64,000 nt of DNA from Niastella populi (GTDB lineage Bacteria; Bacteroidota; Bacteroidia; Chitinophagales; Chitinophagaceae), in NCBI RefSeq assembly GCF_002078015.1, contig NZ_LWBP01000089.1, positions 62,001-126,000 of the forward strand. Direction: 5' to 3'. A model generated the notes under the pieces. That model searched no databases and had not been told where the DNA came from. It was given only the letters and a program-made list of their open reading frames with translations. The translations under genes were made by a program, and so were the position numbers. Of the stretch, positions 1-64,000 are shown in pieces (the stretch's first letter is position 1; the number at the start of each line of letters is the position of its first letter).

Positions 1-1
1 G

Positions 2-529
2 CACGATAAAGATGTGGCGAACGCCCGCAAAATTGTGGCATATTTACAGCAGCGGCATCCCGTTCCTGATTATGAATTATTACTTTCGCAGCTCGCAGCC
101 GGGGAACAGGACAGCGTTGGATATAAACGGCATTTGACCGCATTTTTAGCGGCTGCGGAAAACCCGCTTTACGGAGGGATGTATAACAAATATCTTTTCG
201 GCATCGCGGCCGGGGAACTGAACGATCCCGCGCGGTGTTTGCAGATAGCGCAGGAAGAGGTAGCGCACAGGCCCACACCCGAAGCATACAGCTGGCTGGC
301 CTGGGCGTATTGCCGGAACGCAGAGGTATCAAAAGCGATGGAAATAGTGCGGCGGCATGTTGCAGGCAAATGTTTTGAACCCGACGCCCTGTTCTATACA
401 GGCAAAATATACCAGGCCGGTGGCGAAAAAAAGGAAGCCCGGAAATATTTACAGGCCGCGAAAGAAAGTGCATATGAATTAGGACCGGTGATGAGCGGCA
501 AAATAGACGAATCACTAAAAACCCTGTAA
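2..529 (+). CDS. TPR-containing protein, 5' truncated
   Basis: The reading frame is open to the window edge, so only the last ~175 residues are seen; the GTG at 14 is just an internal codon that could be mistaken for a start. Two helix-turn-helix units near the end (about residues 90-120 and 125-155 of the visible part) have the W-A/Y-A/G spacing of tetratricopeptide repeats, including PEAYSWLAWAY and ALFYTGKIYQAGG. The stop lies 6 bases before the TonB receptor gene, so the two are probably co-transcribed. TPR proteins usually act as protein-binding scaffolds; no partner can be named here, though a role linked to the receptor is a reasonable inference. The N-terminal half, including any signal peptide or enzymatic domain, is outside the window. 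Confidence 0.7.
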   Translation, partial: HDKDVANARKIVAYLQQRHPVPDYELLLSQLAAGEQDSVGYKRHLTAFLAAAENPLYGGMYNKYLFGIAAGELNDPARCLQIAQEEVAHRPTPEAYSWLAWAYCRNAEVSKAMEIVRRHVAGKCFEPDALFYTGKIYQAGGEKKEARKYLQAAKESAYELGPVMSGKIDESLKTL

Positions 530-535
530 CTGATC

Positions 536-2779
536 ATGAAAAAGATTTTTATAACTGCTTTCATCTGTTTGCTGGCAACAATGGCCTGGAGCCAAAGCGC
601 TGTACGGGGTTACGTTATTGACAAAAACAGCCGGCAACCGCTGGAGCTGGCGTATGTACGCTGGAGTAATACCACAGCAGGGGTTGTTACCAATAAACAG
701 GGTTTCTTTACATTGAATAAAAACGCCGCAGATAACAATGCCGCGCTTATAATCTCATATATTGGTTTTGCCACCAGGGAAATACAAACGGCCGGAGAAT
801 CGTCAATTGTGGTTGAAATGGATAAAGGGCCGGTGAACTTACAGGAAGTGGTGATAATGCCGCAATCGACAGCCGCTTCATTTCACACGATCAGCAAGAT
901 CGATCTGAACCTGCAACCCGTTCGGTCTGCACAGGATATCCTGCGCACAGTGCCCGGTTTGTTCATTGGTCAGCACCAGGGCGGCGGAAAGGCCGAACAG
1001 ATCTTCCTGCGCGGTTTCGATATAGACCATGGAACCGATATCAATGTAACGGTTGACGGGTTACCGGTAAATATGGTGTCTCACGCGCACGGACAGGGGT
1101 ATGCCGATCTGCATTTTCTTATTCCCGAACTCACCGGCAACGTTGACTATGGCAAGGGGCCCTATTACACCCAATTTGGCAACCTTGGAACCGCCGGCTA
1201 TGTAAGCATGAACACGGTGAACAGTCTTGATAAAAGCACGGTAAAGCTTGAAGGCGGTCAGTTCAATACCATGCGCGCGGTGGCGATGATCGACCTGTTG
1301 AGCGATAAGCAGAAACAAAAAGGAACGAATGCATATGTAGCCGGTGAATTCCTGTACTCCGACGGTCCGTTTCAGTCAGCACAACATTTCAACCGGTTCA
1401 ATATATTCGGTAAGCTGAACACGCACCTGGGCAATTCAAACAAACTCACGCTCTTTGCCTCCACATTGAACAGTGACTGGGATGCGTCGGGACAAGTGCC
1501 CGACCGCGCCGTAAAAAGCGGACTGATCGGCCGGTTTGGTTATATCGACAATACCGAGGGCGGTTATACCAACCGCACCAATGCCAGCGCACAACTTACC
1601 AGTTATTTATCGCCCAATACCACCTGGGAGAACCAGGCGTATTATTCCAATTACAATTTCAACCTGCATTCCAATTTTACTTTCTTTTTGAACGATCCGG
1701 TAAATGGCGATCAGATCCGCCAGCGGGAAGGAAGAAATATTTATGGGTATCATTCCAAATTGTCGAACGAAACCAATATCGGCACCTGGAAACTCCAATC
1801 ATTATACGGCGCCGGTTTTCGCCTCGACCAAACCCGCAATACCGAATTATCGCATACCATCAACCGCAATACCGTGCTTGAATATTCCCAGCTGGGAGAT
1901 ATTCGCGAAACGAATGCTTTTGTTTATGCAGATGAAAGCATAGAAAAGAACAGTTGGCGGTTCAATGTAGGCGCACGGCTCGATTATTTTCATTTTCATT
2001 ATAACGATAAGCTCAATGCCGGTCAATCCCCCGATCAGTCGAAAGTGATCGTAAGCCCCAAGGTGAACATACAATACACTGTCGATACAAAAACGCAGTT
2101 GTACCTGAAAACGGGAAAAGGGTTTCATTCGAACGATGCGCGGGTAGTTGTGTTCAACCGGGGTTACGACATTCTGCCTGCCGCCTATGGCGCCGACCTT
2201 GGCGTGTTGTTAAAACCAACCCGCAATTTGCTGGTGAATGTGGCCGCATGGTATTTGTACCTGCAGCAGGAGTTTGTATATGTAGGCGATGAAGGTGTGG
2301 TAGAGCCCAGCGGAAAAACACGGCGCATCGGTATCGATGTATCGGCGCGGTACCAGTTCAACAACTGGCTGTTTGCCGATGCCAACCTGAACCTTGCAAA
2401 ACCCCGCAGTGTGGAAGACACGAAAGGAGAAAATTATATTCCGCTGGCGCCAACGCTTACCAGTACCGGCGGATTGAACTGGCAGTTAAAGAATGGATTG
2501 AACGGCAGTGTGCGCTACCGGTATATGCACGACCGCGCGGCGAATGAAGACAAGTCGGTTATAGCCAAAGGATATACCATAACGGATCTTTCAATAAATT
2601 ATACAAAGAAGAAATACGAGGTTGGACTGGCCATAGAAAACCTGTTCAATGTAAAATGGAATGAAACGCAGTTCGATACCGAATCGAGGTTGAAAGACGA
2701 ACCCGACCCCGTATCAGAGATCCACTTTACACCCGGAACGCCGTTCTTTGCACGGATGAAACTGGCGGTGTTTTTTTAG
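536..2779 (+). CDS. TonB-dependent outer-membrane receptor
   Basis: A 747-residue outer-membrane transporter driven by TonB-ExbBD. A signal peptide (residues 1-20, ending AWSQ) is followed by a carboxypeptidase-regulatory-like beta-sandwich (about 22-100), a plug domain (about 115-225, with ILRTVPGLFIGQ and FLRGFDIDHGTDINVTVDG), and a long beta-barrel ending in two Phe residues, as expected for BAM substrates. It is a stand-alone receptor: no SusD partner follows. The plug has a His-containing stretch, HAHGQGYADLHF (183-194), just after the DGLPVN strand; this hints at a metal or metal-chelate substrate, but that is inference. It follows the TPR gene at 6 bases, and its last 4 bases overlap the end of the convergent gene downstream. 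Confidence 0.93.
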   Translation: MKKIFITAFICLLATMAWSQSAVRGYVIDKNSRQPLELAYVRWSNTTAGVVTNKQGFFTLNKNAADNNAALIISYIGFATREIQTAGESSIVVEMDKGPVNLQEVVIMPQSTAASFHTISKIDLNLQPVRSAQDILRTVPGLFIGQHQGGGKAEQIFLRGFDIDHGTDINVTVDGLPVNMVSHAHGQGYADLHFLIPELTGNVDYGKGPYYTQFGNLGTAGYVSMNTVNSLDKSTVKLEGGQFNTMRAVAMIDLLSDKQKQKGTNAYVAGEFLYSDGPFQSAQHFNRFNIFGKLNTHLGNSNKLTLFASTLNSDWDASGQVPDRAVKSGLIGRFGYIDNTEGGYTNRTNASAQLTSYLSPNTTWENQAYYSNYNFNLHSNFTFFLNDPVNGDQIRQREGRNIYGYHSKLSNETNIGTWKLQSLYGAGFRLDQTRNTELSHTINRNTVLEYSQLGDIRETNAFVYADESIEKNSWRFNVGARLDYFHFHYNDKLNAGQSPDQSKVIVSPKVNIQYTVDTKTQLYLKTGKGFHSNDARVVVFNRGYDILPAAYGADLGVLLKPTRNLLVNVAAWYLYLQQEFVYVGDEGVVEPSGKTRRIGIDVSARYQFNNWLFADANLNLAKPRSVEDTKGENYIPLAPTLTSTGGLNWQLKNGLNGSVRYRYMHDRAANEDKSVIAKGYTITDLSINYTKKKYEVGLAIENLFNVKWNETQFDTESRLKDEPDPVSEIHFTPGTPFFARMKLAVFF

Positions 2780-3492
2780 CACCCAAAACATCCCGGTTCA
2801 CATTGTGGTTGCGGTAACTGTGTAAGATCTGTTACAAACACATACCCACTCGACAGACCGAAGAAAAGACACACTGCAAAAACGATCAGAGATACGATCA
2901 GGATCGTTTTTCCCTTTTTCCTGGTTTGTTCATCGTAAGTATAAACTTTACGGCCATCAGGCAACGTTTTGGTAGATTGTAACAATACCAATCCTATTAA
3001 AACGCCAAAGAAGCCACCCATAATAGCAAAAAAACGACCGGCGAAAACCCAGCCAGCCCCTTCATGTTCAGGCCTGGCCAATACTTCTATTCTATTTTTC
3101 CAAAGCGCATCCAGTTCATCGTTCGTATACACAATACCACGGCTTTCAAGTATTTTCCGCGCAATCGCAAAATCGAGCCGTCCCCATTCATCCGGCATGC
3201 GAAGAATTTCTATCAACTCAAAATCCTCAAAGCTGAAAAGATAATAATCCGGGTCTACTTCCCCGAGGTTGACCTGGATACTTTCGCGCAAGAGCCGGTT
3301 AGCTTTTACAAATTGACCCGCGGGTATTCTCACTTCAAACTGGTAACCGGGCCCGCCCCCGGCAATTACCTGGTCAACGACCTGTTTAATTGCAGCAAAC
3401 TCATGCGGAATTGTATGTTCTTTAAGTACGGCCAAAACCGGCTGCGCCTGATCGGAATTGAAAAACTTTTCGTAGGTAATGAGCTGGGACAT
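2776..3492 (-). CDS. Hypothetical membrane protein, DUF2007-like N-terminus
   Basis: A 238-residue protein. The first ~75 residues (YEKFFNSDQAQPVLAVLKEH and a later VRIPAGQFVKANRLL) look like the small DUF2007 fold, a putative signal-transducing domain that often precedes membrane segments. Two hydrophobic helices follow at about 149-171 and 195-220, separated by a short charged loop, and the tail ends with three cysteines (CEPGCFGC) that could bind metal. The function is unknown. The stop codon overlaps the stop of the converging TonB receptor by 4 bases, so there is no room for a terminator between them. The start ATG at 3492 is the first in frame. Confident as a gene, weak on family. Confidence 0.72.
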   Translation of the reverse strand: MSQLITYEKFFNSDQAQPVLAVLKEHTIPHEFAAIKQVVDQVIAGGGPGYQFEVRIPAGQFVKANRLLRESIQVNLGEVDPDYYLFSFEDFELIEILRMPDEWGRLDFAIARKILESRGIVYTNDELDALWKNRIEVLARPEHEGAGWVFAGRFFAIMGGFFGVLIGLVLLQSTKTLPDGRKVYTYDEQTRKKGKTILIVSLIVFAVCLFFGLSSGYVFVTDLTQLPQPQCEPGCFGC

Positions 3493-3587
3493 AAGGATGC
3501 GCTTGAGGGGTAAAGATACGGAGATTATAAACTATCATGGTTGGCAAACACCGGCCACACATTACGATCCTGTTGCATCTATAAAAC

Positions 3588-3624
3588 AAAAAAGCCACCA
3601 TCCTCCCCAGAGAACCGTGGCTTC
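3588..3624 (-). terminator. Rho-independent terminator after the FKBP gene
   Basis: Read on the minus strand, AAGCCAC and GTGGCTT pair around a ~20-base loop and are followed by a T run (GGCTTTTTTG). It sits 20 bases past the stop of the minus-strand FKBP gene and would end the pdhA-to-FKBP block. Confidence 0.6.
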
Positions 3625-3643
3625 AATATGTTATATAACGTTC

Positions 3644-4078
3644 TTATCCGATACTCAACAACTCCACCTCGAACACCAGTGTGCTGTTAGGGCCTATTTG
3701 CGCACTTACCTGTTGCTCGCCATAGCCAAGGTGCGGAGGAATGAAGAAACGCCATTTGCTGCCGGTGGGCATCAGTTGTAAACCTTCCGTCCAGCCTTTG
3801 ATAACCCGGTTTAACGGGAAGGTAGCGGGCTGGCCGCGGCGCACCGAACTGTCGAACACCGTACCATCGATGAGTGTACCATGGTAATGGCAGGTTACAT
3901 TGCTGGTAGCGCCCGGTTTGGCGCCGGTGCCTTCGGTAATAATTTCATATTGCAACCCGCTGGCCAGTGCCACCACACCGGGTTTCTGTTTATTGGCTTC
4001 CAGAAAGTCGTTTCCGGCTTTCAGGTTAGCTTCTGCTTTTTCTTTCCGTTGTTGAAATAAACGATCGGCAATACCCAT
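3644..4078 (-). CDS. FKBP-type peptidyl-prolyl cis-trans isomerase
   Basis: A 144-residue prolyl isomerase that speeds folding at Xaa-Pro bonds. An N-terminal helical dimerisation-like segment (about 1-35, rich in K, E, A and Q) precedes one FKBP domain (about 40-143). Visible family motifs are YHGTLIDGTVFDSS, VIKGWTEGLQLMPTGSKW and PPHLGYGEQ, then IGPNSTLVFEVEL. No signal peptide is visible, so it is probably cytoplasmic, as in the MIP/FklB-like class. It is the last gene of a minus-strand run and is followed by a clear terminator. A second, lipid-anchored FKBP is encoded at 22000-22968. Confidence 0.93.
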   Translation of the reverse strand: MGIADRLFQQRKEKAEANLKAGNDFLEANKQKPGVVALASGLQYEIITEGTGAKPGATSNVTCHYHGTLIDGTVFDSSVRRGQPATFPLNRVIKGWTEGLQLMPTGSKWRFFIPPHLGYGEQQVSAQIGPNSTLVFEVELLSIG

Positions 4079-4123
4079 ATAATAAACTTTTTAATTAATT
4101 AAGCTGCGATAGTGTTTTTAAGT

Positions 4124-4256
4124 AGCCGCTGCAAGCTACACGCTGCAAGCTGCAAGCCGAAAGCAAATACATCTTTCGCAATGAATGAGGTCAGCAATTA
4201 ATTGCGAGCCCCGAACAAAAGAACTATAAACCAAAAACTATAAACCATAAACTAAT
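4124..4256. repeat. Word array: GCTGCAAGC and AACCATAAACTA units
   Basis: Two arrays flank a short core. At 4124-4160 the word GCTGCAAGC/TACACGC recurs three to four times; at 4220-4256 a 7-base word (ACTATAAACC, AACCATAAAC) recurs. The second array ends one base before the stop codon (4257-4259) of the minus-strand Fe-S protein gene. Confidence 0.6.
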
Positions 4257-4982
4257 TTACCACCCGCTCGCCAGTACATCAGCAATATGCATCGTTTGCA
4301 AATCCATCCCTTTTTTACGGATATGCCCGTCGATATGCATCAGACACGACAAGTCGGTTGATATAATACATTCAGCCCCGGTATTCTTTGCATTGATGCT
4401 TTTCTGATCGGCCATCCCAATAGAAATAGGGTCGAACTTTACCGCAAAGGTGCCGCCAAAACCGCAGCAGGTCTCTACATCGTTCATTTCTATCAGTTCC
4501 AGCCCCCTTACATTGCTCAATAATTTCCGCGGCTCCTGTTTGATCTTGCATTCGCGTAAACCGGCGCACGAATCGTGATAAGTTGCTTTGGTATATAAAC
4601 TGGCGCCCACGTTCTCTATCTTCAGCACATTTACCAGGAAATCGGTAAACTCGAACGTTCTTTCTTTCAGTTTATTTACCTCCAGGATCTGTTGGGTATT
4701 CTCAAATAACGTGGAGTAATAATTTCTTACAAAACCTACACAGGAAGCGCTGGGGGCAACCACATAATCGGTGCCTGTACCGCTGAAATCCTTTATGAAT
4801 TTGGAGCAAACTTCGCGGGCATCGTCCCAGAACCCGGCATTGAAAGCGGGTTGTCCGCAACAGGTTTGATTGGTATTGTAAGTTACGGTGCACCCTGCTT
4901 TTTCCAGCACTTTAACCATATTGAAGGCCGTGTTGGGAAACAACTGGTCTACGAAGCAGGGAATAAATAATTGAACCTTCAT
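4257..4982 (-). CDS. (Fe-S)-binding protein, LutA/LldE family
   Basis: A 241-residue cysteine-rich protein with two CCG domains: TCCGQPAFNAG in the first half and TCCGFGGTF in the second. The N-terminus (MKVQLFIPCFVDQLFPNTAF) is characteristic of LutA/LldE/YkgE, a subunit of the iron-sulfur L-lactate dehydrogenase complex; CCG domains bind an Fe-S cluster or heterodisulfide-type site. An upstream in-frame ATG at 5042 would add 20 residues without family similarity and lies inside the ribH terminator hairpin, so ATG 4982 is preferred. The usual partners LutB and LutC are not nearby, so the protein may work with distant subunits or another dehydrogenase. Confidence 0.87.
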   Translation of the reverse strand: MKVQLFIPCFVDQLFPNTAFNMVKVLEKAGCTVTYNTNQTCCGQPAFNAGFWDDAREVCSKFIKDFSGTGTDYVVAPSASCVGFVRNYYSTLFENTQQILEVNKLKERTFEFTDFLVNVLKIENVGASLYTKATYHDSCAGLRECKIKQEPRKLLSNVRGLELIEMNDVETCCGFGGTFAVKFDPISIGMADQKSINAKNTGAECIISTDLSCLMHIDGHIRKKGMDLQTMHIADVLASGW

Positions 4983-4999
4983 GGCAAATCCCCTTTTAA

Positions 5000-5046
5000 A
5001 TGAAAACAGGGTGAACGCTGTGCCGGCGGGCAAAGCATTCACCCTG
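5000..5046 (-). terminator. Terminator-like hairpin after ribH
   Basis: On the minus strand AGGGTGAATGC and GCGTTCACCCT pair (one mismatch) around a GC-rich loop and are followed by GTTTTCATTT. The hairpin starts 6 bases after the ribH stop and overlaps the leader of the Fe-S gene, so it could attenuate read-through into that gene. Confidence 0.5.
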
Positions 5047-5051
5047 CAAAT

Positions 5052-5558
5052 CTATAAATGATTTTTAAACGACTGTGAAAGTGCGATCATTTTCAACGCA
5101 GTGATGGCGGCTTCTTCGCCCTTGTGGCCATGTTTTCCGCCGATGCGCTCCTGCGCCTGCTGATCGTTATCTACCGTTAAAATGCCGAAAATAATAGGCA
5201 CGGGTAAGGTCAGGTTCAATTGGGTGATGCCGGTTGTTACCCCCTGGCATACATACTCAAAATGCGGGGTATCGCCCCGTAATACGCAGCCGAGGGCGAT
5301 AAAGGCGTGCGGACGGTCGTCTTTGTATTTATTCGCATCCCAGTAACTTTTTATTCCAAAAGGAATTTCAAAAGCGCCGGGAACGGTAACCACCTTTACA
5401 TCTTTAACACCTGCGCGTTCAAAGATGGTATGACAGCCTTTTTCAAGTTCATCGATTATAGCAGCATTCCATTCGGTGCGTACTATAACAACACAGGCAT
5501 TCGTGTTTAGAATGCCTGTATCTATCTGTAATAACTTACTATTGCTTACTTCAGCCAT
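5052..5558 (-). CDS. ribH: 6,7-dimethyl-8-ribityllumazine synthase
   Basis: Lumazine synthase, the penultimate step of riboflavin synthesis: it condenses 5-amino-6-ribitylaminouracil with 3,4-dihydroxy-2-butanone 4-phosphate. At 168 residues it has the usual length. Substrate-binding segments are clear: VPGAFEIPFGIKSY, ALGCVLRGDTPHFEYVCQGV (with the general-base His of the DTPHFEY loop) and the C-terminal GKHGHKGEEAA. It lies downstream of a membrane TPR gene on the same strand, an order often seen in Bacteroidetes, and is followed by a terminator-like hairpin. No other rib gene is present. Confidence 0.97.
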   Translation of the reverse strand: MAEVSNSKLLQIDTGILNTNACVVIVRTEWNAAIIDELEKGCHTIFERAGVKDVKVVTVPGAFEIPFGIKSYWDANKYKDDRPHAFIALGCVLRGDTPHFEYVCQGVTTGITQLNLTLPVPIIFGILTVDNDQQAQERIGGKHGHKGEEAAITALKMIALSQSFKNHL

Positions 5559-5562
5559 GTTA

Positions 5563-5623
5563 TTCAGTTTCCGGTTGCCGGCATCCAGTTCCCGGGTCCT
5601 GGAAACTGGTAACAGGTAACCAA
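5563..5623. repeat. Word array: CCGGTTGCC / GGTAACC type
   Basis: Short words built on CCGGTTGCC and CCAGTTCC on the left face GGAAACTGG and GGTAACC on the right, forming an imperfect inverted repeat. The right end touches the stop codon (5624-5626) of the minus-strand TPR gene. Similar words occur at 7614, 19412, 42121 and 61158. Confidence 0.55.
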
Positions 5624-6319
5624 TTAATTCAGATCTCCTAACTTTCCTAAGTGCTTATCAACCTCAAAAGCACGCTGACTATTAGGATATTTATCCTTTA
5701 TCTGGTGCAACAGATCGATGGCTTCCTTGTTCTTGCCCAGTTCCTGGCTCAGCATGGCTGCGCGGAACAGGTATTCAGGAGAATTTGCATCATCCTTATC
5801 GAACATGGTACCGGCTTTCTTATAATAATCTATGGCTTCCTGTTTTTTGCCCAACTCTGCATGCGCATCGCCCAGTAAACCGGCTGTGCGTAATTCAAAT
5901 AGTACCTGATCGGTTGAGAAATCTTTCAACTGTTTGATGGCGTTATTGAAATCGCCCAGTTGCATATAGCAGGCGCCGGCATAGAATTTAGCCAGGTTAC
6001 CGGCTTTTGTTCCGCCATGAGCCGAGATCACTTTCAGAAAACCGGGGCTCTTTCCATCACCGTTCAAAGCGAGTTTGAAAGAATCCTGTCTGAAATAATC
6101 TTCTGCTTTCCAGATGGCTTCGGCCGCTTTTGCTTCAGCCGGGCCTTTAAAGAAATTGTTATAGGCAAAGTAACCGCCGATAACCACAACCAGACCAACC
6201 ACTGCGTAGGTAATAAGTTTGTTGTTCTTACCCCAGAAATCGCGGGCTGAATCCACCACTCTCTCTTCGGTTGATTTTTCAATCGGTTGTTCAGGCACTT
6301 GTTTTACTTCAGTGGCCAT
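5624..6319 (-). CDS. Membrane-anchored tetratricopeptide repeat protein
   Basis: A 231-residue protein with one transmembrane helix at about 37-57 (LITYAVVGLVVVIGGYFAY) after a charged cytoplasmic N-terminus, then a periplasmic region with four or so TPR units (for example KFYAGACYMQLGDFNNAIKQ, AGLLGDAHAELGKKQEAIDYY, LFRAAMLSQELGKNKEAIDL). The layout matches YfgM-like proteins that scaffold periplasmic folding at the Sec translocon; that parallel is inference. It lies 65 bases upstream of ribH on the same strand and downstream of pdhA. Confidence 0.85.
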   Translation of the reverse strand: MATEVKQVPEQPIEKSTEERVVDSARDFWGKNNKLITYAVVGLVVVIGGYFAYNNFFKGPAEAKAAEAIWKAEDYFRQDSFKLALNGDGKSPGFLKVISAHGGTKAGNLAKFYAGACYMQLGDFNNAIKQLKDFSTDQVLFELRTAGLLGDAHAELGKKQEAIDYYKKAGTMFDKDDANSPEYLFRAAMLSQELGKNKEAIDLLHQIKDKYPNSQRAFEVDKHLGKLGDLN

Positions 6320-6399
6320 GAATGTTATTGTTTTAATTGGACAATGTTGTTTACTAAGGTCAGGTTTGCTTCGCAGTAGTAACTACTGCAAAATGAGGT

Positions 6400-7395
6400 T
6401 TAATCAACGATGAACGGATAATCGGGCGTCATCACGATGTCTTTCAACACCTCGTCATCAGCCGGGAATGGCGACTCTTCTGCGAATTTCACCGCAGCAG
6501 CCACTTTATCGTTAACGCGTTTCTCTATCGCTGCAATTTCGTCTTTGGTAGCGTATTTGTTCTTCGTGATGGTGTTCAATACCAGTTGAATGGGGTCACG
6601 TTGTTTGTACTCTTCCACTTCTTCCTTGGTACGGTATTTCTGCGGGTCAGAAATTGAGTGACCTTTATAGCGGTAAGTTTTGATCTCGAGTAAGGTTGGT
6701 CCACCGCCTTCGCGTGCTCTTTTCACTGCACGGCTCATGGCTTCGTGAACTGCTTCGGCACTCATGCCGTCTACTGAATCGGCGGGCATTTCATATGCAT
6801 CGGCCAGTTTGAAAATATCGTGTACGTTGCTGGTACGTGTAACAGAGGTACCCATGGCGTAGTTGTTGTTCTCGCAAATGAATATGGCCGGTAATTTCCA
6901 GGTCATGGCCATATTGAATGTTTCGTGCAAAATACCCTGGCGGGCAGCGCCGTCGCCAAAGAAAGTCACTGATAAGTTATCGGTTCCTTTATATTTTTCT
7001 GCGAAGGCCAAACCGGCTCCGGTGCCTATCTGGGCGCCTACGATACCGTGACCACCGAAAAAGTATTCTTTTTTACCAAAAAAGTGCATGCTGCCACCTT
7101 TACCTTTGGCGCAACCCGTTGCTTTACCATACAGCTCGGCCATACAGCTTTCAGGGCTCATCCCTTTTGCGAGGGCCAAACCGTGATCGCGGTAAGCGGT
7201 TACAAAAGGATCTTCCTGGCGGGTAGCGGTCATAACTCCGGCGGCAATAGCTTCCTGCCCTACATAGGCGTGGAAAAAGCCACGGATCTTACCTTCCATT
7301 TTATATTTTTCTTCGGCTGCCAGTTCAAATTGACGGATTAAGAGCATTAACTCGTACCAGTACAAATACGTTTCTTTGGAGAATTTCGAAGCCAC
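6400..7395 (-). CDS. pdhA: Pyruvate dehydrogenase E1 component, alpha subunit
   Basis: The thiamine-diphosphate-binding alpha subunit of the heterotetrameric E1 that decarboxylates pyruvate and feeds the acetyl group to lipoyl E2. The cofactor motif is intact: FGDGAARQG, then NNNYAMGTS about 30 residues on. Other family blocks are GFFHAYVGQEAIAAG, KGKGGSMHFF and YRYKGHSISDPQKYRTKEE. I place the start at the GTG 7393-7395 (protein VASKFSKETYLYWYELM, 331 residues): this fits the family length, and the ~107 codons upstream in frame lack family similarity and cover repeat DNA. The E1-beta and E2 genes are not in the window. Confidence 0.95.
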   Translation of the reverse strand: MASKFSKETYLYWYELMLLIRQFELAAEEKYKMEGKIRGFFHAYVGQEAIAAGVMTATRQEDPFVTAYRDHGLALAKGMSPESCMAELYGKATGCAKGKGGSMHFFGKKEYFFGGHGIVGAQIGTGAGLAFAEKYKGTDNLSVTFFGDGAARQGILHETFNMAMTWKLPAIFICENNNYAMGTSVTRTSNVHDIFKLADAYEMPADSVDGMSAEAVHEAMSRAVKRAREGGGPTLLEIKTYRYKGHSISDPQKYRTKEEVEEYKQRDPIQLVLNTITKNKYATKDEIAAIEKRVNDKVAAAVKFAEESPFPADDEVLKDIVMTPDYPFIVD

Positions 7396-7739
7396 AGTAT
7401 AAAAATTTGAAGTTTTAACCCTGCCAACGCCCCCAACTTTCATCGGACCAGGCTGGCAAAGGCGGGGGCAAAGATAGGGTAAGAAAGGGAAATATGGAAT
7501 GCGGAATTGATATTTTAAGCCGGATTGAGGATTTGATTGCCAGTTGTTTGGGACGAAAATGGGCCTGAAAGCTAAATTTCGGGCCGAATTCCAGTAAAAA
7601 TGACACAATAGCATGGTTACCAGGTACCGGTTGCCGGGTTCCCCGAGCGAGCAGAATGGTAAACAGTGACTATATTGCGCGGCGAATGGCAACTGAACAA
7701 CTGAACAACTGAACAACTGAACAACTGAATAACTGAATA
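7396..7739. repeat. Divergent pdhA-recF intergenic region with word arrays
   Basis: 344 bases between the divergent starts. At 7614-7650 there is a CCGGTTGCCGGG-type cluster (GGTTACCAGG, TACCGGTTGCC). At 7689-7739 the 8-base word CAACTGAA recurs about six times almost perfectly, ending at the TTG start codon of recF. The A/T-rich part 7480-7600 presumably holds the pdhA promoter; no clear -7 box was found. Confidence 0.7.
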
Positions 7740-8828
7740 TTGCTAACCCTGAACAACATATCGCTAACCCAATTTAAAAACTATTCAACCCGCAGTTTTC
7801 CCTTTACCGAAAGGATCGTAGGCATTTGCGGGCAGAACGGCGTGGGCAAAACCAACCTGCTCGATGCCATTTATTACTGCTGTTTTACCAAAAGTTATTT
7901 TACCCGCAGCGACAGTCAGAATATCCTGCACAACACGAACGGTTTTCGTATCGAGGGGAATTTTACCCGGCAGGGTGATCCGCTGAAAGTGGTTTGCATC
8001 CTGCGCGAAACCGGCCGCAAGGAATTTACCGCCAACGATGAGCCGTACGAAAAGCTCGCCGCCCATATCGGCCGCCTGCCCTGTGTGATCATTGCCCCCG
8101 ACGATGTGCAGATCATCACCGGCGCCAGCGAAGAACGCCGCCGGATGCTCGACGCCCTGCTTTGCCAGCTCGACGCCAGCTACCTGCAACACCTGATGGA
8201 TTATAATAAAGTATTGCAGCAACGCAATGGCTTTCTGAAATCCCTGGCCGATAAACGCATCACCGACCACAAACTGCTCGATGTATACGATGACCAGCTC
8301 TGCCGCTATGGCGCCTATGTATATAGTAAAAGATATGAATTTCTCGAAGGGTTCCTGCCCCTGGTAGCCGCATTTTACACCCAGATTGCCGGACAAACAG
8401 AACCTCTTGCTTTGAGCTACGAAAGCCAGTTGCACGAATGCTCTTTTGCACAGCTTTTAGAACGCACGCGGCAGAAAGACATTATTGTGCAACGCACCAG
8501 CGGTGGTATTCACCGCGATGACATCAATTGCCAGCTGAACAACCAGCCCTTCAAGACGCTGGCCTCGCAGGGACAACGAAAAAGCCTGCTGTTTGCCATG
8601 AAGCTGGCCGAATTCGACACCCTTAAACAGGCAAAAAACTTTCCACCCCTGCTCCTGCTCGACGATGTTTTTGAAAAACTCGATGCCGGCCGCATGCATA
8701 ACCTGCTCGATCATGTGTGTGTGAAGAACCTGGGACAGGTGTTTATTACTGACACGCATGGAGATCGGATTAAGTTGCACTTCGATAATTTGGGAATTAG
8801 GTACCAGATCGTTTCACTGGAGAAATGA
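7740..8828 (+). CDS. recF: DNA replication and repair protein RecF
   Basis: An SMC-like ATPase that loads RecA at gaps with RecO and RecR. The 362-residue protein has the Walker A GQNGVGKT (31-38), the ABC signature region ASQGQRKSLLFAMKLAEF and the Walker B PPLLLLDDVFEKLD near the C-terminus, all intact and at normal spacing. The only start giving the conserved N-terminus (MLTLNNISLTQFKNY) is a TTG at 7740, directly after a CAACTGAA tandem array; the rare start and the array next to it may lower translation. A DUF721 gene follows at 84 bases, a common pairing in Bacteroidetes. Confidence 0.95.
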   Translation: MLTLNNISLTQFKNYSTRSFPFTERIVGICGQNGVGKTNLLDAIYYCCFTKSYFTRSDSQNILHNTNGFRIEGNFTRQGDPLKVVCILRETGRKEFTANDEPYEKLAAHIGRLPCVIIAPDDVQIITGASEERRRMLDALLCQLDASYLQHLMDYNKVLQQRNGFLKSLADKRITDHKLLDVYDDQLCRYGAYVYSKRYEFLEGFLPLVAAFYTQIAGQTEPLALSYESQLHECSFAQLLERTRQKDIIVQRTSGGIHRDDINCQLNNQPFKTLASQGQRKSLLFAMKLAEFDTLKQAKNFPPLLLLDDVFEKLDAGRMHNLLDHVCVKNLGQVFITDTHGDRIKLHFDNLGIRYQIVSLEK

Positions 8829-8912
8829 CATAAGAAGCAGGATGTAAGAAGTAAGAAAGCTTCCGTTATTCATTAACAGTTCATACCTTCGTAATAGAAA
8901 CAATAGACCACC

Positions 8913-9194
8913 ATGGGTGAATATTCGTTAGGCGACGCATTAAAATATTTTCTCAAAAACAGCAAGTTGAAAGGATACATGCAGGCAATGCAAATTGAAG
9001 ACGTGTGGGAAGATATTATGGGCAAAACCATCGCCAAATACACCGAAAAAATCCAGATCCAGGGTAAAACACTATATATTTCTACCAGCATGGCCCCGCT
9101 GAAACAGGAGCTCCTTTACCAGAAAGAAAATATTATCAAAAGGGTGAATGAAAAGCTGGGCGAAGACGTGATCATGGATGTAGTTATCCGGTAA
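8913..9194 (+). CDS. DUF721 (DciA-like) protein
   Basis: A 93-residue basic protein matching the DUF721 core: LGDALKYFLKNSKLK, then the W-E-DIMG block (EDVWEDIMGKTIAKYTEKI), a YISTSMAPLKQELLYQK strand-helix, and a C-terminal VIMDVVIR strand. The DciA family includes the replicative-helicase loader of many bacteria lacking DnaC; Bacteroidetes copies are short and usually sit next to recF, as here. A role in loading DnaB is inferred from family and context. A TACCTTCG box at about 8893, 20 bases before the start, could be a -7 element (one mismatch to TAnnTTTG). Confidence 0.82.
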   Translation: MGEYSLGDALKYFLKNSKLKGYMQAMQIEDVWEDIMGKTIAKYTEKIQIQGKTLYISTSMAPLKQELLYQKENIIKRVNEKLGEDVIMDVVIR

Positions 9195-9398
9195 TTCGAT
9201 CACAACCCAACTACCCCACCTCGTTTGTAGCCGACGGTTTACTGCAAAATATATGACCCTGGAATTAGAAGTCAATTAGAACCAGCAGCCGGTTCCGGTA
9301 AATCCTCCTGTAATTTCCGTATTTTGTTCTGCAAAAGGTATGCGTAACCTTCGATATACCGAAAATACCAGCCTTCAGAAATAAAACCAACATGCTAA

Positions 9399-9968
9399 AT
9401 GAAATGGCCCATCCTGTTAATGCCGGTTTTACTAACCCTTGCCTGTGATTCAAGAAAAAAAGAAGAAGAGCTGCACAAGCGGGAAATTGCTATCAATGAA
9501 AAAGAACAACAGCTATTGCTGAAAGAAAAAACATTGCAACTAAAAGAAGAAGAACTGCTGAAAAGAGAAAATCGTGTCGATAGCACAACGGCCAGAGACA
9601 GCACACACATTATAGACCCCGGTTTAACCGGCACCTGGTTTGTAAATATGACCTGCACAGAAACCACCTGCGCGGGATCTGCTGTAGGCGATACCAAATC
9701 GGAAACATGGCAAATGGCGTATGAAAGCAGCACATTGATCGTCAGGGCAATGTCGAACAATCAGTTGATCAGGGTATATACAGGTAATTATACCGGCAAT
9801 ACCATCGAGCTTACAGAAGAAGAAACTAATGCTGCTGCATCGACAAAAATGGTGGTAAGGCTTACATTTGTCGATAAAACGCATCTCGAAGGGCAACGAG
9901 TGATCACCAGGCCCGATTGCAGAATTCTTTATTCACTTCAATTAGAAAAAGAAAGGGTTCAGAATTGA
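9399..9968 (+). CDS. Coiled-coil lipoprotein of unknown function
   Basis: A 189-residue protein with a short lipoprotein signal ending LLTLAC (lipidated Cys16). A highly charged E/K/L segment (about 18-62, e.g. KEEELHKREIAINEKEQQ) should form a coiled coil. The C-terminal ~115 residues form a small, probably beta-rich domain beginning LTGTWFVNMTC with two close cysteines (TCTETTC); lipocalin-like or META-like folds often start with such an LTGTW motif, but I cannot assign one. The stop is one base before the antiporter ATG, so the genes are translationally linked; the lipoprotein may assist or sense for the transporter. Confidence 0.72.
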   Translation: MKWPILLMPVLLTLACDSRKKEEELHKREIAINEKEQQLLLKEKTLQLKEEELLKRENRVDSTTARDSTHIIDPGLTGTWFVNMTCTETTCAGSAVGDTKSETWQMAYESSTLIVRAMSNNQLIRVYTGNYTGNTIELTEEETNAAASTKMVVRLTFVDKTHLEGQRVITRPDCRILYSLQLEKERVQN

Positions 9969-9969
9969 T

Positions 9970-12132
9970 ATGTATTTGCTGAATGAAATAAATGTTAGCC
10001 TGCCGCTGAGCAATCCGGTGATCATTTTCTCCCTGGTATTATTTATTATTCTTTTTGCGCCTATCTTATTCAATAAAATAAAGGTACCTCACATCATCGG
10101 GTTGATCCTTGCCGGCATGATCATCGGTCCGTATGGCCTGAACCTGCTTCTGCGCGACAGCAGTATTGTGCTTTTTGGAACGGTGGGGCTGTTGTATATC
10201 ATGTTTACCGCGGGGCTGGAAATAGATATGGAGGAGTTTAAAAAGAACCGGATGAAGAGCCTTGTGTTCGGTTTATTTACGTTTTTCATACCCATGGGCC
10301 TGGGCAGCGTGGTGGTATATTATACCTTACAATTCTCCTGGCCTACCTCGCTGTTGCTGGCAGGCATGTTTGCATCGCATACCCTGCTGGCCTACCCGAT
10401 CGCCAGCCGGTATGGAATTTCAAGAATAAGGTCGGTAACCTTAACCATTGGTGGAACTATAATTACAGATATACTCGCGTTGCTTGTGCTGGCCGGGGTT
10501 ATCGGAATGACAAAAGGCGATATTACCGCCTCGTTCTGGTTCAACCTGGCATTGTATTCCCTTGGGTTCGGGGCAATTGTTTTCTTTGTTTTTCCATTGA
10601 TCGCCCGCTGGTTCTTTAAAACTTTCGACGATTCGGTAGCCCAGTACATTTTCGTATTGGCCATGGTTTTTCTGGGCGCTTTTCTGGCCGAACTGGCAGG
10701 GCTGGAACATATTATCGGCGCTTTCCTGGCCGGTCTCGCCCTGAACAGGTTCATCCCGCATTCATCTCCGCTGATGAACCGTATCGAATTTGTGGGCAAC
10801 GCTTTTTTCATTCCGTTCTTTTTGATCAGTGTGGGCATGTTGATCGATTTCAGCGTGCTGTTCAAAGGTTTCGGCGCTTTGAAAGTAGCCGCCATTATGA
10901 CGATCATTGGCATACTTTCAAAGTTCATAGCAGCCTTTCTTACACAGAAAACGTTCCGCCTGTCGTTGCTCGAGCGCAATATGATTTTCGGCCTCAGCAC
11001 GGCAAGAGTAGGCGCCACCCTGGCCATCGTATTGGTAGGTTATAATATCATAACAGGTGAAACTGCAACAGGCGAACCCATCAGGTTATTGAATGAAGAC
11101 GTGTTGAACGGAACCATCATCATGATACTGGTAACATGCACCGTTAGTTCATTCATTGTTGAAAAATCATCGCGCAAACTTGCCCTGCAGGAAGAAAATG
11201 TATCATCCGGCGATGATCAAACAGAAAGGATCCTGGTTTCCCTGGCCTATCCTGAAACCGTAACCGAGCTTATCGACTTCGGGCTGATGCTGAAACCAAA
11301 GAACAGCACAATTCCCGTTTATGCCCTGAATATCGTAAGCGATGATTCTGATGAAAGCAAAACGAGATCGATGGCAAAAAAGATGATGGACAATGCGGTT
11401 CACCATGCAGCAGCAACCGAACAATCAATTATTCCCATAACCAGGTACGACATAAACATCAGCAACGGTATAATTTATACCATCAAGGAACAGAACATTA
11501 CCGACCTGGTGATCGGTTTGCATCAGGATGCCAGCCAAAAGAATTTCCTCGGGCCTGTTGCCGAACGGATCCTGAGCCATACCTCCGAAACGGTATTCAT
11601 TTACAAACCCGTTCAACCCTTCAATACATTAAAAAGAATATTGGTGGTTATCACTTTAAAGGCAGAACTCGAGCCCGGTTTCCCGCACTGGTTCCGTAAA
11701 GTGACCACTATTGCAAAAGAATCGGGACTGGGCATTATTTTTTACGCCGCCAGGGATACCATTAGTGAACTGAAAGACCAGCAGCATGCTCAAAAGACCG
11801 AAATAAAGATGTCGTTCCAGGAATTTTCGCAATGGGACGATTTTTTGATCTTTACCCGGGAAGCCCGAAAGAACGACCTGCTGATAATCGTTTCCTCCCG
11901 TAAAGGCCAGGTATCATATCAATCGCAGCTCGACAAGCTTTCGTATTATCTCACCAGTTATTTTACCGACAGCAGTTTTATTTTGCTGTATCCGCAACAG
12001 GTTGAACGGGGCATTAAAATGGGTGATATACAACGCATAGACAGCAGCCTGGCAGAAACTATCAGTGAAAAAGTAGCCACCATTGGAAAAGCCAATAAAC
12101 TCTGGAAGCGGGACAGAAAGAACAGGAAGTAG
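9970..12132 (+). CDS. CPA2-family cation:proton antiporter with Usp-like C-terminus
   Basis: A 720-residue monovalent cation/proton antiporter. Residues ~15-405 hold about 12 hydrophobic helices with family blocks HIIGLILAGMIIGPYGLN, FTAGLEIDMEEF, GLEHIIGAFLAGLALNR and FISVGMLIDF-like (FFLISVGMLIDFSVL), typical of Kef/NhaS3-type CPA2 carriers. No TrkA-N/RCK nucleotide-binding domain is seen; instead the soluble C-terminal ~300 residues contain two alpha/beta units resembling universal stress proteins (ERILVSLAYPETVTELIDFG; LKRILVVITLKAEL), which commonly regulate such carriers. Translation is coupled to the preceding lipoprotein gene (1-base gap). Confidence 0.9.
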   Translation: MYLLNEINVSLPLSNPVIIFSLVLFIILFAPILFNKIKVPHIIGLILAGMIIGPYGLNLLLRDSSIVLFGTVGLLYIMFTAGLEIDMEEFKKNRMKSLVFGLFTFFIPMGLGSVVVYYTLQFSWPTSLLLAGMFASHTLLAYPIASRYGISRIRSVTLTIGGTIITDILALLVLAGVIGMTKGDITASFWFNLALYSLGFGAIVFFVFPLIARWFFKTFDDSVAQYIFVLAMVFLGAFLAELAGLEHIIGAFLAGLALNRFIPHSSPLMNRIEFVGNAFFIPFFLISVGMLIDFSVLFKGFGALKVAAIMTIIGILSKFIAAFLTQKTFRLSLLERNMIFGLSTARVGATLAIVLVGYNIITGETATGEPIRLLNEDVLNGTIIMILVTCTVSSFIVEKSSRKLALQEENVSSGDDQTERILVSLAYPETVTELIDFGLMLKPKNSTIPVYALNIVSDDSDESKTRSMAKKMMDNAVHHAAATEQSIIPITRYDINISNGIIYTIKEQNITDLVIGLHQDASQKNFLGPVAERILSHTSETVFIYKPVQPFNTLKRILVVITLKAELEPGFPHWFRKVTTIAKESGLGIIFYAARDTISELKDQQHAQKTEIKMSFQEFSQWDDFLIFTREARKNDLLIIVSSRKGQVSYQSQLDKLSYYLTSYFTDSSFILLYPQQVERGIKMGDIQRIDSSLAETISEKVATIGKANKLWKRDRKNRK

Positions 12133-12235
12133 CCGGGCATTTTTGTTCACCGGTTAACAACCCGCAGGTTCAGGCACTGCCCACTTTTAGTGTGCCGCCC
12201 CGAAATATGCCCCTTTTTAAATATTGCTTTTCGAC

Positions 12236-12811
12236 CTATACCCGCAGCGTCCCCCGAAACCCTCTGGCCCCATAATATGAATCGGCGCCGTTATGATATA
12301 TGAATACCTGCCCAAACCGGTAATCGCCAAAGATGGCGCCGCCCAACTCGCGAATTGCCTCAGGTGTTTTTAACCAACTCGAGGTTTTGGAATCGAAGTT
12401 GCCCAGCTTTTGCAATGCGCGGTATTGTTCTTCGTCCAATAGTTCTATACCCATCGATGCGGCCATTTCCATGGCGCTGTCTGCCGGTTTATGTTGCTTT
12501 CTCGATTCCAGCGCTTCTCTGTCGTAACAAACGCTTCTGCGGCCCTTAGGCGTTTCCGCAGCACAGTCGAAGAAAATGTATTCACCCGTTTTTTTATCAA
12601 AGCCAACAACATCCGGTTCACCACCGGTTTCCTCCATAATACGCAGCGACCACAGCTTGTCAGCCTTTTCCTCCAGCCTGCTTTGCACATCGGCCCAGTC
12701 GATGCCCTTATGACGGTTCTTGTTTTTCCCGAACCTGTCTTTTAATGTTTCGAGTATTTCATCGCGCTCTGCGGCTGAGAGTTTCTTTTTGGCGGTTGTG
12801 GTTTTGCTCAT
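12236..12811 (-). CDS. DUF4256 family protein
   Basis: A 191-residue soluble protein matching the DUF4256 family: W-A-DVQSRLE near the N-terminus, EETGGEPDVVGFDKKTGEY, a D-C-AAETPKGRRS block, GIELLDEEQYRALQKLG and a terminal QVFIYHNGADSYYGARGFRG. The family has no assigned reaction. The start at 12811 (MSKTTTAKKK) is preferred over ATG 12886, whose extra 25 residues run through the divergent promoter region and look non-coding. It faces the aldo/keto reductase gene divergently; no partner is evident. Confidence 0.88.
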   Translation of the reverse strand: MSKTTTAKKKLSAAERDEILETLKDRFGKNKNRHKGIDWADVQSRLEEKADKLWSLRIMEETGGEPDVVGFDKKTGEYIFFDCAAETPKGRRSVCYDREALESRKQHKPADSAMEMAASMGIELLDEEQYRALQKLGNFDSKTSSWLKTPEAIRELGGAIFGDYRFGQVFIYHNGADSYYGARGFRGTLRV

Positions 12812-12894
12812 ATGGCTGGAATTTGGGTAACGAATATACGCAGTTATTGAATGAAGGTAAACAACTCCCCCAAACCATCCTGCCAACTATCCCC

Positions 12895-12902
12895 TACTTT
12901 TG
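12895..12902 (+). promoter_or_regulatory. Bacteroidetes-type -7 box for the aldo/keto reductase gene
   Basis: TACTTTTG matches the TAnnTTTG -7 consensus of the Bacteroidetes primary sigma factor, 20 bases before the ATG at 12923. No convincing -33 TTG is visible. Confidence 0.4.
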
Positions 12903-12922
12903 CATGGTAAAAAATATCATCT

Positions 12923-13981
12923 ATGGAATACAGGGCACTCGGCCATTCAGGGCTGAAAGTTTCGACCATTACGCTTGGTACCATGACGTTCGGCGGCGCG
13001 GGAAATTTTGCAAAGGTGGGCAGTTCCGATACCAAACAGGCACGCAGCATCATCGATTGTTGCATTGAACATGGGGTTAACGTTATTGACACGGCCAATA
13101 TGTACTCGGCCGGTCTTTCTGAAGAGATCATTGGCGAGGTGTTGGATGGCAAACGTCCGGGGAATGTACTGATCTCAACCAAGGCAAGGATGCCGGTTGG
13201 CGCCGGCCCCAATGAGGAAGGTTTTTCACGCTACCATTTGATAAAAGAATGTGAGAAAAGCCTGAAACGTTTAGGCACCGATGTGATCGATATCTATTAC
13301 ATGCACGAATGGGACGGCATTACACCGCTGGAAGAAATGCTGGAAGCGCTTGACACACTGGTAAAGCAGGGGAAGATCCGTTATTCAGGCAGTTCGAACT
13401 TCAGCGGCTGGCATACCATGAAAGCGCTTAGCACCAGCAGGGAATTCGGTTACCAGCGTTTTGTTACCCAGCAGATACACTATTCACTTGAATCGCGTGA
13501 GGCGGAATATGAATTGTTGCCTATAGGTGTTGACCAGGGTTTGGGGGCATTGATCTGGAGCCCGCTGGCCGGCGGCTTATTATCGGGCAAATACAGCCGG
13601 GAAATGCAAACACAGGGCGGAACCCGGTTTGCCGAAGGATGGAACGAACCGCCCATCCGCGACTTCGACAGGCTTTGGAATATTGTAGATGTGCTGAAAG
13701 AAATAGCAAATCAAAAAAAAGTTTCTGCCGCGCAGGTTGCCATTTCCTGGTTACTCACCCGCGCCGGTGTAAGCTCGATTGTGATCGGTGGCCGTTCGCT
13801 TGAACAGATAGAAAATAATATCAAAGCAGGCGAAGTAGTTTTAACGCAGGATGAACTGAAACGGCTGAATGAAGTAAGCAGGCCGCCACTGATCTATCCT
13901 TACTGGCACCAGGCAAGGTTTGTAAAGAACCGGATGAGTGAGGGTGATAAGGTGTTGTTGCAGGAGCATATAAAACAATAG
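12923..13981 (+). CDS. Aldo/keto reductase
   Basis: An NADPH-dependent oxidoreductase of 352 residues with a (beta/alpha)8 barrel. The catalytic tetrad is readable: Asp and Tyr in VIDTANMYSAG, Lys in LISTKARMPVG and His in IYYMHEWDG. The nucleotide-binding end is SSIVIGGRSLEQIENN. It resembles the YajO/Tas-like (AKR11-13) group that reduces aldehydes and ketones; the substrate cannot be told. It is monocistronic, between a divergent DUF4256 gene and a shared terminator. Confidence 0.95.
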   Translation: MEYRALGHSGLKVSTITLGTMTFGGAGNFAKVGSSDTKQARSIIDCCIEHGVNVIDTANMYSAGLSEEIIGEVLDGKRPGNVLISTKARMPVGAGPNEEGFSRYHLIKECEKSLKRLGTDVIDIYYMHEWDGITPLEEMLEALDTLVKQGKIRYSGSSNFSGWHTMKALSTSREFGYQRFVTQQIHYSLESREAEYELLPIGVDQGLGALIWSPLAGGLLSGKYSREMQTQGGTRFAEGWNEPPIRDFDRLWNIVDVLKEIANQKKVSAAQVAISWLLTRAGVSSIVIGGRSLEQIENNIKAGEVVLTQDELKRLNEVSRPPLIYPYWHQARFVKNRMSEGDKVLLQEHIKQ

Positions 13982-14060
13982 GCAATTGGCAAGGGTTGCC
14001 GCCATTCGAATTTTTCGATCATTAGCGGGTTTTGAAATACCTGCAGTATACTGGAATGTA

Positions 14061-14100
14061 AAAAAAACGGGGCTCACTAAAATGGTCAGCCCCGTTTTTT
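14061..14100. terminator. Bidirectional terminator between convergent genes
   Basis: AAAAAAACGGGGCT and AGCCCCGTTTTTT pair around a 13-base loop, giving a GC stem with an A run on one side and a T run on the other. It can end both the aldo/keto reductase transcript and the minus-strand T9SS gene. Confidence 0.85.
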
Positions 14101-14124
14101 GGGTGCAATTCATTCCTGATAGTT

Positions 14125-15462
14125 TCAATTTTTTACGATCCTGAAATGCTGCCGCCGCCCGTCCTGTAATGATGCTTCAAGAATAAGTATTCCCTGGTAT
14201 TGAGGAGGCAACTGTAACTGATAGGAACCAGCCTCCGGAAGATTGCGGGTCAATAGCTGCCGGCCATCGGCGCTATAGAGCTTTATTTCACATGCGCCTT
14301 TGGCGCATATAATATTCACGTAACTGCCCGCCGGATTCGGGGATGGATGCCCGATGATAATATCCTGCCCGTCATGTTCCATATTAAATATAATAGTTTT
14401 GCTATACCTGACACTGCCATCGACATCCGCTTGTAGTATGCGGTAATAGTTGGTACCCGCAAAAGGATGTTCGTCAGTGAAATTATAGGTTTGGATGGTT
14501 TCACTGTTACCCGCCGCTTTTATGGTGCCTAAATTGCGATAGCTGCTGCCGTCGTAGCTGGCCTGTACCGTAAAATGATCACTATGCTGTTCGGTAGCGG
14601 TTTGCCATTGCAACCCTACCGTTTTTTCTTTTTTGGCTGCAGTGAACGAATACCAGGTAACCGGAAGCGGCCCGATATCGGCGGGTAACGCAAATGGTGT
14701 TACATCGTCTGTAGCCCAGTTTGCAGGATTATTGATGGCTGTTCGCAAAGCCGCAGCCGTACCGGTTAAATTGCCTCTATAAACGGCATTGTCTACCTCC
14801 GGTGTAAGCAATAGTACATGCGCAGTACTCAGGTTGGTGGGTAACGCGCCAGCGCTTGTAGACTGGGATGCGCCGGTAAGCCATGCGCCGTCCATATTGA
14901 TCGCTGCAAGAAAATTGGTGGCGGTATTATCTACAGGCATTGTTCCCTGGTAAGCATATAATACATCGCCCGAGGTGGGAAAAGATAAGTCGGGGCAGCC
15001 CCCGGCTACAAATACCGTTCCTGTAGTGGCGGTAGCCATCGATGGGTTGGGACTCACCCCTCCGGGGTTGGCAATAACCACAACAGTCCCCAGCGGCAAC
15101 GCCGAGGTGGCCGTCCAGTTTAAAAAAGCCTCCGTATTACAGGCGCCATACAGGGTATTGATATAAAAACCGCCCGTGCTTAGCCAAAGGTGATCGGTAA
15201 AGGTAATGGTTGTGCCTGCGGAAACGTCTTTCAGCAGCATGAATGCAAACTCATCTGCACTTGACACTTCGCTGTTGTAGCCTACGAAAGCAATATCCCC
15301 GCCTGTGAGCACTGTTTGGGAATTAGCAGTTTGCATAGCGGTTACAGCTGCGAGCAGGTATAGGCAACCGATAAAGCGTGTTACCGTTCCTGTTATAGCA
15401 CTGCTACCCGTCAGACCCTTTTTGAAAATGTTGGAAATTGAGTTTCGGTTCAACTTTTTCAT
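14125..15462 (-). CDS. Secreted protein with type IX secretion C-terminal signal
   Basis: A 445-residue exported protein. A long signal peptide ends near ANSQT (about residue 49). The middle (about 50-270) is a beta-rich domain starting LTGGDIAFVGYNS with EFAFMLLKDVSAGTTITFTD, an extracellular module common in Bacteroidetes. A second beta-sandwich follows (LPVTWYSFTAAKKEKTVGLQW; FTVQASYDGSSYRNLG; YYRILQADVDGSVRYS), and the last ~75 residues have type A T9SS sorting features (HPSPNPAGSYVNI, YSADGRQLLTRNL, LEASLQDGRRQHFRIVKN). The protein should cross the outer membrane through the PorSS machinery and be attached or released. Enzymatic function, if any, is not evident. Confidence 0.87.
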   Translation of the reverse strand: MKKLNRNSISNIFKKGLTGSSAITGTVTRFIGCLYLLAAVTAMQTANSQTVLTGGDIAFVGYNSEVSSADEFAFMLLKDVSAGTTITFTDHLWLSTGGFYINTLYGACNTEAFLNWTATSALPLGTVVVIANPGGVSPNPSMATATTGTVFVAGGCPDLSFPTSGDVLYAYQGTMPVDNTATNFLAAINMDGAWLTGASQSTSAGALPTNLSTAHVLLLTPEVDNAVYRGNLTGTAAALRTAINNPANWATDDVTPFALPADIGPLPVTWYSFTAAKKEKTVGLQWQTATEQHSDHFTVQASYDGSSYRNLGTIKAAGNSETIQTYNFTDEHPFAGTNYYRILQADVDGSVRYSKTIIFNMEHDGQDIIIGHPSPNPAGSYVNIICAKGACEIKLYSADGRQLLTRNLPEAGSYQLQLPPQYQGILILEASLQDGRRQHFRIVKN

Positions 15463-15936
15463 GGTAAAATATTTGGTTAGTGATTGATAACGTTACCAAA
15501 CTTTACTAATCAGAACCCATGTTAAAAGTTGCCGGATGAGATTTTTTAAGTAAAAGAAGTGTAATATAATTAATAAATTCTATACAGCCAGCGATCATTT
15601 CCCGGCTTCGTGGTTACGCATCAGTTGTAACCACATACGTCAATGCATACACAACATTGAGTAATAAAAGCACAAAAGCCGCCCCGGTAATGCGGATAAA
15701 GTATTACCGGTAAAACAACCGGTACGATTTGGGTAGCACTTTTTTCCGCTGCTTGGCGAAGATCGATGTGCCAATGCAAAACAATTCGTTTTGCGGCAGA
15801 ATTTCTTTCGGCGGCCTCGCAATGATTCGGCCCTCACAACAACGCCGCACTATTTATTGAAAAATTTGCCCGGTGGGTTATTTTGCCGCAAATTTGTCCT
15901 GAACAAGATCATTTAACCCAGGCTAACTGACCAACC
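15463..15936. other. Divergent intergenic region with two perfect hairpins
   Basis: 474 bases between the T9SS gene and the bestrophin gene. GTGGTTAC/GTAACCAC (15610-15617 with 15627-15634, loop 9) and CCGGTAAT/ATTACCGG (15684-15691 with 15703-15710, loop 11) are perfect 8-base inverted repeats. Neither lies at a gene end. They could be parts of a leader or a small RNA; no known class is recognised. Confidence 0.4.
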
Positions 15937-16941
15937 ATGCATTCGGGCAGACAATACACCATTTCGGAGTTTATTTATTGGACACGCAGAAAAATTTATG
16001 TTCTTATTATTCTGGCGGTGATACCAACAATTTGTTACGCATTTTTCGGCTGCACCTGGATCACCATTCCCTGGCCGCCCATCATGCTTATTGGTACGGC
16101 TTCGGCGCTGATTGCGGGTTTTCGTAACAACGCCACCTACGGCCGCAGTTGGGAAGCGCGGCAGATCTGGGGCAGAATAATCAATTCAAGCCGCGCATTT
16201 GGCATTATGGTGATGGATTTTATCCGTCATCCGCAGGCAGATGCAATGAAAGATGTTCATCAGCGCATTATTTACCGCCACCTTGCCTGGATAACGAGCC
16301 TGCGCTACCAGCTCCGCGAAAAAAGACAATGGGAAAATGCCCGCATCAATCCTCAATACATCGAATACAGTCAGCGATATAAAGTACCTGAATGGGAAAC
16401 AACCATCGACGAGGAGATCGCCACATTTCTATCGATTGAGGAATGGCAAAGTGTAAAAGGGAAAAAGAATGCCGCCACCCAGATAATGGCACTTCAATCA
16501 TCGGCTATCAGGGAATTATATGAGCAGGGAATGATCACGGAATTGAAGTATATCGAAATGCAACAGTTGCTGAAAGAGTTTTATGAGCACCAGGGCGGTT
16601 GCGAACGCATCAAGAATTTCCCTTACCCCCGTCAGTACTCCAGCATCAGCCGTTTCTTTTTTGCGATCCTTACGATGCTTATTCCGCTGGGCATGCTGAA
16701 CGAATTCGCCAAACTGGGTCCCGGTTTCATCTGGCTGAATATTCCTTTCAGCATTATCGTTAGCTGGATGTTCGTAACCCTGGAAGATATTGGTGAAAGT
16801 ACCGAAAACCCGTTCGAGGGCGCTGCCAATGATGTGCCCATCAGCACCATCAGCCGTACCATTGAAATAGACCTGCGGGAAATGCTGGGCGAAGAAAAGA
16901 TCCCGCCTGCGCGTGTTGCAACCAACTTCATTCAAATGTAA
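15937..16941 (+). CDS. Bestrophin-family anion channel
   Basis: A 334-residue inner-membrane protein of the bestrophin/UPF0187 family, which form pentameric anion (chloride) channels. Hydrophobic helices lie at about 20-40 and 46-64 and a second pair near 230-280. The family block FRNNATYGRSWEARQIWGRI follows the second helix, and a late LEDIGESTENPFEGAANDVP matches the conserved D/E-rich region near the C-terminal helices; the tail SRTIEIDLREMLGE is also typical. It is a single-gene unit; the role may be pH or volume balance, by inference. Confidence 0.93.
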   Translation: MHSGRQYTISEFIYWTRRKIYVLIILAVIPTICYAFFGCTWITIPWPPIMLIGTASALIAGFRNNATYGRSWEARQIWGRIINSSRAFGIMVMDFIRHPQADAMKDVHQRIIYRHLAWITSLRYQLREKRQWENARINPQYIEYSQRYKVPEWETTIDEEIATFLSIEEWQSVKGKKNAATQIMALQSSAIRELYEQGMITELKYIEMQQLLKEFYEHQGGCERIKNFPYPRQYSSISRFFFAILTMLIPLGMLNEFAKLGPGFIWLNIPFSIIVSWMFVTLEDIGESTENPFEGAANDVPISTISRTIEIDLREMLGEEKIPPARVATNFIQM

Positions 16942-17062
16942 GCATGCTTAACGCCTAACGGGCAACGCTTAAAGCTTGCCTCCGAATACGTTCCGCCCGA
17001 ATAACAGCGTATAGCCCGAAGCTCGGGAATTAGCGTTCTGCGTTTCGCGTCCGGAGTGCGGC
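16942..17062. repeat. Word array: AACGC-type inverted element
   Basis: Words of the form TTAACGCCTAACGGGC and CAACGCTTAAAGC on the left face AGCGTTCTGCGTTTCGCG on the right, around a core with CCCGAATAAC and GCCCGAAGCTCGGGAA. The left end begins 2 bases after the bestrophin stop. Related elements are at 20736-20895 and 30326-30436. Confidence 0.6.
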
Positions 17063-17962
17063 TTATTTGCCCTGTATATCGGTCCTGAACTTCTCAATAC
17101 ATTTTCTGTCCTGCAAAGTCACAAAACACGTTCTGTCGTCTTTACCACCGAACGTGATATTGCTTACATCTTTTCCTTTCAGCTCCACTTCCTGGATCTG
17201 ACGGCCGCCGTCGTTGAAGATGGCAACCGTGCCTTTGCCATAACGCGTAACATACAGGTTGCCCCTGCTGTCGCATTTCATACCATCCATTCCAAAGTCG
17301 GTAAAGGTGGCAAAAGTTTTTTCGCTTTTTATATTGCCGTCGCTGTCCAGTTCATAGGCCATAACACGGCGCTGGATGCTTTCATTTACATACAGGATCT
17401 TTTCATCGGGACTTAAACAAATGCCATTGGTGGTGCCGAGGTTCTCTTTTAGCAACACCGCTTTTTTATCCTTGCCGATCTTCCATATTTGCCCGGTTTG
17501 CTTTTGCCAGTTGGGGTCAGAGGCATATACGATACCGCTTTTTTTGCTGATGCAAAGGTCATTGGGCTGGTTGAACCGGTCGTCGTGGCAATACACGCTA
17601 ACTTCCTTTGTTTCGGGATCAACTTCCAGCACATTGTGCTCTACAAAATCGGCTACCAGCATATGGCCCTGTGCATTGAACCGGATGCTGTTGCCCACAC
17701 TTTTACCGGGCAGGGTCAAAAACACTTCCACATTGCCATCGGGATGAACCAACCCAATGGTGCCGTCTTTCTGGTAGTTCACAACGAACAGGCGGCCATC
17801 CTTATCAACCGCAGGGCCTTCGCAGTTACGGGTGAACAGGTTCTCGGCAGTATGGTCAGAGGCCCTGAAAAGGCTTTTTCCAAACTCTTTTTGCGGACTG
17901 TGTTTTCTATGACAGGCGATCATGGCAACAAGCATAACCGCCCCTATGGTAATTTTTTTCAT
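17063..17962 (-). CDS. SMP-30/gluconolactonase-like lipoprotein
   Basis: A 299-residue six-bladed beta-propeller with a lipoprotein signal (VAMIAC, lipidated Cys17). Metal-site and blade motifs of the SMP-30/gluconolactonase family are visible: NCEGPAVDKDGRLFVVN, FNQPNDLCISKKSG, TNGICLSPDEKILYV and DGMKCDSRGNLYVTRYG, supplying the Glu, Asn and Asp ligands. Family enzymes hydrolyse lactones such as gluconolactone; the true substrate is unknown. It should be anchored in the periplasm or at the surface. It stands alone, with a repeat region on each side. Confidence 0.9.
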   Translation of the reverse strand: MKKITIGAVMLVAMIACHRKHSPQKEFGKSLFRASDHTAENLFTRNCEGPAVDKDGRLFVVNYQKDGTIGLVHPDGNVEVFLTLPGKSVGNSIRFNAQGHMLVADFVEHNVLEVDPETKEVSVYCHDDRFNQPNDLCISKKSGIVYASDPNWQKQTGQIWKIGKDKKAVLLKENLGTTNGICLSPDEKILYVNESIQRRVMAYELDSDGNIKSEKTFATFTDFGMDGMKCDSRGNLYVTRYGKGTVAIFNDGGRQIQEVELKGKDVSNITFGGKDDRTCFVTLQDRKCIEKFRTDIQGK

Positions 17963-18346
17963 AAATAATTCTTACGTCAATATTAGGAAAAAGCTGTAAG
18001 TAAAAAGCCTAAAGCAAATACAAATTAGATCCTTCCGTTTGCCTTTCTCATTCTGCTTTAATCTGTATTCCTGTATTCGCGTTCAGCTGTATTCGCTTTT
18101 AGCTGTAGGCTGTATTACTGTATTCCTGTATTCGCTTACAGCTTACGGCTTGCAGCTGTATTCGCTTTCCGCTTTAGCCTTTAAGCTGTATTCCTGTATT
18201 CGCTTACAGCTTACGGCTTGCAGCTGTATTTGCTTTCCGCGTTAGGCTGTATTACTGTATTCCTGTATTCGCTTACAGCTTACGGCTTGCAGCTTGCAGC
18301 TGTATTCGCTTTCCGCTTTAGCCTTTAAGCTGTATTCCTCTCTTCC
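17963..18346. repeat. Long composite array of GCTGTATTCGCTT-type words
   Basis: From 18039 to about 18340 the words CTGTATTC, GCTGTATTCGCTT, CTTACAGCTTACGGCTTGCAG and CCGCTTTAGCC recur. A unit of 60-70 bases built of these words is present about three times with small changes. The array stops just before the stop codon of the permease gene (18347-18349). 17963-18038 is plain A-rich leader of the SMP-30 gene. Unit lengths are irregular and there are no unique spacers, so this is not a CRISPR. Confidence 0.75.
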
Positions 18347-19396
18347 CTATTCCAGCCGCACTCTCGGATCAACTACCGCATACAACACATCGGCCAGTAC
18401 ATTCACAAGTATAAAAAAGAAGGAGGTGATCAGTACCGAACCCATCACTACCGGAAAATCGAGCTTCTCCAGCGCATCTACCGTCACTTTTCCAATCCCC
18501 TTCCAGCCAAAAATGTATTCTACAAAAAACGCACCTGCCAGCAGTTCAGCAAACCAGCCGGTAATAGCGGTTATCACCGGGTTCAGTGCATTGCGCAATG
18601 CATGTTTCCAAACCACTACCCTTTTCGATAACCCTTTGGCATATGCGGTTCTGATGTAATCCTGGTTCAGCACATCGAGCATGGCGCTGCGCGTGAGCTG
18701 GGTTATGATGGCGAGCGGACGAATACCCAATGTGATCGCAGGCAGCCACAGGTGTTGCAGCGACCAGTACGGTTTTCCGGTTATCTCATCCATGTCGCGC
18801 CAGCTGCCGGTCATATGTAAACCGGTATACTGGCTCCATACAAAACCAAACAGGTAGGCGATCACGATGCCCATAAAGAACGAGGGCGCTGAAATGCCAA
18901 GCACACTCGTAAAGATGGCGGTGGTATCCATCCACGTATCTTTTTTTACAGCGGCCAGCACGCCCAGGGGAATACCGAGGGCAACGGCTATGCACATGGC
19001 CGCCACCGCCAGCAGCAGCGTACCGGGCAGGGCCTCCATCAAAATTTCACCTACATTTTTCTTTGTCTGGTAAGAACGGCGCAGGTAAGGCACTTTTATA
19101 GCCAGGTTGATATCGCCGCCTATAAAAAATCCTTTCAGTTGTTTCTTTTCTATTTCGCTTTCAGTATGAATGGCAATGGGCGAAAGGTCGTTTATGAACA
19201 GCACAAACTGTTTCCATTTTGGCTGATCGAGGTACAGCTCGCGGCGGATATTCTCCTGTGTGGAGGCATCTGCCCGCTGGCCCATTACCAGCCTCGAGGG
19301 ATCGGCAAAGCCCTGGAACAATAAAAACACCAGCACAATAACGCCAAACATTACCAGAATGCCGTACAATATCCGTTTTGTGAAATATTTTATCAA
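18347..19396 (-). CDS. ABC transporter permease, DppB/OppB type
   Basis: A 349-residue inner-membrane permease of peptide/nickel-type importers. Six helices are expected: one at about 8-28 (RILYGILVMFGVIVLVFLLF), a long periplasmic loop, then five from about 130 on. The EAA-like coupling loop is AYAKGLSKRVVVWKHALRNA, followed by NPVITAITGWFAELLAGAFFVE and FGWKGIGKV, as in DppB. The other parts (second permease, ATPases, binding protein) are not adjacent, so it is an orphan here; separate permease genes are common in Bacteroidetes. It lies downstream of the BT_3928-family gene on the same strand. Confidence 0.92.
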   Translation of the reverse strand: MIKYFTKRILYGILVMFGVIVLVFLLFQGFADPSRLVMGQRADASTQENIRRELYLDQPKWKQFVLFINDLSPIAIHTESEIEKKQLKGFFIGGDINLAIKVPYLRRSYQTKKNVGEILMEALPGTLLLAVAAMCIAVALGIPLGVLAAVKKDTWMDTTAIFTSVLGISAPSFFMGIVIAYLFGFVWSQYTGLHMTGSWRDMDEITGKPYWSLQHLWLPAITLGIRPLAIITQLTRSAMLDVLNQDYIRTAYAKGLSKRVVVWKHALRNALNPVITAITGWFAELLAGAFFVEYIFGWKGIGKVTVDALEKLDFPVVMGSVLITSFFFILVNVLADVLYAVVDPRVRLE

Positions 19397-19411
19397 CTGT
19401 ATTGACTTTTT

Positions 19412-19445
19412 TTCAGTACCGGTTACCAGTTGCCGGATACCGGGG
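19412..19445. repeat. Short CCGGTTACC / TTGCCGG cluster
   Basis: TACCGGTTACCAGTTGCCGGA followed by TACCGGGG, a short member of the CCGGTTGCC word group, just upstream of the permease start. No partner arm is visible. Confidence 0.4.
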
Positions 19446-19524
19446 TCTTTATTGCGGTTTAAAAATTATAGTTGAACACTCATCTGCTTCGTGCGTTTTC
19501 CCCGGCCACAGGGAAACTGTTTCA

Positions 19525-20682
19525 TTATTGTTCATTGCCATTATTGCCATTAGCATTCCCGGGCAGGTTACCAACCACTAATGCAGCCTGCTCAAGATCG
19601 GCATAGCTCCATTTATTGATGATGGTTCCTTTTTTAATTAAAAACAACGTTGGGTTGGCGCGCGCTGCGGTTTTGATGGCAACAGGATCGCAACTCAACG
19701 GAATGAACGCATAGAAAACATCGGGCGGGTTCTGGCGCAGGTTATCAATAGGCACATTGGTTACCAGATACCCGTTAATATGTTTTTTTACAGCCAGGCG
19801 CATTATGGCATCCAGCGGTTTTATCCATTCATCCTTTACTTTATAACCATCTTTTAAAAAGAGATACAACTGGTATTCATCTGTATTCATTAAGGCCAGC
19901 GTGGTATCGTTGCCATAGAAGGTTCTCAGCGAAAAATCTTTTATGGCCGGTGTGGCATTGCCTTTACGAACCAGTTTATCGTACCGCTTTACGAACTTGT
20001 AGGTTGCATCGTCAAAATCGGCGGGGAAATTATCGGCTGTAAACTCCACCTGTTTTCCGCCTTTATCATATATAAAACTAATGACGGTACTATCGGGAAT
20101 AGAACCGGGCGGCGCCTGCATTTTTTCCGGGATATTGTTGCCTATCTTATAAGGCAGACAATCTTTTACCGGCAGGTGCACCAGCACGAACCATTGAAAA
20201 GCGAATGAGAATATAGTGGCAAAGAAAAGCGTTGCCAGGCTGTAAGTGACATTCAAAGAAGGCTTGATCTTATTCCGCTGCCAGAAGATAATGCCGATAA
20301 GCACCAGCAACAGCAGGTCTTTCATGAACGACTGATCGGCGGTGAGCGGGATACAGTCGCCAAAGCAACCGCATTCGCGGATCTTTCCGCTGAACAGGGC
20401 GTAACCGGTAAGAAAGGTAAAGAACACGATCAGCAGCAACAGCAGCCAGCTGAACAGGCGCATTTGCCAGCCAACCAGCACGGCTACCCCGGCAATGATC
20501 TCGAATGCGATCATAAGCACCGAAAAGGTCAGGGTATAATTATCGAGAAAGCTCCAGCCCCACACCTCAAAAAACTCCTGCATCTTATAACTAAGCCCAA
20601 GGGGGTCATTGGCCTTCACAAGTCCGGAAAAAATAAACAGCACGCCTACGATGATACGGGTTATGTTCAGTAAAATCTTCAT
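19525..20682 (-). CDS. BT_3928-family DoxX-like membrane protein
   Basis: A 385-residue protein. The N-terminal ~130 residues are a four-helix DoxX/MauE-like membrane domain (ITRIIVGVLFIFSGLVKAND, EIIAGVAVLVGW, LLIVFFTFLTGYALFSG) with GKIRECGCFGDCIPLT, a Cys-rich loop typical of the MauE/DoxX group. After a fifth helix (about 155-175) the C-terminal half looks thioredoxin-like (FIPLSCDPVA, PTLFLIKKGTIINKW). BT_3928-family proteins are conserved in Bacteroidetes near folate genes; a redox or electron-transfer role is inferred. folP lies divergently upstream with an unusual palindromic promoter region between. Confidence 0.87.
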   Translation of the reverse strand: MKILLNITRIIVGVLFIFSGLVKANDPLGLSYKMQEFFEVWGWSFLDNYTLTFSVLMIAFEIIAGVAVLVGWQMRLFSWLLLLLIVFFTFLTGYALFSGKIRECGCFGDCIPLTADQSFMKDLLLLVLIGIIFWQRNKIKPSLNVTYSLATLFFATIFSFAFQWFVLVHLPVKDCLPYKIGNNIPEKMQAPPGSIPDSTVISFIYDKGGKQVEFTADNFPADFDDATYKFVKRYDKLVRKGNATPAIKDFSLRTFYGNDTTLALMNTDEYQLYLFLKDGYKVKDEWIKPLDAIMRLAVKKHINGYLVTNVPIDNLRQNPPDVFYAFIPLSCDPVAIKTAARANPTLFLIKKGTIINKWSYADLEQAALVVGNLPGNANGNNGNEQ

Positions 20683-20735
20683 ACAAGATATTAGTATAAT
20701 TATTGATCAGGGGTACCTGGTGAATGTAGTCAGAT

Positions 20736-20895
20736 GCTGAACGCATAACGCATAACGCGCAATACTTTTAAAGTATGTCATTCGTTGTGCATTGAATACT
20801 GAGCGCCCGAAGTTCACCTGCTTTGGGTATAAGAACAGTACGCCCGGCCACTTTCCTGAAATTCCGAATTTTCCGCGTTGAGCGTTCCGCATCGA
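20736..20895. repeat. Word array: GAACGCATAACGCATAACGCG inverted element
   Basis: The left arm repeats the 7-base word AACGCAT three times; the right arm ends CCGCGTTGAGCGTTCCGC. The core includes GAGCGCCCGAAG and TACGCCCGGCC. It is the divergent-gene member of the AACGC subgroup, sharing words with 16942-17062 and 30326-30436. Confidence 0.55.
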
Positions 20896-20899
20896 TAAT

Positions 20900-20933
20900 C
20901 AAATGTAACAAACAAATGAGTATGTTACATTTG
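20900..20933. promoter_or_regulatory. Symmetric divergent promoter/operator upstream of folP
   Basis: CAAATGTAACA and TGTTACATTTG form a perfect 11-base inverted repeat with a 12-base spacer. Each arm reads outward as TACATTTG, a full match to the TAnnTTTG -7 box. The plus-strand copy (20926-20933) is 27 bases before the folP ATG; the minus-strand copy (20900-20907) points to the BT_3928-family gene 218 bases away. It could be two divergent promoters, an operator, or both. Confidence 0.5.
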
Positions 20934-20960
20934 TGAATAAAAATAACGAACAAACCATAA

Positions 20961-21782
20961 ATGTATACGCTGAATTGTAAAGGCCGCTTACTGGTGATAG
21001 ACAAACCCCTGGTAATGGGCATTATAAACACCACTCCCGACTCATTTTATGAAGGAAGCCGGTTTATGGGCGAAAGCAGGGTGTTAAACCAGGCCGAACA
21101 AATGCTGAAGGCCGGCGCCGATATACTGGATATCGGCGGACAAAGCACCCGGCCCAACAGCTCCGCCATTTCAGCGGAAGAGGAACTGCAGCGGGTTACC
21201 GGCGCCATTGAATCGTTGCATTACAATTTTCCGGAAGCTGTTATTTCAATAGATACGTATTATGCGCGGGTGGCCGCAGAAGCGGTTGCGGCCGGCGCCT
21301 CCATTATAAACGATATCAGCGCTGCACTGGTTGACCCGGCCATTCTTTCCACCGCCGGTGCATTGAAAGTGCCCTATGTGTGCTCGCATATAAAAGGCAC
21401 GCCGGCTACCATGCAACAACACGCAACCTATGAAAATGTGACCCGCGAAGTACTCGATTTCTTTATTCAAAAAATTGCCGACTGCCATCAGGCAGGCATT
21501 ACCGATATCATTATCGATCCCGGGTTTGGCTTTGCCAAAACACCCGCGCATAATTTTACGCTGCTTAAAGAACTGGCAACGCTTAAAATGCCCGGTAAAC
21601 CCATACTCGTTGGGCTTTCCCGCAAATCGACCGTTTATAAAACGCTGGGCATAACCGCCGCCGAAGCCCTGAACGGCACCACAGTGTTAAATACGATAGC
21701 CCTGCTAAACGGAGCCAACATAATAAGGGTGCATGATGTGAAAGAAGCGAAAGAGACGATAACGCTTGTTTGTGGTTTGTAG
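20961..21782 (+). CDS. folP: Dihydropteroate synthase
   Basis: Condenses p-aminobenzoate with the pterin pyrophosphate in folate synthesis; the sulfonamide target. The 273-residue TIM barrel shows all landmark loops: MGIINTTPDSFYEGSRF, DIGGQSTRPNS, ISIDTYYARVAAEA, INDISAALVD, IIIDPGFGFAKT, VGLSRKS and the final NIIRVHDVKEA. All expected pterin and phosphate ligands are present. It starts 27 bases after a TACATTTG promoter box and is followed by a strong terminator. The BT_3928-family gene lies divergently upstream. Confidence 0.97.
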   Translation: MYTLNCKGRLLVIDKPLVMGIINTTPDSFYEGSRFMGESRVLNQAEQMLKAGADILDIGGQSTRPNSSAISAEEELQRVTGAIESLHYNFPEAVISIDTYYARVAAEAVAAGASIINDISAALVDPAILSTAGALKVPYVCSHIKGTPATMQQHATYENVTREVLDFFIQKIADCHQAGITDIIIDPGFGFAKTPAHNFTLLKELATLKMPGKPILVGLSRKSTVYKTLGITAAEALNGTTVLNTIALLNGANIIRVHDVKEAKETITLVCGL

Positions 21783-21828
21783 TTATCCTTATTTCAGCAG
21801 CCGCTGCTAATGGCCGGCCTCAAATAAG

Positions 21829-21864
21829 AAAAAGGCATGCTATCATTGAGATAACATGCCTTTT
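21829..21864 (+). terminator. Terminator after folP
   Basis: AAAGGCATG and CATGCCTTT pair, with inner TATC/GATA, giving a long stem with a 5-base loop and TTTTGTATTTT after it. It is symmetric enough to act in both directions between folP and the converging FKBP gene. Confidence 0.8.
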
Positions 21865-21914
21865 GTATTTTCAGAATTTCTGACTGCTGAATTTAGCAAG
21901 GCTTCCCGAAACGC

Positions 21915-21999
21915 GGTAGCAACAACAAACCACAAACCATAAACCACAAACCCCTGTCGCGGTAGCAACCACAAACAACAAACCATAAACCACAAACCA
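21915..21999. repeat. Word array: AACCACA type with GCGGTAGCAAC blocks (two direct copies)
   Basis: Two direct units, each GCGGTAGCAAC followed by 7-base words (AACAACAAACCACAAACC, ATAAACC, ACAAACC). The array ends exactly at the stop codon of the minus-strand FKBP lipoprotein gene (22000-22002). Same subfamily as 37796, 49256 and 53106. Confidence 0.7.
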
Positions 22000-22968
22000 T
22001 TAATGGTTATGTCCGTCACCGGCGCCATGCTGCTGTCCTTGTGGCGGTGGGGGCATTGGCATTTGCTGTTGTTTGGGAGCAGAATCGCTTACGCTCACTA
22101 CTTCAACATCGAATACCAGGTTCTCGAACGGTTTGCCGCCGGGGCCTGGTTGTGCGCCATATGCATTGAAGAATGGAATGTACAGCGTACCCTTGCCACC
22201 CTGTTTGAAATATTTCAAACCTTCATCCCAACCGGGGATAACGGCGTGTGTTCCTACAACTACGCCGAAGGGCTCTTTGCCGCCTTCCATATTGCTTTCG
22301 AACACTTTCATTGAAGGGAATGATTTACCGGTATAACGGATAGCGCAGTATTTACCGCTGTCAACCTGCGGACCAGTACCTGGCTCTTTCACTTCAACGA
22401 AAGTACCGAGGGGCGCTTTCTGTGTAACGATGTTCTTCTCTTTCAGGTAATCTTCAATTTCTTTTACTTTAGGGCCTCTCAGGCTGGCCTGTTTTTCCTG
22501 CTGGCGTTGCTGCGCCTTTTGCATTTCTGCCATACGGTCGACCTGTGCAATGCTGTCTGAAGTGAATACTTCAACCACTTTGAACTTCAATACGAGTTTA
22601 TCTTTTGGTTTGATGAACTCAGGCAGCATCCCCTGTTTTTTAGCCAGGCTGTCGGCCAAACTAATTACAACAGCGCTATCGCCTTTGTGCAACATGGGGA
22701 AGATCTCTCTTGGATCGTATAATGGTCCTACGCTGTCGACCTTTGCATAAAAGGGAATTTGCTCTTCGGAGCTGCTCAGCACAGAATCCCTTAAAGTATA
22801 TGTAAATGAAAGCTTCACTACATCACCCTGTTTAACTTTGGCACCGTTGCCGGTAGAGATGATCTTGTAAAGCAGTCCGCTCTTTGTTTTTTTGAAACCG
22901 CTGTTCTTACAGGCGGTACCGAATGCCAGGATTGATAAGGCACTTAGTATTAACGTTGTTTTTTTCAT
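22000..22968 (-). CDS. FKBP-type PPIase lipoprotein with two FKBP regions
   Basis: A 322-residue lipoprotein (signal ending LAFGTAC, lipidated Cys20). An N-terminal FKBP-like domain (about 30-135, GLLYKIISTGNGAKVKQGD, FPMLHKGDSAVV) lacks the usual GYG loop and is probably non-catalytic. After a Q/K-rich linker helix (about 140-165) comes a second, fuller FKBP domain (about 185-290: IRYTGKSFPSMKVFESNM, VIPGWDEGLKYFKQGGKG, FNAYGAQPGPGGKPFENL). The tail is rich in Pro, Gln, Met and His and could bind metal. It starts 20 bases after nrnA and is presumably co-transcribed with it. Confidence 0.9.
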   Translation of the reverse strand: MKKTTLILSALSILAFGTACKNSGFKKTKSGLLYKIISTGNGAKVKQGDVVKLSFTYTLRDSVLSSSEEQIPFYAKVDSVGPLYDPREIFPMLHKGDSAVVISLADSLAKKQGMLPEFIKPKDKLVLKFKVVEVFTSDSIAQVDRMAEMQKAQQRQQEKQASLRGPKVKEIEDYLKEKNIVTQKAPLGTFVEVKEPGTGPQVDSGKYCAIRYTGKSFPSMKVFESNMEGGKEPFGVVVGTHAVIPGWDEGLKYFKQGGKGTLYIPFFNAYGAQPGPGGKPFENLVFDVEVVSVSDSAPKQQQMPMPPPPQGQQHGAGDGHNH

Positions 22969-22988
22969 CTGATTCTGAATAGAGTGTT

Positions 22989-23996
22989 TTATTGTAATTG
23001 CAATGCATTCTTGCGCATGGCTTCAATGAAATGCTGAACTGTTACATCGAGCGGATCGCTGCTGCGCCCGCCGGCTGCATTGTAGTGCCCGCCGCCTTCG
23101 AAATAGTTGCGTGCAAAGGTATTTACATCGAAATCGCCTTTACTGCGGAAGCTCCATTTGCGCTCTTCGTCCCGGTCAATTACCAGGGCGGCGAGTTTGA
23201 TACCCTGAATACTCAGGGGATAATTCACCAGGCCTTCCGTATCGCCGGTCTTCACCTCGTAACGCAACAGGTCTTTTTTGGGAATGGAGATCAACGCCGT
23301 ATTGTACTCATAGAACAGGTCCATCCGGTGCAGCAGGATGTGCCCGATAAAGCGAAGCCTGTTCTCGAGGAAATTATCGTAAATATTCTCGTGTACGATG
23401 GTATGCCTTAAACCCCGTTCTTTCAGGTCGCCCACCATCCGGTGCACGGCGGCGCTGGCTGAAGGAAAGCGGAACGACCCGGTATCGGTCATAACCCCCG
23501 CATACAGGCAGTCGGCCATAGCGGGCGTAATGCGGTCGCCATAACCCGATCCTATGATAAAATCATACACCATTTCGCAGGTGCTGCTTTTACCGGTATC
23601 GCTGATGCCCCAGGTGAAAACCCCGATTTCGGGTTGCTGGTGGTGGTCGATCAGAATGCGGTCGTAAGCTCCCGCACGAAGCGTGTTGGCCATGTGTTTT
23701 GTACGTATAAGCACGTTAAAATCGAGGCAAAACACCCATTGCGCCTGTTTTAAGGCGGCTTCGCCCCGGTCGCGCTGCAATTCGTAATCGATCACATTGG
23801 CCGCACCAGGCATCCAGTCGAGCCATTTTGCCCAGTTGGTAGGTGATACTACGGTTACCGAATGGCCGAAAGAGGTTAAGAAATGGTACATCGCCAGGGA
23901 ACTGCCCATGGCATCCGCATCAGGTTTCTGATGCGTGGTAATCACCACATTATGTGGGGTTGTAAGTAATGGGTATATGTCTTGTATAGGTTTCAT
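22989..23996 (-). CDS. nrnA: DHH-family nanoRNase/pAp phosphatase, NrnA-like
   Basis: A 335-residue DHH-DHHA1 phosphoesterase that degrades very short RNAs and/or 3'-phosphoadenosine 5'-phosphate. Metal-binding motifs are intact: THQKPDADAMGSSLAMY (motif I), CLDFN (II), LIDHHQQPE (III, the DHH) and GVMTDTGSFRFPS (IV); the C-terminal DHHA1 substrate motif is GGGHYNAAGG. Linear dinucleotides such as pApA may also be substrates in this family. It is the first gene of a two-gene unit with the FKBP lipoprotein and diverges from ndk. Confidence 0.93.
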   Translation of the reverse strand: MKPIQDIYPLLTTPHNVVITTHQKPDADAMGSSLAMYHFLTSFGHSVTVVSPTNWAKWLDWMPGAANVIDYELQRDRGEAALKQAQWVFCLDFNVLIRTKHMANTLRAGAYDRILIDHHQQPEIGVFTWGISDTGKSSTCEMVYDFIIGSGYGDRITPAMADCLYAGVMTDTGSFRFPSASAAVHRMVGDLKERGLRHTIVHENIYDNFLENRLRFIGHILLHRMDLFYEYNTALISIPKKDLLRYEVKTGDTEGLVNYPLSIQGIKLAALVIDRDEERKWSFRSKGDFDVNTFARNYFEGGGHYNAAGGRSSDPLDVTVQHFIEAMRKNALQLQ

Positions 23997-24046
23997 GAAA
24001 CGGCAGCAAAGTTGCGGAAATAAAGCACAATGGCCAAAACCAGTTC

Positions 24047-24198
24047 TGAGTTTTAAGTTTTAAGTTATAAGTTTTAAGTTATAAGTATTCCTTGTTCATA
24101 AATCCAGGCTATATTCAAGGCCTTCCAAAGCTCCTACAGGCCAGTTTTTGAGAACCATGATCTTTGAACTTAAAACTTTGAACTTAGAACTAAAAACT
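24047..24198. repeat. Word array: GTTTTAA/GTTATAA inverted element
   Basis: The left arm repeats the 7-base word GTTTTAA or GTTATAA five times from 24051; the right arm (24168-24198) repeats GAACTTA/AAACTTT. The ~80-base core has CCTTCCAAAGCTCC and a half-palindrome GGCCAG. The right arm also supplies the -33 TTTG of the ndk promoter. Confidence 0.65.
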
Positions 24199-24206
24199 TA
24201 CTTTTG
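24177..24206 (+). promoter_or_regulatory. ndk promoter (TTTG-N18-TACTTTTG)
   Basis: TTTG at 24177-24180 and TACTTTTG at 24199-24206 are separated by 18 bases, matching the Bacteroidetes -33/-7 consensus. The -7 box is 21 bases before the ndk ATG. The -33 box is part of a repeat-array word. Confidence 0.6.
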
Positions 24207-24227
24207 CGGCCAAAATAAGAAGATAGT

Positions 24228-24644
24228 ATGAGTAACCGCACGTTTACAATGATTAAGCCCGACGCCATGAAGAACGGGCACGCCGGCGCTATTTTAGACC
24301 GGATCATTAAAGAAGGCTTCCGCGTTGTGTCGTTGAAAATGACCAAATTAAGCAAGGAAAAAGCCGGCGAATTTTATGCTGTGCATAAAGAGCGTCCTTT
24401 TTACGGCGAACTGGTTGAGTTTATGAGCAGCGGAGTGATCATTGCCGCCATACTGGAAAAACCAAATGCAGTTGCAGCATTTCGTACCCTCATCGGCGCT
24501 ACCAATCCCGCCCAGGCCGAAGCCGGCACCATTCGCAAACTGTTCGCTACTTCTCTTGGTGAGAACGCCATCCATGGCAGCGACAGCGATGAGAATGCAG
24601 CTATTGAAGGAAACTTTTTCTTTAGTGGCCTGGAACAGTTCTAA
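24228..24644 (+). CDS. ndk: Nucleoside-diphosphate kinase
   Basis: Transfers the gamma-phosphate of ATP to nucleoside diphosphates through a phosphohistidine. The 138-residue protein has [13 protein letters not shown] at the start, [14 protein letters not shown] in the middle, the ATP-site block [19 protein letters not shown], and the active-site [12 protein letters not shown] with the catalytic His. The length and all key residues are normal. It has its own promoter and a strong terminator, so it is monocistronic. Confidence 0.98.
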
Positions 24645-24645
24645 T

Positions 24646-24812
24646 CTGAGTTGAAAAGTTAATAAAGTTGACGGAGTTGATAAGGGCTCCTGTTCGGCTT
24701 AAAAAATAATGGCCCCGGCGGTACCGCCGGGGCTTGTTTTATATTATAACTTTTCAACTACTAATGGTGCTTCCTGCCTTTATCACCTTTTCAACCTTAT
24801 CAACTTTCCTAT
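24646..24812. repeat. Word array: GTTGATAA/TTATCAAC inverted element around a terminator
   Basis: The left arm (24651-24690) uses GTTGAAAA, GTTAATAAA, GTTGACGGA and GTTGATAAG; the right arm (24745-24808) uses CTTTTCAAC, TTTATCACC, TTTTCAACC and TTATCAAC. The ndk terminator lies between the arms. The right arm ends at the stop end of the TraB/GumN gene, and the left starts 6 bases after the ndk stop. Confidence 0.65.
24711..24740. terminator. ndk terminator, perfect 22-base palindrome
   Basis: GCCCCGGCGGT and ACCGCCGGGGC form a perfect palindrome (24712-24733) followed by TTGTTTT, with an A-rich run before it. It can serve ndk and, less well, the converging TraB gene. Confidence 0.8.
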
Positions 24813-25762
24813 AAACTTTCAGTCTTCTTACTGATATTCTTCATCGGCGTAACTTTATACCCTTTCTTCCGCAATAAATTGATAACCCCCTGCCGGCCCG
24901 GTAAATGCCCTGCCCCAACGGCAAACAAAATACATTTTCCCTTCATGATCCCGGGCATTTGCTCAACCCAGTGGCGGTTACGGCCATACAGCAGAATATC
25001 CATATACTCATCCATACCGGGATCGCTTTTGTGCATCAGCGAATCCATGCGCTCGAGGTTTTGCTGGCGATACACCTCCACCATTTCCATAGTCACCTGT
25101 TTATAACTGTCGATGCTATCGATATAACTTACCAGGTCCTTCGCCTGTTTTTCATACGGAATGCTGTCGAAGATCGATGCCTGGAACTCTGACGTTTCCA
25201 GTCCCTTTATCTCTTTTTGATATTGGCGGCTTTCGCGCATGATCAGTTCTTCCATACCGTTCTTTTGCTCGCAGCTCATCATTTGCTCGCCAATAAGACT
25301 TGAAATGAAATAGGGTTTGAACCGGTTCATCATGGCCAGCGGCAACGGCACCGAATGTTGTTTGAAGTATGCTTCCACCCGGGCGTACTCTTCTTTGGTA
25401 AGCAGTTCCGATAACTTTTTGCCATCGTTCATCCGCAGGAATTTCATGGCGCCCAGCATTTCGCCCATATTGTCCATATCGAGCTCAAAATAGATCTCAT
25501 CGGCATACCTGATGGCCAGTTTAAGGCTATCGCTAACCGTGGCATCTTCGGCGCACAACACATGCATGGTGCCGTACAAATAGCACGACCGGGCAAGGCC
25601 ATTTCCGCTTATTTTCCATAACAAAGTGTTATCTAACTGGTTATAAGCCGTTCCCTGCGCAGGGGCGCTGTTCTTTTTCCCCGGTTTGGCAGGCTGCTGC
25701 CCAAACCCGGCCATTGCCAGCGCTATATAAAAAATCAACATACTTGCTTTTTTCGATGACAT
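24809..25762 (-). CDS. TraB/GumN family protein
   Basis: A 317-residue secreted protein with a signal peptide ending AMAGFGQQ. TraB/GumN motifs are visible: LLWKISGNGLARSCYLYGTMHVL (the GTxH strand), YFELDMDNM with paired acidic residues, and, near the C-terminus, the second GxxH region (FAVGAGHLPGRQGVINLLRKKGY). The fold is shared with Tiki-type metalloproteases, and GTMH plus GAGHL supply the His pair, so a metalloprotease activity is possible but unproven for bacterial members. It is monocistronic. Confidence 0.88.
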   Translation of the reverse strand: MSSKKASMLIFYIALAMAGFGQQPAKPGKKNSAPAQGTAYNQLDNTLLWKISGNGLARSCYLYGTMHVLCAEDATVSDSLKLAIRYADEIYFELDMDNMGEMLGAMKFLRMNDGKKLSELLTKEEYARVEAYFKQHSVPLPLAMMNRFKPYFISSLIGEQMMSCEQKNGMEELIMRESRQYQKEIKGLETSEFQASIFDSIPYEKQAKDLVSYIDSIDSYKQVTMEMVEVYRQQNLERMDSLMHKSDPGMDEYMDILLYGRNRHWVEQMPGIMKGKCILFAVGAGHLPGRQGVINLLRKKGYKVTPMKNISKKTESL

Positions 25763-26191
25763 ATTTGCTTGCTTTTACCCTGTCTGGTGAATATGGTTCT
25801 CTTTTTTTTATTATACTTGCATAAATTAACTAAACCCGTATGAAAAACTGCCAACCCCTGTTATCTGAGCATCTCCTCACCTATTTCTTATGTAAGGTTC
25901 CCGGCTACGTTCATTGAAAGGAAAAACCGCGATACGTAGCGTTGAAAAGATACCGGGAGGCAGCATATCCCAAAGTACATCAACAAAGCTAATCCGGCTT
26001 GGTTGATATTGAAAAATAAATTTACAAAATCAGGGAAAGGGAATAACGAATCAGACACGTATATTCCTTAATAATATCGAATATCGAATTTTAAATAACG
26101 AATATCGAAGTGAGCCCCCCAGGTTAAGCGTTCCTTCTATATTTAAAATTCTACATTCTATATCCGATGTTCATAATTAATTAATTGCTTA
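25763..26191. other. Divergent intergenic region with nested stem and CGAATATC array
   Basis: 429 bases between two divergent starts. TCCCGG/CCGGGA (25899-25904 with 25953-25958) encloses CTACG/CGTAG (25905-25909 with 25935-25939), a nested stem that may be a leader or small RNA. From 26064 to 26188 an A/T-rich array uses AATATCG and CGAATATC words on the left and TTCTATAT, TTCTACA on the right. No gene is evident. Confidence 0.5.
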
Positions 26192-28123
26192 ATGCACCTG
26201 TATTTTAAACGCCTGGTTTGTAGCTGTATTTGCCTGGCTATAACAGAACTGTGTGCGGCGCAAACTACCCTGCCCGCGTTTGGCGAGATCACCGCCGAAG
26301 AACAATCCCTTACCGAATGTTCCTTCGATAAGGAAGCCGATGCCGTTGTATTACTCGATGAAGCGTCGGCCGACCATAACGATCAATATAATCTTATTGT
26401 CAACCGCCGTAAGAGGCTGAAGGTACTGAAACCGAAAGGGAACCGCCACGGCGATATTTCCATCAGCTACCTCAGCAAGGACGATATCGAATACATCAGC
26501 GATATTGAAGCCTACACCTGGAATTTCCGCAGCGGTAGCGGGCCTGAAATAAAAAAAGTTACGCCATCCGCCATCTACCGCCAAAAAGTAAACGACAGGG
26601 TATCTGTTGTACGTATTGCCATGCCCGATGTACAGGTGGGCAGCATCATAGAATATAAATACATCACCACCTCAAAAAGTTATGCGTATCTCGATGACTG
26701 GTACTTCCAGACCGAGCTGCCCGTAATACACAGCCGCTTTTCGCTGGTGGTAATGCCCAACTACGAGTTTGCCTACCGGGTATACAAAACCGAGCTGTTG
26801 CCCATTTCCATAAAACAGGAGAAGAATTCGGGCCGCATTTATTTCGGGATGGACAGCATCGCCGGTTTGCGCGATGAGCCTTTTATGGATGCGGAAAAAG
26901 ATTACCTGCAGCATGTGGAGTTTCAGCTCTCGGGCTACCAGGGCACATTTGGCGGCACTACAAAATACATGACCACCTGGGCCGAGCTAACGCGCGAACT
27001 GATGTCGAACCCCGGCTTTGGTGTACAGTTGAACAAGAACATAGCTGTTGGCGACGAGTGGACGAACCGGTTGAAAGCAATTCCTTCGCCCTATGAAAAA
27101 ATGTCATATATCTACAACTTCGTTTACAAGAACTATACATGGAACGGCCTCGGCGGCATCGCCTCTTCAAGCGGGGTAAAAGATACCTGGGAAAAAAGAA
27201 AAGGCAGCAGCAGCGACATCAACCTGATGCTCATTAACCTGCTGCAGGAAGCCAAACTGGAGGCCTATCCCCTGCTGGTAAGCGAACGCGGTCATGGCAA
27301 AGTGAACCCTGAATACCCGTTCGTAGATCAGTTCAATAAAGTACTGGCGTATGTTCTTATCGGTGATCAGAAATACGTACTCGACGCCGCAGGCGCCTGG
27401 ACTCCGCCATTTATGATCCCGTTCTCCGTGATCAATACAAAAGCATTTATCGTAAACCGTAAGAAAGGCGGCATTATAGCCCTTACCGAAAATGATAAAA
27501 AAGACCGGAACTTCGTGAATATTTTCGCCACTGTAGATGAAAGCGGGCAAATGAAAGGTTCGGCAACCATCGAGAGCTACGAGTATGCCCGCCTTAACCG
27601 GCTGCGCGCCTGGCAACGCGATAAAGACCGCTTCAAAGAGAACTTTTATACATCTTACCAGGCCGGGTTAACAATAGACAGCCTGCACTGGAAGAACATG
27701 GATAACGATTCCCTGCCTGCGGTTCAGGAATTCGGATTTTCCATTCCGCCAACAGCCAGCGGCGATTACAAACTCATCAACCTGAACCTGTTCAGCGGTA
27801 TTGCGAAAAACCCTTTCATTTCGAATATCAGGTTCACCAACATCGATTACGGGTGTTTGCAGTCATATACCATTGTTGAGAACATTGAACTGCCTGCCTC
27901 ACTGAAGGTGGAGAACCTGCCCAGGAATGTGCGCATGATCATGCCAGACACCAGCATCACAATGAGCCGGCAATTACAGGTAAATAGCAATATACTTCAG
28001 GTAAAATATACTATAACCACCACGCGCAGCGTATTTACTGCCGACGAATATGAATACGTAAAGGACTTCTACAAAAAAATGTCCGAGATCATGAATGAGC
28101 AGGTGGTGTTGAAGAAAATGTGA
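26192..28123 (+). CDS. DUF3857 protein with inactive transglutaminase fold (1)
   Basis: A 643-residue exported protein (signal ending ELCAAQT). A DUF3857 domain (about 60-215; EAYTWNFRSGSGPEIKKVTPS, IRMPDVQVGSIIEYKY-like VRIAMPDVQVGSIIEYKYI) precedes a transglutaminase-like fold (about 270-400) and a C-terminal beta domain. The catalytic Cys of GDCK is Ser (KGSSSDINLML) and the His is Lys (QFNKVLAYV), while the Asp strand (VLDA) remains, so it is most likely non-enzymatic. First of three tandem paralogues. Its TGA stop is the first unit of a GATAATGT array. Function unknown; family members are often linked to surface or polysaccharide processes. Confidence 0.88.
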   Translation: MHLYFKRLVCSCICLAITELCAAQTTLPAFGEITAEEQSLTECSFDKEADAVVLLDEASADHNDQYNLIVNRRKRLKVLKPKGNRHGDISISYLSKDDIEYISDIEAYTWNFRSGSGPEIKKVTPSAIYRQKVNDRVSVVRIAMPDVQVGSIIEYKYITTSKSYAYLDDWYFQTELPVIHSRFSLVVMPNYEFAYRVYKTELLPISIKQEKNSGRIYFGMDSIAGLRDEPFMDAEKDYLQHVEFQLSGYQGTFGGTTKYMTTWAELTRELMSNPGFGVQLNKNIAVGDEWTNRLKAIPSPYEKMSYIYNFVYKNYTWNGLGGIASSSGVKDTWEKRKGSSSDINLMLINLLQEAKLEAYPLLVSERGHGKVNPEYPFVDQFNKVLAYVLIGDQKYVLDAAGAWTPPFMIPFSVINTKAFIVNRKKGGIIALTENDKKDRNFVNIFATVDESGQMKGSATIESYEYARLNRLRAWQRDKDRFKENFYTSYQAGLTIDSLHWKNMDNDSLPAVQEFGFSIPPTASGDYKLINLNLFSGIAKNPFISNIRFTNIDYGCLQSYTIVENIELPASLKVENLPRNVRMIMPDTSITMSRQLQVNSNILQVKYTITTTRSVFTADEYEYVKDFYKKMSEIMNEQVVLKKM

Positions 28124-28392
28124 TAATGTGATAATTCGATAGTGCTTGCCCGTCCGTAGCCTTGGCGAAGGCGGGAAAGGCGCCGCCATCGGCGGCAATA
28201 AAACCAGGGGTTTATTTGGGGATCAAAAGTGAATCAGCGGTGCTTACGCAAAGTAAGGCATTGGAATGTTCATTTACAATGGCAGGTGTGCCGCCATTGG
28301 TGAATGCCATTTCACAGCTTTCCCCGATGAAGTCGGGGGTTTGCCGTATCACAACCGCCGGTTCACGAAAAATTAAACCATAATAAACCGAT
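28119..28392. repeat. GATAATGT array arm and GC hairpins between DUF3857 genes
   Basis: At 28119-28141 the words TGTGATAA, TGTGATAA and TTCGATAG start inside the stop codon of the first DUF3857 gene. No second arm is seen. Further on are a GCCTTGGCGAAGGC hairpin (28158-28172) and CCCCGATGAAGTCGGGG (28322-28338). No gene was found in these 269 bases. Confidence 0.55.
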
Positions 28393-30330
28393 ATGTTCAA
28401 GTCACTGCTCCTGGTTATTTGCCTCACCACCTCGCTTTCCCTTCTTGCCCAGAAAGACAGCGATGTTCCCGGCTTTGGAAAAATTGACAAAGCCGAACTG
28501 GAAATGAAAACCTGCGATTTTGATGAAAAGGCCGAAGCCGTTGTGCTTTTCGATGTAGGCGAACTGTATTTCGATCTCACGTCCATGTCGGGCAGCATGC
28601 AGCTCGAGCGCCATATACGCATCAAGATCCTGAAAGATAAAGGAAAGAACCAGGCCGACATTCGCCTGCCCTATGTGAGCTACCGCAACATAGAGCACAT
28701 AAAAAATCTTACTGCCCAAACCTATAACCTCGACGCTGCTGGTAATATCGTTACCACCAGGGTAGAAAAAAACCTTATTTACGAAAAGCCCATCGATAAA
28801 TACCGCAAAGAACAGGTGTTCACCTTCCCCGATGTGCAGGCGGGCAGCATTATAGAATACAAATGGTCGCAGGTATGGAGCAGCTTTGCGCTGGAAAACT
28901 GGTATTTTCAACGAAGCATACCGGTAAAATACAGCCGCTACCGTACCGATTTCCCCAACGAGATAGAAATATACGCCTCCCCGTTTTGCGTACTTCCGTA
29001 TGAAAGCAAACAGCATACAAAGGGCACACGCATTATACATCATTATTCCATGAAAAACATTCCGGCCCTGCGCGACGAACCCTATATCAGTTGCGATAAA
29101 GACTACCTGCAACGGATCGAGCTCAGGTTACAGGCCATCAAATGGCCAACCTACCGCGAAAACCTGGTGAAATCATGGCCGCAGCAGATCAAAGGCCTCA
29201 TGGAAGATGAAGACTTTGGCATACAGCTCAAAAGAAATATTCCCCGCACCGCCGACCTCGAAGCGCAGTTAAAGAACCTTACCGATCCATATCGAAAAAT
29301 GGTTGTCATTCATGAATATGTTCGCCGGAATATGGAATGGAACGGGTTGAGCAACATCTGGGCCCTGAACGGCGTACGGGCTGCCTGGAAAGATAAAAAA
29401 GGCACCAGCGGCGAGATCAACCTGATACTGGTGAACCTGCTTAAAGACGCCAACCTGAAAGCGCACGCCATACTGGTAAGCACCCGCGACCACGGAGTTG
29501 TAACGAGCTCCCTTGCCGATGTGCGACAGTTCGATAAAGTAATGGCCTATGTTGAGATCGGCGAGCAGGTTTACGTGCTTGACGCCACCGAAAAGAATAC
29601 CCCTTCGCGTCTGATACCCATGGATGTCATGTTCTCTGAAGGACTGGTGATTGAAAAACCCGAAACCCTCGAATGGGGCTGGCGGCCGTTGTGGAATGAA
29701 AATACAATGCTGAAGAACACCATAATTGTACAGGCAAATATCGACGAAAGCGGCGTAATGACTGGCAGGGCTTCGGCTTTCAGCTATGATTACGACCGGG
29801 TACAACGCGTTACGGATGCAAAAAAAGACCAATCGAAATTCCTCGAAAAATACTTTCACGACGGGAACCAGAACGTAAAGGTCGACAGCCTTGTTTTGGA
29901 AAACCTCGAGGACGATACCCTGCCCCTCATTCAGAAAATACAGTTCAATATGCCGGTGAGCGCCTCGGGCGATTACAAGTACTTTTCAACCAACCTTTTC
30001 ACCCGGCTCGAGAAAAACCCGTTTGTGGCCGACTCGCGGTTTTCCGACATTTTCTTCGGCGTGAACCAGTCATATAACCTGGTGGCCAACATAACAATTC
30101 CTGAAGGATACGCGTTTGAAGCCCTGCCGAAGAACATGCGAATGATTATGCCCGATACCAGTATTGCCATAACCCGGCGGCTGGTGGCAGAAAACAACCA
30201 GTTGGCGGTAAGGGTGAACCTGGAATTTAAAAAACCGTTCTTTACCGTTCAGGAATACCCGGATTTTAAGGAATTTTACAAACAACTCTTTGCCGTGTTG
30301 AGCGAGCAGATCGCCATTAAAAAACGCTAA
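28393..30330 (+). CDS. DUF3857 protein with inactive transglutaminase fold (2)
   Basis: A 645-residue paralogue of the preceding gene, with signal peptide (LSLLAQ), DUF3857 domain (TYNLDAAGNIVTTRVEKN, FTFPDVQAGSIIEYKW) and transglutaminase-like region. As in the first paralogue the Cys is Ser (KKGTSGEINLILVN) and the His is Lys (QFDKVMAYV), with the VLDA Asp kept. Similar sizes, shared PALRDEPYISCDKDYLQ and MIMPDTSI blocks, and matching C-termini show a duplication. Likely a structural or binding protein in the periplasm or outer membrane. The stop lies in an AACGC-type array. Confidence 0.88.
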   Translation: MFKSLLLVICLTTSLSLLAQKDSDVPGFGKIDKAELEMKTCDFDEKAEAVVLFDVGELYFDLTSMSGSMQLERHIRIKILKDKGKNQADIRLPYVSYRNIEHIKNLTAQTYNLDAAGNIVTTRVEKNLIYEKPIDKYRKEQVFTFPDVQAGSIIEYKWSQVWSSFALENWYFQRSIPVKYSRYRTDFPNEIEIYASPFCVLPYESKQHTKGTRIIHHYSMKNIPALRDEPYISCDKDYLQRIELRLQAIKWPTYRENLVKSWPQQIKGLMEDEDFGIQLKRNIPRTADLEAQLKNLTDPYRKMVVIHEYVRRNMEWNGLSNIWALNGVRAAWKDKKGTSGEINLILVNLLKDANLKAHAILVSTRDHGVVTSSLADVRQFDKVMAYVEIGEQVYVLDATEKNTPSRLIPMDVMFSEGLVIEKPETLEWGWRPLWNENTMLKNTIIVQANIDESGVMTGRASAFSYDYDRVQRVTDAKKDQSKFLEKYFHDGNQNVKVDSLVLENLEDDTLPLIQKIQFNMPVSASGDYKYFSTNLFTRLEKNPFVADSRFSDIFFGVNQSYNLVANITIPEGYAFEALPKNMRMIMPDTSIAITRRLVAENNQLAVRVNLEFKKPFFTVQEYPDFKEFYKQLFAVLSEQIAIKKR

Positions 30331-30436
30331 ACGCCGAAGGCCCACGCCCGAAATTCAGGCTGTTTGAGATTATTCGGGTAGAACGTAGTTCGGAAATCAG
30401 CCTTCCGCCTTAAGCGTTCAGCGTTAAACCCTAAAA
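30326..30436. repeat. Word array: AACGCC inverted element
   Basis: The left arm (CGCTAAACGCCGAAGGCCC) overlaps the stop codon of the second DUF3857 gene; the right arm is CCTTCCGCCTTAAGCG then TTCAGCGTTAAACC. The core has TTCAGGCTG and GAACGTAGTTC. Shared words link it to 16942-17062 and 20736-20895. Confidence 0.6.
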
Positions 30437-30443
30437 GTATATT

Positions 30444-32330
30444 ATGAAAAAGTGCTTATTAATAATATTCACCCTATGTACGGCCCTGGGCCTGCAGGCC
30501 CAGGTGACCACATTGTACGCACTGTCGTCGATGCCCGACATAGTGAAAAAAGACGCCGATGTGATCAAACGTTATGAGAATATAGCGTTTGAAGTAAAGG
30601 ATATCGACCGGTCGTCGATCACCGTACACCAGATCGTTACCGTAATGAACGAAAAGGGCAAATCAGCCCTTCAGTTTTCGGAGTATACTACCAAGTTCCG
30701 GGTACTGGAAGACGCCGAAGTGAAAGTGTTCGACGCGCTGGGCCGCCAGATCAGCAAATACAAACAAAAGGATATGACCACCCAGGCCAGTTTCAGCAAC
30801 CTGGTCGACGATATAAAATACACCTATGTTAATTTTCCGGCGGCTGCCTACCCCGTTACATTCGAACTGAAGTACACAATCAGGTTAAAAGGTAACCTCA
30901 TATTCCCCAGCTACGACATTCAGGAAGGCAACCAGAGCGTGGAATCATCGGTGTTCACCGCAAAGGTGCCCAAAGACCTCGATCTTCGCTTTAAAGAAAA
31001 GAATATTACCATAAAGCCCGAAACCACGGAGGAAGGCGGGTATAAAACCTACCGCTGGACGGTCAGGAACCTGCCGGCATTAAAACGGGAAGCCGGTGCG
31101 GCTAGTCCATACCCGTATGTTATGCTGGCGCCAAACCAGTTCAAGTACGATAATTTTGAAGGTAACCTCGGCACCTGGAAAGATTATGGTTCATGGGTTG
31201 CCAGCCTGTACAAAGGGCTCGACAAATTGCCGCCCGATCGCGTGGCATTCTTTCAGGAGCTTGTAAAGGATATTCCCGACGATTACGGCAAGATCAAAAA
31301 ACTGTATGAATACCTGCAGAAGAATTTTCGCTATGTAAGTATTCAACTGGGCATCGGCGGCTTCAGGCCTTTTTCAGCCGAGTTCACCGATAAAAAGAAA
31401 TATGGCGATTGTAAGGCGCTCAGCAACTGTATGAAGGCCATGCTGTCGGCCGTAGGCATCAACAGTTACAATGCCATTATCAATGCAGGAAAGAACGCCC
31501 TCGCCATGGATGACGATTTTCCCGCACAGCTTTGCAACCACGTTATCTTATGCGTACCGCTTCAAAAAGATACAGTATGGCTTGAATGTACCAGCAATAC
31601 CAACGACTTCAATGTACTTGGGCCTTTTACCGAAAACCGGAACGCATTGCTGATAACCGAAAAAGGCGGCGTGCTGGTGGCTACCCCAACAAGCACCAGC
31701 GCAGAAAATACCTTCCATGCACATACAGTTATAACGCTGCAGGATGATGGCTCCGGCGCTACCCTTACAACTTTTAAAACCACCGGTGAGTACAAGGAAG
31801 AAATGCGGTATATCATTGAAGAAAAACGAGACGATCAAAAAGAATACCTGGTGCATGCCCTGCATTTTAAACAACCCGATGATTTTGCATTTAAGCTGAA
31901 AGAAGGCGCCGGCCGTTACACCACCACACTTGAAATGGCGTTCGAAAAGATCCATGAGTTCAATGCCGGAAATAAATTCTTTATCAGCCCGCGCATTTAT
32001 AAATTATGGACTTCCGTTCTGCCAAAAGCAGAGGAGCGCAAACAGGATTTCTATTTCAGCTTTCCGCTCGAAAAAAGCGATACCACCGTATTTAAACTGC
32101 CGGCCGGTTTTGCAGTGGAAGCGTTGCCGAAAGTAAAAGAGCTTTCGAACAACCATGCCGCCTACAGCACCAAATACTGGTATAATGAAACGGAAAAAGC
32201 CGTATACACCACTGCCACCCTGGTTTTGAAGAAACACAAGATAGAAGCGGCCGGTTATCCTGAGATCAAAAAATTATTCGATGAAATTTTACTAGACGAT
32301 ACCCAGCGGATCGTATTGAAAAAAGAGTAG
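30444..32330 (+). CDS. DUF3857 protein with intact transglutaminase triad (3)
   Basis: A 628-residue exported protein (signal ending ALGLQAQ). After the DUF3857 domain (about 55-215; HQIVTVMNEKGKSALQFSEY, EGNQSVESSVFTAKV) the transglutaminase-like core keeps a plausible triad: Cys323 in KKYGDCKALSN, His366 in QLCNHVILCV and Glu381 (in place of Asp) in VWLECTS. It may cross-link or hydrolyse amide bonds, in contrast to its two upstream relatives. Overall similarity to them is lower, so it is an older copy. All three genes lie in one orientation and may be co-expressed. Confidence 0.88.
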   Translation: MKKCLLIIFTLCTALGLQAQVTTLYALSSMPDIVKKDADVIKRYENIAFEVKDIDRSSITVHQIVTVMNEKGKSALQFSEYTTKFRVLEDAEVKVFDALGRQISKYKQKDMTTQASFSNLVDDIKYTYVNFPAAAYPVTFELKYTIRLKGNLIFPSYDIQEGNQSVESSVFTAKVPKDLDLRFKEKNITIKPETTEEGGYKTYRWTVRNLPALKREAGAASPYPYVMLAPNQFKYDNFEGNLGTWKDYGSWVASLYKGLDKLPPDRVAFFQELVKDIPDDYGKIKKLYEYLQKNFRYVSIQLGIGGFRPFSAEFTDKKKYGDCKALSNCMKAMLSAVGINSYNAIINAGKNALAMDDDFPAQLCNHVILCVPLQKDTVWLECTSNTNDFNVLGPFTENRNALLITEKGGVLVATPTSTSAENTFHAHTVITLQDDGSGATLTTFKTTGEYKEEMRYIIEEKRDDQKEYLVHALHFKQPDDFAFKLKEGAGRYTTTLEMAFEKIHEFNAGNKFFISPRIYKLWTSVLPKAEERKQDFYFSFPLEKSDTTVFKLPAGFAVEALPKVKELSNNHAAYSTKYWYNETEKAVYTTATLVLKKHKIEAAGYPEIKKLFDEILLDDTQRIVLKKE

Positions 32331-32342
32331 CCGGTTACCCGT

Positions 32343-33071
32343 TCAAATTATGTGCGACAAAATGATACCGGTTGCTACCGCGGCATTCAATGATTCGGCC
32401 TCGCCGTACCGCGGAATGGTGATACGGTTACTGCACCGGGCCAGGATGGCATCGCTGATACCCTTCGATTCATTGCCAATAATAATTATACCTTCTTTAA
32501 CCGGCGACAACTTACGCAGATCTGCTCCGTCGAGTACGGCTGCGTAAGTTGGCAACCCGGGCTCCTTATCGAGCCACTGGCCCAGGGGGCCATACGCTAC
32601 CTGCACCCGGGCAATACTGCCCATCGTGGCCTGCACCACTTTCGGGTTCCAGGCATCGGCGCAATCGGTACTGCAAAAGAGCTGTTTAATGCCAAACCAG
32701 TCGGCACAGCGGATAATAGTACCCAAATTCCCCGGGTCCTGAACGGTGTCGAGCATCAGCGAAATGTTATTTCGTAAAGGCGCGTTCGCCGAAAAATCGG
32801 GTTTCTTAAAAATTCCCAACACCTGGTTAGGCGTTTGCAACAGGGATATGCGCTCCAGTTCCGACTGGCTTATTTCCGTTACTTCAGCGTGCAGCGACTT
32901 CCCCTGCTCCGCTATCCATTCCTTTACCGCATACAGCTGCTGCAACGGTAAACGGGCACTTAATAATTCGTTAATTAGCTTTGGACCCTCGGCCACAAAC
33001 ACCCCTTCACTATCTCGTAATTTTTTGTGGCTTAAACTTTGAATATATTTGACCTGTGATTTAATCAACAT
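32343..33071 (-). CDS. TrmH/SpoU-family RNA 2'-O-methyltransferase
   Basis: A 242-residue SPOUT methyltransferase that uses S-adenosylmethionine on rRNA or tRNA ribose. An N-terminal substrate-binding part (SLSHKKLRDSEGVFVAEGPKL) leads to the knotted domain with motif 1 NLGTIIRCADWFG, motif 2 IIIGNESKGISD and motif 3 IPRYGEAESLNAAVATGIIL. It resembles the RlmB/TsnR-like group; the target base is unknown. I use ATG 33071 (MLIKSQVKYIQSLSHKKL) rather than 33089; only 21 bases then separate it from the divergent tamL start. Confidence 0.93.
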   Translation of the reverse strand: MLIKSQVKYIQSLSHKKLRDSEGVFVAEGPKLINELLSARLPLQQLYAVKEWIAEQGKSLHAEVTEISQSELERISLLQTPNQVLGIFKKPDFSANAPLRNNISLMLDTVQDPGNLGTIIRCADWFGIKQLFCSTDCADAWNPKVVQATMGSIARVQVAYGPLGQWLDKEPGLPTYAAVLDGADLRKLSPVKEGIIIIGNESKGISDAILARCSNRITIPRYGEAESLNAAVATGIILSHII

Positions 33072-33092
33072 TGCATTCCGTTTAAACAAAAT

Positions 33093-35468
33093 ATGTTGTC
33101 ATTAGCCCGGCAAGTTACAGTATTTAGATTGGTTCAATGGATAGCTTACTGCGCTTTCGTTGCGGCGTCAATAACTTCCTGCACGGTTCCCAGGAAAATG
33201 CAACCCGGTAAACCGTTTGTATACAAGACCACGATAGATATAAAAGGAGATGTGCCCGACAAGCTTCAGTTGCAGGAAAGATTGCAAAACCAGCTCGACG
33301 ATAGTCTGAAAACCCGCGTCATTACCTATGCCGGTGTTGTTAGGGTGTTGTATAAACCGCCGGTTTTCGATTCGGTCAATATCGGCAGGTCGGAAATATT
33401 CATGACCAGCCTGCTCCATTCCCTTGGTTACTTTCACCCTGAAATAACCGATACCTTCCACATAACTACCGTTAATAAGAGAAAAGGAAAACAGGAACGC
33501 GTTCATATCAATTTTAAGGTAACGCCGGGTAAAGTACTCCGGCTCGACTCTATCGGTTACGCCTTCCGCGACCCCGAACTGCAACGCCTGGCAACCCGGC
33601 AGCAGGACAGATCGGCGCTAAAAAAAGCAGAACCTTACTCCCTCCAAAAAATTTCCGATGAGCTCGACAGGTTGCTGGTTGTTTTCCGCAATAACGGGTA
33701 TTTCAAGCTCAATAAAGAAGATATCTATGCAGAAGTAGATACGGTGGTGGCGGCCCTTATCGACCCTACCCTCGACCCCTTCGAACAGTTCAGGTTGCTC
33801 GATTCGCTTCGCAAAAAAAGAGAGAACCCAACCATCAATGTCGTATTTAAGCAACACCCGGTAAAGGACAGCAGCCGGTTAAAAAAATACTATATCGGCA
33901 AAGTGCAGGTATACCCCGACGCCAGTTACGAAGAATTCGATTCAACCATTCACGATACCGCCCATATCAAAGGGTATGAGATCATTTACAATTCGCCCCG
34001 GTTTAAACTGCCTTTTATTGCCAACAATGTCGCTTTGCGACCGGGTGCGCTGTATAACCAGCGGCGGTATTACCGCACCAGTAATATCTTTACCAGCCTT
34101 GGCGCCTGGCAGAACGTAGATATTGAAATGCGTGAACGGAAAGACAGTACCACGCCCATACTGGATGCGCGGATCCGGCTGTACCCCAACCCGAAACAGA
34201 ACCTGAACATAGCGTTTGAGACCAGCCGCAACGTAAGCGATATCCTTGCTACCGGCCAGTTATTCGGTATCGGTTTGAACGGGCGTTTATTGAACCGGAA
34301 CGCCTACCGCGAAGCCATTCAAACCGTTACCAGTGCGCGTTTTGGTATTGAACTGGGAACAAACATCATTCAAACCCTGCAGGCCAACGTGGCGCATACT
34401 ATCAACTTCCCGAAATTCATTTCGCCTATAAGAATAAAGACCGACAGCCTCATTGCGCCCCGCACCCTGCTCAACCTGAACGCATCCTATACCGACAGGC
34501 TGCTGTTGTTCAAATCACGCTCCTTCAATACCTCCTGGGGATACGAGTGGGTAAAAGGCCGCCGCCGGCAAGATCAGGACCAGGTTGGACAAAGATGGCG
34601 GAAGACCTGGCAGTACATTCCTTTGAACTACGAGTACACCGACGTAATAAAGACCGACAGCCTGCGCAAACTCGAAGACAGGATCAGCTCCTACAAATTT
34701 GCCTTCAACAACGGGCTTATCATCAGCCAGGTGCTCAGTTTATCGACCGGGGTTGAAAAGGATAATAAATTAACCCTTTTGCGGGGCCGGGTAGAAGAAA
34801 GCGGCGCCCTGTTCGGCTTAATAAAAAGGCTTGACCTGGGGTCACTGGCCCGTTTTGTAAAGATCGACGGCGAGTTTAAACATTATATCGACCATCCGCA
34901 TTCATCCTGGGCCTTCCGTGCTTTTGCCGGTTACGGTTTGGTATATGGTAAAAAAGATACCGCAGGGCATATCGTAAACGAGAACAACCTGCCCTTCTTC
35001 AAGGCATTTTTTGCCGGTGGCCCGTACAGCATGCGCGCCTGGCCCATCAGGCGGTTGGGCCCTGGTTCATCGAACCTGTACGACAAACCCGATACCAGCG
35101 GCATCGAACGTTTCGGGAATATGCAAATTGAGCTGAATGCGGAATACCGTTTCAATATCACTACCATTGCGGGTATTAAAGTGAACAGCGCCCTGTTCGT
35201 GGATATCGGGAATATCTGGAGCACTGAGTTTGACCCCAAAACAAATCAAAAGGTTCCGGAAGCCTCTTTTAAATTCAGCCGCCTGTATAAAGACCTCGCG
35301 ATTGGCGCGGGCAGCAGTTTGCGGTTCGATTTCGACTTCTTCCTCATCCGGCTCGACTGGGCCTACCGGCTAAAAGACCCGTTGTACGCCCATGAGAACG
35401 ATGGGTGGTTCAATGATATAAGAATACTGAACGGGCAGTTTCAGCTGGGGATCGGATATCCTTTCTAG
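33093..35468 (+). CDS. tamL: TamL, BamA-family outer-membrane lipoprotein
   Basis: A 791-residue Omp85-superfamily protein with a lipoprotein signal (AASITSC, lipidated Cys30), the mark of Bacteroidetes TamL. Residues ~45-400 form POTRA-like units; the C-terminal ~390 residues are a 16-strand bacterial-surface-antigen barrel with AFFAGGPYSMRAWPIRRLGPG (the conserved loop-6 region) and a final FQLGIGYPF beta-signal. TamL works with TamB in outer-membrane protein or lipid transport. It lies divergently beside an RNA methyltransferase gene, a frequent arrangement in the phylum. TamB is not in the window. Confidence 0.93.
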   Translation: MLSLARQVTVFRLVQWIAYCAFVAASITSCTVPRKMQPGKPFVYKTTIDIKGDVPDKLQLQERLQNQLDDSLKTRVITYAGVVRVLYKPPVFDSVNIGRSEIFMTSLLHSLGYFHPEITDTFHITTVNKRKGKQERVHINFKVTPGKVLRLDSIGYAFRDPELQRLATRQQDRSALKKAEPYSLQKISDELDRLLVVFRNNGYFKLNKEDIYAEVDTVVAALIDPTLDPFEQFRLLDSLRKKRENPTINVVFKQHPVKDSSRLKKYYIGKVQVYPDASYEEFDSTIHDTAHIKGYEIIYNSPRFKLPFIANNVALRPGALYNQRRYYRTSNIFTSLGAWQNVDIEMRERKDSTTPILDARIRLYPNPKQNLNIAFETSRNVSDILATGQLFGIGLNGRLLNRNAYREAIQTVTSARFGIELGTNIIQTLQANVAHTINFPKFISPIRIKTDSLIAPRTLLNLNASYTDRLLLFKSRSFNTSWGYEWVKGRRRQDQDQVGQRWRKTWQYIPLNYEYTDVIKTDSLRKLEDRISSYKFAFNNGLIISQVLSLSTGVEKDNKLTLLRGRVEESGALFGLIKRLDLGSLARFVKIDGEFKHYIDHPHSSWAFRAFAGYGLVYGKKDTAGHIVNENNLPFFKAFFAGGPYSMRAWPIRRLGPGSSNLYDKPDTSGIERFGNMQIELNAEYRFNITTIAGIKVNSALFVDIGNIWSTEFDPKTNQKVPEASFKFSRLYKDLAIGAGSSLRFDFDFFLIRLDWAYRLKDPLYAHENDGWFNDIRILNGQFQLGIGYPF

Positions 35469-35634
35469 AATGATGAATATTGAATATCGAATATTCAATG
35501 ATGAAGTTGAATACAGGGGAAATGAGAATTTAAAAATGAAAAAGTAAATACAGCGGAAAGTAAACCCTGCACTTGGTTTTTCACTTCGACATTCTACATT
35601 GAACATTCAACATTCGTTATTCTGTATCCCCTTG
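35469..35634. repeat. Word array: TGAATATTGAATATCG inverted element
   Basis: Right after the tamL stop the words GATGAATATT, GAATATC and GAATATTCAATGATG repeat; the opposite arm at 35586-35630 uses TTCTACATTGAACATTCAACATTCG. The ~70-base core is A/T-rich. The right arm ends near the stop of the converging truB gene (35617), which it overlaps by a few codons. Confidence 0.6.
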
Positions 35635-36339
35635 TTCATTTCTCTGTTTTTCATTCTTCATTTCCACAATCCATTCCTGGGCCTGTTCCATCGACATGGC
35701 CTTTTCAACTGTGAACTCACCAATTCTTGTACGGCACAGGCTGCTGAGATAGGCGCCGCAACCGGCTGCCTGCCCAACATCATTGGCAAGACTGCGGATA
35801 TACGTTCCGGTGGAGCACACCACCCTGAAATGCACTACGGGCAGTTCTATCTTTGTAAACTCAAATTCCTTGATCACTATTTTTCGGGGTTCCAGTTCAA
35901 TGGTCTGGCCCTTACGCGCCAGCTCATACACCCGTACCCCGTCTTTTTTAATGGCCGAATGCATGGGCGGCACCTGTAACTGTTCGCCGGTAAATTGTTG
36001 GGCAATGGCGGCCAGTTGTTCAGGTGTAACGGAACTGTAATCCTTAAAACCGGTGGGTTCGCTTTCCAGGTCGTAGGTAGGTGTGGTTGCGCCAAAGGTA
36101 AACGTACCGGTATACTCCTTTTCCTGCGCCATGTATTCATTGATGCGCTTGGTAAATTTCCCGGTGCAGAGGATCAGTAACCCCGTAGCCAGCGGGTCGA
36201 GCGTACCGGCATGACCTACTTTTTTTATTTTGATCGAATTGCGGATCTTTCTAACGACATCAAAGGAAGTCCACTCAAGTGGCTTATTGATCAATAAAAC
36301 CTGTCCTTCTTCAAACATATTTTTTGGCGCCTGTTGCAT
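35617..36339 (-). CDS. truB: tRNA pseudouridine(55) synthase
   Basis: Makes pseudouridine 55 in the T-loop of tRNAs. The 240-residue protein has NKPLEWTSFDVVRKIR and the catalytic-Asp motif VGHAGTLDPLATGLL (Asp48), then YTGTFTFGATTPTYDLESEP, PPMHSAIKKDGVRVYELARKG and CSTGTYIRSLANDVG, all standard. ATG 36318 (MFEEGQVLLINKP) is an alternative start. The C-terminus (EWIVEMKNEKQRNEQGDTE) is a short tail encoded partly by repeat-like DNA. It is a minus-strand single gene converging on tamL. Confidence 0.96.
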   Translation of the reverse strand: MQQAPKNMFEEGQVLLINKPLEWTSFDVVRKIRNSIKIKKVGHAGTLDPLATGLLILCTGKFTKRINEYMAQEKEYTGTFTFGATTPTYDLESEPTGFKDYSSVTPEQLAAIAQQFTGEQLQVPPMHSAIKKDGVRVYELARKGQTIELEPRKIVIKEFEFTKIELPVVHFRVVCSTGTYIRSLANDVGQAAGCGAYLSSLCRTRIGEFTVEKAMSMEQAQEWIVEMKNEKQRNEQGDTE

Positions 36340-36419
36340 TTGGGTGCGAAGCTAATAAAAATGATCGGTTCCATCAGTTTGCCCGGTAACAGATCAACCT
36401 GTTTTATTAAAACACCCAT

Positions 36420-37766
36420 CTATATCGCCTGCCTTGCCTTCAGCTCCAGGTATTTATTCACGGTATTTACCGTTAAATGCTGCGGTGCGGTGAGAATGGT
36501 GAAAATGCCGTGCTGCTGCAATTCTTTTACGATCAGCCGCTTTTCATAAACAAACTTTTCGGCAATGGTTTTGGTGTAAACGGTTTCTATATCGTTCGCC
36601 GGCTGATCGGTCAACTGGCGCAGTTCGGTATTCTCGAAAAACACCACCAGCACCAGGTGATTGCGGGCAATATGCCTGATGTATGGCAGCTGCCGTTGCA
36701 AACCCGATAAGGATTCGAAATTGGTAAACAATATGATGAGGCTGCGTTGTGCAATGCGGGTACGCACATGCGCATACAGTTTTTCAAAATCGCTTTCGAG
36801 GAATTTTGTTTGCTGGTTGTACAGGGTTTCAAGAATGCTGCCCATTTGGGAAGCCTTGCGGTCGGCCGGTAAAAAATTACCGATGTTCTCGGCAAAAGTT
36901 ACCAGTCCGGCCTTATCCTGTTTTATAAGGGCCACCCGCGATAAGATCAGCGTGGCGTTGATGGCATAATCGAGCAGGGTCATTCCTTCGAAAGGCATTT
37001 TCATTACGCGGCCTTTATCGATGATACAATATACCTGCTGGCTGCGTTCATCGGTGTAATTGTTCACCATCAGTTGTCCGCCTTTGCGGGCGGTGGCTTT
37101 CCAGTTGATACTGCGAATATCATCGCCGGTCACGTATTCTTTGATCTGTTCAAACTCGAGGCTATGCCCTATTTTCCTGATCTTGCGGCTGCCGGCTTCG
37201 GCAAGGTTGTTTGAATAAGCCAGCAGCTCAAACTGGCGCAACGCGAGGTAGGAAGGCAATACTTTTACCATTTGCTCTCCTTCCCGCTTTAAACGGCGCA
37301 CCACCAGCTGCAACGGGCTTTTTACAAATACGTTGGTATCGTTAAAAATATATTCGCCGCGCGCTGTAGGGCGCAGGTTATACGCTATGTTTTGCGTTTC
37401 GCCGCTGTTCAGCGTGGCATCTACAGAAAAATCACGTTGCTGGAACTGCACCGGAATTTCATCGATCACTTTCAGCGTAATGCGAAAATGGAACTGGTTG
37501 GTAATGGCCAGTTGCACTTTGTTGATATCGCCATTGCTGAACTTCTCGCTCACGATCCGTTCTATCTTCAGGCCTTCCTTTTTCACGAACAGCAAACCAT
37601 AATCGAGCACCACCATGGCCAGAAAAAACCACAGGCTTATTTTCGCCACCGGTAAAAGCACCGGCCAGTTGTACGACAATACATACAATAAAATAACCCC
37701 TACGAACGCCCAGTAAAAATGGCGGCCAAAGAAGAGTGGTAATATGAATCTTTTGTATAAGGTCAT
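36420..37766 (-). CDS. DUF58 domain protein
   Basis: A 448-residue membrane protein with two N-terminal helices (about 12-52) and a beta-rich region (ANQFHFRITLKVIDEIPVQF) before the DUF58 / vWA-like domain: SRKIRKIGHSLEFEQIKEYV then GDDIRSINWKATAR, the family hallmark, and YCIIDKGRVMKMPFEG in place of the MIDAS strand. DUF58 proteins act with MoxR ATPases in cofactor or surface-complex assembly. It is the last gene of the cluster, set apart from moxR by a word-array element. Confidence 0.92.
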   Translation of the reverse strand: MTLYKRFILPLFFGRHFYWAFVGVILLYVLSYNWPVLLPVAKISLWFFLAMVVLDYGLLFVKKEGLKIERIVSEKFSNGDINKVQLAITNQFHFRITLKVIDEIPVQFQQRDFSVDATLNSGETQNIAYNLRPTARGEYIFNDTNVFVKSPLQLVVRRLKREGEQMVKVLPSYLALRQFELLAYSNNLAEAGSRKIRKIGHSLEFEQIKEYVTGDDIRSINWKATARKGGQLMVNNYTDERSQQVYCIIDKGRVMKMPFEGMTLLDYAINATLILSRVALIKQDKAGLVTFAENIGNFLPADRKASQMGSILETLYNQQTKFLESDFEKLYAHVRTRIAQRSLIILFTNFESLSGLQRQLPYIRHIARNHLVLVVFFENTELRQLTDQPANDIETVYTKTIAEKFVYEKRLIVKELQQHGIFTILTAPQHLTVNTVNKYLELKARQAI

Positions 37767-37795
37767 GCTTCAGTGAATAAAGGATGTGCACGGCA

Positions 37796-37920
37796 CTATT
37801 AAACGGTTTGTGGTTTATGGTTTGTTGTTTGTGGTTCTTTAATCTCAGGCTGTCCGATAATTTTCGGGCAGCATTAATTGCGGCAGCAACAACAAACCAC
37901 AAACTACAAACAACAAACAT
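37796..37920. repeat. Word array: AACCACA type, GCGGCAGCAAC inverted element in the MoxR operon
   Basis: The left arm has five 7-base words (GGTTTGT, GGTTTAT, GGTTTGT, TGTTTGT, GGTTCTT); the right arm has GCGGCAGCAAC then AACAAACCACAAACTACAAA and ends at the moxR stop (37921). The core holds its own stem, GCTGTCCGA with TCGGGCAGC. The arms can pair imperfectly over ~35 bases. It lies between co-directional moxR and DUF58 genes. Confidence 0.75.
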
Positions 37921-38895
37921 TTACCTTGGAACCTCTATGGTAGAAATGATCTGCTGTATCACATCATCGGTAGAAGCGCCTTCCATTTCTTTGTCGGGCG
38001 TCAATACGATACGGTGACGCAATACCGGCGGAATAACATAGATGATATCATCGGGCGTTACAAAATCGCGGCCGCGCATGGAGGCCAGCGCTTTGGCGCC
38101 GTTCAGAATACCTATGGATGCCCGGGGCGATGCGCCGAGGTAAATCGATTTGTGATTGCGCGTATTGGCCACAATAGTGGTAATGAAACTGATCAGTTTT
38201 TCTTCCACATGTATGGTGCGTACCTGTTTGCGTAACTCCTGGATCTGGGTGGCGGTCAACGCGGCCTGTACCTGGTTTACCATATCGCCGAGGTGCTGCT
38301 GGTGATGTTGCAACACCACCCTGAACTCCTGTTCGGCCGTAGGATACGAAACGTTTATTTTGAACAGGAAACGATCGAGCTGCGCTTCGGGTAAATGGTA
38401 AGTTCCCTCCTGCTCTATGGGATTTTGCGTAGCCACCACCATAAACGGGGTCGATAACTGGTACGAATGACCGTCAACCGTAATCTGCCGCTCTTCCATC
38501 ACCTCGAACAGGGCAGCCTGCGTTTTGGCCGGGGCGCGGTTGATCTCATCTATCAACACAATATTGCTGAAGATGGGGCCTTTATTAAATTGAAAAGAAG
38601 AATCTTTGGGATTGAAAACCGACGTACCAATTACGTCACTGGGCATCAGGTCGGGGGTGAACTGGATACGTGAAAAACCAACCGAAATGCTTTTGCTCAG
38701 CAGTTTGGCAGTAAGAGTTTTGGCTACGCCCGGTACACCTTCAATAAGAACGTGCCCGTCGGCCAGTACAGCCGCCAGCAACAGTTCAACCATCTGTTCC
38801 TGCCCAACGATCACTTTGCCTATCTCTGTTTTTAAGGTATGTACCGATTGTTGCAGTGTGCTGAGATCGGTTCTGACATCGAAAAAGTTTTCCAT
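37921..38895 (-). CDS. MoxR-family AAA ATPase
   Basis: A 324-residue chaperone-like AAA+ ATPase. Walker A is EGVPGVAKTLTAKLL, Walker B VLIDEINRAPAKTQAALFEVM, sensor 1 VVATQNPIEQEGTYHLPEAQLDRF, and the C-terminal lid carries GASPRASIGILNGAKALA. MoxR proteins work with DUF58/vWA partners to activate or assemble targets, here probably for the membrane proteins encoded by the same cluster. It starts 3 bases after the upstream DUF4350 gene, so translation is coupled. Confidence 0.95.
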   Translation of the reverse strand: MENFFDVRTDLSTLQQSVHTLKTEIGKVIVGQEQMVELLLAAVLADGHVLIEGVPGVAKTLTAKLLSKSISVGFSRIQFTPDLMPSDVIGTSVFNPKDSSFQFNKGPIFSNIVLIDEINRAPAKTQAALFEVMEERQITVDGHSYQLSTPFMVVATQNPIEQEGTYHLPEAQLDRFLFKINVSYPTAEQEFRVVLQHHQQHLGDMVNQVQAALTATQIQELRKQVRTIHVEEKLISFITTIVANTRNHKSIYLGASPRASIGILNGAKALASMRGRDFVTPDDIIYVIPPVLRHRIVLTPDKEMEGASTDDVIQQIISTIEVPR

Positions 38896-38898
38896 GTA

Positions 38899-40155
38899 TT
38901 ATACGTGTTTATAAAAATGCTCCAATTTACGATTCAGTTCAAGTAACCCTTCATCGGTTACGGAAGGCTCGTCCTGTAACATGTTCATAAAATATAACAG
39001 GTCCTTCAATTGACCGGCATCATACCCGGTTTTCCAGGCCAGTCTTTTTTCGAATTCAGGATCGGTGAATGAAGTACGGATGCCGTACCTGCTGCGCACA
39101 TAATCCTGAAAATGCGCGGCCATTTTATAGGCCAGGTTCTTATTATCGCGCCGCTGAAAATACAACCGCCCTATTGTCTTTACAAAATCAACCGACGCGT
39201 TCTTCAATGGTTGTATAACCGGTATTGCCCGTTGTTTGCGTTTGCTTTCAAACAGGTAAATGATCAGCATCAGCAACAGCAGCAACCACATGGCCTGCGC
39301 CAGTGCGGGTTGTTTGCTCAGCCAGCTTCCTGCGCCAAACAATCCTTTTCCATTTTTATTCGAACCATCACTGCTGCCGCCTTTGTGATAGCGAAAGTAA
39401 TCGTCCCACCGCACCACTTCACTGTTCTTCGGCAGGTAAGAAAATACGTTATCGTAGTACGCTTTGTTATTCTTATGCAGTAAAAAGAAATTGGTAAAAG
39501 CCGCCGGCGCCAGGTGTATGTACAGCGAACCGCCGCCTTCATAATTGAACTGCACAAAATTCGGCCGCCCGAATTTATCCTTTCCCAATACGGTGGTAAA
39601 TGCGGAATCTATCGATACAAAATAATTATCCAGCGCCTTACCGGGGTACGTGTACGACAAGGAATCCCTGGTGCCCGGGTTTATTACACTTACCGTAAGC
39701 GAATCTTCGGTATTGAAAGAACTGGAATAATAAGCCGTTTTCAGGTGCAGGCTATCGAGCAGCGTTTCATGAATGCGCAGGCCTGAAATAAACACATGCT
39801 GCCCCCTCGATACCATGCCCAATAAAGCGGCGGCTTCATTTTCATCGGGAATAATATCGGTGGCAATAATGATATAGGTGGTTTTGCTGTCTTCCGCGCT
39901 TACCTCAACATTATCTTCCTTTAAGTTCTTTACCGTATAGGATTTATACCTGTCGGGCGAGTTTTTATTGATGATCACCGTAGCCTCCGGAAACATATGC
40001 GACAGGTTCTCATAGGCAACATAAGTGCCATAGGGAATTTTATCGCTCCGCCACAAGGTTACCCGTTTGTTCAAACGTTTTGAGTTACAACCGGCCAGTA
40101 AACCGGTGAGCGCCACCAGCCAGGTCAAAAATCGATATCGTATTATTGGTTTCAA
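38899..40155 (-). CDS. DUF4350 domain lipoprotein/membrane protein
   Basis: A 418-residue protein whose N-terminus reads as a lipoprotein signal (TGLLAGC, Cys23). The periplasmic domain (about 30-280) has the ABC-type GATase-like fold common to DUF4350 (YGTYVAYENLSHMFPEATV; IIIATDIIPDENEAAALL). A helix near 285-305 (MWLLLLLMLIIYLFESKRK) then leads to a cytoplasmic tail. The start is a TTG at 40155 that overlaps the upstream TGA by 4 bases (TTGA). DUF4350 members usually sit in MoxR/DUF58/DUF4129 clusters; the exact role is unknown. Confidence 0.85.
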   Translation of the reverse strand: MKPIIRYRFLTWLVALTGLLAGCNSKRLNKRVTLWRSDKIPYGTYVAYENLSHMFPEATVIINKNSPDRYKSYTVKNLKEDNVEVSAEDSKTTYIIIATDIIPDENEAAALLGMVSRGQHVFISGLRIHETLLDSLHLKTAYYSSSFNTEDSLTVSVINPGTRDSLSYTYPGKALDNYFVSIDSAFTTVLGKDKFGRPNFVQFNYEGGGSLYIHLAPAAFTNFFLLHKNNKAYYDNVFSYLPKNSEVVRWDDYFRYHKGGSSDGSNKNGKGLFGAGSWLSKQPALAQAMWLLLLLMLIIYLFESKRKQRAIPVIQPLKNASVDFVKTIGRLYFQRRDNKNLAYKMAAHFQDYVRSRYGIRTSFTDPEFEKRLAWKTGYDAGQLKDLLYFMNMLQDEPSVTDEGLLELNRKLEHFYKHV

Positions 40156-40973
40156 GAATTCACTGCGTTGTAAAAGTGGCTGAAATTTTTTTGTACCAGG
40201 TCGAACTGTTCATCGGTTATCGCAAATTCGCCATACCACACATAATCGTACACCCGGGTAAGAAAACTGAATTCGTTGGCCAGCTTGCGGCCGCTCATTT
40301 GGGTAACATATTCATGGTTGGTGCCATCGACATGATACCTGATCCATTGTTTATCGTTCAGCTGGTGCAGGGCTTTCAGGTACATATACCGCACCGCAAG
40401 GCGGTGCTCTTTAGCTGCAATGGTTTGTTTTATCTTTTCATCGAAATTGATATCGGCTATATCTGTTTCTTCTTCCTCTCCCCGGGCCAGCCTGGCTTTT
40501 CTGTATGAACTGAAAAGGTACAGTTTGTTCACTACCACAATCCGGTATACGACAAATGCAAAAAATGCGATCAGCAATCCATAGGTGAACCGCCTGATGG
40601 TCGTTACCGAAAAGAAATCATAGAAATACTCCCAGAACCCCTTGCTGTCTGGCTTTGCCTTTATTTCGGGCTGGGGTTCCCGCTCCCACGATCTGGGATC
40701 GTTGGCATATCCGAAATCCTTTCGCTTTTGCATACTGCGGATGGCAGAGTCGGGCACTTGTCTGAATTCGGGTTGCTGTTCCTGCAGCGTACCGCTCCTT
40801 ATTCCATTATCATCATTGAACTCAACCGGCGGCGCAATCACCGTATCTGCTATTACTTCTTCGTCCTGTGCACGAACGGGAGCGATGCAGGAAAGCAACG
40901 CGGCCAGGCACAGTACGAACCTGAGGTTTTTTACAGTGGGAAGCGGTAACCGGTATGAAACAAAATAGTTCAT
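40152..40973 (-). CDS. DUF4129-like membrane protein
   Basis: A 273-residue protein: signal peptide (about 1-34, ending CIAPVRAQ), a periplasmic acidic stretch (EEVIADTVIAPP), one transmembrane helix (about 150-172, TYGLLIAFFAFVVYRIVVV) and a C-terminal cytoplasmic helical domain of DUF4129 type (KEHRLAVRYMYLKALHQLN, GREF-like LTRVYDYVWYGEF). ATG 40973 is used; the upstream ATG at 41048 overlaps SpoIIM codons. The stop overlaps the DUF4350 start. Role is presumed to be part of a MoxR-activated membrane complex. Confidence 0.82.
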   Translation of the reverse strand: MNYFVSYRLPLPTVKNLRFVLCLAALLSCIAPVRAQDEEVIADTVIAPPVEFNDDNGIRSGTLQEQQPEFRQVPDSAIRSMQKRKDFGYANDPRSWEREPQPEIKAKPDSKGFWEYFYDFFSVTTIRRFTYGLLIAFFAFVVYRIVVVNKLYLFSSYRKARLARGEEEETDIADINFDEKIKQTIAAKEHRLAVRYMYLKALHQLNDKQWIRYHVDGTNHEYVTQMSGRKLANEFSFLTRVYDYVWYGEFAITDEQFDLVQKNFSHFYNAVNS

Positions 40974-40989
40974 CGATCGGGCAAATAGT

Positions 40990-41958
40990 TTATTCAACGG
41001 CTTTTTCGGCTTTTGTTCGGCGTTGTACCTGTACGGGATACCATACAAAATACCAGATGATAAAAATAAACGAAACGGCGAGAATGAGGATGCTTACCCA
41101 ATATGGCATAGAAGAATAGGAATACCGGGTAACAAACCCTTCCAGAAATGCTGCCACCAGCAATACCGGCACCAGGGCGATCATCAATTTCATACCGTCC
41201 TTTGCGCCATTCATGAGGGAATGCAACCGCTTATGCGAGCCGGGGAACAGGATGCTGTTACCTAAGATCAGTCCGGCTGAGCCCGATAAAATGATAGCGG
41301 AGATCTCCAGCGTACCATGACACCAGATCACCAGGATCGACTGCCAGCCGAGGTTCTTGGCAAAAAAATAGTATTGAAAAGAACCCACCATTACGCCATT
41401 GGTGAATAACATATACACCGTTCCGAGGCCAAGGAAAATTCCCCAAACGAATACCTGGAACGATACGTAAATATTGTTCAGGGCAATGTAGGCAAACATA
41501 TTCAACGGGTTCGAGTGTTTGTACACGCCGAACGGATCGCCTTTGGAGATATTGTCTTCCGTCATTTCAACATACCCATCGCCCAGCACGCCTCTTACAA
41601 ATGTTTCATCATGGGCTGCGGAAAATGCCGACATTATCGCAAAACCAACAAAAATGAGAAATGCATAAAGTATTTCGCGGTGATGCCGGCGAATGGTAAG
41701 CGGCAGCTCCGTTTTAAAGAAACGCGTAATGCGGGAAGATTCTTCCCGTTTGTTCCTGTAAATAGTGAGGTAAATGCGCGAAGCCAGATCGTTCAGATAC
41801 TGCGTTACCTTGCTGTGCGGATAAAACGTTTTGGAATAACCAAGGTCATTTACCAGTTCGGTGAACTGTTGCGCCATTTCATCAGGATCGGTAGGTGCTT
41901 CATATTGGTACTTCCGCCACTTATCAATATTTTTCTTTATAAATAGTCCTTCTCTCAC
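40990..41958 (-). CDS. SpoIIM-family membrane protein
   Basis: A 322-residue protein of the stage II sporulation M family, with a soluble N-terminus (about 1-85) and about six helices (LYAFLIFVGFAIMSAFSAA, LNNIYVSFQVFVWGIFLGLG, WQSILVIWCHGTLEISAIIL, ALVPVLLVAAFLEGF, VSILILAVSFIFIIWYFVWY). The WCHGTLEISAI block is typical. In non-sporulating bacteria SpoIIM-like proteins travel with RDD, DUF4129 and MoxR genes, as here; a forespore role is not implied. It heads the minus-strand operon and faces the RDD gene. Confidence 0.93.
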   Translation of the reverse strand: MREGLFIKKNIDKWRKYQYEAPTDPDEMAQQFTELVNDLGYSKTFYPHSKVTQYLNDLASRIYLTIYRNKREESSRITRFFKTELPLTIRRHHREILYAFLIFVGFAIMSAFSAAHDETFVRGVLGDGYVEMTEDNISKGDPFGVYKHSNPLNMFAYIALNNIYVSFQVFVWGIFLGLGTVYMLFTNGVMVGSFQYYFFAKNLGWQSILVIWCHGTLEISAIILSGSAGLILGNSILFPGSHKRLHSLMNGAKDGMKLMIALVPVLLVAAFLEGFVTRYSYSSMPYWVSILILAVSFIFIIWYFVWYPVQVQRRTKAEKAVE

Positions 41959-42084
41959 GCAGACGTATTTTTAAGTTTCAAATCTACCTATTCAGGCCCA
42001 AATAAAACGGGTTCATAAATATAATAGTGAAATTTTGCACGTTATAACGTTGTGATACAGATAATTCTTGTTATAGTTTGCAGA

Positions 42085-42160
42085 ATAATACCCCCCGGCC
42101 CCCTAAAGGGGAAGAAATTACGATTTTCAACCAGTTACCAGTTTCCTGTTACCGGATCCG
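42085..42160. repeat. CCCCCGG-CCCCC-TAAA-GGGG element plus CCAGTTACC words
   Basis: CCCCCCGGCCCCCTAAAGGGGA (42091-42112) carries a C-run/G-run hairpin with a TAAA loop; this word is familiar from Bacteroidetes intergenic DNA (from memory). It is followed by CAGTTACCAGTTTCC and TGTTACCGGATCCGG words. The C/G part resembles the insertion in the CCA-adding enzyme gene at 51512-51545. Confidence 0.6.
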
Positions 42161-42240
42161 GATGGTAATTGCGGGTGTTTTATTTTGGGTTCCCGGAACG
42201 TAAATGATGGAATTTGTATATTGTAAGCTGAAGAATACCT

Positions 42241-43005
42241 ATGCTATTAGTCAAATTAGATACCGGTTTTAACATTGAAGTAGAGTTCGCGCTCAGTCCG
42301 TTCCATCGCCGCTTTTTTGCCTGGCTCATCGATATTACCATCCAGGGTACCTACCTGTGGCTGGGTAATAAGTTCCTGAACGCCCTTGCGGGCCGCGACT
42401 GGGACGAGGAAATATGGCCTGTAGTGCTGTTCCTGCTGCCGTTCATTTTGTACCACCTGGTTTCGGAGATCACCATGAACGGGCAAAGCGTTGGGAAAAT
42501 GGTGATGCAGATAAAAGTGATGACGCTGCAGGGCGGGCAACCTTCCGTAAGCCAGTTCCTAATTCGCTGGCTTTTCCGCATTGTCGACTTTCCGGTCCTG
42601 ATGCTTCTCAGCACCATGACGGGGTATACAAACTGGTGGACGGTACTGATACTTTTTGCCGGGTTGATATGCACCATCGCCACGCCAAAATCGCAACGTA
42701 TTGGCGACCTGCTGGCCGGCACCATTCTCATTGATCTTAAAAAACGCACTTCCTGGGAGGATACGGTGTTTACAGAAGTGGAATCAACCTATCAGCCACG
42801 CTACCCGCAGGTGATGCAGTTGAGCGACCGCGACATCAATACCCTGAAGAATATTATTGAAACGGTGAAAAAGCGGAACGACTATGACCTGTCGCTTAAA
42901 ATTGCCGACCGCATACAGTCGAAACTTAAAATGCGCACCGACCAGGACGCACTGGATTTCCTGCAAACGCTGCTGAAGGATTACAACTATTATTCTACCA
43001 ACTAA
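42241..43005 (+). CDS. RDD family membrane protein
   Basis: A 254-residue protein. The N-terminal half has the RDD signature, FHRRFFAWLIDITIQGTYLW, and three or four helices (VVLFLLPFILYHLVSEI, PVLMLLSTMTGYTNWWTVL), with NGQSVGKMVMQIKVM and the late SQRIGDLLAGTILID typical of the family. The C-terminal ~75 residues are soluble (LSDRDINTLKNIIETVKKRN). RDD proteins are implicated in transport or regulation, but not in a known reaction here. It is divergent from spoIIM and belongs functionally with the MoxR cluster. Confidence 0.93.
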   Translation: MLLVKLDTGFNIEVEFALSPFHRRFFAWLIDITIQGTYLWLGNKFLNALAGRDWDEEIWPVVLFLLPFILYHLVSEITMNGQSVGKMVMQIKVMTLQGGQPSVSQFLIRWLFRIVDFPVLMLLSTMTGYTNWWTVLILFAGLICTIATPKSQRIGDLLAGTILIDLKKRTSWEDTVFTEVESTYQPRYPQVMQLSDRDINTLKNIIETVKKRNDYDLSLKIADRIQSKLKMRTDQDALDFLQTLLKDYNYYSTN

Positions 43006-43010
43006 AAAAA

Positions 43011-43061
43011 CAAGCGCCGGATATGTCAGCGCCAAACGGCCCTGCAATTTTCCGGCGCTGA
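43011..43061 (-). terminator. Terminator-like hairpin between RDD and DUF5362 genes
   Basis: AGCGCCGG (43013-43020) pairs with CCGGCGCT (43052-43059) around a 31-base loop. On the minus strand a T-rich run follows, suiting the minus-strand DUF5362 gene; the plus-strand side is less typical. Confidence 0.5.
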
Positions 43062-43095
43062 TTCTATATAATAATCCGGTTGAACGCTTCGCATG

Positions 43096-43569
43096 CTATC
43101 TTGAAACGGCAAAAACGAGCCCTATCACGAATATCAATGCATACAATGAAATAAGCACCAGCGTTAATATTCCTATATATTTATAACACAATTTCAGCTG
43201 ACGGAATGAAGCTATCAGGGTCTCCTGGTCGTTGTTGCCCAATGCCTGCAGCATTTTGTTCGAGAATTTGAACATAAACAAACAGGGCATAAAATACAAT
43301 ACTACCATTGCAAGCAAAAGCACAACCTGGAAAATACCGCGATATCCAAACGCTGCGCTTAAAGGTGATGAATAGGCAGAATAAGAAGCCATGCTTCCCG
43401 CGAAAATGACTATGAGCAATATAAATCCCAGGGCAACAAAACCTACGATCGACAGGAATTTGGCCCATTTCGCCGTTTCGCGTAAGTGGCTGCTAACCTC
43501 ATGATCAATTTGTAATTCAAAAAGGTTCGATTCAGTGTTCGATGGGGCGGTCTGAATGTACTGTTCCAT
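43096..43569 (-). CDS. DUF5362 family membrane protein
   Basis: A 157-residue protein with four helices (about 38-60, 75-98, 105-112 and 130-155: FLSIVGFVALGFILLIVIFAG, FQVVLLLAMVVLYFMPCLFMF, YIGILTLVLISLYALIFVI). The connecting region has LQALGNNDQETLIASFRQLK, a block typical of the small Bacteroidetes DUF5362 family. No activity is known. Its only close neighbours are the converging RDD gene and the proS gene behind it. Confidence 0.78.
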   Translation of the reverse strand: MEQYIQTAPSNTESNLFELQIDHEVSSHLRETAKWAKFLSIVGFVALGFILLIVIFAGSMASYSAYSSPLSAAFGYRGIFQVVLLLAMVVLYFMPCLFMFKFSNKMLQALGNNDQETLIASFRQLKLCYKYIGILTLVLISLYALIFVIGLVFAVSR

Positions 43570-43709
43570 ATTATTTTATTGGATTTTTGGGGTTAAAAAT
43601 GATAGCAACGGGGCAAGATATAAAAATAGCGGGGAATCTGAAATACCCGCAAGAAAAAACCCGCTACCGGTTTACGGGTAACGGGTATTATACTATCGTA
43701 AATACATTG

Positions 43710-45188
43710 TCAATACGCCTGTGCGAACAATGCCCGTTGATTGGCGGGTTTGCCCGAGAACACACAAGTGCCTTCTTCCTGCGGGTTATCTAAAGGAATG
43801 CAACGGATGGTTGCTTTAGTTTTCTCCTTAATGGCATCTTCCGTTTCGGAAGTACCATCCCAGAACGCAGATACAAAACCACCTTTTTCATTGATGATGT
43901 TTACAAATTCATCCCAGGTATTGACGGTAGTTATATGCGAATTGCGGAAAGCCAGCGCTTTATTGTAAATAGATTGCTGAATTTCGGCCAGCAGCAGCAC
44001 AATGCGCTCAGGGAGGCCGTCCATCGATACGCTTTGTTTTTCTTTGGTATCGCGGCGGGCCAGCTCAACCGTATTGTTCTCGAGGTCTCTTAACCCGATC
44101 GCTACCCGAACAGGCACGCCTTTCATTTCATATTCGGCAAACTTCCAGCCCGGGCGTGCATTGTCGTTATCGTCGTATTTAACACGAACGCCGGCGGCCT
44201 TCAGCTGTTTTACCAGTTCCTGCACTTTTACGTCGATCTGCGCTTTTTGTTCTTCCCCTTTATAAATAGGAACGATCACCACCTGCAGCGGAGCGATCTT
44301 TGGCGGAATGATCAATCCCTGGTCGTCGCTATGCGCCATCACCAGCGCGCCGATAAGGCGGGTGCTTACGCCCCAGCTGGTAGCCCATACGTAATCGAGC
44401 TTGTTGTCTTTATCGGAAAACTTCACGTCAAACGCCTTGGCGAAGTTCTGCCCCAGAAAATGCGAAGTACCGGCCTGCAGGGCCTTGCCATCCTGCATAA
44501 GGGCCTCGATACAATAGGTATCAACGGCGCCGGCAAAACGTTCGTTCTCGGTTTTCACTCCTTTTATCACCGGCAATGCCATCCAGTTCTCTACAAAATC
44601 GGCGTACACGTTCAGCATCTGAATGGTTTCCTCCACCGCTTCTTTGGCCGTGGCGTGGGCGGTATGCCCCTCCTGCCATAAGAACTCGGCAGTACGCAGG
44701 AACAGGCGGGTGCGCATTTCCCAGCGAACCACATTGGCCCATTGGTTAATGAGCAGCGGCAGATCGCGGTAACTCTGGATCCAGTTTTTGTAGGTATTCC
44801 AGATAATGGCCTCGCTGGTGGGGCGAACCACCAGCTCTTCTTCGAGTTTTGCATCGGGATCAACCATCAGGGCGCCTTTTTTCGAAGGATCGGTCTTTAA
44901 CCGGTAGTGCGTTACAACCGCGCACTCCTTGGCAAATCCTTCGGCGTTCTTTTCCTCGGCTTCAAACAGACTTTTGGGAACGAACAGCGGGAAATAGGCG
45001 TTTACGTGCCCGGTGTCCTTGAACATTTTGTCAAGGGCGTCGCGCATGTTTTCCCACAGGCTGAACCCATAAGGTTTAATTACCATACAACCTCTTACGG
45101 CCGAATAATCGGCCAGGCCGCCTTTAATAACCAAATCGTTGTACCATTGCGAATAATCTGTGCTTCGGCTGGTGATCTCTTTGCTCAT
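43710..45188 (-). CDS. proS: Prolyl-tRNA synthetase
   Basis: Charges tRNA-Pro. The 492-residue enzyme is the short ProS type (archaeal/eukaryotic-like, without the INS editing domain). Class II motifs: [19 protein letters not shown], motif 2 [27 protein letters not shown], motif 3 [15 protein letters not shown] region and [20 protein letters not shown]. The anticodon-binding domain (about 290-400; [15 protein letters not shown]) and a zinc-binding-like C-terminus ([24 protein letters not shown]) follow. Single gene, near no other tRNA synthetase. Confidence 0.96.
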
Positions 45189-45424
45189 GTTTTATTTTTT
45201 ATATAGATCGGAGTCTTTTTAATGATGATTTAATTCCGCTTGGCCTGCCCTTCCAGCCTCATTATCAGGCATTTTGTCGATAAATTTTAACATTCGTCAA
45301 GCAATTATTTCCTGGCAGGGGCTGTCTTTTTTGTGTAACTTTAGTTCGGGAAAAACGCAAAAGTAGCATTTAGCTGCTGAATGTGAATTGCTTTCAAATT
45401 ATTTAGTAGTCTAAAACCATTACT

Positions 45425-46246
45425 ATGAGGTTTCTAAATATACTTCCTGTATTCCTGGCGATGGCAGTCTTAACGAGCTGCTCGGTATACCGTTCGGGCC
45501 AAACTCCCGACGATGTATATTATTCTCCAGGTCGCACGCAGGAAGATTCTTACGTTACAGTTGACAATACCAGGAAAGGCCGCAGCTATGGCCGTTACGA
45601 TAACACCAATCCCGATGACAATTATTTGCGGATGCGGGTGCGCGATCGTTATCGCTGGAGCGCGTTCGACAATTATTCCACATTGAACGACTGGCAATAC
45701 AATGGCGGTTATTACGGCATGTACAACCCTTATTATGCCGGCGGTTATGGATACAGTGGGTTTGGCTATGGCATGGGTATGGGTTTCGGGCCTTACAGCT
45801 ATTACAACCCCTGGTCGTTTAATTCTTACTGGAACAGTTATTACCACTGGAACAGCTTTTACAACCCCTATTGCCCCGGTATTATCGTAGGCAGCTACAA
45901 AACCAACCCGGTTGTATACAATTCGGTGCGTAATTTCAATATGGCCACCTATAGTAACAACAGTAGCTACAACAACCGCAACAGCGGTGGCGGCGGCAGA
46001 CCGATCTACCAATCGAACAATGGCCGGTATAATACCCGTAACGACAGCTATTATACGCCGGGTTCAAATAACGGCGGATTACGCCGGGTATATCCCAGCA
46101 GCAGTGGCAGCAACGGCGGTTATCAGCCTTCATCCCCCTCTTCAGCGCCGGTTAGAACTTACTCGCCCGCATCATCGGGCGGTTCTTCCCGCGGTAGCAG
46201 TGGAGGCAGCAGCGGCGGCGGCAGCAGGCCAAGCCGGGGCGGATAG
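45425..46246 (+). CDS. Tyr/Asn/Gly-rich lipoprotein
   Basis: A 273-residue lipoprotein (signal ending VLTSC, Cys19). The first part (DDVYYSPGRTQEDSYVTVDN, YLRMRVRDRYRWSAFDNYSTL) is followed by a central Tyr-Gly-Asn-Trp-rich region (about 95-165) with many YY, YNP and SYWNSYYHWNS words, and a C-terminal Ser/Gly tail (GGSSRGSSGGSSGGG). This type recurs in Bacteroidetes as poorly named lipoproteins; the low-complexity composition suggests a surface or adhesive role, by inference. A TAACTTTA box (45335-45342) is a weak promoter candidate. Confidence 0.8.
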   Translation: MRFLNILPVFLAMAVLTSCSVYRSGQTPDDVYYSPGRTQEDSYVTVDNTRKGRSYGRYDNTNPDDNYLRMRVRDRYRWSAFDNYSTLNDWQYNGGYYGMYNPYYAGGYGYSGFGYGMGMGFGPYSYYNPWSFNSYWNSYYHWNSFYNPYCPGIIVGSYKTNPVVYNSVRNFNMATYSNNSSYNNRNSGGGGRPIYQSNNGRYNTRNDSYYTPGSNNGGLRRVYPSSSGSNGGYQPSSPSSAPVRTYSPASSGGSSRGSSGGSSGGGSRPSRGG

Positions 46247-46585
46247 ACGAAGGACTGAAACGACAGACGGCAAACGTGAAAGGAACCCGTTTTTCTAACC
46301 TCGCTTCATACCGAAATCTCAAGAAAGTTCAGCAAGGTTGTCCTTTCCGTAAATAATGACAGACCAACTGTTTTTTGAAATTATTAATACCTGTAGTGTA
46401 CTTTCACACTATAGACAAAAGCTTTTTTTCTATTGTGAGCGTGAAATTGTTAAAAAAACAATCAACCCGGCTTATACCATCATCACACTGCAGCAACGGA
46501 GCGAGGCACCGGAATTAAGCCCAACACTCAGTCGAGAGGTATATTTGCCGTTTCACGTTTCACGTTTTACGCTTAATGTTTGCAA
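46247..46585. promoter_or_regulatory. Leader of the FadL-family gene with a TATATTTG box and CACGTTT words
   Basis: 339 bases with no supported gene. TATATTTG (46540-46547) matches the TAnnTTTG -7 box 38 bases before the ATG, with no clear -33. At 46550-46578 the words TTTCACG, TTTCACG and TTTTACG form a short array. TAGTGT/ACACTA (46394-46399 with 46406-46411) is a small inverted repeat. Confidence 0.4.
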
Positions 46586-48142
46586 ATGAAGCACACCCTT
46601 ACATTGTCTTTTCTTTTATTAGCCGGCAGTGCGGCTATGGCCCAGTTACCCGAAGATGTGATGCGTTTGGGCTATAACACGCATTCAGGAACGGCGCGTA
46701 ACCAGGCCATTGGCGGGGCTATGGGCTCCCTCGGCGGCGATATCACTGCCAACTTTGTTAACCCGGCCGGTTTAGGCATGTATAAAGTAAGCGAGATCGT
46801 GCTTACACCCGGATTTACGCTGGCAAACAGCAAAAGCGTTTACCGCGAATCGAATGCTACCAGCAATAACCAGAACCGGTTCAATATAGGCGCCTCTGGT
46901 TTTGTATCGGCCTCCAGCGATCCCGGTCGAGCATTTGGAAATAAAGTGTTCAGTATTGCCGTTAACCGCACCGCCAACTTCAATAATTCAGTTTATTATA
47001 AGGGTGGAAATAATTACAGTTCCATTTCAGAACAATATGCCGAAGAATTTTCGAACTCGGGTGTTTCCCTCAATGACGTAAGAAACAGCCCTTATCTTTC
47101 GCTTGGCACCAAAATGGCCGTGTATACTTACCTTATAGATACCGCCACCGTCATGGGAGTTTTACAGGTACTTGGCCGGCCCGAATACCTCGATTCGGTT
47201 GTACAGGAAAACAGGATCACCACCACAGGCGGCATCTCTGAAATTGCCATTGGTTTTGCCGGCAACAACAATGATAAATTCTATATCGGCGGCAGCATCG
47301 GTATTCCCATCGTAAAATATGAGCGCAGGCTCGAGTTTACCGAATCGGACCCATCGAATGATGTCGACAACAATTTTAAATACACCCGGTACGAAGAAAG
47401 ATTGACCACTACCGGCGTAGGCTTCAATGCCAAATTGGGTGTTATTTTCAAACCCGTGAACCAGTTGCGCGTTGGCGCTGCCATTCATACGCCAACACTC
47501 TATGGTTTAAAGGATAGATTGTGGACCAAAATGGTCACAGATGTAGAAGGGTTGTTCAGGCAAACCAACCCCAATGATCCCGGCATTGACAGTATTACCT
47601 CCGATTACTATGATGGCGGCCAAACGCCCGAATACAAATTCGATATGACCTCGCCCTGGAAATTCCTGGTGAGCGGTTCCTATATCTTTCATGAAGTGGA
47701 AGATGTAACGCGTCAACGCGGTTTTGTTACCGCCGATGTGGAATATGTGACTTATGGCTCAACCCGCTTCAACCCCGGTGAAGAAACAGGCGATGAATCT
47801 TATTTCGATAACCTGAACAAGACCGTAAAAGATTATTATAAAGGCGCGCTAAACTTACGATTTGGCGGCGAATTGAAATTCAATACGTTTATGGTGCGTG
47901 CGGGTTTCGCACATTATGGCAATCCGTATGCCGAAGATGCATTAAAGGCAAGCCGGCAAATTTACAGCGCCGGCGTGGGGTATCGCGACAAAGGCGTTTT
48001 TGTAGATCTTACCTATGCGCACAGCATTTATAAAGATGTACATTTCCCATACCGGTTAGATCCGCGATTCACAGAAAACACATTCGCCAATATAAAAAGC
48101 AATATCGGGCAGATTCTGCTGACGTTGGGGTTAAAAATATAA
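46586..48142 (+). CDS. OmpP1/FadL/TodX-family outer-membrane transporter
   Basis: A 518-residue outer-membrane barrel for hydrophobic substrates. Signal peptide 1-20 (AGSAAMAQ), then the family N-terminus LPEDVMRLGYNTHSGTARNQ and AMGSLGGDITANFVNPAGLG, with the NPA-type hatch region. Aromatic-rich strands follow, and the end (IGQILLTLGLKI) is strand-like. Start ATG 46586 is preferred to the TTG at 46580. Bacteroidetes members may move lipids or aromatics; the ligand is unknown. A GGCAACGA array starts right after the stop. Confidence 0.9.
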   Translation: MKHTLTLSFLLLAGSAAMAQLPEDVMRLGYNTHSGTARNQAIGGAMGSLGGDITANFVNPAGLGMYKVSEIVLTPGFTLANSKSVYRESNATSNNQNRFNIGASGFVSASSDPGRAFGNKVFSIAVNRTANFNNSVYYKGGNNYSSISEQYAEEFSNSGVSLNDVRNSPYLSLGTKMAVYTYLIDTATVMGVLQVLGRPEYLDSVVQENRITTTGGISEIAIGFAGNNNDKFYIGGSIGIPIVKYERRLEFTESDPSNDVDNNFKYTRYEERLTTTGVGFNAKLGVIFKPVNQLRVGAAIHTPTLYGLKDRLWTKMVTDVEGLFRQTNPNDPGIDSITSDYYDGGQTPEYKFDMTSPWKFLVSGSYIFHEVEDVTRQRGFVTADVEYVTYGSTRFNPGEETGDESYFDNLNKTVKDYYKGALNLRFGGELKFNTFMVRAGFAHYGNPYAEDALKASRQIYSAGVGYRDKGVFVDLTYAHSIYKDVHFPYRLDPRFTENTFANIKSNIGQILLTLGLKI

Positions 48143-48313
48143 AAGGCAACGAGGCAACGAGGCAACGAGGCAACGAGGCAACGAGGCAACGAGGCATAAA
48201 GGCAAGTAGGGCCCGAAGCAGCCCGACGAGAGTGAGGCATGAATTTATATATTAGTCCCGAACCATGAACTGTGAACTATGAACTGTGAACTATGAACTG
48301 AACAACTGAACAA
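48141..48313. repeat. GGCAACGA array and GAACTAT/CAACTGAA array
   Basis: The word GGCAACGA recurs six times from 48147, beginning inside or just past the porin stop codon. From 48262 to 48311 the 7-base words GAACTGT and GAACTAT alternate, then switch to the 8-base word CAACTGAA (also present at 7689-7739), ending at the miaA stop (48314-48316). The switch from 7- to 8-base periodicity in one array is notable. Confidence 0.75.
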
Positions 48314-49210
48314 CTAATTAACCACCTTCTCAACTATATTCTCAACAGCATCAGGTGAAAACCATTGCATATTTGCATCCCGTTTAAACCAAGTCATTTG
48401 CCGTTTGGCGTATTGCCGGGTATTGGTCTTTATCTGATCGATGGCCTGCTGCAGTGTTATTTTTCCGTCGAGGTATTCGAACAGCTCGCTGTAACCTACG
48501 GTTTGTAGCGCATTCAATTGTTTATAAGGAACCAGTTGTTTTACTTCATTCAACAACCCCTGCTCCATCATCTGATCAACCCGGGTATTGATACGCGCAT
48601 GTAATTCGGGTTTGGGCAGTTCGAGCCCCAGTTTTATGATCCTGAACGGGCGCGCTGCTTTTTTTCCCTGCTGAAAAGTGCGTATAGACTCGCCAGTTGC
48701 CTGTTTTACTTCCAGTGCACGGATCAGCCGCTGGGGGTTCTGCACCTCTCCTGTTGCGTAATAAAGCGGGTCCTGCTCCTGTACCTGTTGTTGTAACCAG
48801 GCCAGTCCCGCCCGCTCGTATTGCGCTGTAATGGCCTGCCTGATGTTTATAGAAACAGGCGGCATGTCATCGAGCCCTTCGCAGAACGCTTTTATGTACA
48901 AACCGGTGCCGCCGGTTACAACAGCCAAATCGTGCTGCTGAAATATTTCATCAGCCGCCTGTAAAGCATATTGCTCAAAAACGGCAGCGTTTACATCATC
49001 GTGTATGGAATGGGAATTGATAAAATAGTGATGCACCTGTTGCAGTTCGCTGTGGGAGGGTTTGGCAACGCCTATTGTCATTTCCTTAAAGCACTGACGG
49101 GAGTCGGCTGAAATGACGGCGGTATTGAAATGCCTGGCTACGGCTATGGCTGCGGCGGTTTTGCCTACGGCGGTAGGCCCCGCAATAATTACACAAGTTT
49201 TTTCAGTCAT
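48314..49210 (-). CDS. miaA: tRNA dimethylallyltransferase
   Basis: Adds the dimethylallyl group to N6 of A37 in tRNAs reading UNN codons. The 298-residue protein has the P-loop GPTAVGKT (residues 11-18), ISADSRQCFKEMTIGVAKPS, VTGGTGLYIKAFCEGL and the C-terminal TRQYAKRQMTWFKRD block. ATG 49210 (MTEKTCVIIAGP) is chosen over 49240. It follows the pRiA4b-like gene across an AACCACA-type element on the same strand. Confidence 0.97.
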   Translation of the reverse strand: MTEKTCVIIAGPTAVGKTAAAIAVARHFNTAVISADSRQCFKEMTIGVAKPSHSELQQVHHYFINSHSIHDDVNAAVFEQYALQAADEIFQQHDLAVVTGGTGLYIKAFCEGLDDMPPVSINIRQAITAQYERAGLAWLQQQVQEQDPLYYATGEVQNPQRLIRALEVKQATGESIRTFQQGKKAARPFRIIKLGLELPKPELHARINTRVDQMMEQGLLNEVKQLVPYKQLNALQTVGYSELFEYLDGKITLQQAIDQIKTNTRQYAKRQMTWFKRDANMQWFSPDAVENIVEKVVN

Positions 49211-49255
49211 ATTGTTTGCCTGAGCTTGTAAAGAACTCAAAACAAGATTCAGTTT

Positions 49256-49364
49256 ATGTTTTTTTGTTTATGGTTTATTGTTCTTCCAGCGGGTAGTTCG
49301 AAAGAAATTTCGAGTTTCAAAGCGCGGCAGCAACCACAAACTATAAACCATAAACTATAAACTC
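49256..49364. repeat. Word array: AACCACA type, GCGGCAGCAAC inverted element
   Basis: The left arm (TTTGTTTATGGTTTATTG) and right arm (GCGGCAGCAAC then CACAAACTATAAACCATAAA) flank a core with its own CGAAA/TTTCG stem. The right arm ends at the stop of the minus-strand gene at 49365. Same orientation relative to the upstream gene as 37796-37920. Confidence 0.7.
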
Positions 49365-49937
49365 TTATACTTCGTCATCCTGTCCACCTTCTTCGGCTTC
49401 TTCGCCCTCTCCTTCTGTCAGTTCATCATCACCATCGCCTTCGGTGCCGAAACCTTCGGTGCCAGCTTTCAGGTCATATTTCTCTTCCATTTCGGTAAGC
49501 TTGTCGCCGGCAATACCTTTGGTGCCGTATTGCGATGGCGCAATACCTTCCGATTTTATGACTGCAGGATAATCGATCTTGCTACTTTCTTCTTTCGATA
49601 CGCTGATCAGTTCAACCAGGAAACTCCAGTTCTTTACAAAATCGTAAACGAAAATGAATTTCTGGTTGGGATCTTTGATCTCAGAACCGATCGCCGTATT
49701 TTCCATCAGCAACGGGGCCACCTTGTACTGTTTATCGTATTGGGCCAGACTGATCTCGCGACCGCGTTGCCAGTTGTCATTACTGCGGTAGAACGTAGCC
49801 TGATGTTTACTATCAAACTCGTACGACTTCAGAATTACCTGGTGCAGTTGCAAAAAAGTTTGTGTATGCTTTATGGCAACATCCCGGTAGATACTGTCGT
49901 CTTCTTCAAAATATATTCTGAATTTTAAAACAGCCAT
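49365..49937 (-). CDS. pRiA4b ORF-3-like (IS1096 TnpR-like) protein with acidic tail
   Basis: A 190-residue protein. The N-terminal ~130 residues have the plasmid pRiA4b ORF-3 fold (LKFRIYFEEDDSIYRDVAIK, TFLQLHQVILKSYEFDSKHQ, FIFVYDFVKNWSFLVEL), a family also labelled IS1096 passenger TnpR. The last ~40 residues are almost all Asp, Glu and Gly (GEGEEAEEGGQDDEV), a strong negative tail. The label does not imply a mobile element: no transposase or terminal repeats are near, and the position beside miaA is stable in related genomes as I recall. Function unknown. Confidence 0.8.
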   Translation of the reverse strand: MAVLKFRIYFEEDDSIYRDVAIKHTQTFLQLHQVILKSYEFDSKHQATFYRSNDNWQRGREISLAQYDKQYKVAPLLMENTAIGSEIKDPNQKFIFVYDFVKNWSFLVELISVSKEESSKIDYPAVIKSEGIAPSQYGTKGIAGDKLTEMEEKYDLKAGTEGFGTEGDGDDELTEGEGEEAEEGGQDDEV

Positions 49938-50341
49938 ACTTAAAATTTCAGGTTCTTTATTCTTTTGTTTATTCCCCGTGCTTAATGCCGGGTATATTCG
50001 AAAATTAATTCCCTATATTTTTAGTGAGCAAATATTTATCCAAATATTTGCAAAGTGCCAGCCGTTTCTATAGCCGGTTGCACCTACCTTTCAATTGCCT
50101 CCGTGTCAAAAATAAGACAATTCCCCAACTATCAAAGTATGCAATTTAAGGTGCATTTGCATAGCAACAAAATGCCCGAACATACACAGTGATACCGTTT
50201 TATGCAAATAAAGCAAAAGCTGCGCCGGGAAATTACCGCATATGGGCCAAAATTCGATTTCTGATTTTGAGATTTCAATATGTTCAGCAGATTAATAAAT
50301 TGCGTAATCGCTAAATCTCAAAATCCCGAAATCAAAAAATC
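49938..50341. repeat. Intergenic region with GATTTTGAGATTTC inverted element
   Basis: 404 bases. At 50247-50341 the words GATTTCTGATTTTGAGATTTC and CTAAATCTCAAAATC / CCGAAATCAAAAAATC form two arms around a short core with ATGTTCAGCAGATTAATA, ending at the stop of the CCA-adding enzyme gene (50342-50344). The rest (49938-50246) holds no recognisable gene and presumably the promoter of the pRiA4b-like gene. Confidence 0.6.
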
Positions 50342-51922
50342 TTAAATTTTATTTACAGGCTGCAGCCCCAGTGCTGCTGCTTTTTTCATCATAAAATCAT
50401 ATGCGGCGTCGTAGGAGTTATCGATCTCCCCATCGAGGATGGCTTCGCGAATGCTGTTTTTGAGGTCGCCCACTATTTTACATGGTGAAAGTCCGAATAT
50501 ATCCATAATTATTTCACCGGTAACGGGCGGCTGCCAGTTACGTATACGGTCTTTTTCTTCTACCTCTTTCAGGCGGTGGCGCACCAGCTCGAAATTTTCG
50601 AGATAGCGGATCACTTTTTGTTTGTTCTTTGAGGTGATGTCGGCCTCACACAACAACATCAACGCATCTATATCGTCACCGGCATCGAACAACAATCTGC
50701 GTATGGCAGAATCGGTGATATTTTCTTTTGTAAGACTTATTGGCCGTAAGTGCAGTTCTACCAGTTTGCGCACAAAACGCAGTTTTTCATTTTGCGGCAG
50801 CTTCAATCTGGCAAACAGTTTCGGCACCATTCTGCCCCCTACCACTTCATGTCCATGGAACGTCCAGCCGTGGCCTTTTTCAAATTTCTTTGTCGGCGGT
50901 TTACCAATATCGTGCAGCAAAGCTGCCCAACGCAACCACAGGTCGCTGGTATGGCGGCAGATGTTATCAACCACCTGCAGGGTATGATAAAAATTATCTT
51001 TATGGCCCAGCCCGTCGATGTATTCGGCGCCGGCGAGGTCAACCATTTGCGGAAAAATGATATGCAGCAAACCGCTTTGATAAAGCAGGTCGAAACCAAT
51101 GGATGGCTTTGGGCTCAACAATATTTTATTCAGCTCTTCGGTGATGCGTTCCTGCGATATGATCCTGATGCGTTCTGCATGGTCCTTGATGCCCTGGAAC
51201 GTAGCCGGCGCAATGGTAAAGTTCAATTGCGCTGCAAACCGGATGGCGCGCATCATGCGCAGCGGATCGTCGCTGAATGTGGTTCCGGGATCGAGCGGTG
51301 TTTGAATAATCTTTTTCTCCAGGTCGTGCAGGCCGTTGAAAGGATCTATCAGCCTTCCGTAATCTTCGGTATTCAAAGAAATGGCCATGGCATTGATAGT
51401 AAAATCCCTTCTGTCCTGATCGTCTTTTAACGATCCTGGCACCACATCGGGGTTGCGGCTATGATAGCGGTAACTTTCTTTACGCGCGCCAACAAATTCA
51501 ATTTCGAGCGCGGCCCCCCCCTGCTCCCCCGCGGTGGGGGGGGAATTAAGTTGATCACTATCGCCCCCGGTGATGATGGTAGTTGCAGGAACAGTTTCCT
51601 GTTCGCCATTCTCCACACCGGTAATATGTTTATGATCTACCTCGCCCTGTACTTCATCGTAAAAGTGTTTCAGTTTTATCTGGGCGGTGCCGTAGGTTTT
51701 GAAGAAGGAAACGGAAGGTCTTGGCTGGAAGCGTTCTGCCACCTTATGCGCCAGTTGAATACCATCGCCCACACAAACGATATCGGCGTCTTTTGTTGTA
51801 CGGCCCAATAATTTATCGCGCACAAAACCGCCGATCACATATGCGGGCACACCCAGTTCTTCGGCAGCATGAGCGATCTTTTTAAAAACAAACAGTTCCT
51901 TTTCGTTGCACTTTATATCCAT
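50342..51922 (-). CDS. CCA-adding/poly(A)-polymerase-type tRNA nucleotidyltransferase with HD domain
   Basis: A 526-residue enzyme that repairs or adds the 3' CCA of tRNAs. The nucleotidyltransferase motif is intact (GGFVRDKLLG, DADIVCVGDG), as are RRDFTINAMAISL and DPLRMMRAIRFAAQLNF; the C-terminal half carries an HD phosphohydrolase domain (WAALLHDIGKPPT). ATG 51922 (MDIKCNEKEL) is used, since the extra 22 residues upstream are repeat-like. Unusually, about 50 residues (roughly 89-138) interrupt the usual run from the DAD strand to EIEFVGARKESYR; they come from low-complexity DNA including a C8/G8 palindrome. Confidence 0.93.
   Translation of the reverse strand: MDIKCNEKELFVFKKIAHAAEELGVPAYVIGGFVRDKLLGRTTKDADIVCVGDGIQLAHKVAERFQPRPSVSFFKTYGTAQIKLKHFYDEVQGEVDHKHITGVENGEQETVPATTIITGGDSDQLNSPPTAGEQGGAALEIEFVGARKESYRYHSRNPDVVPGSLKDDQDRRDFTINAMAISLNTEDYGRLIDPFNGLHDLEKKIIQTPLDPGTTFSDDPLRMMRAIRFAAQLNFTIAPATFQGIKDHAERIRIISQERITEELNKILLSPKPSIGFDLLYQSGLLHIIFPQMVDLAGAEYIDGLGHKDNFYHTLQVVDNICRHTSDLWLRWAALLHDIGKPPTKKFEKGHGWTFHGHEVVGGRMVPKLFARLKLPQNEKLRFVRKLVELHLRPISLTKENITDSAIRRLLFDAGDDIDALMLLCEADITSKNKQKVIRYLENFELVRHRLKEVEEKDRIRNWQPPVTGEIIMDIFGLSPCKIVGDLKNSIREAILDGEIDNSYDAAYDFMMKKAAALGLQPVNKI
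51512..51545. repeat. C8/G8 palindrome inside the CCA-adding enzyme gene
   Basis: Eight C (51514-51521) face eight G (51536-51543) around TGCTCCCCCGCGGT. The frame stays open through it, encoding SPPTAGEQGG on the minus strand. It resembles the intergenic C/G element at 42091. Confidence 0.75.
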
Positions 51923-52023
51923 TATTCTTGTCCTTATTGCAAATGTACTATTTTCGTGGATCGGCAGTCGGCAATCGTAAATCGGCAATCCCCGACCTCA
52001 TCGGGGGCGGTAAGCAGGAATTC

Positions 52024-52135
52024 CTTATCAACCTCTATCAACTTATCAACCTTTCAACTATTACTCAGCCTGCCGCACAGAGAAACCTTTATCAACTCTA
52101 TCAACTTGTCAACTTCTCAAACGCTCAACCAACTG
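52024..52135. repeat. Word array: CAACTTAT/CAACCTTT type
   Basis: CTATCAACTTATCAACC and TTTCAACTATT at 52030-52064, then TTTATCAAC, TCTATCAAC, TTGTCAAC at 52086-52125 form a one-sided array whose right part runs into the 3' end of the glycosyltransferase gene; its stop codon (52109-52111) lies within the array. Confidence 0.6.
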
Positions 52136-53104
52136 CCCACTCGAAATCCCATACGCACATTTAAAATGGCCTAACGGGCACGCGGGCCTGCCATGTAACC
52201 CGCAGGGCCGGCAGGCCAGCGGCTCCTGTATCTCTACAATAAAACGTTTATCCGATAACGGTCCAAACCCGAATGACGGTAAGGTAGAGCAATACACGGC
52301 CGTTACCGGCGCATTTACCGATGAGGCAAAATGCATGGGCGCCGAATCATTCACGTAATTCATGACCGCTTCTTTCATCAGCGCAGCCGATTGCAAAAAG
52401 CTCAGTTTGCCGCACAGGTTCACCACTGTGGCGGTTATACCGCCGGCGCGAATTTCTTCGGCAAGGGGCACATCATTGGGCGCCCCCAGTAAATAGATGG
52501 TATAGTTCGCCGGTATTTCTTTGGCGAATGCGATCCATTTATCTTTCGGGAATTGTTTGGTGAACCACACCGATGCCGGTGAAATGGTGATATACGGATG
52601 TTTCTTATAACCCTGTACGGCGGCCGTATCCTGCGCGGAAGGATACAGGTGCGGTTTCATTACCTCGTCGTTCGTAAAAGCGCTGATCAGCTCATTGTTG
52701 CGGTCAACCTCGTGTATGGGGTGCTGCACATCGCTGATAACATGTTTTATTTTTTTGCTGAACGCCCAACTGAAGGGATTTTTATCGAACCCGATGGTTT
52801 CGCGGGCGCCCGAAAATGCGGTGAGTATACCGGTGGCGGCAAAACGCTGTACGTTTATCACTTTATCGTACCGGCGTTTCCTGATGATCCCTAACATCTT
52901 CCACAGGTTTGTTAGTTTGCCGTTCTTTTTGTCCCAGATAAGCACTTCGTTCAGGTACGGGTGATTATGCAGCAACCCTTCATTGCCTTTTCTTACCAGA
53001 AAATCAATTTTCGCATCGGGGAAATGGCGGTGCAGTTTTTCCACAATGCCTGTCGCCAGCACCACATCACCGATAAAGGCGGTTTGTATAATGAGAAAGT
53101 TCAT
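52109..53104 (-). CDS. Glycosyltransferase family 9 (ADP-heptose LPS heptosyltransferase type)
   Basis: A 331-residue GT-B enzyme that adds a heptose-like sugar to LPS core or other surface glycan. The N-terminus NFLIIQTAFIGDVVLATGIVEKLH and the C-terminal half (PYITISPASVWFTKQFPKDKW, YLLGAPNDVPLAEEI, NLCGKLSFLQSAALM, NYVNDSAPMHFA) match WaaC/WaaF/RfaQ-like proteins. ATG 53104 is chosen; 35 extra upstream residues would cover a repeat array. The last ~12 residues are encoded by array DNA, so the tail may be an acquired extension. Confidence 0.93.
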   Translation of the reverse strand: MNFLIIQTAFIGDVVLATGIVEKLHRHFPDAKIDFLVRKGNEGLLHNHPYLNEVLIWDKKNGKLTNLWKMLGIIRKRRYDKVINVQRFAATGILTAFSGARETIGFDKNPFSWAFSKKIKHVISDVQHPIHEVDRNNELISAFTNDEVMKPHLYPSAQDTAAVQGYKKHPYITISPASVWFTKQFPKDKWIAFAKEIPANYTIYLLGAPNDVPLAEEIRAGGITATVVNLCGKLSFLQSAALMKEAVMNYVNDSAPMHFASSVNAPVTAVYCSTLPSFGFGPLSDKRFIVEIQEPLACRPCGLHGRPACPLGHFKCAYGISSGQLVERLRS

Positions 53105-53105
53105 T

Positions 53106-53225
53106 CTAATTTGTTTGTGGTTTGTGGTTTGTAGTTTGTGGTTGCTGCCGCACTTGAGGTTCAAAATTAATAGCGAACTTCCTTTAAAAGAACAACAAAC
53201 CACAAACAATAAACTACAAACTATT
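53106..53225. repeat. Word array: AACCACA type, GCGGCAGC element in reverse orientation
   Basis: The left arm has GTTTGTG, GTTTGTG, GTTTGTA, GTTTGTG then GTTGCTGCCGC; the right arm has AACAACAAACCACAAACAAT then AAACTACAAA and ends at the tsaC stop (53226-53228). The conserved GCGGCAGCAAC block is on the far side from the upstream gene, opposite to 37796 and 49256, so the element can insert or invert in both orientations. Confidence 0.72.
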
Positions 53226-53795
53226 TTATTCCCTGATAATAGTTACACTCCCATCCCTATTCCACTTAATAATAGCTGATGCCGCATGCGGCGTCGTGTC
53301 TTTTTGCCGGTGTTGAACAATATAGTCGACCCCCTGCCAGATGGCGGGCATAATTTCACCGAAGGTCGCCGGAGAAGGATCGCCCGATAAATTGGCCGAG
53401 GTAGATACGATCGGTTTGCGAAACCTTTTGATCAGGTGTTTGCAGAAAGTATCTTTTACGATGCGGATGGCAACCGAACCGTCGGAGCTGATCACATTAT
53501 CGGCCAGCCCGATGGCGCCGTCATAGATCACCGTAGTAGGCTTTTTAGCTTTGGCGAGGTGATCGAACACCTGCAGGTCGATATTGGCCACATACTGCAT
53601 CAGCTCTTTTTCATCGGCCAGCAGAATGATCATACTTTTTGAGTCGGGCCGCTGTTTCAGATTATAAATGCGGCTCACGGCAGTGGCATTGGTAGCATCG
53701 CAGCCAATGCCCCAGATGGTATCCGTGGGGTAAAGGATCAGTCCCCCACCCTGTAATACCTTTAAACAATGATCTATATCGTGCGAAAAATCCAT
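53226..53795 (-). CDS. tsaC: L-threonylcarbamoyladenylate synthase
   Basis: Makes threonylcarbamoyl-AMP for the t6A37 modification of ANN-decoding tRNAs. A 189-residue YrdC/Sua5 domain with the substrate-site motifs LILYPTDTIWGIGCDATN, RPDSKSMIILL, PTTVIYDGAIGLADNV, SVAIRIVKDTFCKHLI and STSANLSGDPSPATFGEI, complete and at normal length. No extra Sua5 C-terminal domain. It sits in a minus-strand run with glycosyltransferase and CCA-adding genes, with miaA beyond. Confidence 0.95.
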   Translation of the reverse strand: MDFSHDIDHCLKVLQGGGLILYPTDTIWGIGCDATNATAVSRIYNLKQRPDSKSMIILLADEKELMQYVANIDLQVFDHLAKAKKPTTVIYDGAIGLADNVISSDGSVAIRIVKDTFCKHLIKRFRKPIVSTSANLSGDPSPATFGEIMPAIWQGVDYIVQHRQKDTTPHAASAIIKWNRDGSVTIIRE

Positions 53796-53824
53796 GGTGC
53801 AAATGTAGGGTCAAAAAAAGATCG

Positions 53825-55213
53825 CTAAAATTTTAAAATTATCAGTTTGCGTTCACCCTTGCTGTAATAGGCATAATAATAATTCCCATTGGTCATAAAA
53901 AGGTTTTCCGCTTCGGCAGGTATTTTTATATCTGCGGTCCAGTATTCAATTTTTTCATTGATGGAGTTATTCATTTCGCCTTCAATGTGCTCAAATGTAC
54001 TGGCATTCAACAGGGTTTTAAACCGGGCCGATTTTAGCCAGGTACTGCGGGTAACACCGCCGGTGGGTACCACAACCATAGGAGTCATTGCCGATCCGCT
54101 GGCAAACACCATATCACCGCCGCCGGCAGATAGTTTCGCATAGGACCCTACGATCAGTTCTACCTGGCCACTATTGTTCATGGTGGCAGTGATCACCGCG
54201 TCGGCATTCACCATTTTCCGCAGCAATTGTTTGGTTTTACCCAATTCGCGTTTTGTGCCGGAAACATACTGGCCGCCCTCCTGCATGATTGGGGTATTTT
54301 TAAAGGAGATCTCGTCTTCCCTGTTCGCTACAAATGATCTGTTGATGGCCCCGGTATACAGGTCAACCACCTGTATGCATAAACTATCCGGTGTTACGAT
54401 CACGTAAAACAATTTGTTCCGCAATAAAAAAGAATTGTCTGAATAAGCGATGGTTGGGGGAACTACATGCTCATGATGTTTTATGAGCCAGGTATTCACT
54501 TTTTTATTTTCAAGATCGAAACTGTATACATGGGTGGAATCGCGGTGGTTATTCATTACCAGGAACAGCGTATCGTTACGTGGGTATAACTTATTGCCTT
54601 TAACCGCTGTATTGATGCTGGCTTCGCCTTCGAGGTCAACTTTTTTAACACTCGCAACAGGGCTAAACCCCTGATAAGTGACCAGGTCTTCCCACCTATC
54701 GGGGGGAAAAGTATACCGCAACGTATCCCACTGTTGCTCACCGGTAAAATTATAGATGCTGAATTCCGACGTGTTTTTGTTCGAGGTAAAATATAAAAAG
54801 CGATCGCCTGCGCTGATATTTTCTACCGCTTTTTCTTTTTTAAGATCGAATGCAATGTAGTGGTCCCTTATTTTACCGGTTGCTATCTCCAGCACATAGC
54901 TGTGCAGCTCATCCTTTGCCGGTTTTGTAAACAGGTACACCATGGAGTCTTTTATAAAACCGCCCAGTATTTTTTCACTGGAATTGCGCACAAGGCCAAA
55001 TTGCCTGATAAGCCGTACCCGGCGGTTAAAAACGAATGCCCTGATGCTATCGCTGTTTACCGCAAACGTGCAGCTTTGCGTTTTGTTTTTGTTGGAAATG
55101 GTATGTAATTCCATTTTTTTTCCCCGCCAGCCCATGGGTACTTCAAAATGTCTTTGCTGGGCCGGCACCATAATGGAACAGTGAAAAAACAGGGCAAAGA
55201 TCAAAAAACGCAT
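53825..55213 (-). CDS. Secreted protein of unknown function
   Basis: A 462-residue protein with a signal peptide (about 1-18, FALFFHCSIMVPAQ). The rest looks beta-rich, with repeated FDLENKKVNTW, LYFTSNKNTSEFSIY and YTGAINRSFVANRED segments that suggest a beta-propeller or a WD-like fold; no catalytic motif is visible. I do not recognise a family. ATG 55213 (MRFLIFALFFHC) is preferred to 55276. It is the head of the minus-strand tRNA-modification run, or a separate unit 30 bases upstream of tsaC. Confidence 0.7.
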   Translation of the reverse strand: MRFLIFALFFHCSIMVPAQQRHFEVPMGWRGKKMELHTISNKNKTQSCTFAVNSDSIRAFVFNRRVRLIRQFGLVRNSSEKILGGFIKDSMVYLFTKPAKDELHSYVLEIATGKIRDHYIAFDLKKEKAVENISAGDRFLYFTSNKNTSEFSIYNFTGEQQWDTLRYTFPPDRWEDLVTYQGFSPVASVKKVDLEGEASINTAVKGNKLYPRNDTLFLVMNNHRDSTHVYSFDLENKKVNTWLIKHHEHVVPPTIAYSDNSFLLRNKLFYVIVTPDSLCIQVVDLYTGAINRSFVANREDEISFKNTPIMQEGGQYVSGTKRELGKTKQLLRKMVNADAVITATMNNSGQVELIVGSYAKLSAGGGDMVFASGSAMTPMVVVPTGGVTRSTWLKSARFKTLLNASTFEHIEGEMNNSINEKIEYWTADIKIPAEAENLFMTNGNYYYAYYSKGERKLIILKF

Positions 55214-55362
55214 AGTTAAGGGTATTAAAAGCGCTAAAAATAGCAAAAGGTTTACAGCGGCCAAAACGGTTGCCATATTATTGCTATTGCCGGCATTTGC
55301 CTTATTTACGGGGTACCGGGCAAAAGCGCCATGTTTTTATAAAAGATTTATGATCTGTACTG

Positions 55363-55370
55363 TATGTTTG
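55363..55370 (+). promoter_or_regulatory. Bacteroidetes-type -7 box for dapD
   Basis: TATGTTTG matches the TAnnTTTG box and lies 15 bases before the dapD ATG at 55386. No clear -33 TTG was seen. Confidence 0.4.
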
Positions 55371-55385
55371 CAAAAAATTATAGAA

Positions 55386-56204
55386 ATGCAAGATCTGATA
55401 CTCGAAGCCTGGAGCAATCGCGAGTTATTAAAAGAAAAAAAATATACCGACGCGGTAAAAGCTGTAATTGAAGAAGTAGATAAAGGCCGTTTGCGCGTGG
55501 CCGCACCGGCTCCCGATGGCGATCGGAACAAATGGACGGTGAACGAGTGGGTAAAACAGGCGATTTTGATGTATTTCGGCATCCAGCAAATGCAAACCTG
55601 GAACCTGGAGCCGTTTGAGTTCTATGACAAAATGCTGCTTAAAAAGAATTATAAAGAACTGGGCGTACGGGCTGTACCTCACGCCGTAGCACGTTATGGC
55701 GCTTATGTTGCCAAAAACGTGGTACTGATGCCCTCTTATGTAAATATCGGCGCTTATGTCGATGAAGGCACTATGGTCGACACCTGGGCTACCGTGGGCA
55801 GCTGCGCACAAATTGGTAAAGGCGTGCACCTGAGCGGCGGTGTAGGCATCGGGGGTGTGCTGGAACCTTTACAGGCTACACCTGTTATCGTTGAAGATGG
55901 TTGTTTTATCGGCAGCCGTTGTATTGTGGTAGAAGGCGTGGTAGTTGAAAAAGAAGCCGTATTGGGCGCCAACGTGGTATTGACTCAAAGCACCAAAATC
56001 ATCGACGTAAGTGGTGATACACCGGTTGAATATAAAGGACGTGTACCGGCACGCAGCGTCGTAATTCCCGGTACCTATGCCAAAAAATTCCCTGCAGGCG
56101 AATATCATGTAAGCTGCGCGCTCATCATTGGTCAGCGCAAACCAAGCACCGACCTGAAAACGAGTTTGAATGATGCGCTGAGAGATTTTAATGTATCTGT
56201 TTAA
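55386..56204 (+). CDS. dapD: 2,3,4,5-tetrahydropyridine-2,6-dicarboxylate N-succinyltransferase
   Basis: The succinylase-branch enzyme of lysine and diaminopimelate synthesis, using succinyl-CoA. The 272-residue protein has the N-terminal helical domain (ILEAWSNRELLKEKKYTDAV) and the left-handed beta-helix of hexapeptide repeats (NIGAYVDEGTMVDTWATVGS, GIGGVLEPLQATPVIVEDG, IGSRCIVVEGVVVEKEAVLG), then the C-terminal GRVPARSVVIPG strand. ATG 55386 is used because an earlier in-frame start has no family match. The EamA exporter gene follows at 9 bases with a TTG start. Confidence 0.96.
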   Translation: MQDLILEAWSNRELLKEKKYTDAVKAVIEEVDKGRLRVAAPAPDGDRNKWTVNEWVKQAILMYFGIQQMQTWNLEPFEFYDKMLLKKNYKELGVRAVPHAVARYGAYVAKNVVLMPSYVNIGAYVDEGTMVDTWATVGSCAQIGKGVHLSGGVGIGGVLEPLQATPVIVEDGCFIGSRCIVVEGVVVEKEAVLGANVVLTQSTKIIDVSGDTPVEYKGRVPARSVVIPGTYAKKFPAGEYHVSCALIIGQRKPSTDLKTSLNDALRDFNVSV

Positions 56205-56213
56205 GAATTAATA

Positions 56214-57125
56214 TTGGAAGGGAAAAAACATAACGTCGCTTTAACGGGATTCCTCATCACTATAATTGGTTCCATTTTGTTTTCAACAAAAGCTATCATT
56301 GTAAAGGTGGCTTTTGCGAACACGTCTATGGATGCCATTACCCTGCTTATGTTGCGGATGACTTTTTCCCTTCCGTTTTATTTAGGCGCTATCTGGTTTG
56401 CCCGGCAGGAAGGCCTAACACCGCTTACCATTCGCCAGTGGCTGGGCATTGTCGGCCTCGGCATCTTCGGGTATTACCTCAGCAGCCTGTTCGATTTTGT
56501 AGGTTTGCAGTATGTTACGGCCGGACTAGAGCGGCTGATCCTGTTTTTATATCCCACCTTCGCGGTATTTATCAACGCCATAGTCTTTAAACAACCTGTC
56601 GTTCGAACCCAGCAGATCGCGTTGTTCCTCACCTATGCCGGTATCGGCATCGCTTACCTGGGCGAATTACACTTCGATATCGGCAATCCCAATTTTCTCT
56701 GGGGCAGTTTCCTTATCTTTTTGTGCTCCATCACCTATAGCGTTTACATCGTCGGCAGCGGCCGCATGATACCAACGGTAGGCGTTACGCGTTTTACCGC
56801 TTATGCCATGCTGGCATCAACCACCGGCGTGTTTGTGCATTTTGCCGTAAGCGGCGGCAACCTGCAGCTTTTACAGGAAGCCGCATCCCACTTTTGGTAT
56901 GGGTTATTGCTGGCCATCGTAGCCACCGTATTGCCCACCTTCATGCTGGCAAGCGGTATGAAACGCATCGGCTCGAACAATGTGGCCATCATCTCTGCCA
57001 TTGGTCCCGTTTCCACCATCATTCAGGCGCATTTTATCCTGGGCGAGAAAATATTTCCCGCGCAGATCGCCGGAACCCTCCTGGTTATCATTGGTGTGAT
57101 CCTTATTGGATGGAAGCGGAATTAA
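56214..57125 (+). CDS. EamA-family DMT transporter
   Basis: A 303-residue inner-membrane exporter with ten helices in two EamA repeats (LTGFLITIIGSILFSTKAIIV; WLGIVGLGIFGYYLSSLFDF; then VFVHFAVSGGN and LLLAIVATVLPTFMLASGMK; NVAIISAIGPVSTIIQAHFI). The start is a TTG at 56214, 9 bases after dapD; no better ATG begins the family N-terminus. Such carriers export amino acids or metabolites, and the dapD linkage suggests a small amino-acid product, by inference. A GATAATGT array begins right after the stop. Confidence 0.92.
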   Translation: MEGKKHNVALTGFLITIIGSILFSTKAIIVKVAFANTSMDAITLLMLRMTFSLPFYLGAIWFARQEGLTPLTIRQWLGIVGLGIFGYYLSSLFDFVGLQYVTAGLERLILFLYPTFAVFINAIVFKQPVVRTQQIALFLTYAGIGIAYLGELHFDIGNPNFLWGSFLIFLCSITYSVYIVGSGRMIPTVGVTRFTAYAMLASTTGVFVHFAVSGGNLQLLQEAASHFWYGLLLAIVATVLPTFMLASGMKRIGSNNVAIISAIGPVSTIIQAHFILGEKIFPAQIAGTLLVIIGVILIGWKRN

Positions 57126-57196
57126 TCAATGTGATAATTCGATAACTAGATAATGTGATAATGGAATACAGGTTCAACCATTCCATTATCAACTAA
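57126..57196. repeat. Word array: GATAATGT with GATAATGGAAT hairpin
   Basis: GTGATAAT, TCGATAAC, TAGATAAT and GTGATAAT precede a perfect 11-base inverted repeat (GATAATGGAAT with ATTCCATTATC, 12-base loop), 2 bases after the EamA stop. The same GATAATGGAATACAG motif is at 57612 and 59756. The rest of the 626-base gap to 57751 has no recognised gene; it holds the next element and a terminator. Confidence 0.7.
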
Positions 57197-57549
57197 CCCG
57201 GTCAATTTTATTCCTTTAAAAGAACTTACGTACGCATCACAAAAATAACTTTTAGAACACCCCCTTCTTTCCAATTTGTGACGGTGGCCTCCCAAATATG
57301 TGACGACTTCCTCAAACCGGTGGTACGAACAGCTCATTCTCCCCGAAAACTGCTTTGCAGGCGTGACGAACAGAGAAAACTGTTGTGACGAACGTAGTAT
57401 AACGGTGTGATGAGACATGAACCACTCTTTAACCCCGGGTTCTCCTCTTTGGGTCCTCTTTGCCTCCTCGAAACCACCTCTATGGGTCCTCGGGCGCTGA
57501 GGAGGCAATGAGGTGTCATCGAGGTATCATTAATGCTGAACACCGTATA

Positions 57550-57582
57550 AAAAAAAGCCTTGCAAACCAGGTTTGCAAGGCA
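57550..57582 (-). terminator. Terminator of the minus-strand outer-membrane protein gene
   Basis: GCCTTGCAAACC and GGTTTGCAAGGC pair almost perfectly with a 1-base centre; on the minus strand a T8 run follows. It lies ~170 bases after the gene stop, with an array element between. Confidence 0.7.
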
Positions 57583-57757
57583 ATTAGCTGATTTGCTAAT
57601 GTGCTAATTCGATAATGGAATACAGTATCGGGGATGCTGACGCGGTTATAAATGTTGACGCAAAAACTGCTTACCCGCTGCTTAGCGTACTGTTCCGGAA
57701 AATGAGCATGCCGAACCTAAAGAATTATCACATTAGCATATTATCACATTATCACAT
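57583..57757. repeat. Word array: GATAATGT inverted element with 111-base core
   Basis: GCTAATGTGCTAATTC (57595-57610) pairs with GAATTATCACATTAGC (57722-57737), 15 of 16 bases. GATAATGGAATACAG follows the left arm. The right arm runs into the stop codon (57752-57754) of the minus-strand outer-membrane protein gene. Confidence 0.72.
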
Positions 57758-58696
57758 TGATCTTCCGCATCTCTTCTGATAGTACCCGCAACTTTTCTTC
57801 GGCTTTTCTGCCGGTGCTGCTGCCGGGGTTTGTTTCGGTTGCACAATTACCTTTTGCATGGCAGGCGCCGGCTTTTGAGGAGCCCCTGCTTTTTGCGCTA
57901 CGGGTTTGCTTTTCGTAAAATTCAATGGCATACCTACGGTAATATTCCAGGCCGATGCAGAAGACGATAATTGCGTATTCAGTTCTTTGCCATCGAGCGG
58001 CGTGGTCAATGATTCATTATTCAGATTTCCAATACCCCTCAGGTATTGAATACCTACCACATACTTGTTCACATCGCCTTTGGCAAATGCCAGGTTAACA
58101 CCGGTCATAAAGGCCGAGGTCCAGTTACCGGCGCTGTACTGGTAAACAGTTTCGTTCGATCTCATGATACTTGTGATGGCGGTTTGCGGATCAGGTACAA
58201 ATGCCATTCCCACAAATGGCTGAATGCGCATATTCATCACTGGTTTTTTGGCGGCTGCTGCCTGCGCCATCATCATTTTACGTGCAGCGCATGGATTGCC
58301 GGCTTTTACCGGCGCTGTTTTTGCTTTGGAATGCTTTCCCAAAGCAATGGCTTTGCTGCTAACCTGGTAGCCGGCTTCAAGCCGGAGTTTCCAGTCGCCA
58401 TTAGAAGAAGAAAATTCTTTGTCACCTGTTTCAGGATTGGTGAATTCATATGTTACAAGGGAACGGTTCGAAGCCAGGCCTACAAACGGCCCATGCCGTT
58501 TATTAAAAAGGTAATCTGCCCTGAGGCCAACCTGAGGTGAGAAATTTGCACTCATGGGATTAATGCGGGAAGTGTTGTTGTACTTTACACAGGTGAAAGC
58601 TTGTTCAATACCCACTCTGGGTGTAACGGAGAGTTGGGCATTCGTTGCGAACGCACACGCAACGAATACCAGACCGGTTAACGCTGCTTTTCTCAT
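57752..58696 (-). CDS. Outer-membrane beta-barrel protein
   Basis: A 314-residue secreted protein with signal peptide (about 1-20, FVACAFATNAQL). The body has the alternating strands of a small outer-membrane barrel (VTPRVGIEQAFTCV, FSPQVGLRADYLFN, WKLRLEAGYQV, MRIQPFVGMAFV, FMTGVNLAFA, YVVGIQYLRGIGNL, AWNITVGMPLNF), then a Pro/Ala-rich linker (PAPAMQKVIVQPKQTPAAAP) and a cysteine-containing end (KKSCGYYQKRCGRSM). A surface or peptidoglycan-binding role is possible; no family name is certain. The stop lies in a GATAATGT array. Confidence 0.75.
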   Translation of the reverse strand: MRKAALTGLVFVACAFATNAQLSVTPRVGIEQAFTCVKYNNTSRINPMSANFSPQVGLRADYLFNKRHGPFVGLASNRSLVTYEFTNPETGDKEFSSSNGDWKLRLEAGYQVSSKAIALGKHSKAKTAPVKAGNPCAARKMMMAQAAAAKKPVMNMRIQPFVGMAFVPDPQTAITSIMRSNETVYQYSAGNWTSAFMTGVNLAFAKGDVNKYVVGIQYLRGIGNLNNESLTTPLDGKELNTQLSSSASAWNITVGMPLNFTKSKPVAQKAGAPQKPAPAMQKVIVQPKQTPAAAPAEKPKKSCGYYQKRCGRSM

Positions 58697-59003
58697 AGCT
58701 TAGTTTTTAAAAAGTGTCTTATAAGTTACGACATAAAGCGGGAAAGAAAAATTAGAATACATGAGCGGCGTGGCGGCGGGCGCCGGGTTGATAAGTTGAA
58801 AAGTTTAAAAGTTGATAAAGGAAATACTCAAATGTTCAACCTGACAACTATTAATCAATATGATGCACAGAAATCCTCTATCAACAATATCAACTTTATC
58901 ACCTCTATCAACTTTTTTTACCATCCTTGTCCAAATCAACCAACCCCGTTTGTTATATAAGTATAACATTTATATTCAATAACAAATTAAAATTTGAAAA
59001 AAA
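58697..59003. repeat. Divergent region with GTTGATAA/TTATCAAC arrays
   Basis: 307 bases. The left words GTTGATAA, GTTGAAAA, GTTTAAAA and GTTGATAAAG (58790-58822) face CAATATCAACTTTATCACC and TCTATCAACTTTT (58885-58916). The A/T-rich stretch 58920-59003 presumably carries the promoter of the first YCII gene (TATAACATTTAT near 58962-58973, one base off the -7 consensus). Confidence 0.6.
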
Positions 59004-59357
59004 ATGGATGAGTACATGTTGCTATTACGGCATGAAGACGGCAGCAAGATCGCTTCACCCGAACAAATGCAGGTATGGATGAAACAAACCATGGACTGGA
59101 TCGGCACCATTTCGGCAAAAGGTAAATTCGTGAAGGGCACCGGTTTGTTGTTCGAAGGCAGTAAAGTAGTGCGGTGGCACGGCGTGGTAACCGACGGCCC
59201 CTTCGGCGAAATAAAGGAAACGCTGGGCGGACAAATGATCGTAAAAGCCGATTCATTTGAAGAAGCCGTTGAATTCGCTAAAGGCTGCCCGGTGCTGCAG
59301 GGCGAAGGCAATAGCGTGGAAGTCAGAAAGATCGCCAAAGACGACGGCGTGCATTAA
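59004..59357 (+). CDS. YCII/DGPF-domain protein (1)
   Basis: A 117-residue YCII-related protein with the DGPF motif (VTDGPFGEIKETLGG) that names the family, plus EQMQVWMKQTMDWIGTIS and DSFEEAVEFAKGCPVLQG. The fold is ferredoxin-like; the activity is not known. Genes of this type are strongly linked to ECF42 sigma factors, one of which is 540 bases downstream. Here the pair YCII-YCII-ECF42 is complete. First of the two YCII genes; the second follows at 30 bases. Confidence 0.92.
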   Translation: MDEYMLLLRHEDGSKIASPEQMQVWMKQTMDWIGTISAKGKFVKGTGLLFEGSKVVRWHGVVTDGPFGEIKETLGGQMIVKADSFEEAVEFAKGCPVLQGEGNSVEVRKIAKDDGVH

Positions 59358-59387
59358 CAAGGGAGCAAAACACTATAACAACAAAAC

Positions 59388-59729
59388 ATGAAGGACTACT
59401 TACTTGTTTTCCGGGCCGATTTTAGCCTGATGCCCAACCGCACCCCCGAAGAAATGCAGGCGATGTCGAAACGCTGGATGGACTGGATCGGCAGCATTGC
59501 AGCGCAAAACAAATTAGCCGGTGTCGGTAACCGCCTCGAAGGAACGGGCAGGGTGCTCAAAGGCGACAGTACCATCACCAATGGCCCTTATGCGGAAATA
59601 AAGGAATCGATCGGCGGTTACTCTATCGTAAAAGCAGATTCTTACGAAGCGGCCATCGAACTGGCAAAGGGCTGTCCCATTTTAAAACAGGGTGGCAACG
59701 TGGAGGTGAGAGAAATAAGTGAAAATTAA
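59388..59729 (+). CDS. YCII/DGPF-domain protein (2)
   Basis: A 113-residue paralogue of the gene before it, sharing MDWIGSIAAQNKLAGVGNRL, SIGGYSIVKADSYEAAIELAKG and the C-terminal VEVREIS. The signature is altered from DGPF to NGPY (ITNGPYAEIKES). It starts 30 bases after the first YCII stop, so both are co-transcribed with, or upstream of, the sigma factor. A GATAATGT inverted element separates it from the sigma gene. Confidence 0.9.
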   Translation: MKDYLLVFRADFSLMPNRTPEEMQAMSKRWMDWIGSIAAQNKLAGVGNRLEGTGRVLKGDSTITNGPYAEIKESIGGYSIVKADSYEAAIELAKGCPILKQGGNVEVREISEN

Positions 59730-59890
59730 TTAGCTAATGTGATAATTCGATAATGTGATAATGGAATACAGTTTGGTGGGTGCTTGCGCGTGAGCTTACG
59801 TTGAGCTTACATTTAGTAGGATCTGCTGAACATAAAGCATTAGCACAATAGCTAATCAGCTAATTATCGAATTATCACATTATCACATTT
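59730..59890. repeat. Word array: GATAATGT inverted element in front of the sigma gene
   Basis: GTGATAATTCGATAAT (59739-59754) pairs perfectly, 16 bases, with ATTATCGAATTATCAC (59863-59878), 108 bases apart. The left arm starts 2 bases after the YCII stop and the right arm ends 6-8 bases before the sigma-factor ATG, so a hairpin would include its ribosome-loading region. Confidence 0.75.
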
Positions 59891-59896
59891 GCCTTT

Positions 59897-61120
59897 ATGG
59901 AATTAATACCGCATTTATTCAGAACCGAATACAGGAAGATCATAGCCGTATTATGTAAACGTTTTGGCTTTGATGAAATTGAAACAGCCGAAGACATTGC
60001 CAGCGATACCTTTATGAGCGCCACGCAAACCTGGGGTTTGCAGGGCATTCCCGAACATCCTGTGGCGTGGCTGTACACCGTGGCCAAAAACAAAGCGCGG
60101 AATTTTCTGCACCGGCAGGCCACCTTCAACAACAAGGTGATTCCCGAAACGGCCCTGCGCGAAAATGCATCCACACTTCCGGAATACGAGATCGATCTTT
60201 CGCCGCAGAACATTATCGACAGCCAGTTGCAAATGATGTTTGCCATCTGCCACCCGTCAATTGCGCCAGAAGCCCAAATAGGTTTATCGCTGCGCATCCT
60301 TTGCGGTTTTGGTATTGAAGAAATTGCCGACGCCTTTCTAACCAAGAAAGAAACCATCAACAAACGCCTGTACCGCGCCAAAGAAAAATTAAGAGAAGAA
60401 AATATTCCCATAGCACTTCCCGGTATGGCCGAAATAGACGACCGCCTCGCCATTGTGCTGGCAACGCTTTACCTGTTGTTCAGCGAAGGATATTATTCCA
60501 TCAGCAATAACAGAACCGTTAGAAAAGAACTGTGCTTCGAGGCCATGCGGCTTTGTTATATGCTGGTAGAAAATAAACATACCAACAAACCGCCGGTAAA
60601 CGCATTGCTTTCACTCATGTGTTTTCATGCCTCGCGTTTTGAAGCCCGGTTGAACCGGAATGGCGAAATGATCTTATACGAAGAACAGGACACCACCCTG
60701 TGGGATGCCGACCTCATAAGCAAAGGCGGTTACTTCCTGAACCAGTCTGCCACCGGTACCCAACTCTCGCGTTATCACCTCGAAGCTGCCATCGCTTACT
60801 GGAATACGCAAAAGGACGATACCAAAGAAAAATGGGAAAACATTTTACAACTCTATAACCAGTTGCTGCAAATCGAATACGCTCCCATTGCTGCGCTTAA
60901 CCGCACTTTCGCCCTCTCCAAAGCCAATGGCAAAGAGGAAGCCATTATTGAAGCGGAAAAACTAAACCTGACCAACAACCATTTTTATTATACGTTACTG
61001 GGTGAACTATATACGGGGATCGACAATACGAAAGCAAAGCAGCATTTTGAAAAGGCGCTATCGCTGGCGAAAACACTAACGGATAAACAAACCATTGAAA
61101 AGAAGATCGATAAGATCTGA
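59897..61120 (+). CDS. ECF42-type RNA polymerase sigma factor
   Basis: A 407-residue sigma factor. Sigma2 (about 1-75; FRTEYRKIIAVLCKRFGF, AWLYTVAKNKARNFLHRQA) and sigma4 (about 110-165; LRILCGFGIEEIADAFLTKK, ETINKRLYRAKEKLRE) are followed by a ~230-residue C-terminal extension with TPR-like helices (LCFEAMRLCYMLVENKHTN; YCHFEKALSLAK-like QHFEKALSLAKTL). This layout, with linked YCII/DGPF genes and no anti-sigma factor, marks ECF group 42, whose C-terminal extension regulates the sigma activity. ATG at 59897 fits the usual start. Confidence 0.92.
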   Translation: MELIPHLFRTEYRKIIAVLCKRFGFDEIETAEDIASDTFMSATQTWGLQGIPEHPVAWLYTVAKNKARNFLHRQATFNNKVIPETALRENASTLPEYEIDLSPQNIIDSQLQMMFAICHPSIAPEAQIGLSLRILCGFGIEEIADAFLTKKETINKRLYRAKEKLREENIPIALPGMAEIDDRLAIVLATLYLLFSEGYYSISNNRTVRKELCFEAMRLCYMLVENKHTNKPPVNALLSLMCFHASRFEARLNRNGEMILYEEQDTTLWDADLISKGGYFLNQSATGTQLSRYHLEAAIAYWNTQKDDTKEKWENILQLYNQLLQIEYAPIAALNRTFALSKANGKEEAIIEAEKLNLTNNHFYYTLLGELYTGIDNTKAKQHFEKALSLAKTLTDKQTIEKKIDKI

Positions 61121-61633
61121 TAGTTACCCCGCTCCGCGGGTTACAGGCAATTACAATACATGCTCACCTGTAACCAACAACCAGCAACCGTAACCGGCAA
61201 CCGGTGCCCAGTAACCGCCAACTGGCAACCTGGCAACCAGCAACCGGCAACCGGTCACTTCCCCCTCCATCTTCCGGTATTCGCATACATAAACCTGCCA
61301 TTGGCATTCATTTAAATGCAGCCATTCTACCAATAAGGTAATTTTGTATTGCCGTGAATAAGTTGACAAATCGACAAATAAGTAACCAGAAAGAAGAACG
61401 TAGACAGAGAAGCGTAGTTGAAACACCGATAAAAATGATCAAAATCAACTTATATCCCTAAAAATTGAACCCGGCCTTCAAACAAGGCGCGCAAAATTGT
61501 TCTTGCGGTATCTTGCGTTACCAGATTGGTTAATCACTCTTTTGCCTAACCGGGAATAACCCATGTTGGCAACAGACCGATCCGCCTGATCGGGCCGGGG
61601 CCTGTTATTGTTCTTATCACATTAACCATTAAA
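61121..61633. repeat. Intergenic region with AACCGGCAACC array
   Basis: 513 bases. From 61158 to 61258 the words CAACCAGCAACCG, TAACCGGCAACCGG and CAACTGGCAACC recur about ten times with small changes, one-sided. CCCGC/GCGGG (61128-61132 with 61136-61140) is a small hairpin right after the sigma stop. The remaining bases hold no gene that I can support and presumably the promoter of the patatin gene. Confidence 0.65.
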
Positions 61634-62533
61634 ATGTACACGATGTCTTACAATTACACCAACCTCGTATTTGAAGGTGGCGGGGTAAAAGGAATTGCCT
61701 ATGCGGGCGCCCTGCAGGTATTGACCGATTGCGGAATTCTTCCCCACATAAAACAGGTAGCGGGCACTTCGGCCGGCGCCATTACCGCCACGCTGGTAGC
61801 ATTGGGTTATACCGCGCCCGAAATAAGATCTATCATTATGGGAATGGATTTTAAACAGTTCGAAGACGGCTGGGATCCGCTTCGCCTGGCAACAGATTAC
61901 GGTTTGTATAAAGGCAATACCTTTCTTGCGTGGATCCAGAAAATGATCGCTGCCCGTACACCCAAGGGTGCCGCCGCCACTTTTGCCGACCTCTACAATC
62001 AAAACGGCATCGGGTTGTTCGTATTTGCAACCGACCTCAATATGTATAACGTAAAACAGTTCTCGCATCTCGATACGCCCGATGTGCCTGTTGCGGAAGC
62101 GGTGCGCGCATCGATGTCGATCCCCATGTTCTTCAAAGCCTGGAAGTTCAGCAATAACCTGCCCGATGATCATATTTATGTAGATGGCGGTGTGGTGCTG
62201 AATTATCCGCTCACGATCTTCGATACGCCGCAAAACCCCGAGAACCCCCAGACGCTGGGCTTTTTCCTGTATGATAAGAACGGGAATAAAAAACCGAATA
62301 CATTAACGTACGATCAGCCTATTGCATACTGTAAAGCATTGTTCGAAACCCTGCTCGATTCGCAGGTGATCGATTTTGCCAACGACCCGGCCATGGAGCA
62401 ACGATCGGTGAAGATCGATGACTTCGGCATTGCCGCCACGGATTTCGATATTACACAGCAACAAAAAGAACAGTTATATAAATCGGGAATGGTTTATACA
62501 GAAGCATATTTAAAAATTCCCGTATTAAGTTGA
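61634..62533 (+). CDS. Patatin-like phospholipase
   Basis: A 299-residue serine lipid hydrolase. The oxyanion motif GGGVKG (15-20), the nucleophile elbow GTSAG (Ser46) and the DGG aspartate (Asp184 in YVDGGVVLNYPL) form the Ser-Asp dyad. No signal peptide is seen, so it is cytoplasmic or secreted by another path. A possible start four residues later (MSYNYTNL) changes little. It is monocistronic with a strong terminator; the lipid substrate is unknown. Confidence 0.93.
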   Translation: MYTMSYNYTNLVFEGGGVKGIAYAGALQVLTDCGILPHIKQVAGTSAGAITATLVALGYTAPEIRSIIMGMDFKQFEDGWDPLRLATDYGLYKGNTFLAWIQKMIAARTPKGAAATFADLYNQNGIGLFVFATDLNMYNVKQFSHLDTPDVPVAEAVRASMSIPMFFKAWKFSNNLPDDHIYVDGGVVLNYPLTIFDTPQNPENPQTLGFFLYDKNGNKKPNTLTYDQPIAYCKALFETLLDSQVIDFANDPAMEQRSVKIDDFGIAATDFDITQQQKEQLYKSGMVYTEAYLKIPVLS

Positions 62534-62560
62534 TCGTAACGAATTGATGGGTTCTCACTA

Positions 62561-62600
62561 AGCCATCTGCCAAAAGGCAGATGGCTTTATTCTTTTTATT
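62561..62600 (+). terminator. Terminator after the patatin gene
   Basis: AGCCATCTGCC and GGCAGATGGCT form a perfect 11-base stem with an AAAA loop (62561-62586), followed by TTATTCTTTTTATT. Confidence 0.85.
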
Positions 62601-63383
62601 GCCAGCCAGTGCCACTTATATGTAGAACAGGGCATCAATATGATCAACGTCAGTAATCCGGCGCCAGGCAACTGTTATGTAACGGTATATAAACAGCAAA
62701 AGCGGTTAGGCACACAAAAGCTGATAAAAATGTAGAATCAACTTTTATAGTTTGATCAAAATCAAAAGATACTAACGTCAACATTATTTCATATGCTATT
62801 TTATTGTTGTATTAAATTTTGTTGTAACTTACAAGTAACCTCTTATATCGTCAGCAATAGATCCTTATAGAAAAGAAATTATTGAAAAACCAGGATAGAT
62901 CCACGATCCTAAGAAAGCTGGCAACTCTGTTATGAATATCTCATCCGGTTGAGATTTGGTTTGCAGTAGGGAAAATAGCAACTCAGCTATCCGGATCGCC
63001 TCATGTTCACACCTTTGAAAGATTTAACTTTCTGTCCCTAATCCCATTTCACCAAAATGTCCCGTTTTTAATTACACCGTTTTCCTGATTTGTATGATCC
63101 GTACCCTTATTTTTTTATACCTGCGGCATCCCCTGCCCTGTGATCGGCATTGACACAATTGAAAGACCGCAGGTTGAAACCGCTGCGCTTACCCAAACAG
63201 GCGAGCGCCCACTCCCCCATGCGATCTCAAACGCCACCTTTAGCCCGCTCACATGCTGGTTATTGATTATCCGTCAATGATTTTACGGCTTTCGTAAACG
63301 GATTTCCCGATCGCTACCCCCATTTACCATGAATGCCAATACTTTCGCGCCGATTTACAGTAACCAAAGTCTGAGCATTCATT
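62601..63383. other. Long intergenic region before the TonB receptor
   Basis: 783 bases with no supported gene. The middle holds a structured element (see 62904-62998). TACTTTCG (63340-63347) is one base off the TAnnTTTG -7 box, 36 bases before the receptor ATG, and could be its promoter; the 340 bases before it have no array. Confidence 0.5.
62904..62998. ncRNA. Candidate structured RNA, unclassified
   Basis: A closing stem CGATCC/GGATCG (62904-62909 with 62993-62998), a second stem AGCTG/CAGCT (62916-62920 with 62984-62988), and an internal hairpin ATCTCA/TGAGAT (62938-62943 with 62950-62955, loop TCCGGT) nest in order. The repeated unit GCAACT (62921 and 62978) and AGTAGGGAAAAT are unpaired. 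No known riboswitch class fits by eye. It could be a cis-element or a small RNA. Confidence 0.35.
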
Positions 63384-64000
63384 ATGAACAAAATTGTAGC
63401 TTTTTTACTCCTGTGCATTTGTATGGCGCTTACCGCAACGGCACAGGAAAACACAGGTTCCATTAAAGGTGTGGTATTGAACGCCGATGGCAAACCTGCA
63501 CCGGCAGCTTCCGTTCTGCTTGCTGCCAAACAAATAACCGTTACTACCGATGAACATGGCATTTTCCGCATTGCCAACCTGCAACCCGGATCATACGAAC
63601 TGGTGATCACTCTTATCGGGCATGAACCGGTAACGCATACCGTAAAAGTGAACGCCGGCAAAACCACCCAGCCCGCTGTTTCGCTGAAAGCCGCCAATAA
63701 ACAACTGACCAATGTTACGGTTACCGGAAGATCAGACCTGCGTGCGGTAAAGCAACAAGCCTATACGGTAACTGCTATCGACGCTACCCGGCTCCATAAT
63801 ACGCCCAAAGACATCAACCAGGTACTGAACCATACAACCGGTATCAAGATCAGGGAAGAAGGCGGACTGGGTTCCAACTACTCTTTCTCCCTGAACGGTT
63901 TTACCGGCAAACAGGTACGCTTTTTTTTAGATGGCATGCCGATGGACAATTTCGGTTCTGCCCTGTCGCTGAACAACCTGCCCATCAATATGGCCGAAAG
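63384..64000 (+). CDS. TonB-dependent receptor, 3' truncated
   Basis: The first 205 codons of an outer-membrane receptor. Signal peptide 1-21 (CMALTATAQE), carboxypeptidase-regulatory-like domain (about 25-100; GSIKGVVLNADGKPAPAA, TTDEHGIFRIANLQPGSYEL), then the start of the plug (VTVTGRSDLRAVKQQAYTV; KDINQVLNHTTGIKIREEGG; GKQVRFFLDGMPMDNFGSA). The barrel lies outside the window. The plug type (INQVLNHTTGIKIREEGGLG) is common in siderophore or sugar receptors; the ligand cannot be told. An ATG at 63384 is the natural start. Confidence 0.92.
   Translation, partial: MNKIVAFLLLCICMALTATAQENTGSIKGVVLNADGKPAPAASVLLAAKQITVTTDEHGIFRIANLQPGSYELVITLIGHEPVTHTVKVNAGKTTQPAVSLKAANKQLTNVTVTGRSDLRAVKQQAYTVTAIDATRLHNTPKDINQVLNHTTGIKIREEGGLGSNYSFSLNGFTGKQVRFFLDGMPMDNFGSALSLNNLPINMAE

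Follow-up and report, generated by a model that had tools for sequence, protein, structure and literature searches.

Intergenic arrays of 7- and 8-bp words in Niastella populi as possible arms of short, mobile-like extragenic elements

The period-7 and period-8 arrays lying between the genes of the window (the whole stretch of 64,000 nucleotides analysed here) are best read, with a probability of about one half, as the arms of short (about 60–190 bp), dispersed, mobile-like extragenic elements that would be copied by a reader and lengthened by slippage. The elements have two arms, usually inverted and with the G-rich strand first, and a core and borders that recur within a family. About 20 families are present in one genome, and between species the same spacers hold an element, no element or an element of another family. 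The first-pass annotation had proposed one class of word-array elements sharing a single architecture, and this is borne out by the inverted polar arms, a mode of four units in three families and the conserved cores, with further backing from lineage-specific copy number and the turnover of words at orthologous spacers.

Arrays were located with a lag-match detector at a score of at least 10, a threshold of the author's choice, which returned 36 period-7/8 segments in the window, 35 mostly intergenic and one mostly coding. Spacers simulated with an order-2 Markov model (100 runs) held on average 0.09 segments and at most 2, so the arrays described earlier are confirmed and do not appear at similar density in randomised DNA. 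They occupy 21 of the 42 window intergenic spacers of at least 50 bp, and spacers are thus strongly shaped by them. At a stricter threshold the window contains 13 intergenic arrays of period 7, five of period 8 and eight of period 14 (a multiple), none of them coding, and zero arrays of periods 4–6, 9–13 and 15. An 864-kb sample of the genome (8.6 Mb; a congener of Longitalea, Chitinophagaceae) gave 98 intergenic and 4 coding arrays of period 7, 58 and 1 of period 8 and 7 and 1 of period 9, other short periods reaching 0–4 in all with the exception of the multiples 14, 16 and 21; coding DNA is therefore nearly free of arrays, genes being called here by a simple codon-model script rather than a published gene finder. 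Across the genome GTTTGTGGTTTGTGGTTT has 514 matches at up to two mismatches vs 16 for its reversed control, overlapping matches inside one array being counted separately.

This genome and nine congeners provided a set of 319 arrays, which 195 of the 205 own-genome arrays entered because both flanking genes were required. Clustering by word, at a cut of 0.42 chosen by the author, yielded 27 clusters, 20 with at least three members. The earlier statement that words differ by locus is borne out only in part: they recur in about 20 families and are not peculiar to single loci. Each unit of 7 or 8 bp combines a fixed half-word with a free half-word. Exactly four units is the mode in three families: GTTTNTN, with 46 four-unit, 7 three-unit and 3 five-unit runs (reversed control 3, 12 and 1); RATNNGNT, with 28, 10 and 3; and AGCTNNA, with 16, 8 and 2 (reversed controls none for both). 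Conservation of the fixed letters follows by construction, the patterns used for these counts presetting them, and GCNNAAN, which overlaps AGCTNNA, was left out as a separate family. Arrays of GATTTNNN peak at three units, and no four-unit peak was found in the counts for GTTRAC and AGGCANNN. The commonest length of a period-7 array is 31 nt (38 of 193), and very long runs, of 17 units, also occur.

Of 94 pairs of neighbouring arrays, 51 unite arrays of one family (shuffled mean 10.3, maximum 19 in 1000 shuffles), and 63 are inverted in such a way that the G-rich strand leads (G..C), the opposite order (C..G) occurring in 3. Both properties coincide in 38 pairs; the paired inverted arms noted before are thus common without being universal, and several window elements have unlike arms. 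Different families are joined in 43 of the 94 pairs (28/58 in this genome, 15/36 in congeners), for which a single inherited element would be insufficient without recombination. The best-defined family is composed of (GTTTNTN)4GTT, a core most often of 47–55 nt and the inverted arm. It comprises 21 distinct elements with 31-nt inverted arms, and the other families show less regularity. Recurrence of border and core is illustrated by GCTGCCGCGCTTTGAG..TTAAAG, present at several own-genome loci and in genomes G002, G007 and G003, and diverged in G001 and G004.

Within the window (strand given where one is assigned), complete GTTTNTN elements lie at 37805–37919, with a 51-nt core between two 31-nt arms, and at 53113–53223, with 31-nt arms and a 47-nt core (GCTGCCGC...TTTAAAAG), the spacer of the latter being empty in four congeners. 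A further GTTTNTN element at 49252–49363 has a decayed left arm and its core in reverse orientation, and two four-unit arms of the family stand in direct order at 21921–21999 (−), each preceded by the border GCGGTAGC. Inverted pairs are formed by the words AGTTNTA (period 7, in a divergent spacer, with about 70 bp of core between the arms; 24042–24200), GAATNTT (period 7; 35468–35615) and TAATNNGM (period 8; 57583–57758 and 59727–59889), an array of the last containing the stop codon of gene 59388–59729. Unlike arms are seen where a period-7 GCTGCAA left arm (4128–4164, +) is partnered by a right arm of the GTTTNTN family, a period-7 AACTATA/AACCATA array (4219–4254, −), and at 48144–48315, where AGGCAACG (period 8) on the left and GAACTRT (period 7) plus AACTGAAC (period 8) on the right fill a convergent spacer. 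The GTTGATAA/TATCAACT element at 58787–58913 occupies a divergent spacer with conserved flanks, and the same site in other congeners holds other words or none. At 51961–52128 an AATCGGC array (period 7) is followed by two GTTGATA-type arrays around a short core; their scores of 10–10.5 fall below the threshold of the orthologous-spacer comparison. Compound arrays of CTGTATTC (period 8) and GCTTACA/GCTTGCA (period 7) occur together with a 69-bp tandem repeat at 18063–18301 (−). Other arrays are a single period-8 array of six CAACTGAA units (7690–7739, +), a short period-7 AACGCAT array in a divergent spacer (20740–20758, +), a period-7 GAATATC array (26073–26109, +), a period-8 TAATGTGA array overlapping the stop codon of gene 26192–28123 (28114–28141, +), a TAATGTGA arm with the border GGAATACAG at its end (57133–57163, +), a period-7 CGTTTCA array of right-arm polarity (46549–46574, −), a period-8 GATTTNNN array (50298–50341, −), a period-7 array of CAACCGG type (61178–61254, −) and a weak period-7 GGTAACA-like array scoring 10, at the threshold (5599–5620, +).

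Of the 128 arrays lying at most 15 bp from a stop codon, 115 have an excess of G over C (G>C) on the sense strand, array-free 3' flanks being G>C in 125 and C>G in 136. At most 15 bp from a start codon, 24 of 27 arrays are C>G on the sense strand, which is weak evidence because the C>G bias is present in 5' flanks without arrays too (218 vs 87). Convergent spacers carry arrays most often (26/71 in this genome, 25/40 in congeners), and divergent spacers, at 12/78, are the rarest context in the own-genome sample. Since arrays also lie between divergent genes, they are not confined to 3' ends.

Comparison of 27 orthologous spacers placed arrays in at least one species at 19 and in all species at none, so arrays are not fixed among congeners; the threshold was above that used for the window, and weak or decayed arrays are consequently scored as none. 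One of these spacers carries arrays in nine of ten species. Where two arrays were compared the family was shared in 48 cases and not shared in 93, and in 66 comparisons the counterpart of an array was a spacer shorter than 40 bp. Matches to the 31-nt GTTTNTN arm in 10 congeners number 296, 250, 135, 90, 21, 4, 4, 1, 0 and 0, long arrays yielding several overlapping matches and controls 0–7. The arm was found in 23 of 195 Chitinophagaceae genomes, 3 of the 23 in this genus. In other Chitinophagaceae pair polarity is weaker (9 G..C, 4 C..G, 4 same or equal), and unlike words are paired at 4 of 10 loci from another genus. The closest congener pair is 85.5% identical and the genome nearest to this one 79.7%, a divergence at which the insertion event was not seen directly; no base-exact empty site was found among the congeners compared. 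A multi-copy gene of G112, with a GTTT arm behind its stop, had no match in four other genomes searched, three of this genus.

Several other explanations bear on these data. Replication slippage alone, with arrays growing in place from short local seeds, slippage favouring 7–8-bp units and nothing moving, is possible though rather unlikely. It gains from the dominance of periods 7 and 8, from runs as long as 17 units, from 2007 work in so far as it is summarised in the relevant part of PMC4679880, and from the spacer at 58697–59003, where by eye G006 resembles shortened G003 arrays and G001 a shortened G004 left array. It sits badly with unit counts that peak at precisely four in three families rather than falling off, with families that recur with common cores at unlinked loci, with cores flanked on both sides by the same family and with the G..C polarity of pairs. 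Local seeds at "empty" sites were considered and set aside, GTTTG-like letters being seen by eye in these short spacers but also in the leaders at a neighbouring spacer where no GTTTNTN array is visible. That the arms pair as functional 3'-end RNA hairpins, serving as bidirectional terminators or mRNA stabilisers, had been part of the initial proposal and is quite unlikely, as the arms do not co-vary and the core shows no covariation above shuffles. The prevalence in convergent and rarity in divergent spacers of the own-genome sample would agree with such a role, as would terminator-like hairpins in 0/30 own "--" spacers with arrays vs 9/73 without, and six window elements, two trimmed at one end, fold at z −2.1 to −9.9. 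Good folding of these six is also expected of inverted repeats as such. However, arms are no more complementary to their partner than to a foreign arm (0.867 vs 0.876, n=16; 0.839 vs 0.846, n=8), and pairing at the variable position 6 is found in 19 of 88 cells, below the expected 32.7, with 0 of 1000 shuffles as low (22 rows representing 21 distinct GTTTNTN elements, one G004 element entering also via L071 of the same assembly). Covariation in the core helix is 0.155 vs 0.159 when shuffled, terminator-like hairpins over all own-sample contexts occur in 16/116 array spacers and 36/302 others, no element lies between the same genes in congeners, and the unlike words paired in another genus and the occupied divergent spacers point the same way. 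RNAalifold on 13 GTTTNTN cores returned 3 weak pairs; the named core helix beats slid versions of itself (83.8% of cells paired vs 56–59%). Nothing in the window matches Rfam 15 at the gathering score.

It is very unlikely that the arrays belong to a REP-RAYT-like system whose driver is the Y1 (HUH) transposase, encoded by a single-copy gene between aroG and aroB. Exactly one strong Y1_Tnp match (74–82 bits) is present in each of 10 congeners, beside nine weaker ones (22–25 bits), and an array element of AATGGTS or AATCGKC words lies in the spacer before Y1 in 9 of the 10; that spacer may simply be permissive, another having arrays in 9 of 10 species. The protein falls below the NCBIfam cut-offs (RAYT 23 of 80 bits, IS200 51 of 55), and the order aroG-Y1-aroB, found in 17 of 30 family loci returned, has arrays in front in 4 of the 17, two of the four in this genus. 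In the array-bearing G112 and G108 even the best match is distant (27% and 41% identity), and the best G108 locus is without an aro match. These distant matches and the 13 of 17 aro loci without arrays weaken an aro-linked Y1 as a universal driver. G-quadruplex formation, as proposed for the GGGAATC heptamers of Xanthomonas, is most improbable: the polarity of the strands beside stop and start codons, like the convergent pairs, does match the Xanthomonas observations given in PMC4692102, and 60 of 319 arrays have at least four GG tracts, but only 3 of 319 have at least four GGG tracts and 123 lack GG altogether. Quadruplexes were rejected for most families on this scarcity, and with few of about 20 words bearing GGG tracts they are unlikely to be the general cause of polarity and pairing.

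Mobile-like elements remain the preferred reading. These would be non-autonomous and copied by a putative activity that acts in trans and recognises the fixed half-words. Some arms may later be extended by replication slippage, to five units or far beyond, and selection against damage would confine the elements to spacers, often directly beside stop codons. No target-site duplications were seen by eye in the element flanks inspected, and a search of the 864-kb sample with nine word patterns brought up no autonomous copy. That sample holds two same-word arm pairs 250–4000 bp apart, neither enclosing a transposase: the first encloses a Gate-domain protein, the second cytidylyltransferase-like and LPG-synthase-like proteins. 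A more specific version, tentative and in our estimate unlikely, has a reader of the fixed 4–5 bases of four successive 7–8-bp modules writing or moving G-strand-polar inverted arms at gene ends and swapping the word while four modules, polarity and position are kept, which would account for one architecture across about 20 coexisting families. The four-unit arm of three families, together with different words at orthologous sites, makes a trans-acting reader a testable idea. If the architecture holds, bacterial heptamer repeats are more than slippage products or quadruplexes.

MITEs are short, non-coding, dispersed elements with inverted ends. The 21 distinct GTTTNTN elements resemble them in their inverted terminal repeats, and differ in having ends that consist of periodic arrays in which some positions are free. 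No target-site duplication was seen by eye in the flanks inspected, and the 864-kb sample yielded no autonomous partner. Cyanobacteria have heptanucleotide repeats known as STRR. Three heptanucleotides are cited for Calothrix in PMC4692102, and several heptamer words per genome are likewise found here; the relevant section of that paper does not describe arms of four units that are inverted around a core, as the present arrays have. With REP/BIME elements, as portrayed in the part of PMC3733652 concerned (see also PMC2817692), the arrays share short length, extragenic position, many copies, inversion and a copy number varying greatly among relatives. REPs are palindromes of 20–40 bp, mostly GTAG- or CGTC-tagged, in the pertinent section of PMC3733652, while the arms here are tandem 7–8-bp words. 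No palindrome tagged in this way was seen by eye in GTTTNTN arms and borders, and the one Y1 protein tested gave no RAYT match over the NCBIfam cut-off.

The TAACTGA heptamers of Beggiatoaceae, some cyanobacteria and five Bacteroidetes (MacGregor, 2015; PMC4679880) are, in the portions of that paper drawn upon, similarly dispersed intergenic 7-bp repeats of patchy taxonomic distribution, and in two Bacteroidetes species the intergenic regions with TAACTGA arrays also hold other heptamer repeats. In the genome studied there they are mostly direct, in 2–6 copies just upstream of starts; repeats of related heptamers are rare, and of 170 sets a single one is inverted, unlike the arrays here. No description of a multi-word array class in Bacteroidota was found in the open-access literature under the terms searched. 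On our best reading the layout is related to that of the heptamer pairs of Xanthomonas. In the sections of Rehm et al. (2015; PMC4692102) used here, on GGGAATC in Xanthomonas and GGGGA(T/C)T in Nostoc, inverted "convergent" pairs number 70 in Xcc and 75 in Xac, near stops (stop overlap included) the sense strand is the G-rich one, just upstream of ORFs the antisense strand, and few heptamers (7–9%) lie between divergent ORFs. In both systems 7-bp units are repeated in tandem and lie for the most part between genes (98 intergenic and 4 coding period-7 arrays here, where period 8 is also abundant), and the Xanthomonas heptamers share with the present arrays the inverted pairs and the G-rich strand that is sense beside stops and antisense beside starts. 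Those sections concern one G-rich, quadruplex-forming word type, unlike the about 20 families of periods 7, 8 and 9 found here, which mostly lack GGG tracts; three of them have four-unit arms, cores are specific to the family, and words differ at orthologous sites of related species. The polarity and inverted pairing given there for one G-rich word of Xanthomonas (PMC4692102) thus recur here across about 20 words.

The word arrays of the Niastella populi window (G000:C89:62001-126000, in a genome of 8.61 Mb and 263 contigs, with genes called by a codon-model script) are real. Arrays with a period of 7 or 8, or a multiple, lie in 21 of the 42 window spacers of at least 50 bp, and the window has 36 segments with period 7 or 8 (one mostly coding), where 100 Markov simulations average 0.09; many arrays are common to our detector and Tandem Repeats Finder. 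Across an 864 kb sample of the same genome, period 7 gives 98 intergenic versus 4 coding arrays, period 8 gives 58 versus 1 and period 9 gives 7 versus 1, with none at periods 4, 5, 10 and 13. The intergenic arrays described in the first-pass annotation are thereby borne out, neither simulated spacers nor genes carrying them at similar density. A looser threshold yields 205 arrays per 864 kb, which extrapolates to about 2,000 for the whole genome. Two neighbouring window genes (26192-30330) encode DUF3857-domain proteins of ~645 aa.

The same annotation proposed a different word at each locus. Clustering of 319 arrays (195 from the 864 kb sample, 124 from 340 kb of nine congeners) gives 27 groups, 5 singletons and 20 groups with at least three members (the cut is our own choice), so that the multiplicity of words stands but is corrected to about twenty recurring families. 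GTTTNTN is the largest (54 arrays), followed by the TAATNNGM-like (42), GTTRACNN-like (23), GCTGAAA-like (20) and GATTTNNN (20) families; most words combine 3-5 near-invariant positions with 2-4 more variable ones. Words of CTGTATTC and GCTTACA also build a 69-bp unit that stands in ~3 tandem copies at window 18084-18294. A linker reading GAATACAG or AAATACAG is seen repeatedly at the edges of arrays and also separates arrays that differ in word, at many junctions (e.g. window 57164 and 59764, and locus L039:17610-17920).

Two borders, GCTGCCGC.. and CTTTA.., line the inner side of the GTTTNTN element; its core may lie in either orientation and most commonly spans 47-55 nt (14 of 24 entries, extremes 47 and 110), and some members have other cores. 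As borders and core recur, the element is a dispersed repeat family and more than an array. Several TAATNNGM elements share the left border GGAATACAG or a close form. A palindromic dispersed repeat of the type GTGTGCCACAC..GTGTGGCACAC, or a variant of it, bears no relation to the word arrays and occurs by eye in 7 of 8 printed spacers (from a cluster of 12) of the same genome, e.g. L069:1343-1440 and L040:11674-11789.

Neighbouring arrays, counted as pairs when 15-200 bp apart (n=94), belong to one family in 51 cases (mean 10.3, maximum 19 in 1000 shuffles) and join different families in 43; 63 pairs are inverted with the G-rich strand leading, 3 are inverted in the opposite sense, 20 are direct and 8 are ambiguous. 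For arrays no more than 15 bp from a stop codon, the sense strand has more G than C (G>C) in 71 of 80 here and 44 of 48 in congeners; for arrays equally close to a start, it has more C than G (C>G) in 15 of 16 here and 9 of 11 in congeners. Array-free post-stop sequence is unbiased (125 G>C vs 136 C>G) and array-free pre-start sequence is C>G in any case (218 vs 87), hence it is mainly the stop side that informs on polarity. In other Chitinophagaceae, sampled at 78 loci, arrays at stops are G>C in 26 cases, C>G in 5 and equal in 2, but neighbouring pairs are less polar (9 G..C, 4 C..G, 4 same or equal). Where an array comes within 8 bp of a stop codon, it contains the whole codon in 22 of 71 cases here and 12 of 43 in congeners.

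Turnover between species is extensive. At 27 orthologous spacers, followed in up to 10 congeners, arrays occur in at least one species at 19 and in all species at none, which departs from the full conservation expected of ordinary sequence. Array-array comparisons at these spacers find the same family in 48 and a different one in 93, a further 66 match an array with a spacer shorter than 40 bp and 237 with array-free DNA, species pairs being non-independent and weak arrays scored as none. A GTTTNTN element occupies spacer 53105-53225 in five species and is present in decayed form in a sixth; in four more the spacer measures 14-25 bp. At 58697-59003 both flanks are conserved around a middle of different words, or none, by species. 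The exact 31-nt arm pattern gives 0 to 296 matches across ten congeners (overlaps in long arrays counted separately) and is present in 23 of 195 family genomes, of which 3 belong to the own genus. G001 and G004 are placed in this genus. Longitalea luteola and L. arenae are the closest named relatives found (86% protein identity); single events are beyond resolution, since even the congeners most alike are just 85.5% identical to one another.

Slippage alone, as the origin of unit numbers, predicts a falling distribution, but three families instead peak at exactly four units. Arms of two, three, four, five, six, eight and seventeen units number 30, 7, 46, 3, 3, 1 and 1 in GTTTNTN (reversed control: two 11, three 12, four 3, five 1, seven 1). 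Two, three, four, five and seven units occur 11, 10, 28, 3 and 1 times in RATNNGNT, and two to six units 11, 8, 16, 2 and 1 times in AGCTNNA, with none in either control. Period-7 array lengths likewise peak at 31 nt (38 of 193), equal to four units and a closing half-word. GATTTNNN peaks at three units (13 of 29), and the unit counts of GTTRAC and AGGCANNN lack a four-unit peak. In other genera, 59 of 68 GTTTNTN arrays of at least four units have exactly four, by eye among the matches listed (14 of 20 matching genomes), under a search pattern that itself demands four.

The suggestion that the elements form 3'-end RNA hairpins fares less well. Six window elements fold well (z from -2.1 to -9.9), as inverted arms must, and the core helix pairs in 83.8% of cells versus at most 59.0% in slid versions, with no covariation in excess of shuffles. 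Arms are no more complementary to their partners than to the arms of other elements (0.867 vs 0.876, n=16; 0.839 vs 0.846, n=8). In register, position 4 of the GTTTNTN unit pairs at the chance rate (42 of 88 cells against 36.9 expected), and position 6 pairs in 19 of 88 against 32.7 expected, a value as low in none of 1000 shuffles. The other 69 of 88 position 6 cells between the arms of one element are not Watson-Crick, again as extreme in none of 1000 shuffles, as though perfect inverted repeats were disfavoured. At ten loci of G112, a genome of another genus, a GTTTNTN arm is joined to a GTTRAC-type arm in 4, two GTTTNTN arms occur in 1 and a single array is in view in 5. From the partner comparison, positions 4 and 6 and these unlike arms, it follows that arm pairing is not a maintained feature. 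Arrays also occupy 12 of 78 divergent spacers in the own sample (convergent 26 of 71, co-directional 78 of 269), where terminator-like hairpins lie in 16 of 116 array spacers versus 36 of 302 others, summed over contexts, and in '--' spacers in 0 of 30 with arrays versus 9 of 73 without.

We infer a moving or copying activity for the elements. In the own sample, two pairs of same-word arms lie 250-4000 bp apart, and neither encloses a transposase. Each congener genome has one strong match to a Y1 (HUH) transposase, fixed between aroG and aroB in 10 of 10 (L161:1474-1902; C145:137781-138206 in the own genome), an order shared by 17 of the 30 family loci retrieved. An array element precedes this gene in 9 of 10 congeners, and 13 of the family's 17 aro-linked copies have no array in front. 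Its solved-structure matches are named transposase or ISHp608 transposase, its score falls below the RAYT and IS200 cut-offs, and the gene looks domesticated; it is a weak candidate for the mover. In G112, a gene of ~200 aa without a Pfam match has 15 copies of at least 63% identity; an arm of the GTTT type, three or four units long, stands directly behind it in 10 of 10 copies viewed (L200-L209), and the words of the arrays 5' of it differ between copies.

In the available text of PMC4692102, the GGGAATC repeats of Xanthomonas share strand polarity, stop codon overlap and convergent pairs with the word arrays, but are of one G-rich word type, explained via quadruplexes, as against about twenty words here. 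Four GGG tracts occur in 3 of 319 arrays, and 123 of 319 contain no GG. The TAACTGA repeats, from the available text of PMC4679880, are mostly direct and near starts. We conclude that the word arrays are a variant of the known heptamer repeats, new in their roughly twenty words, the four-unit arms of three families and their recurring cores.
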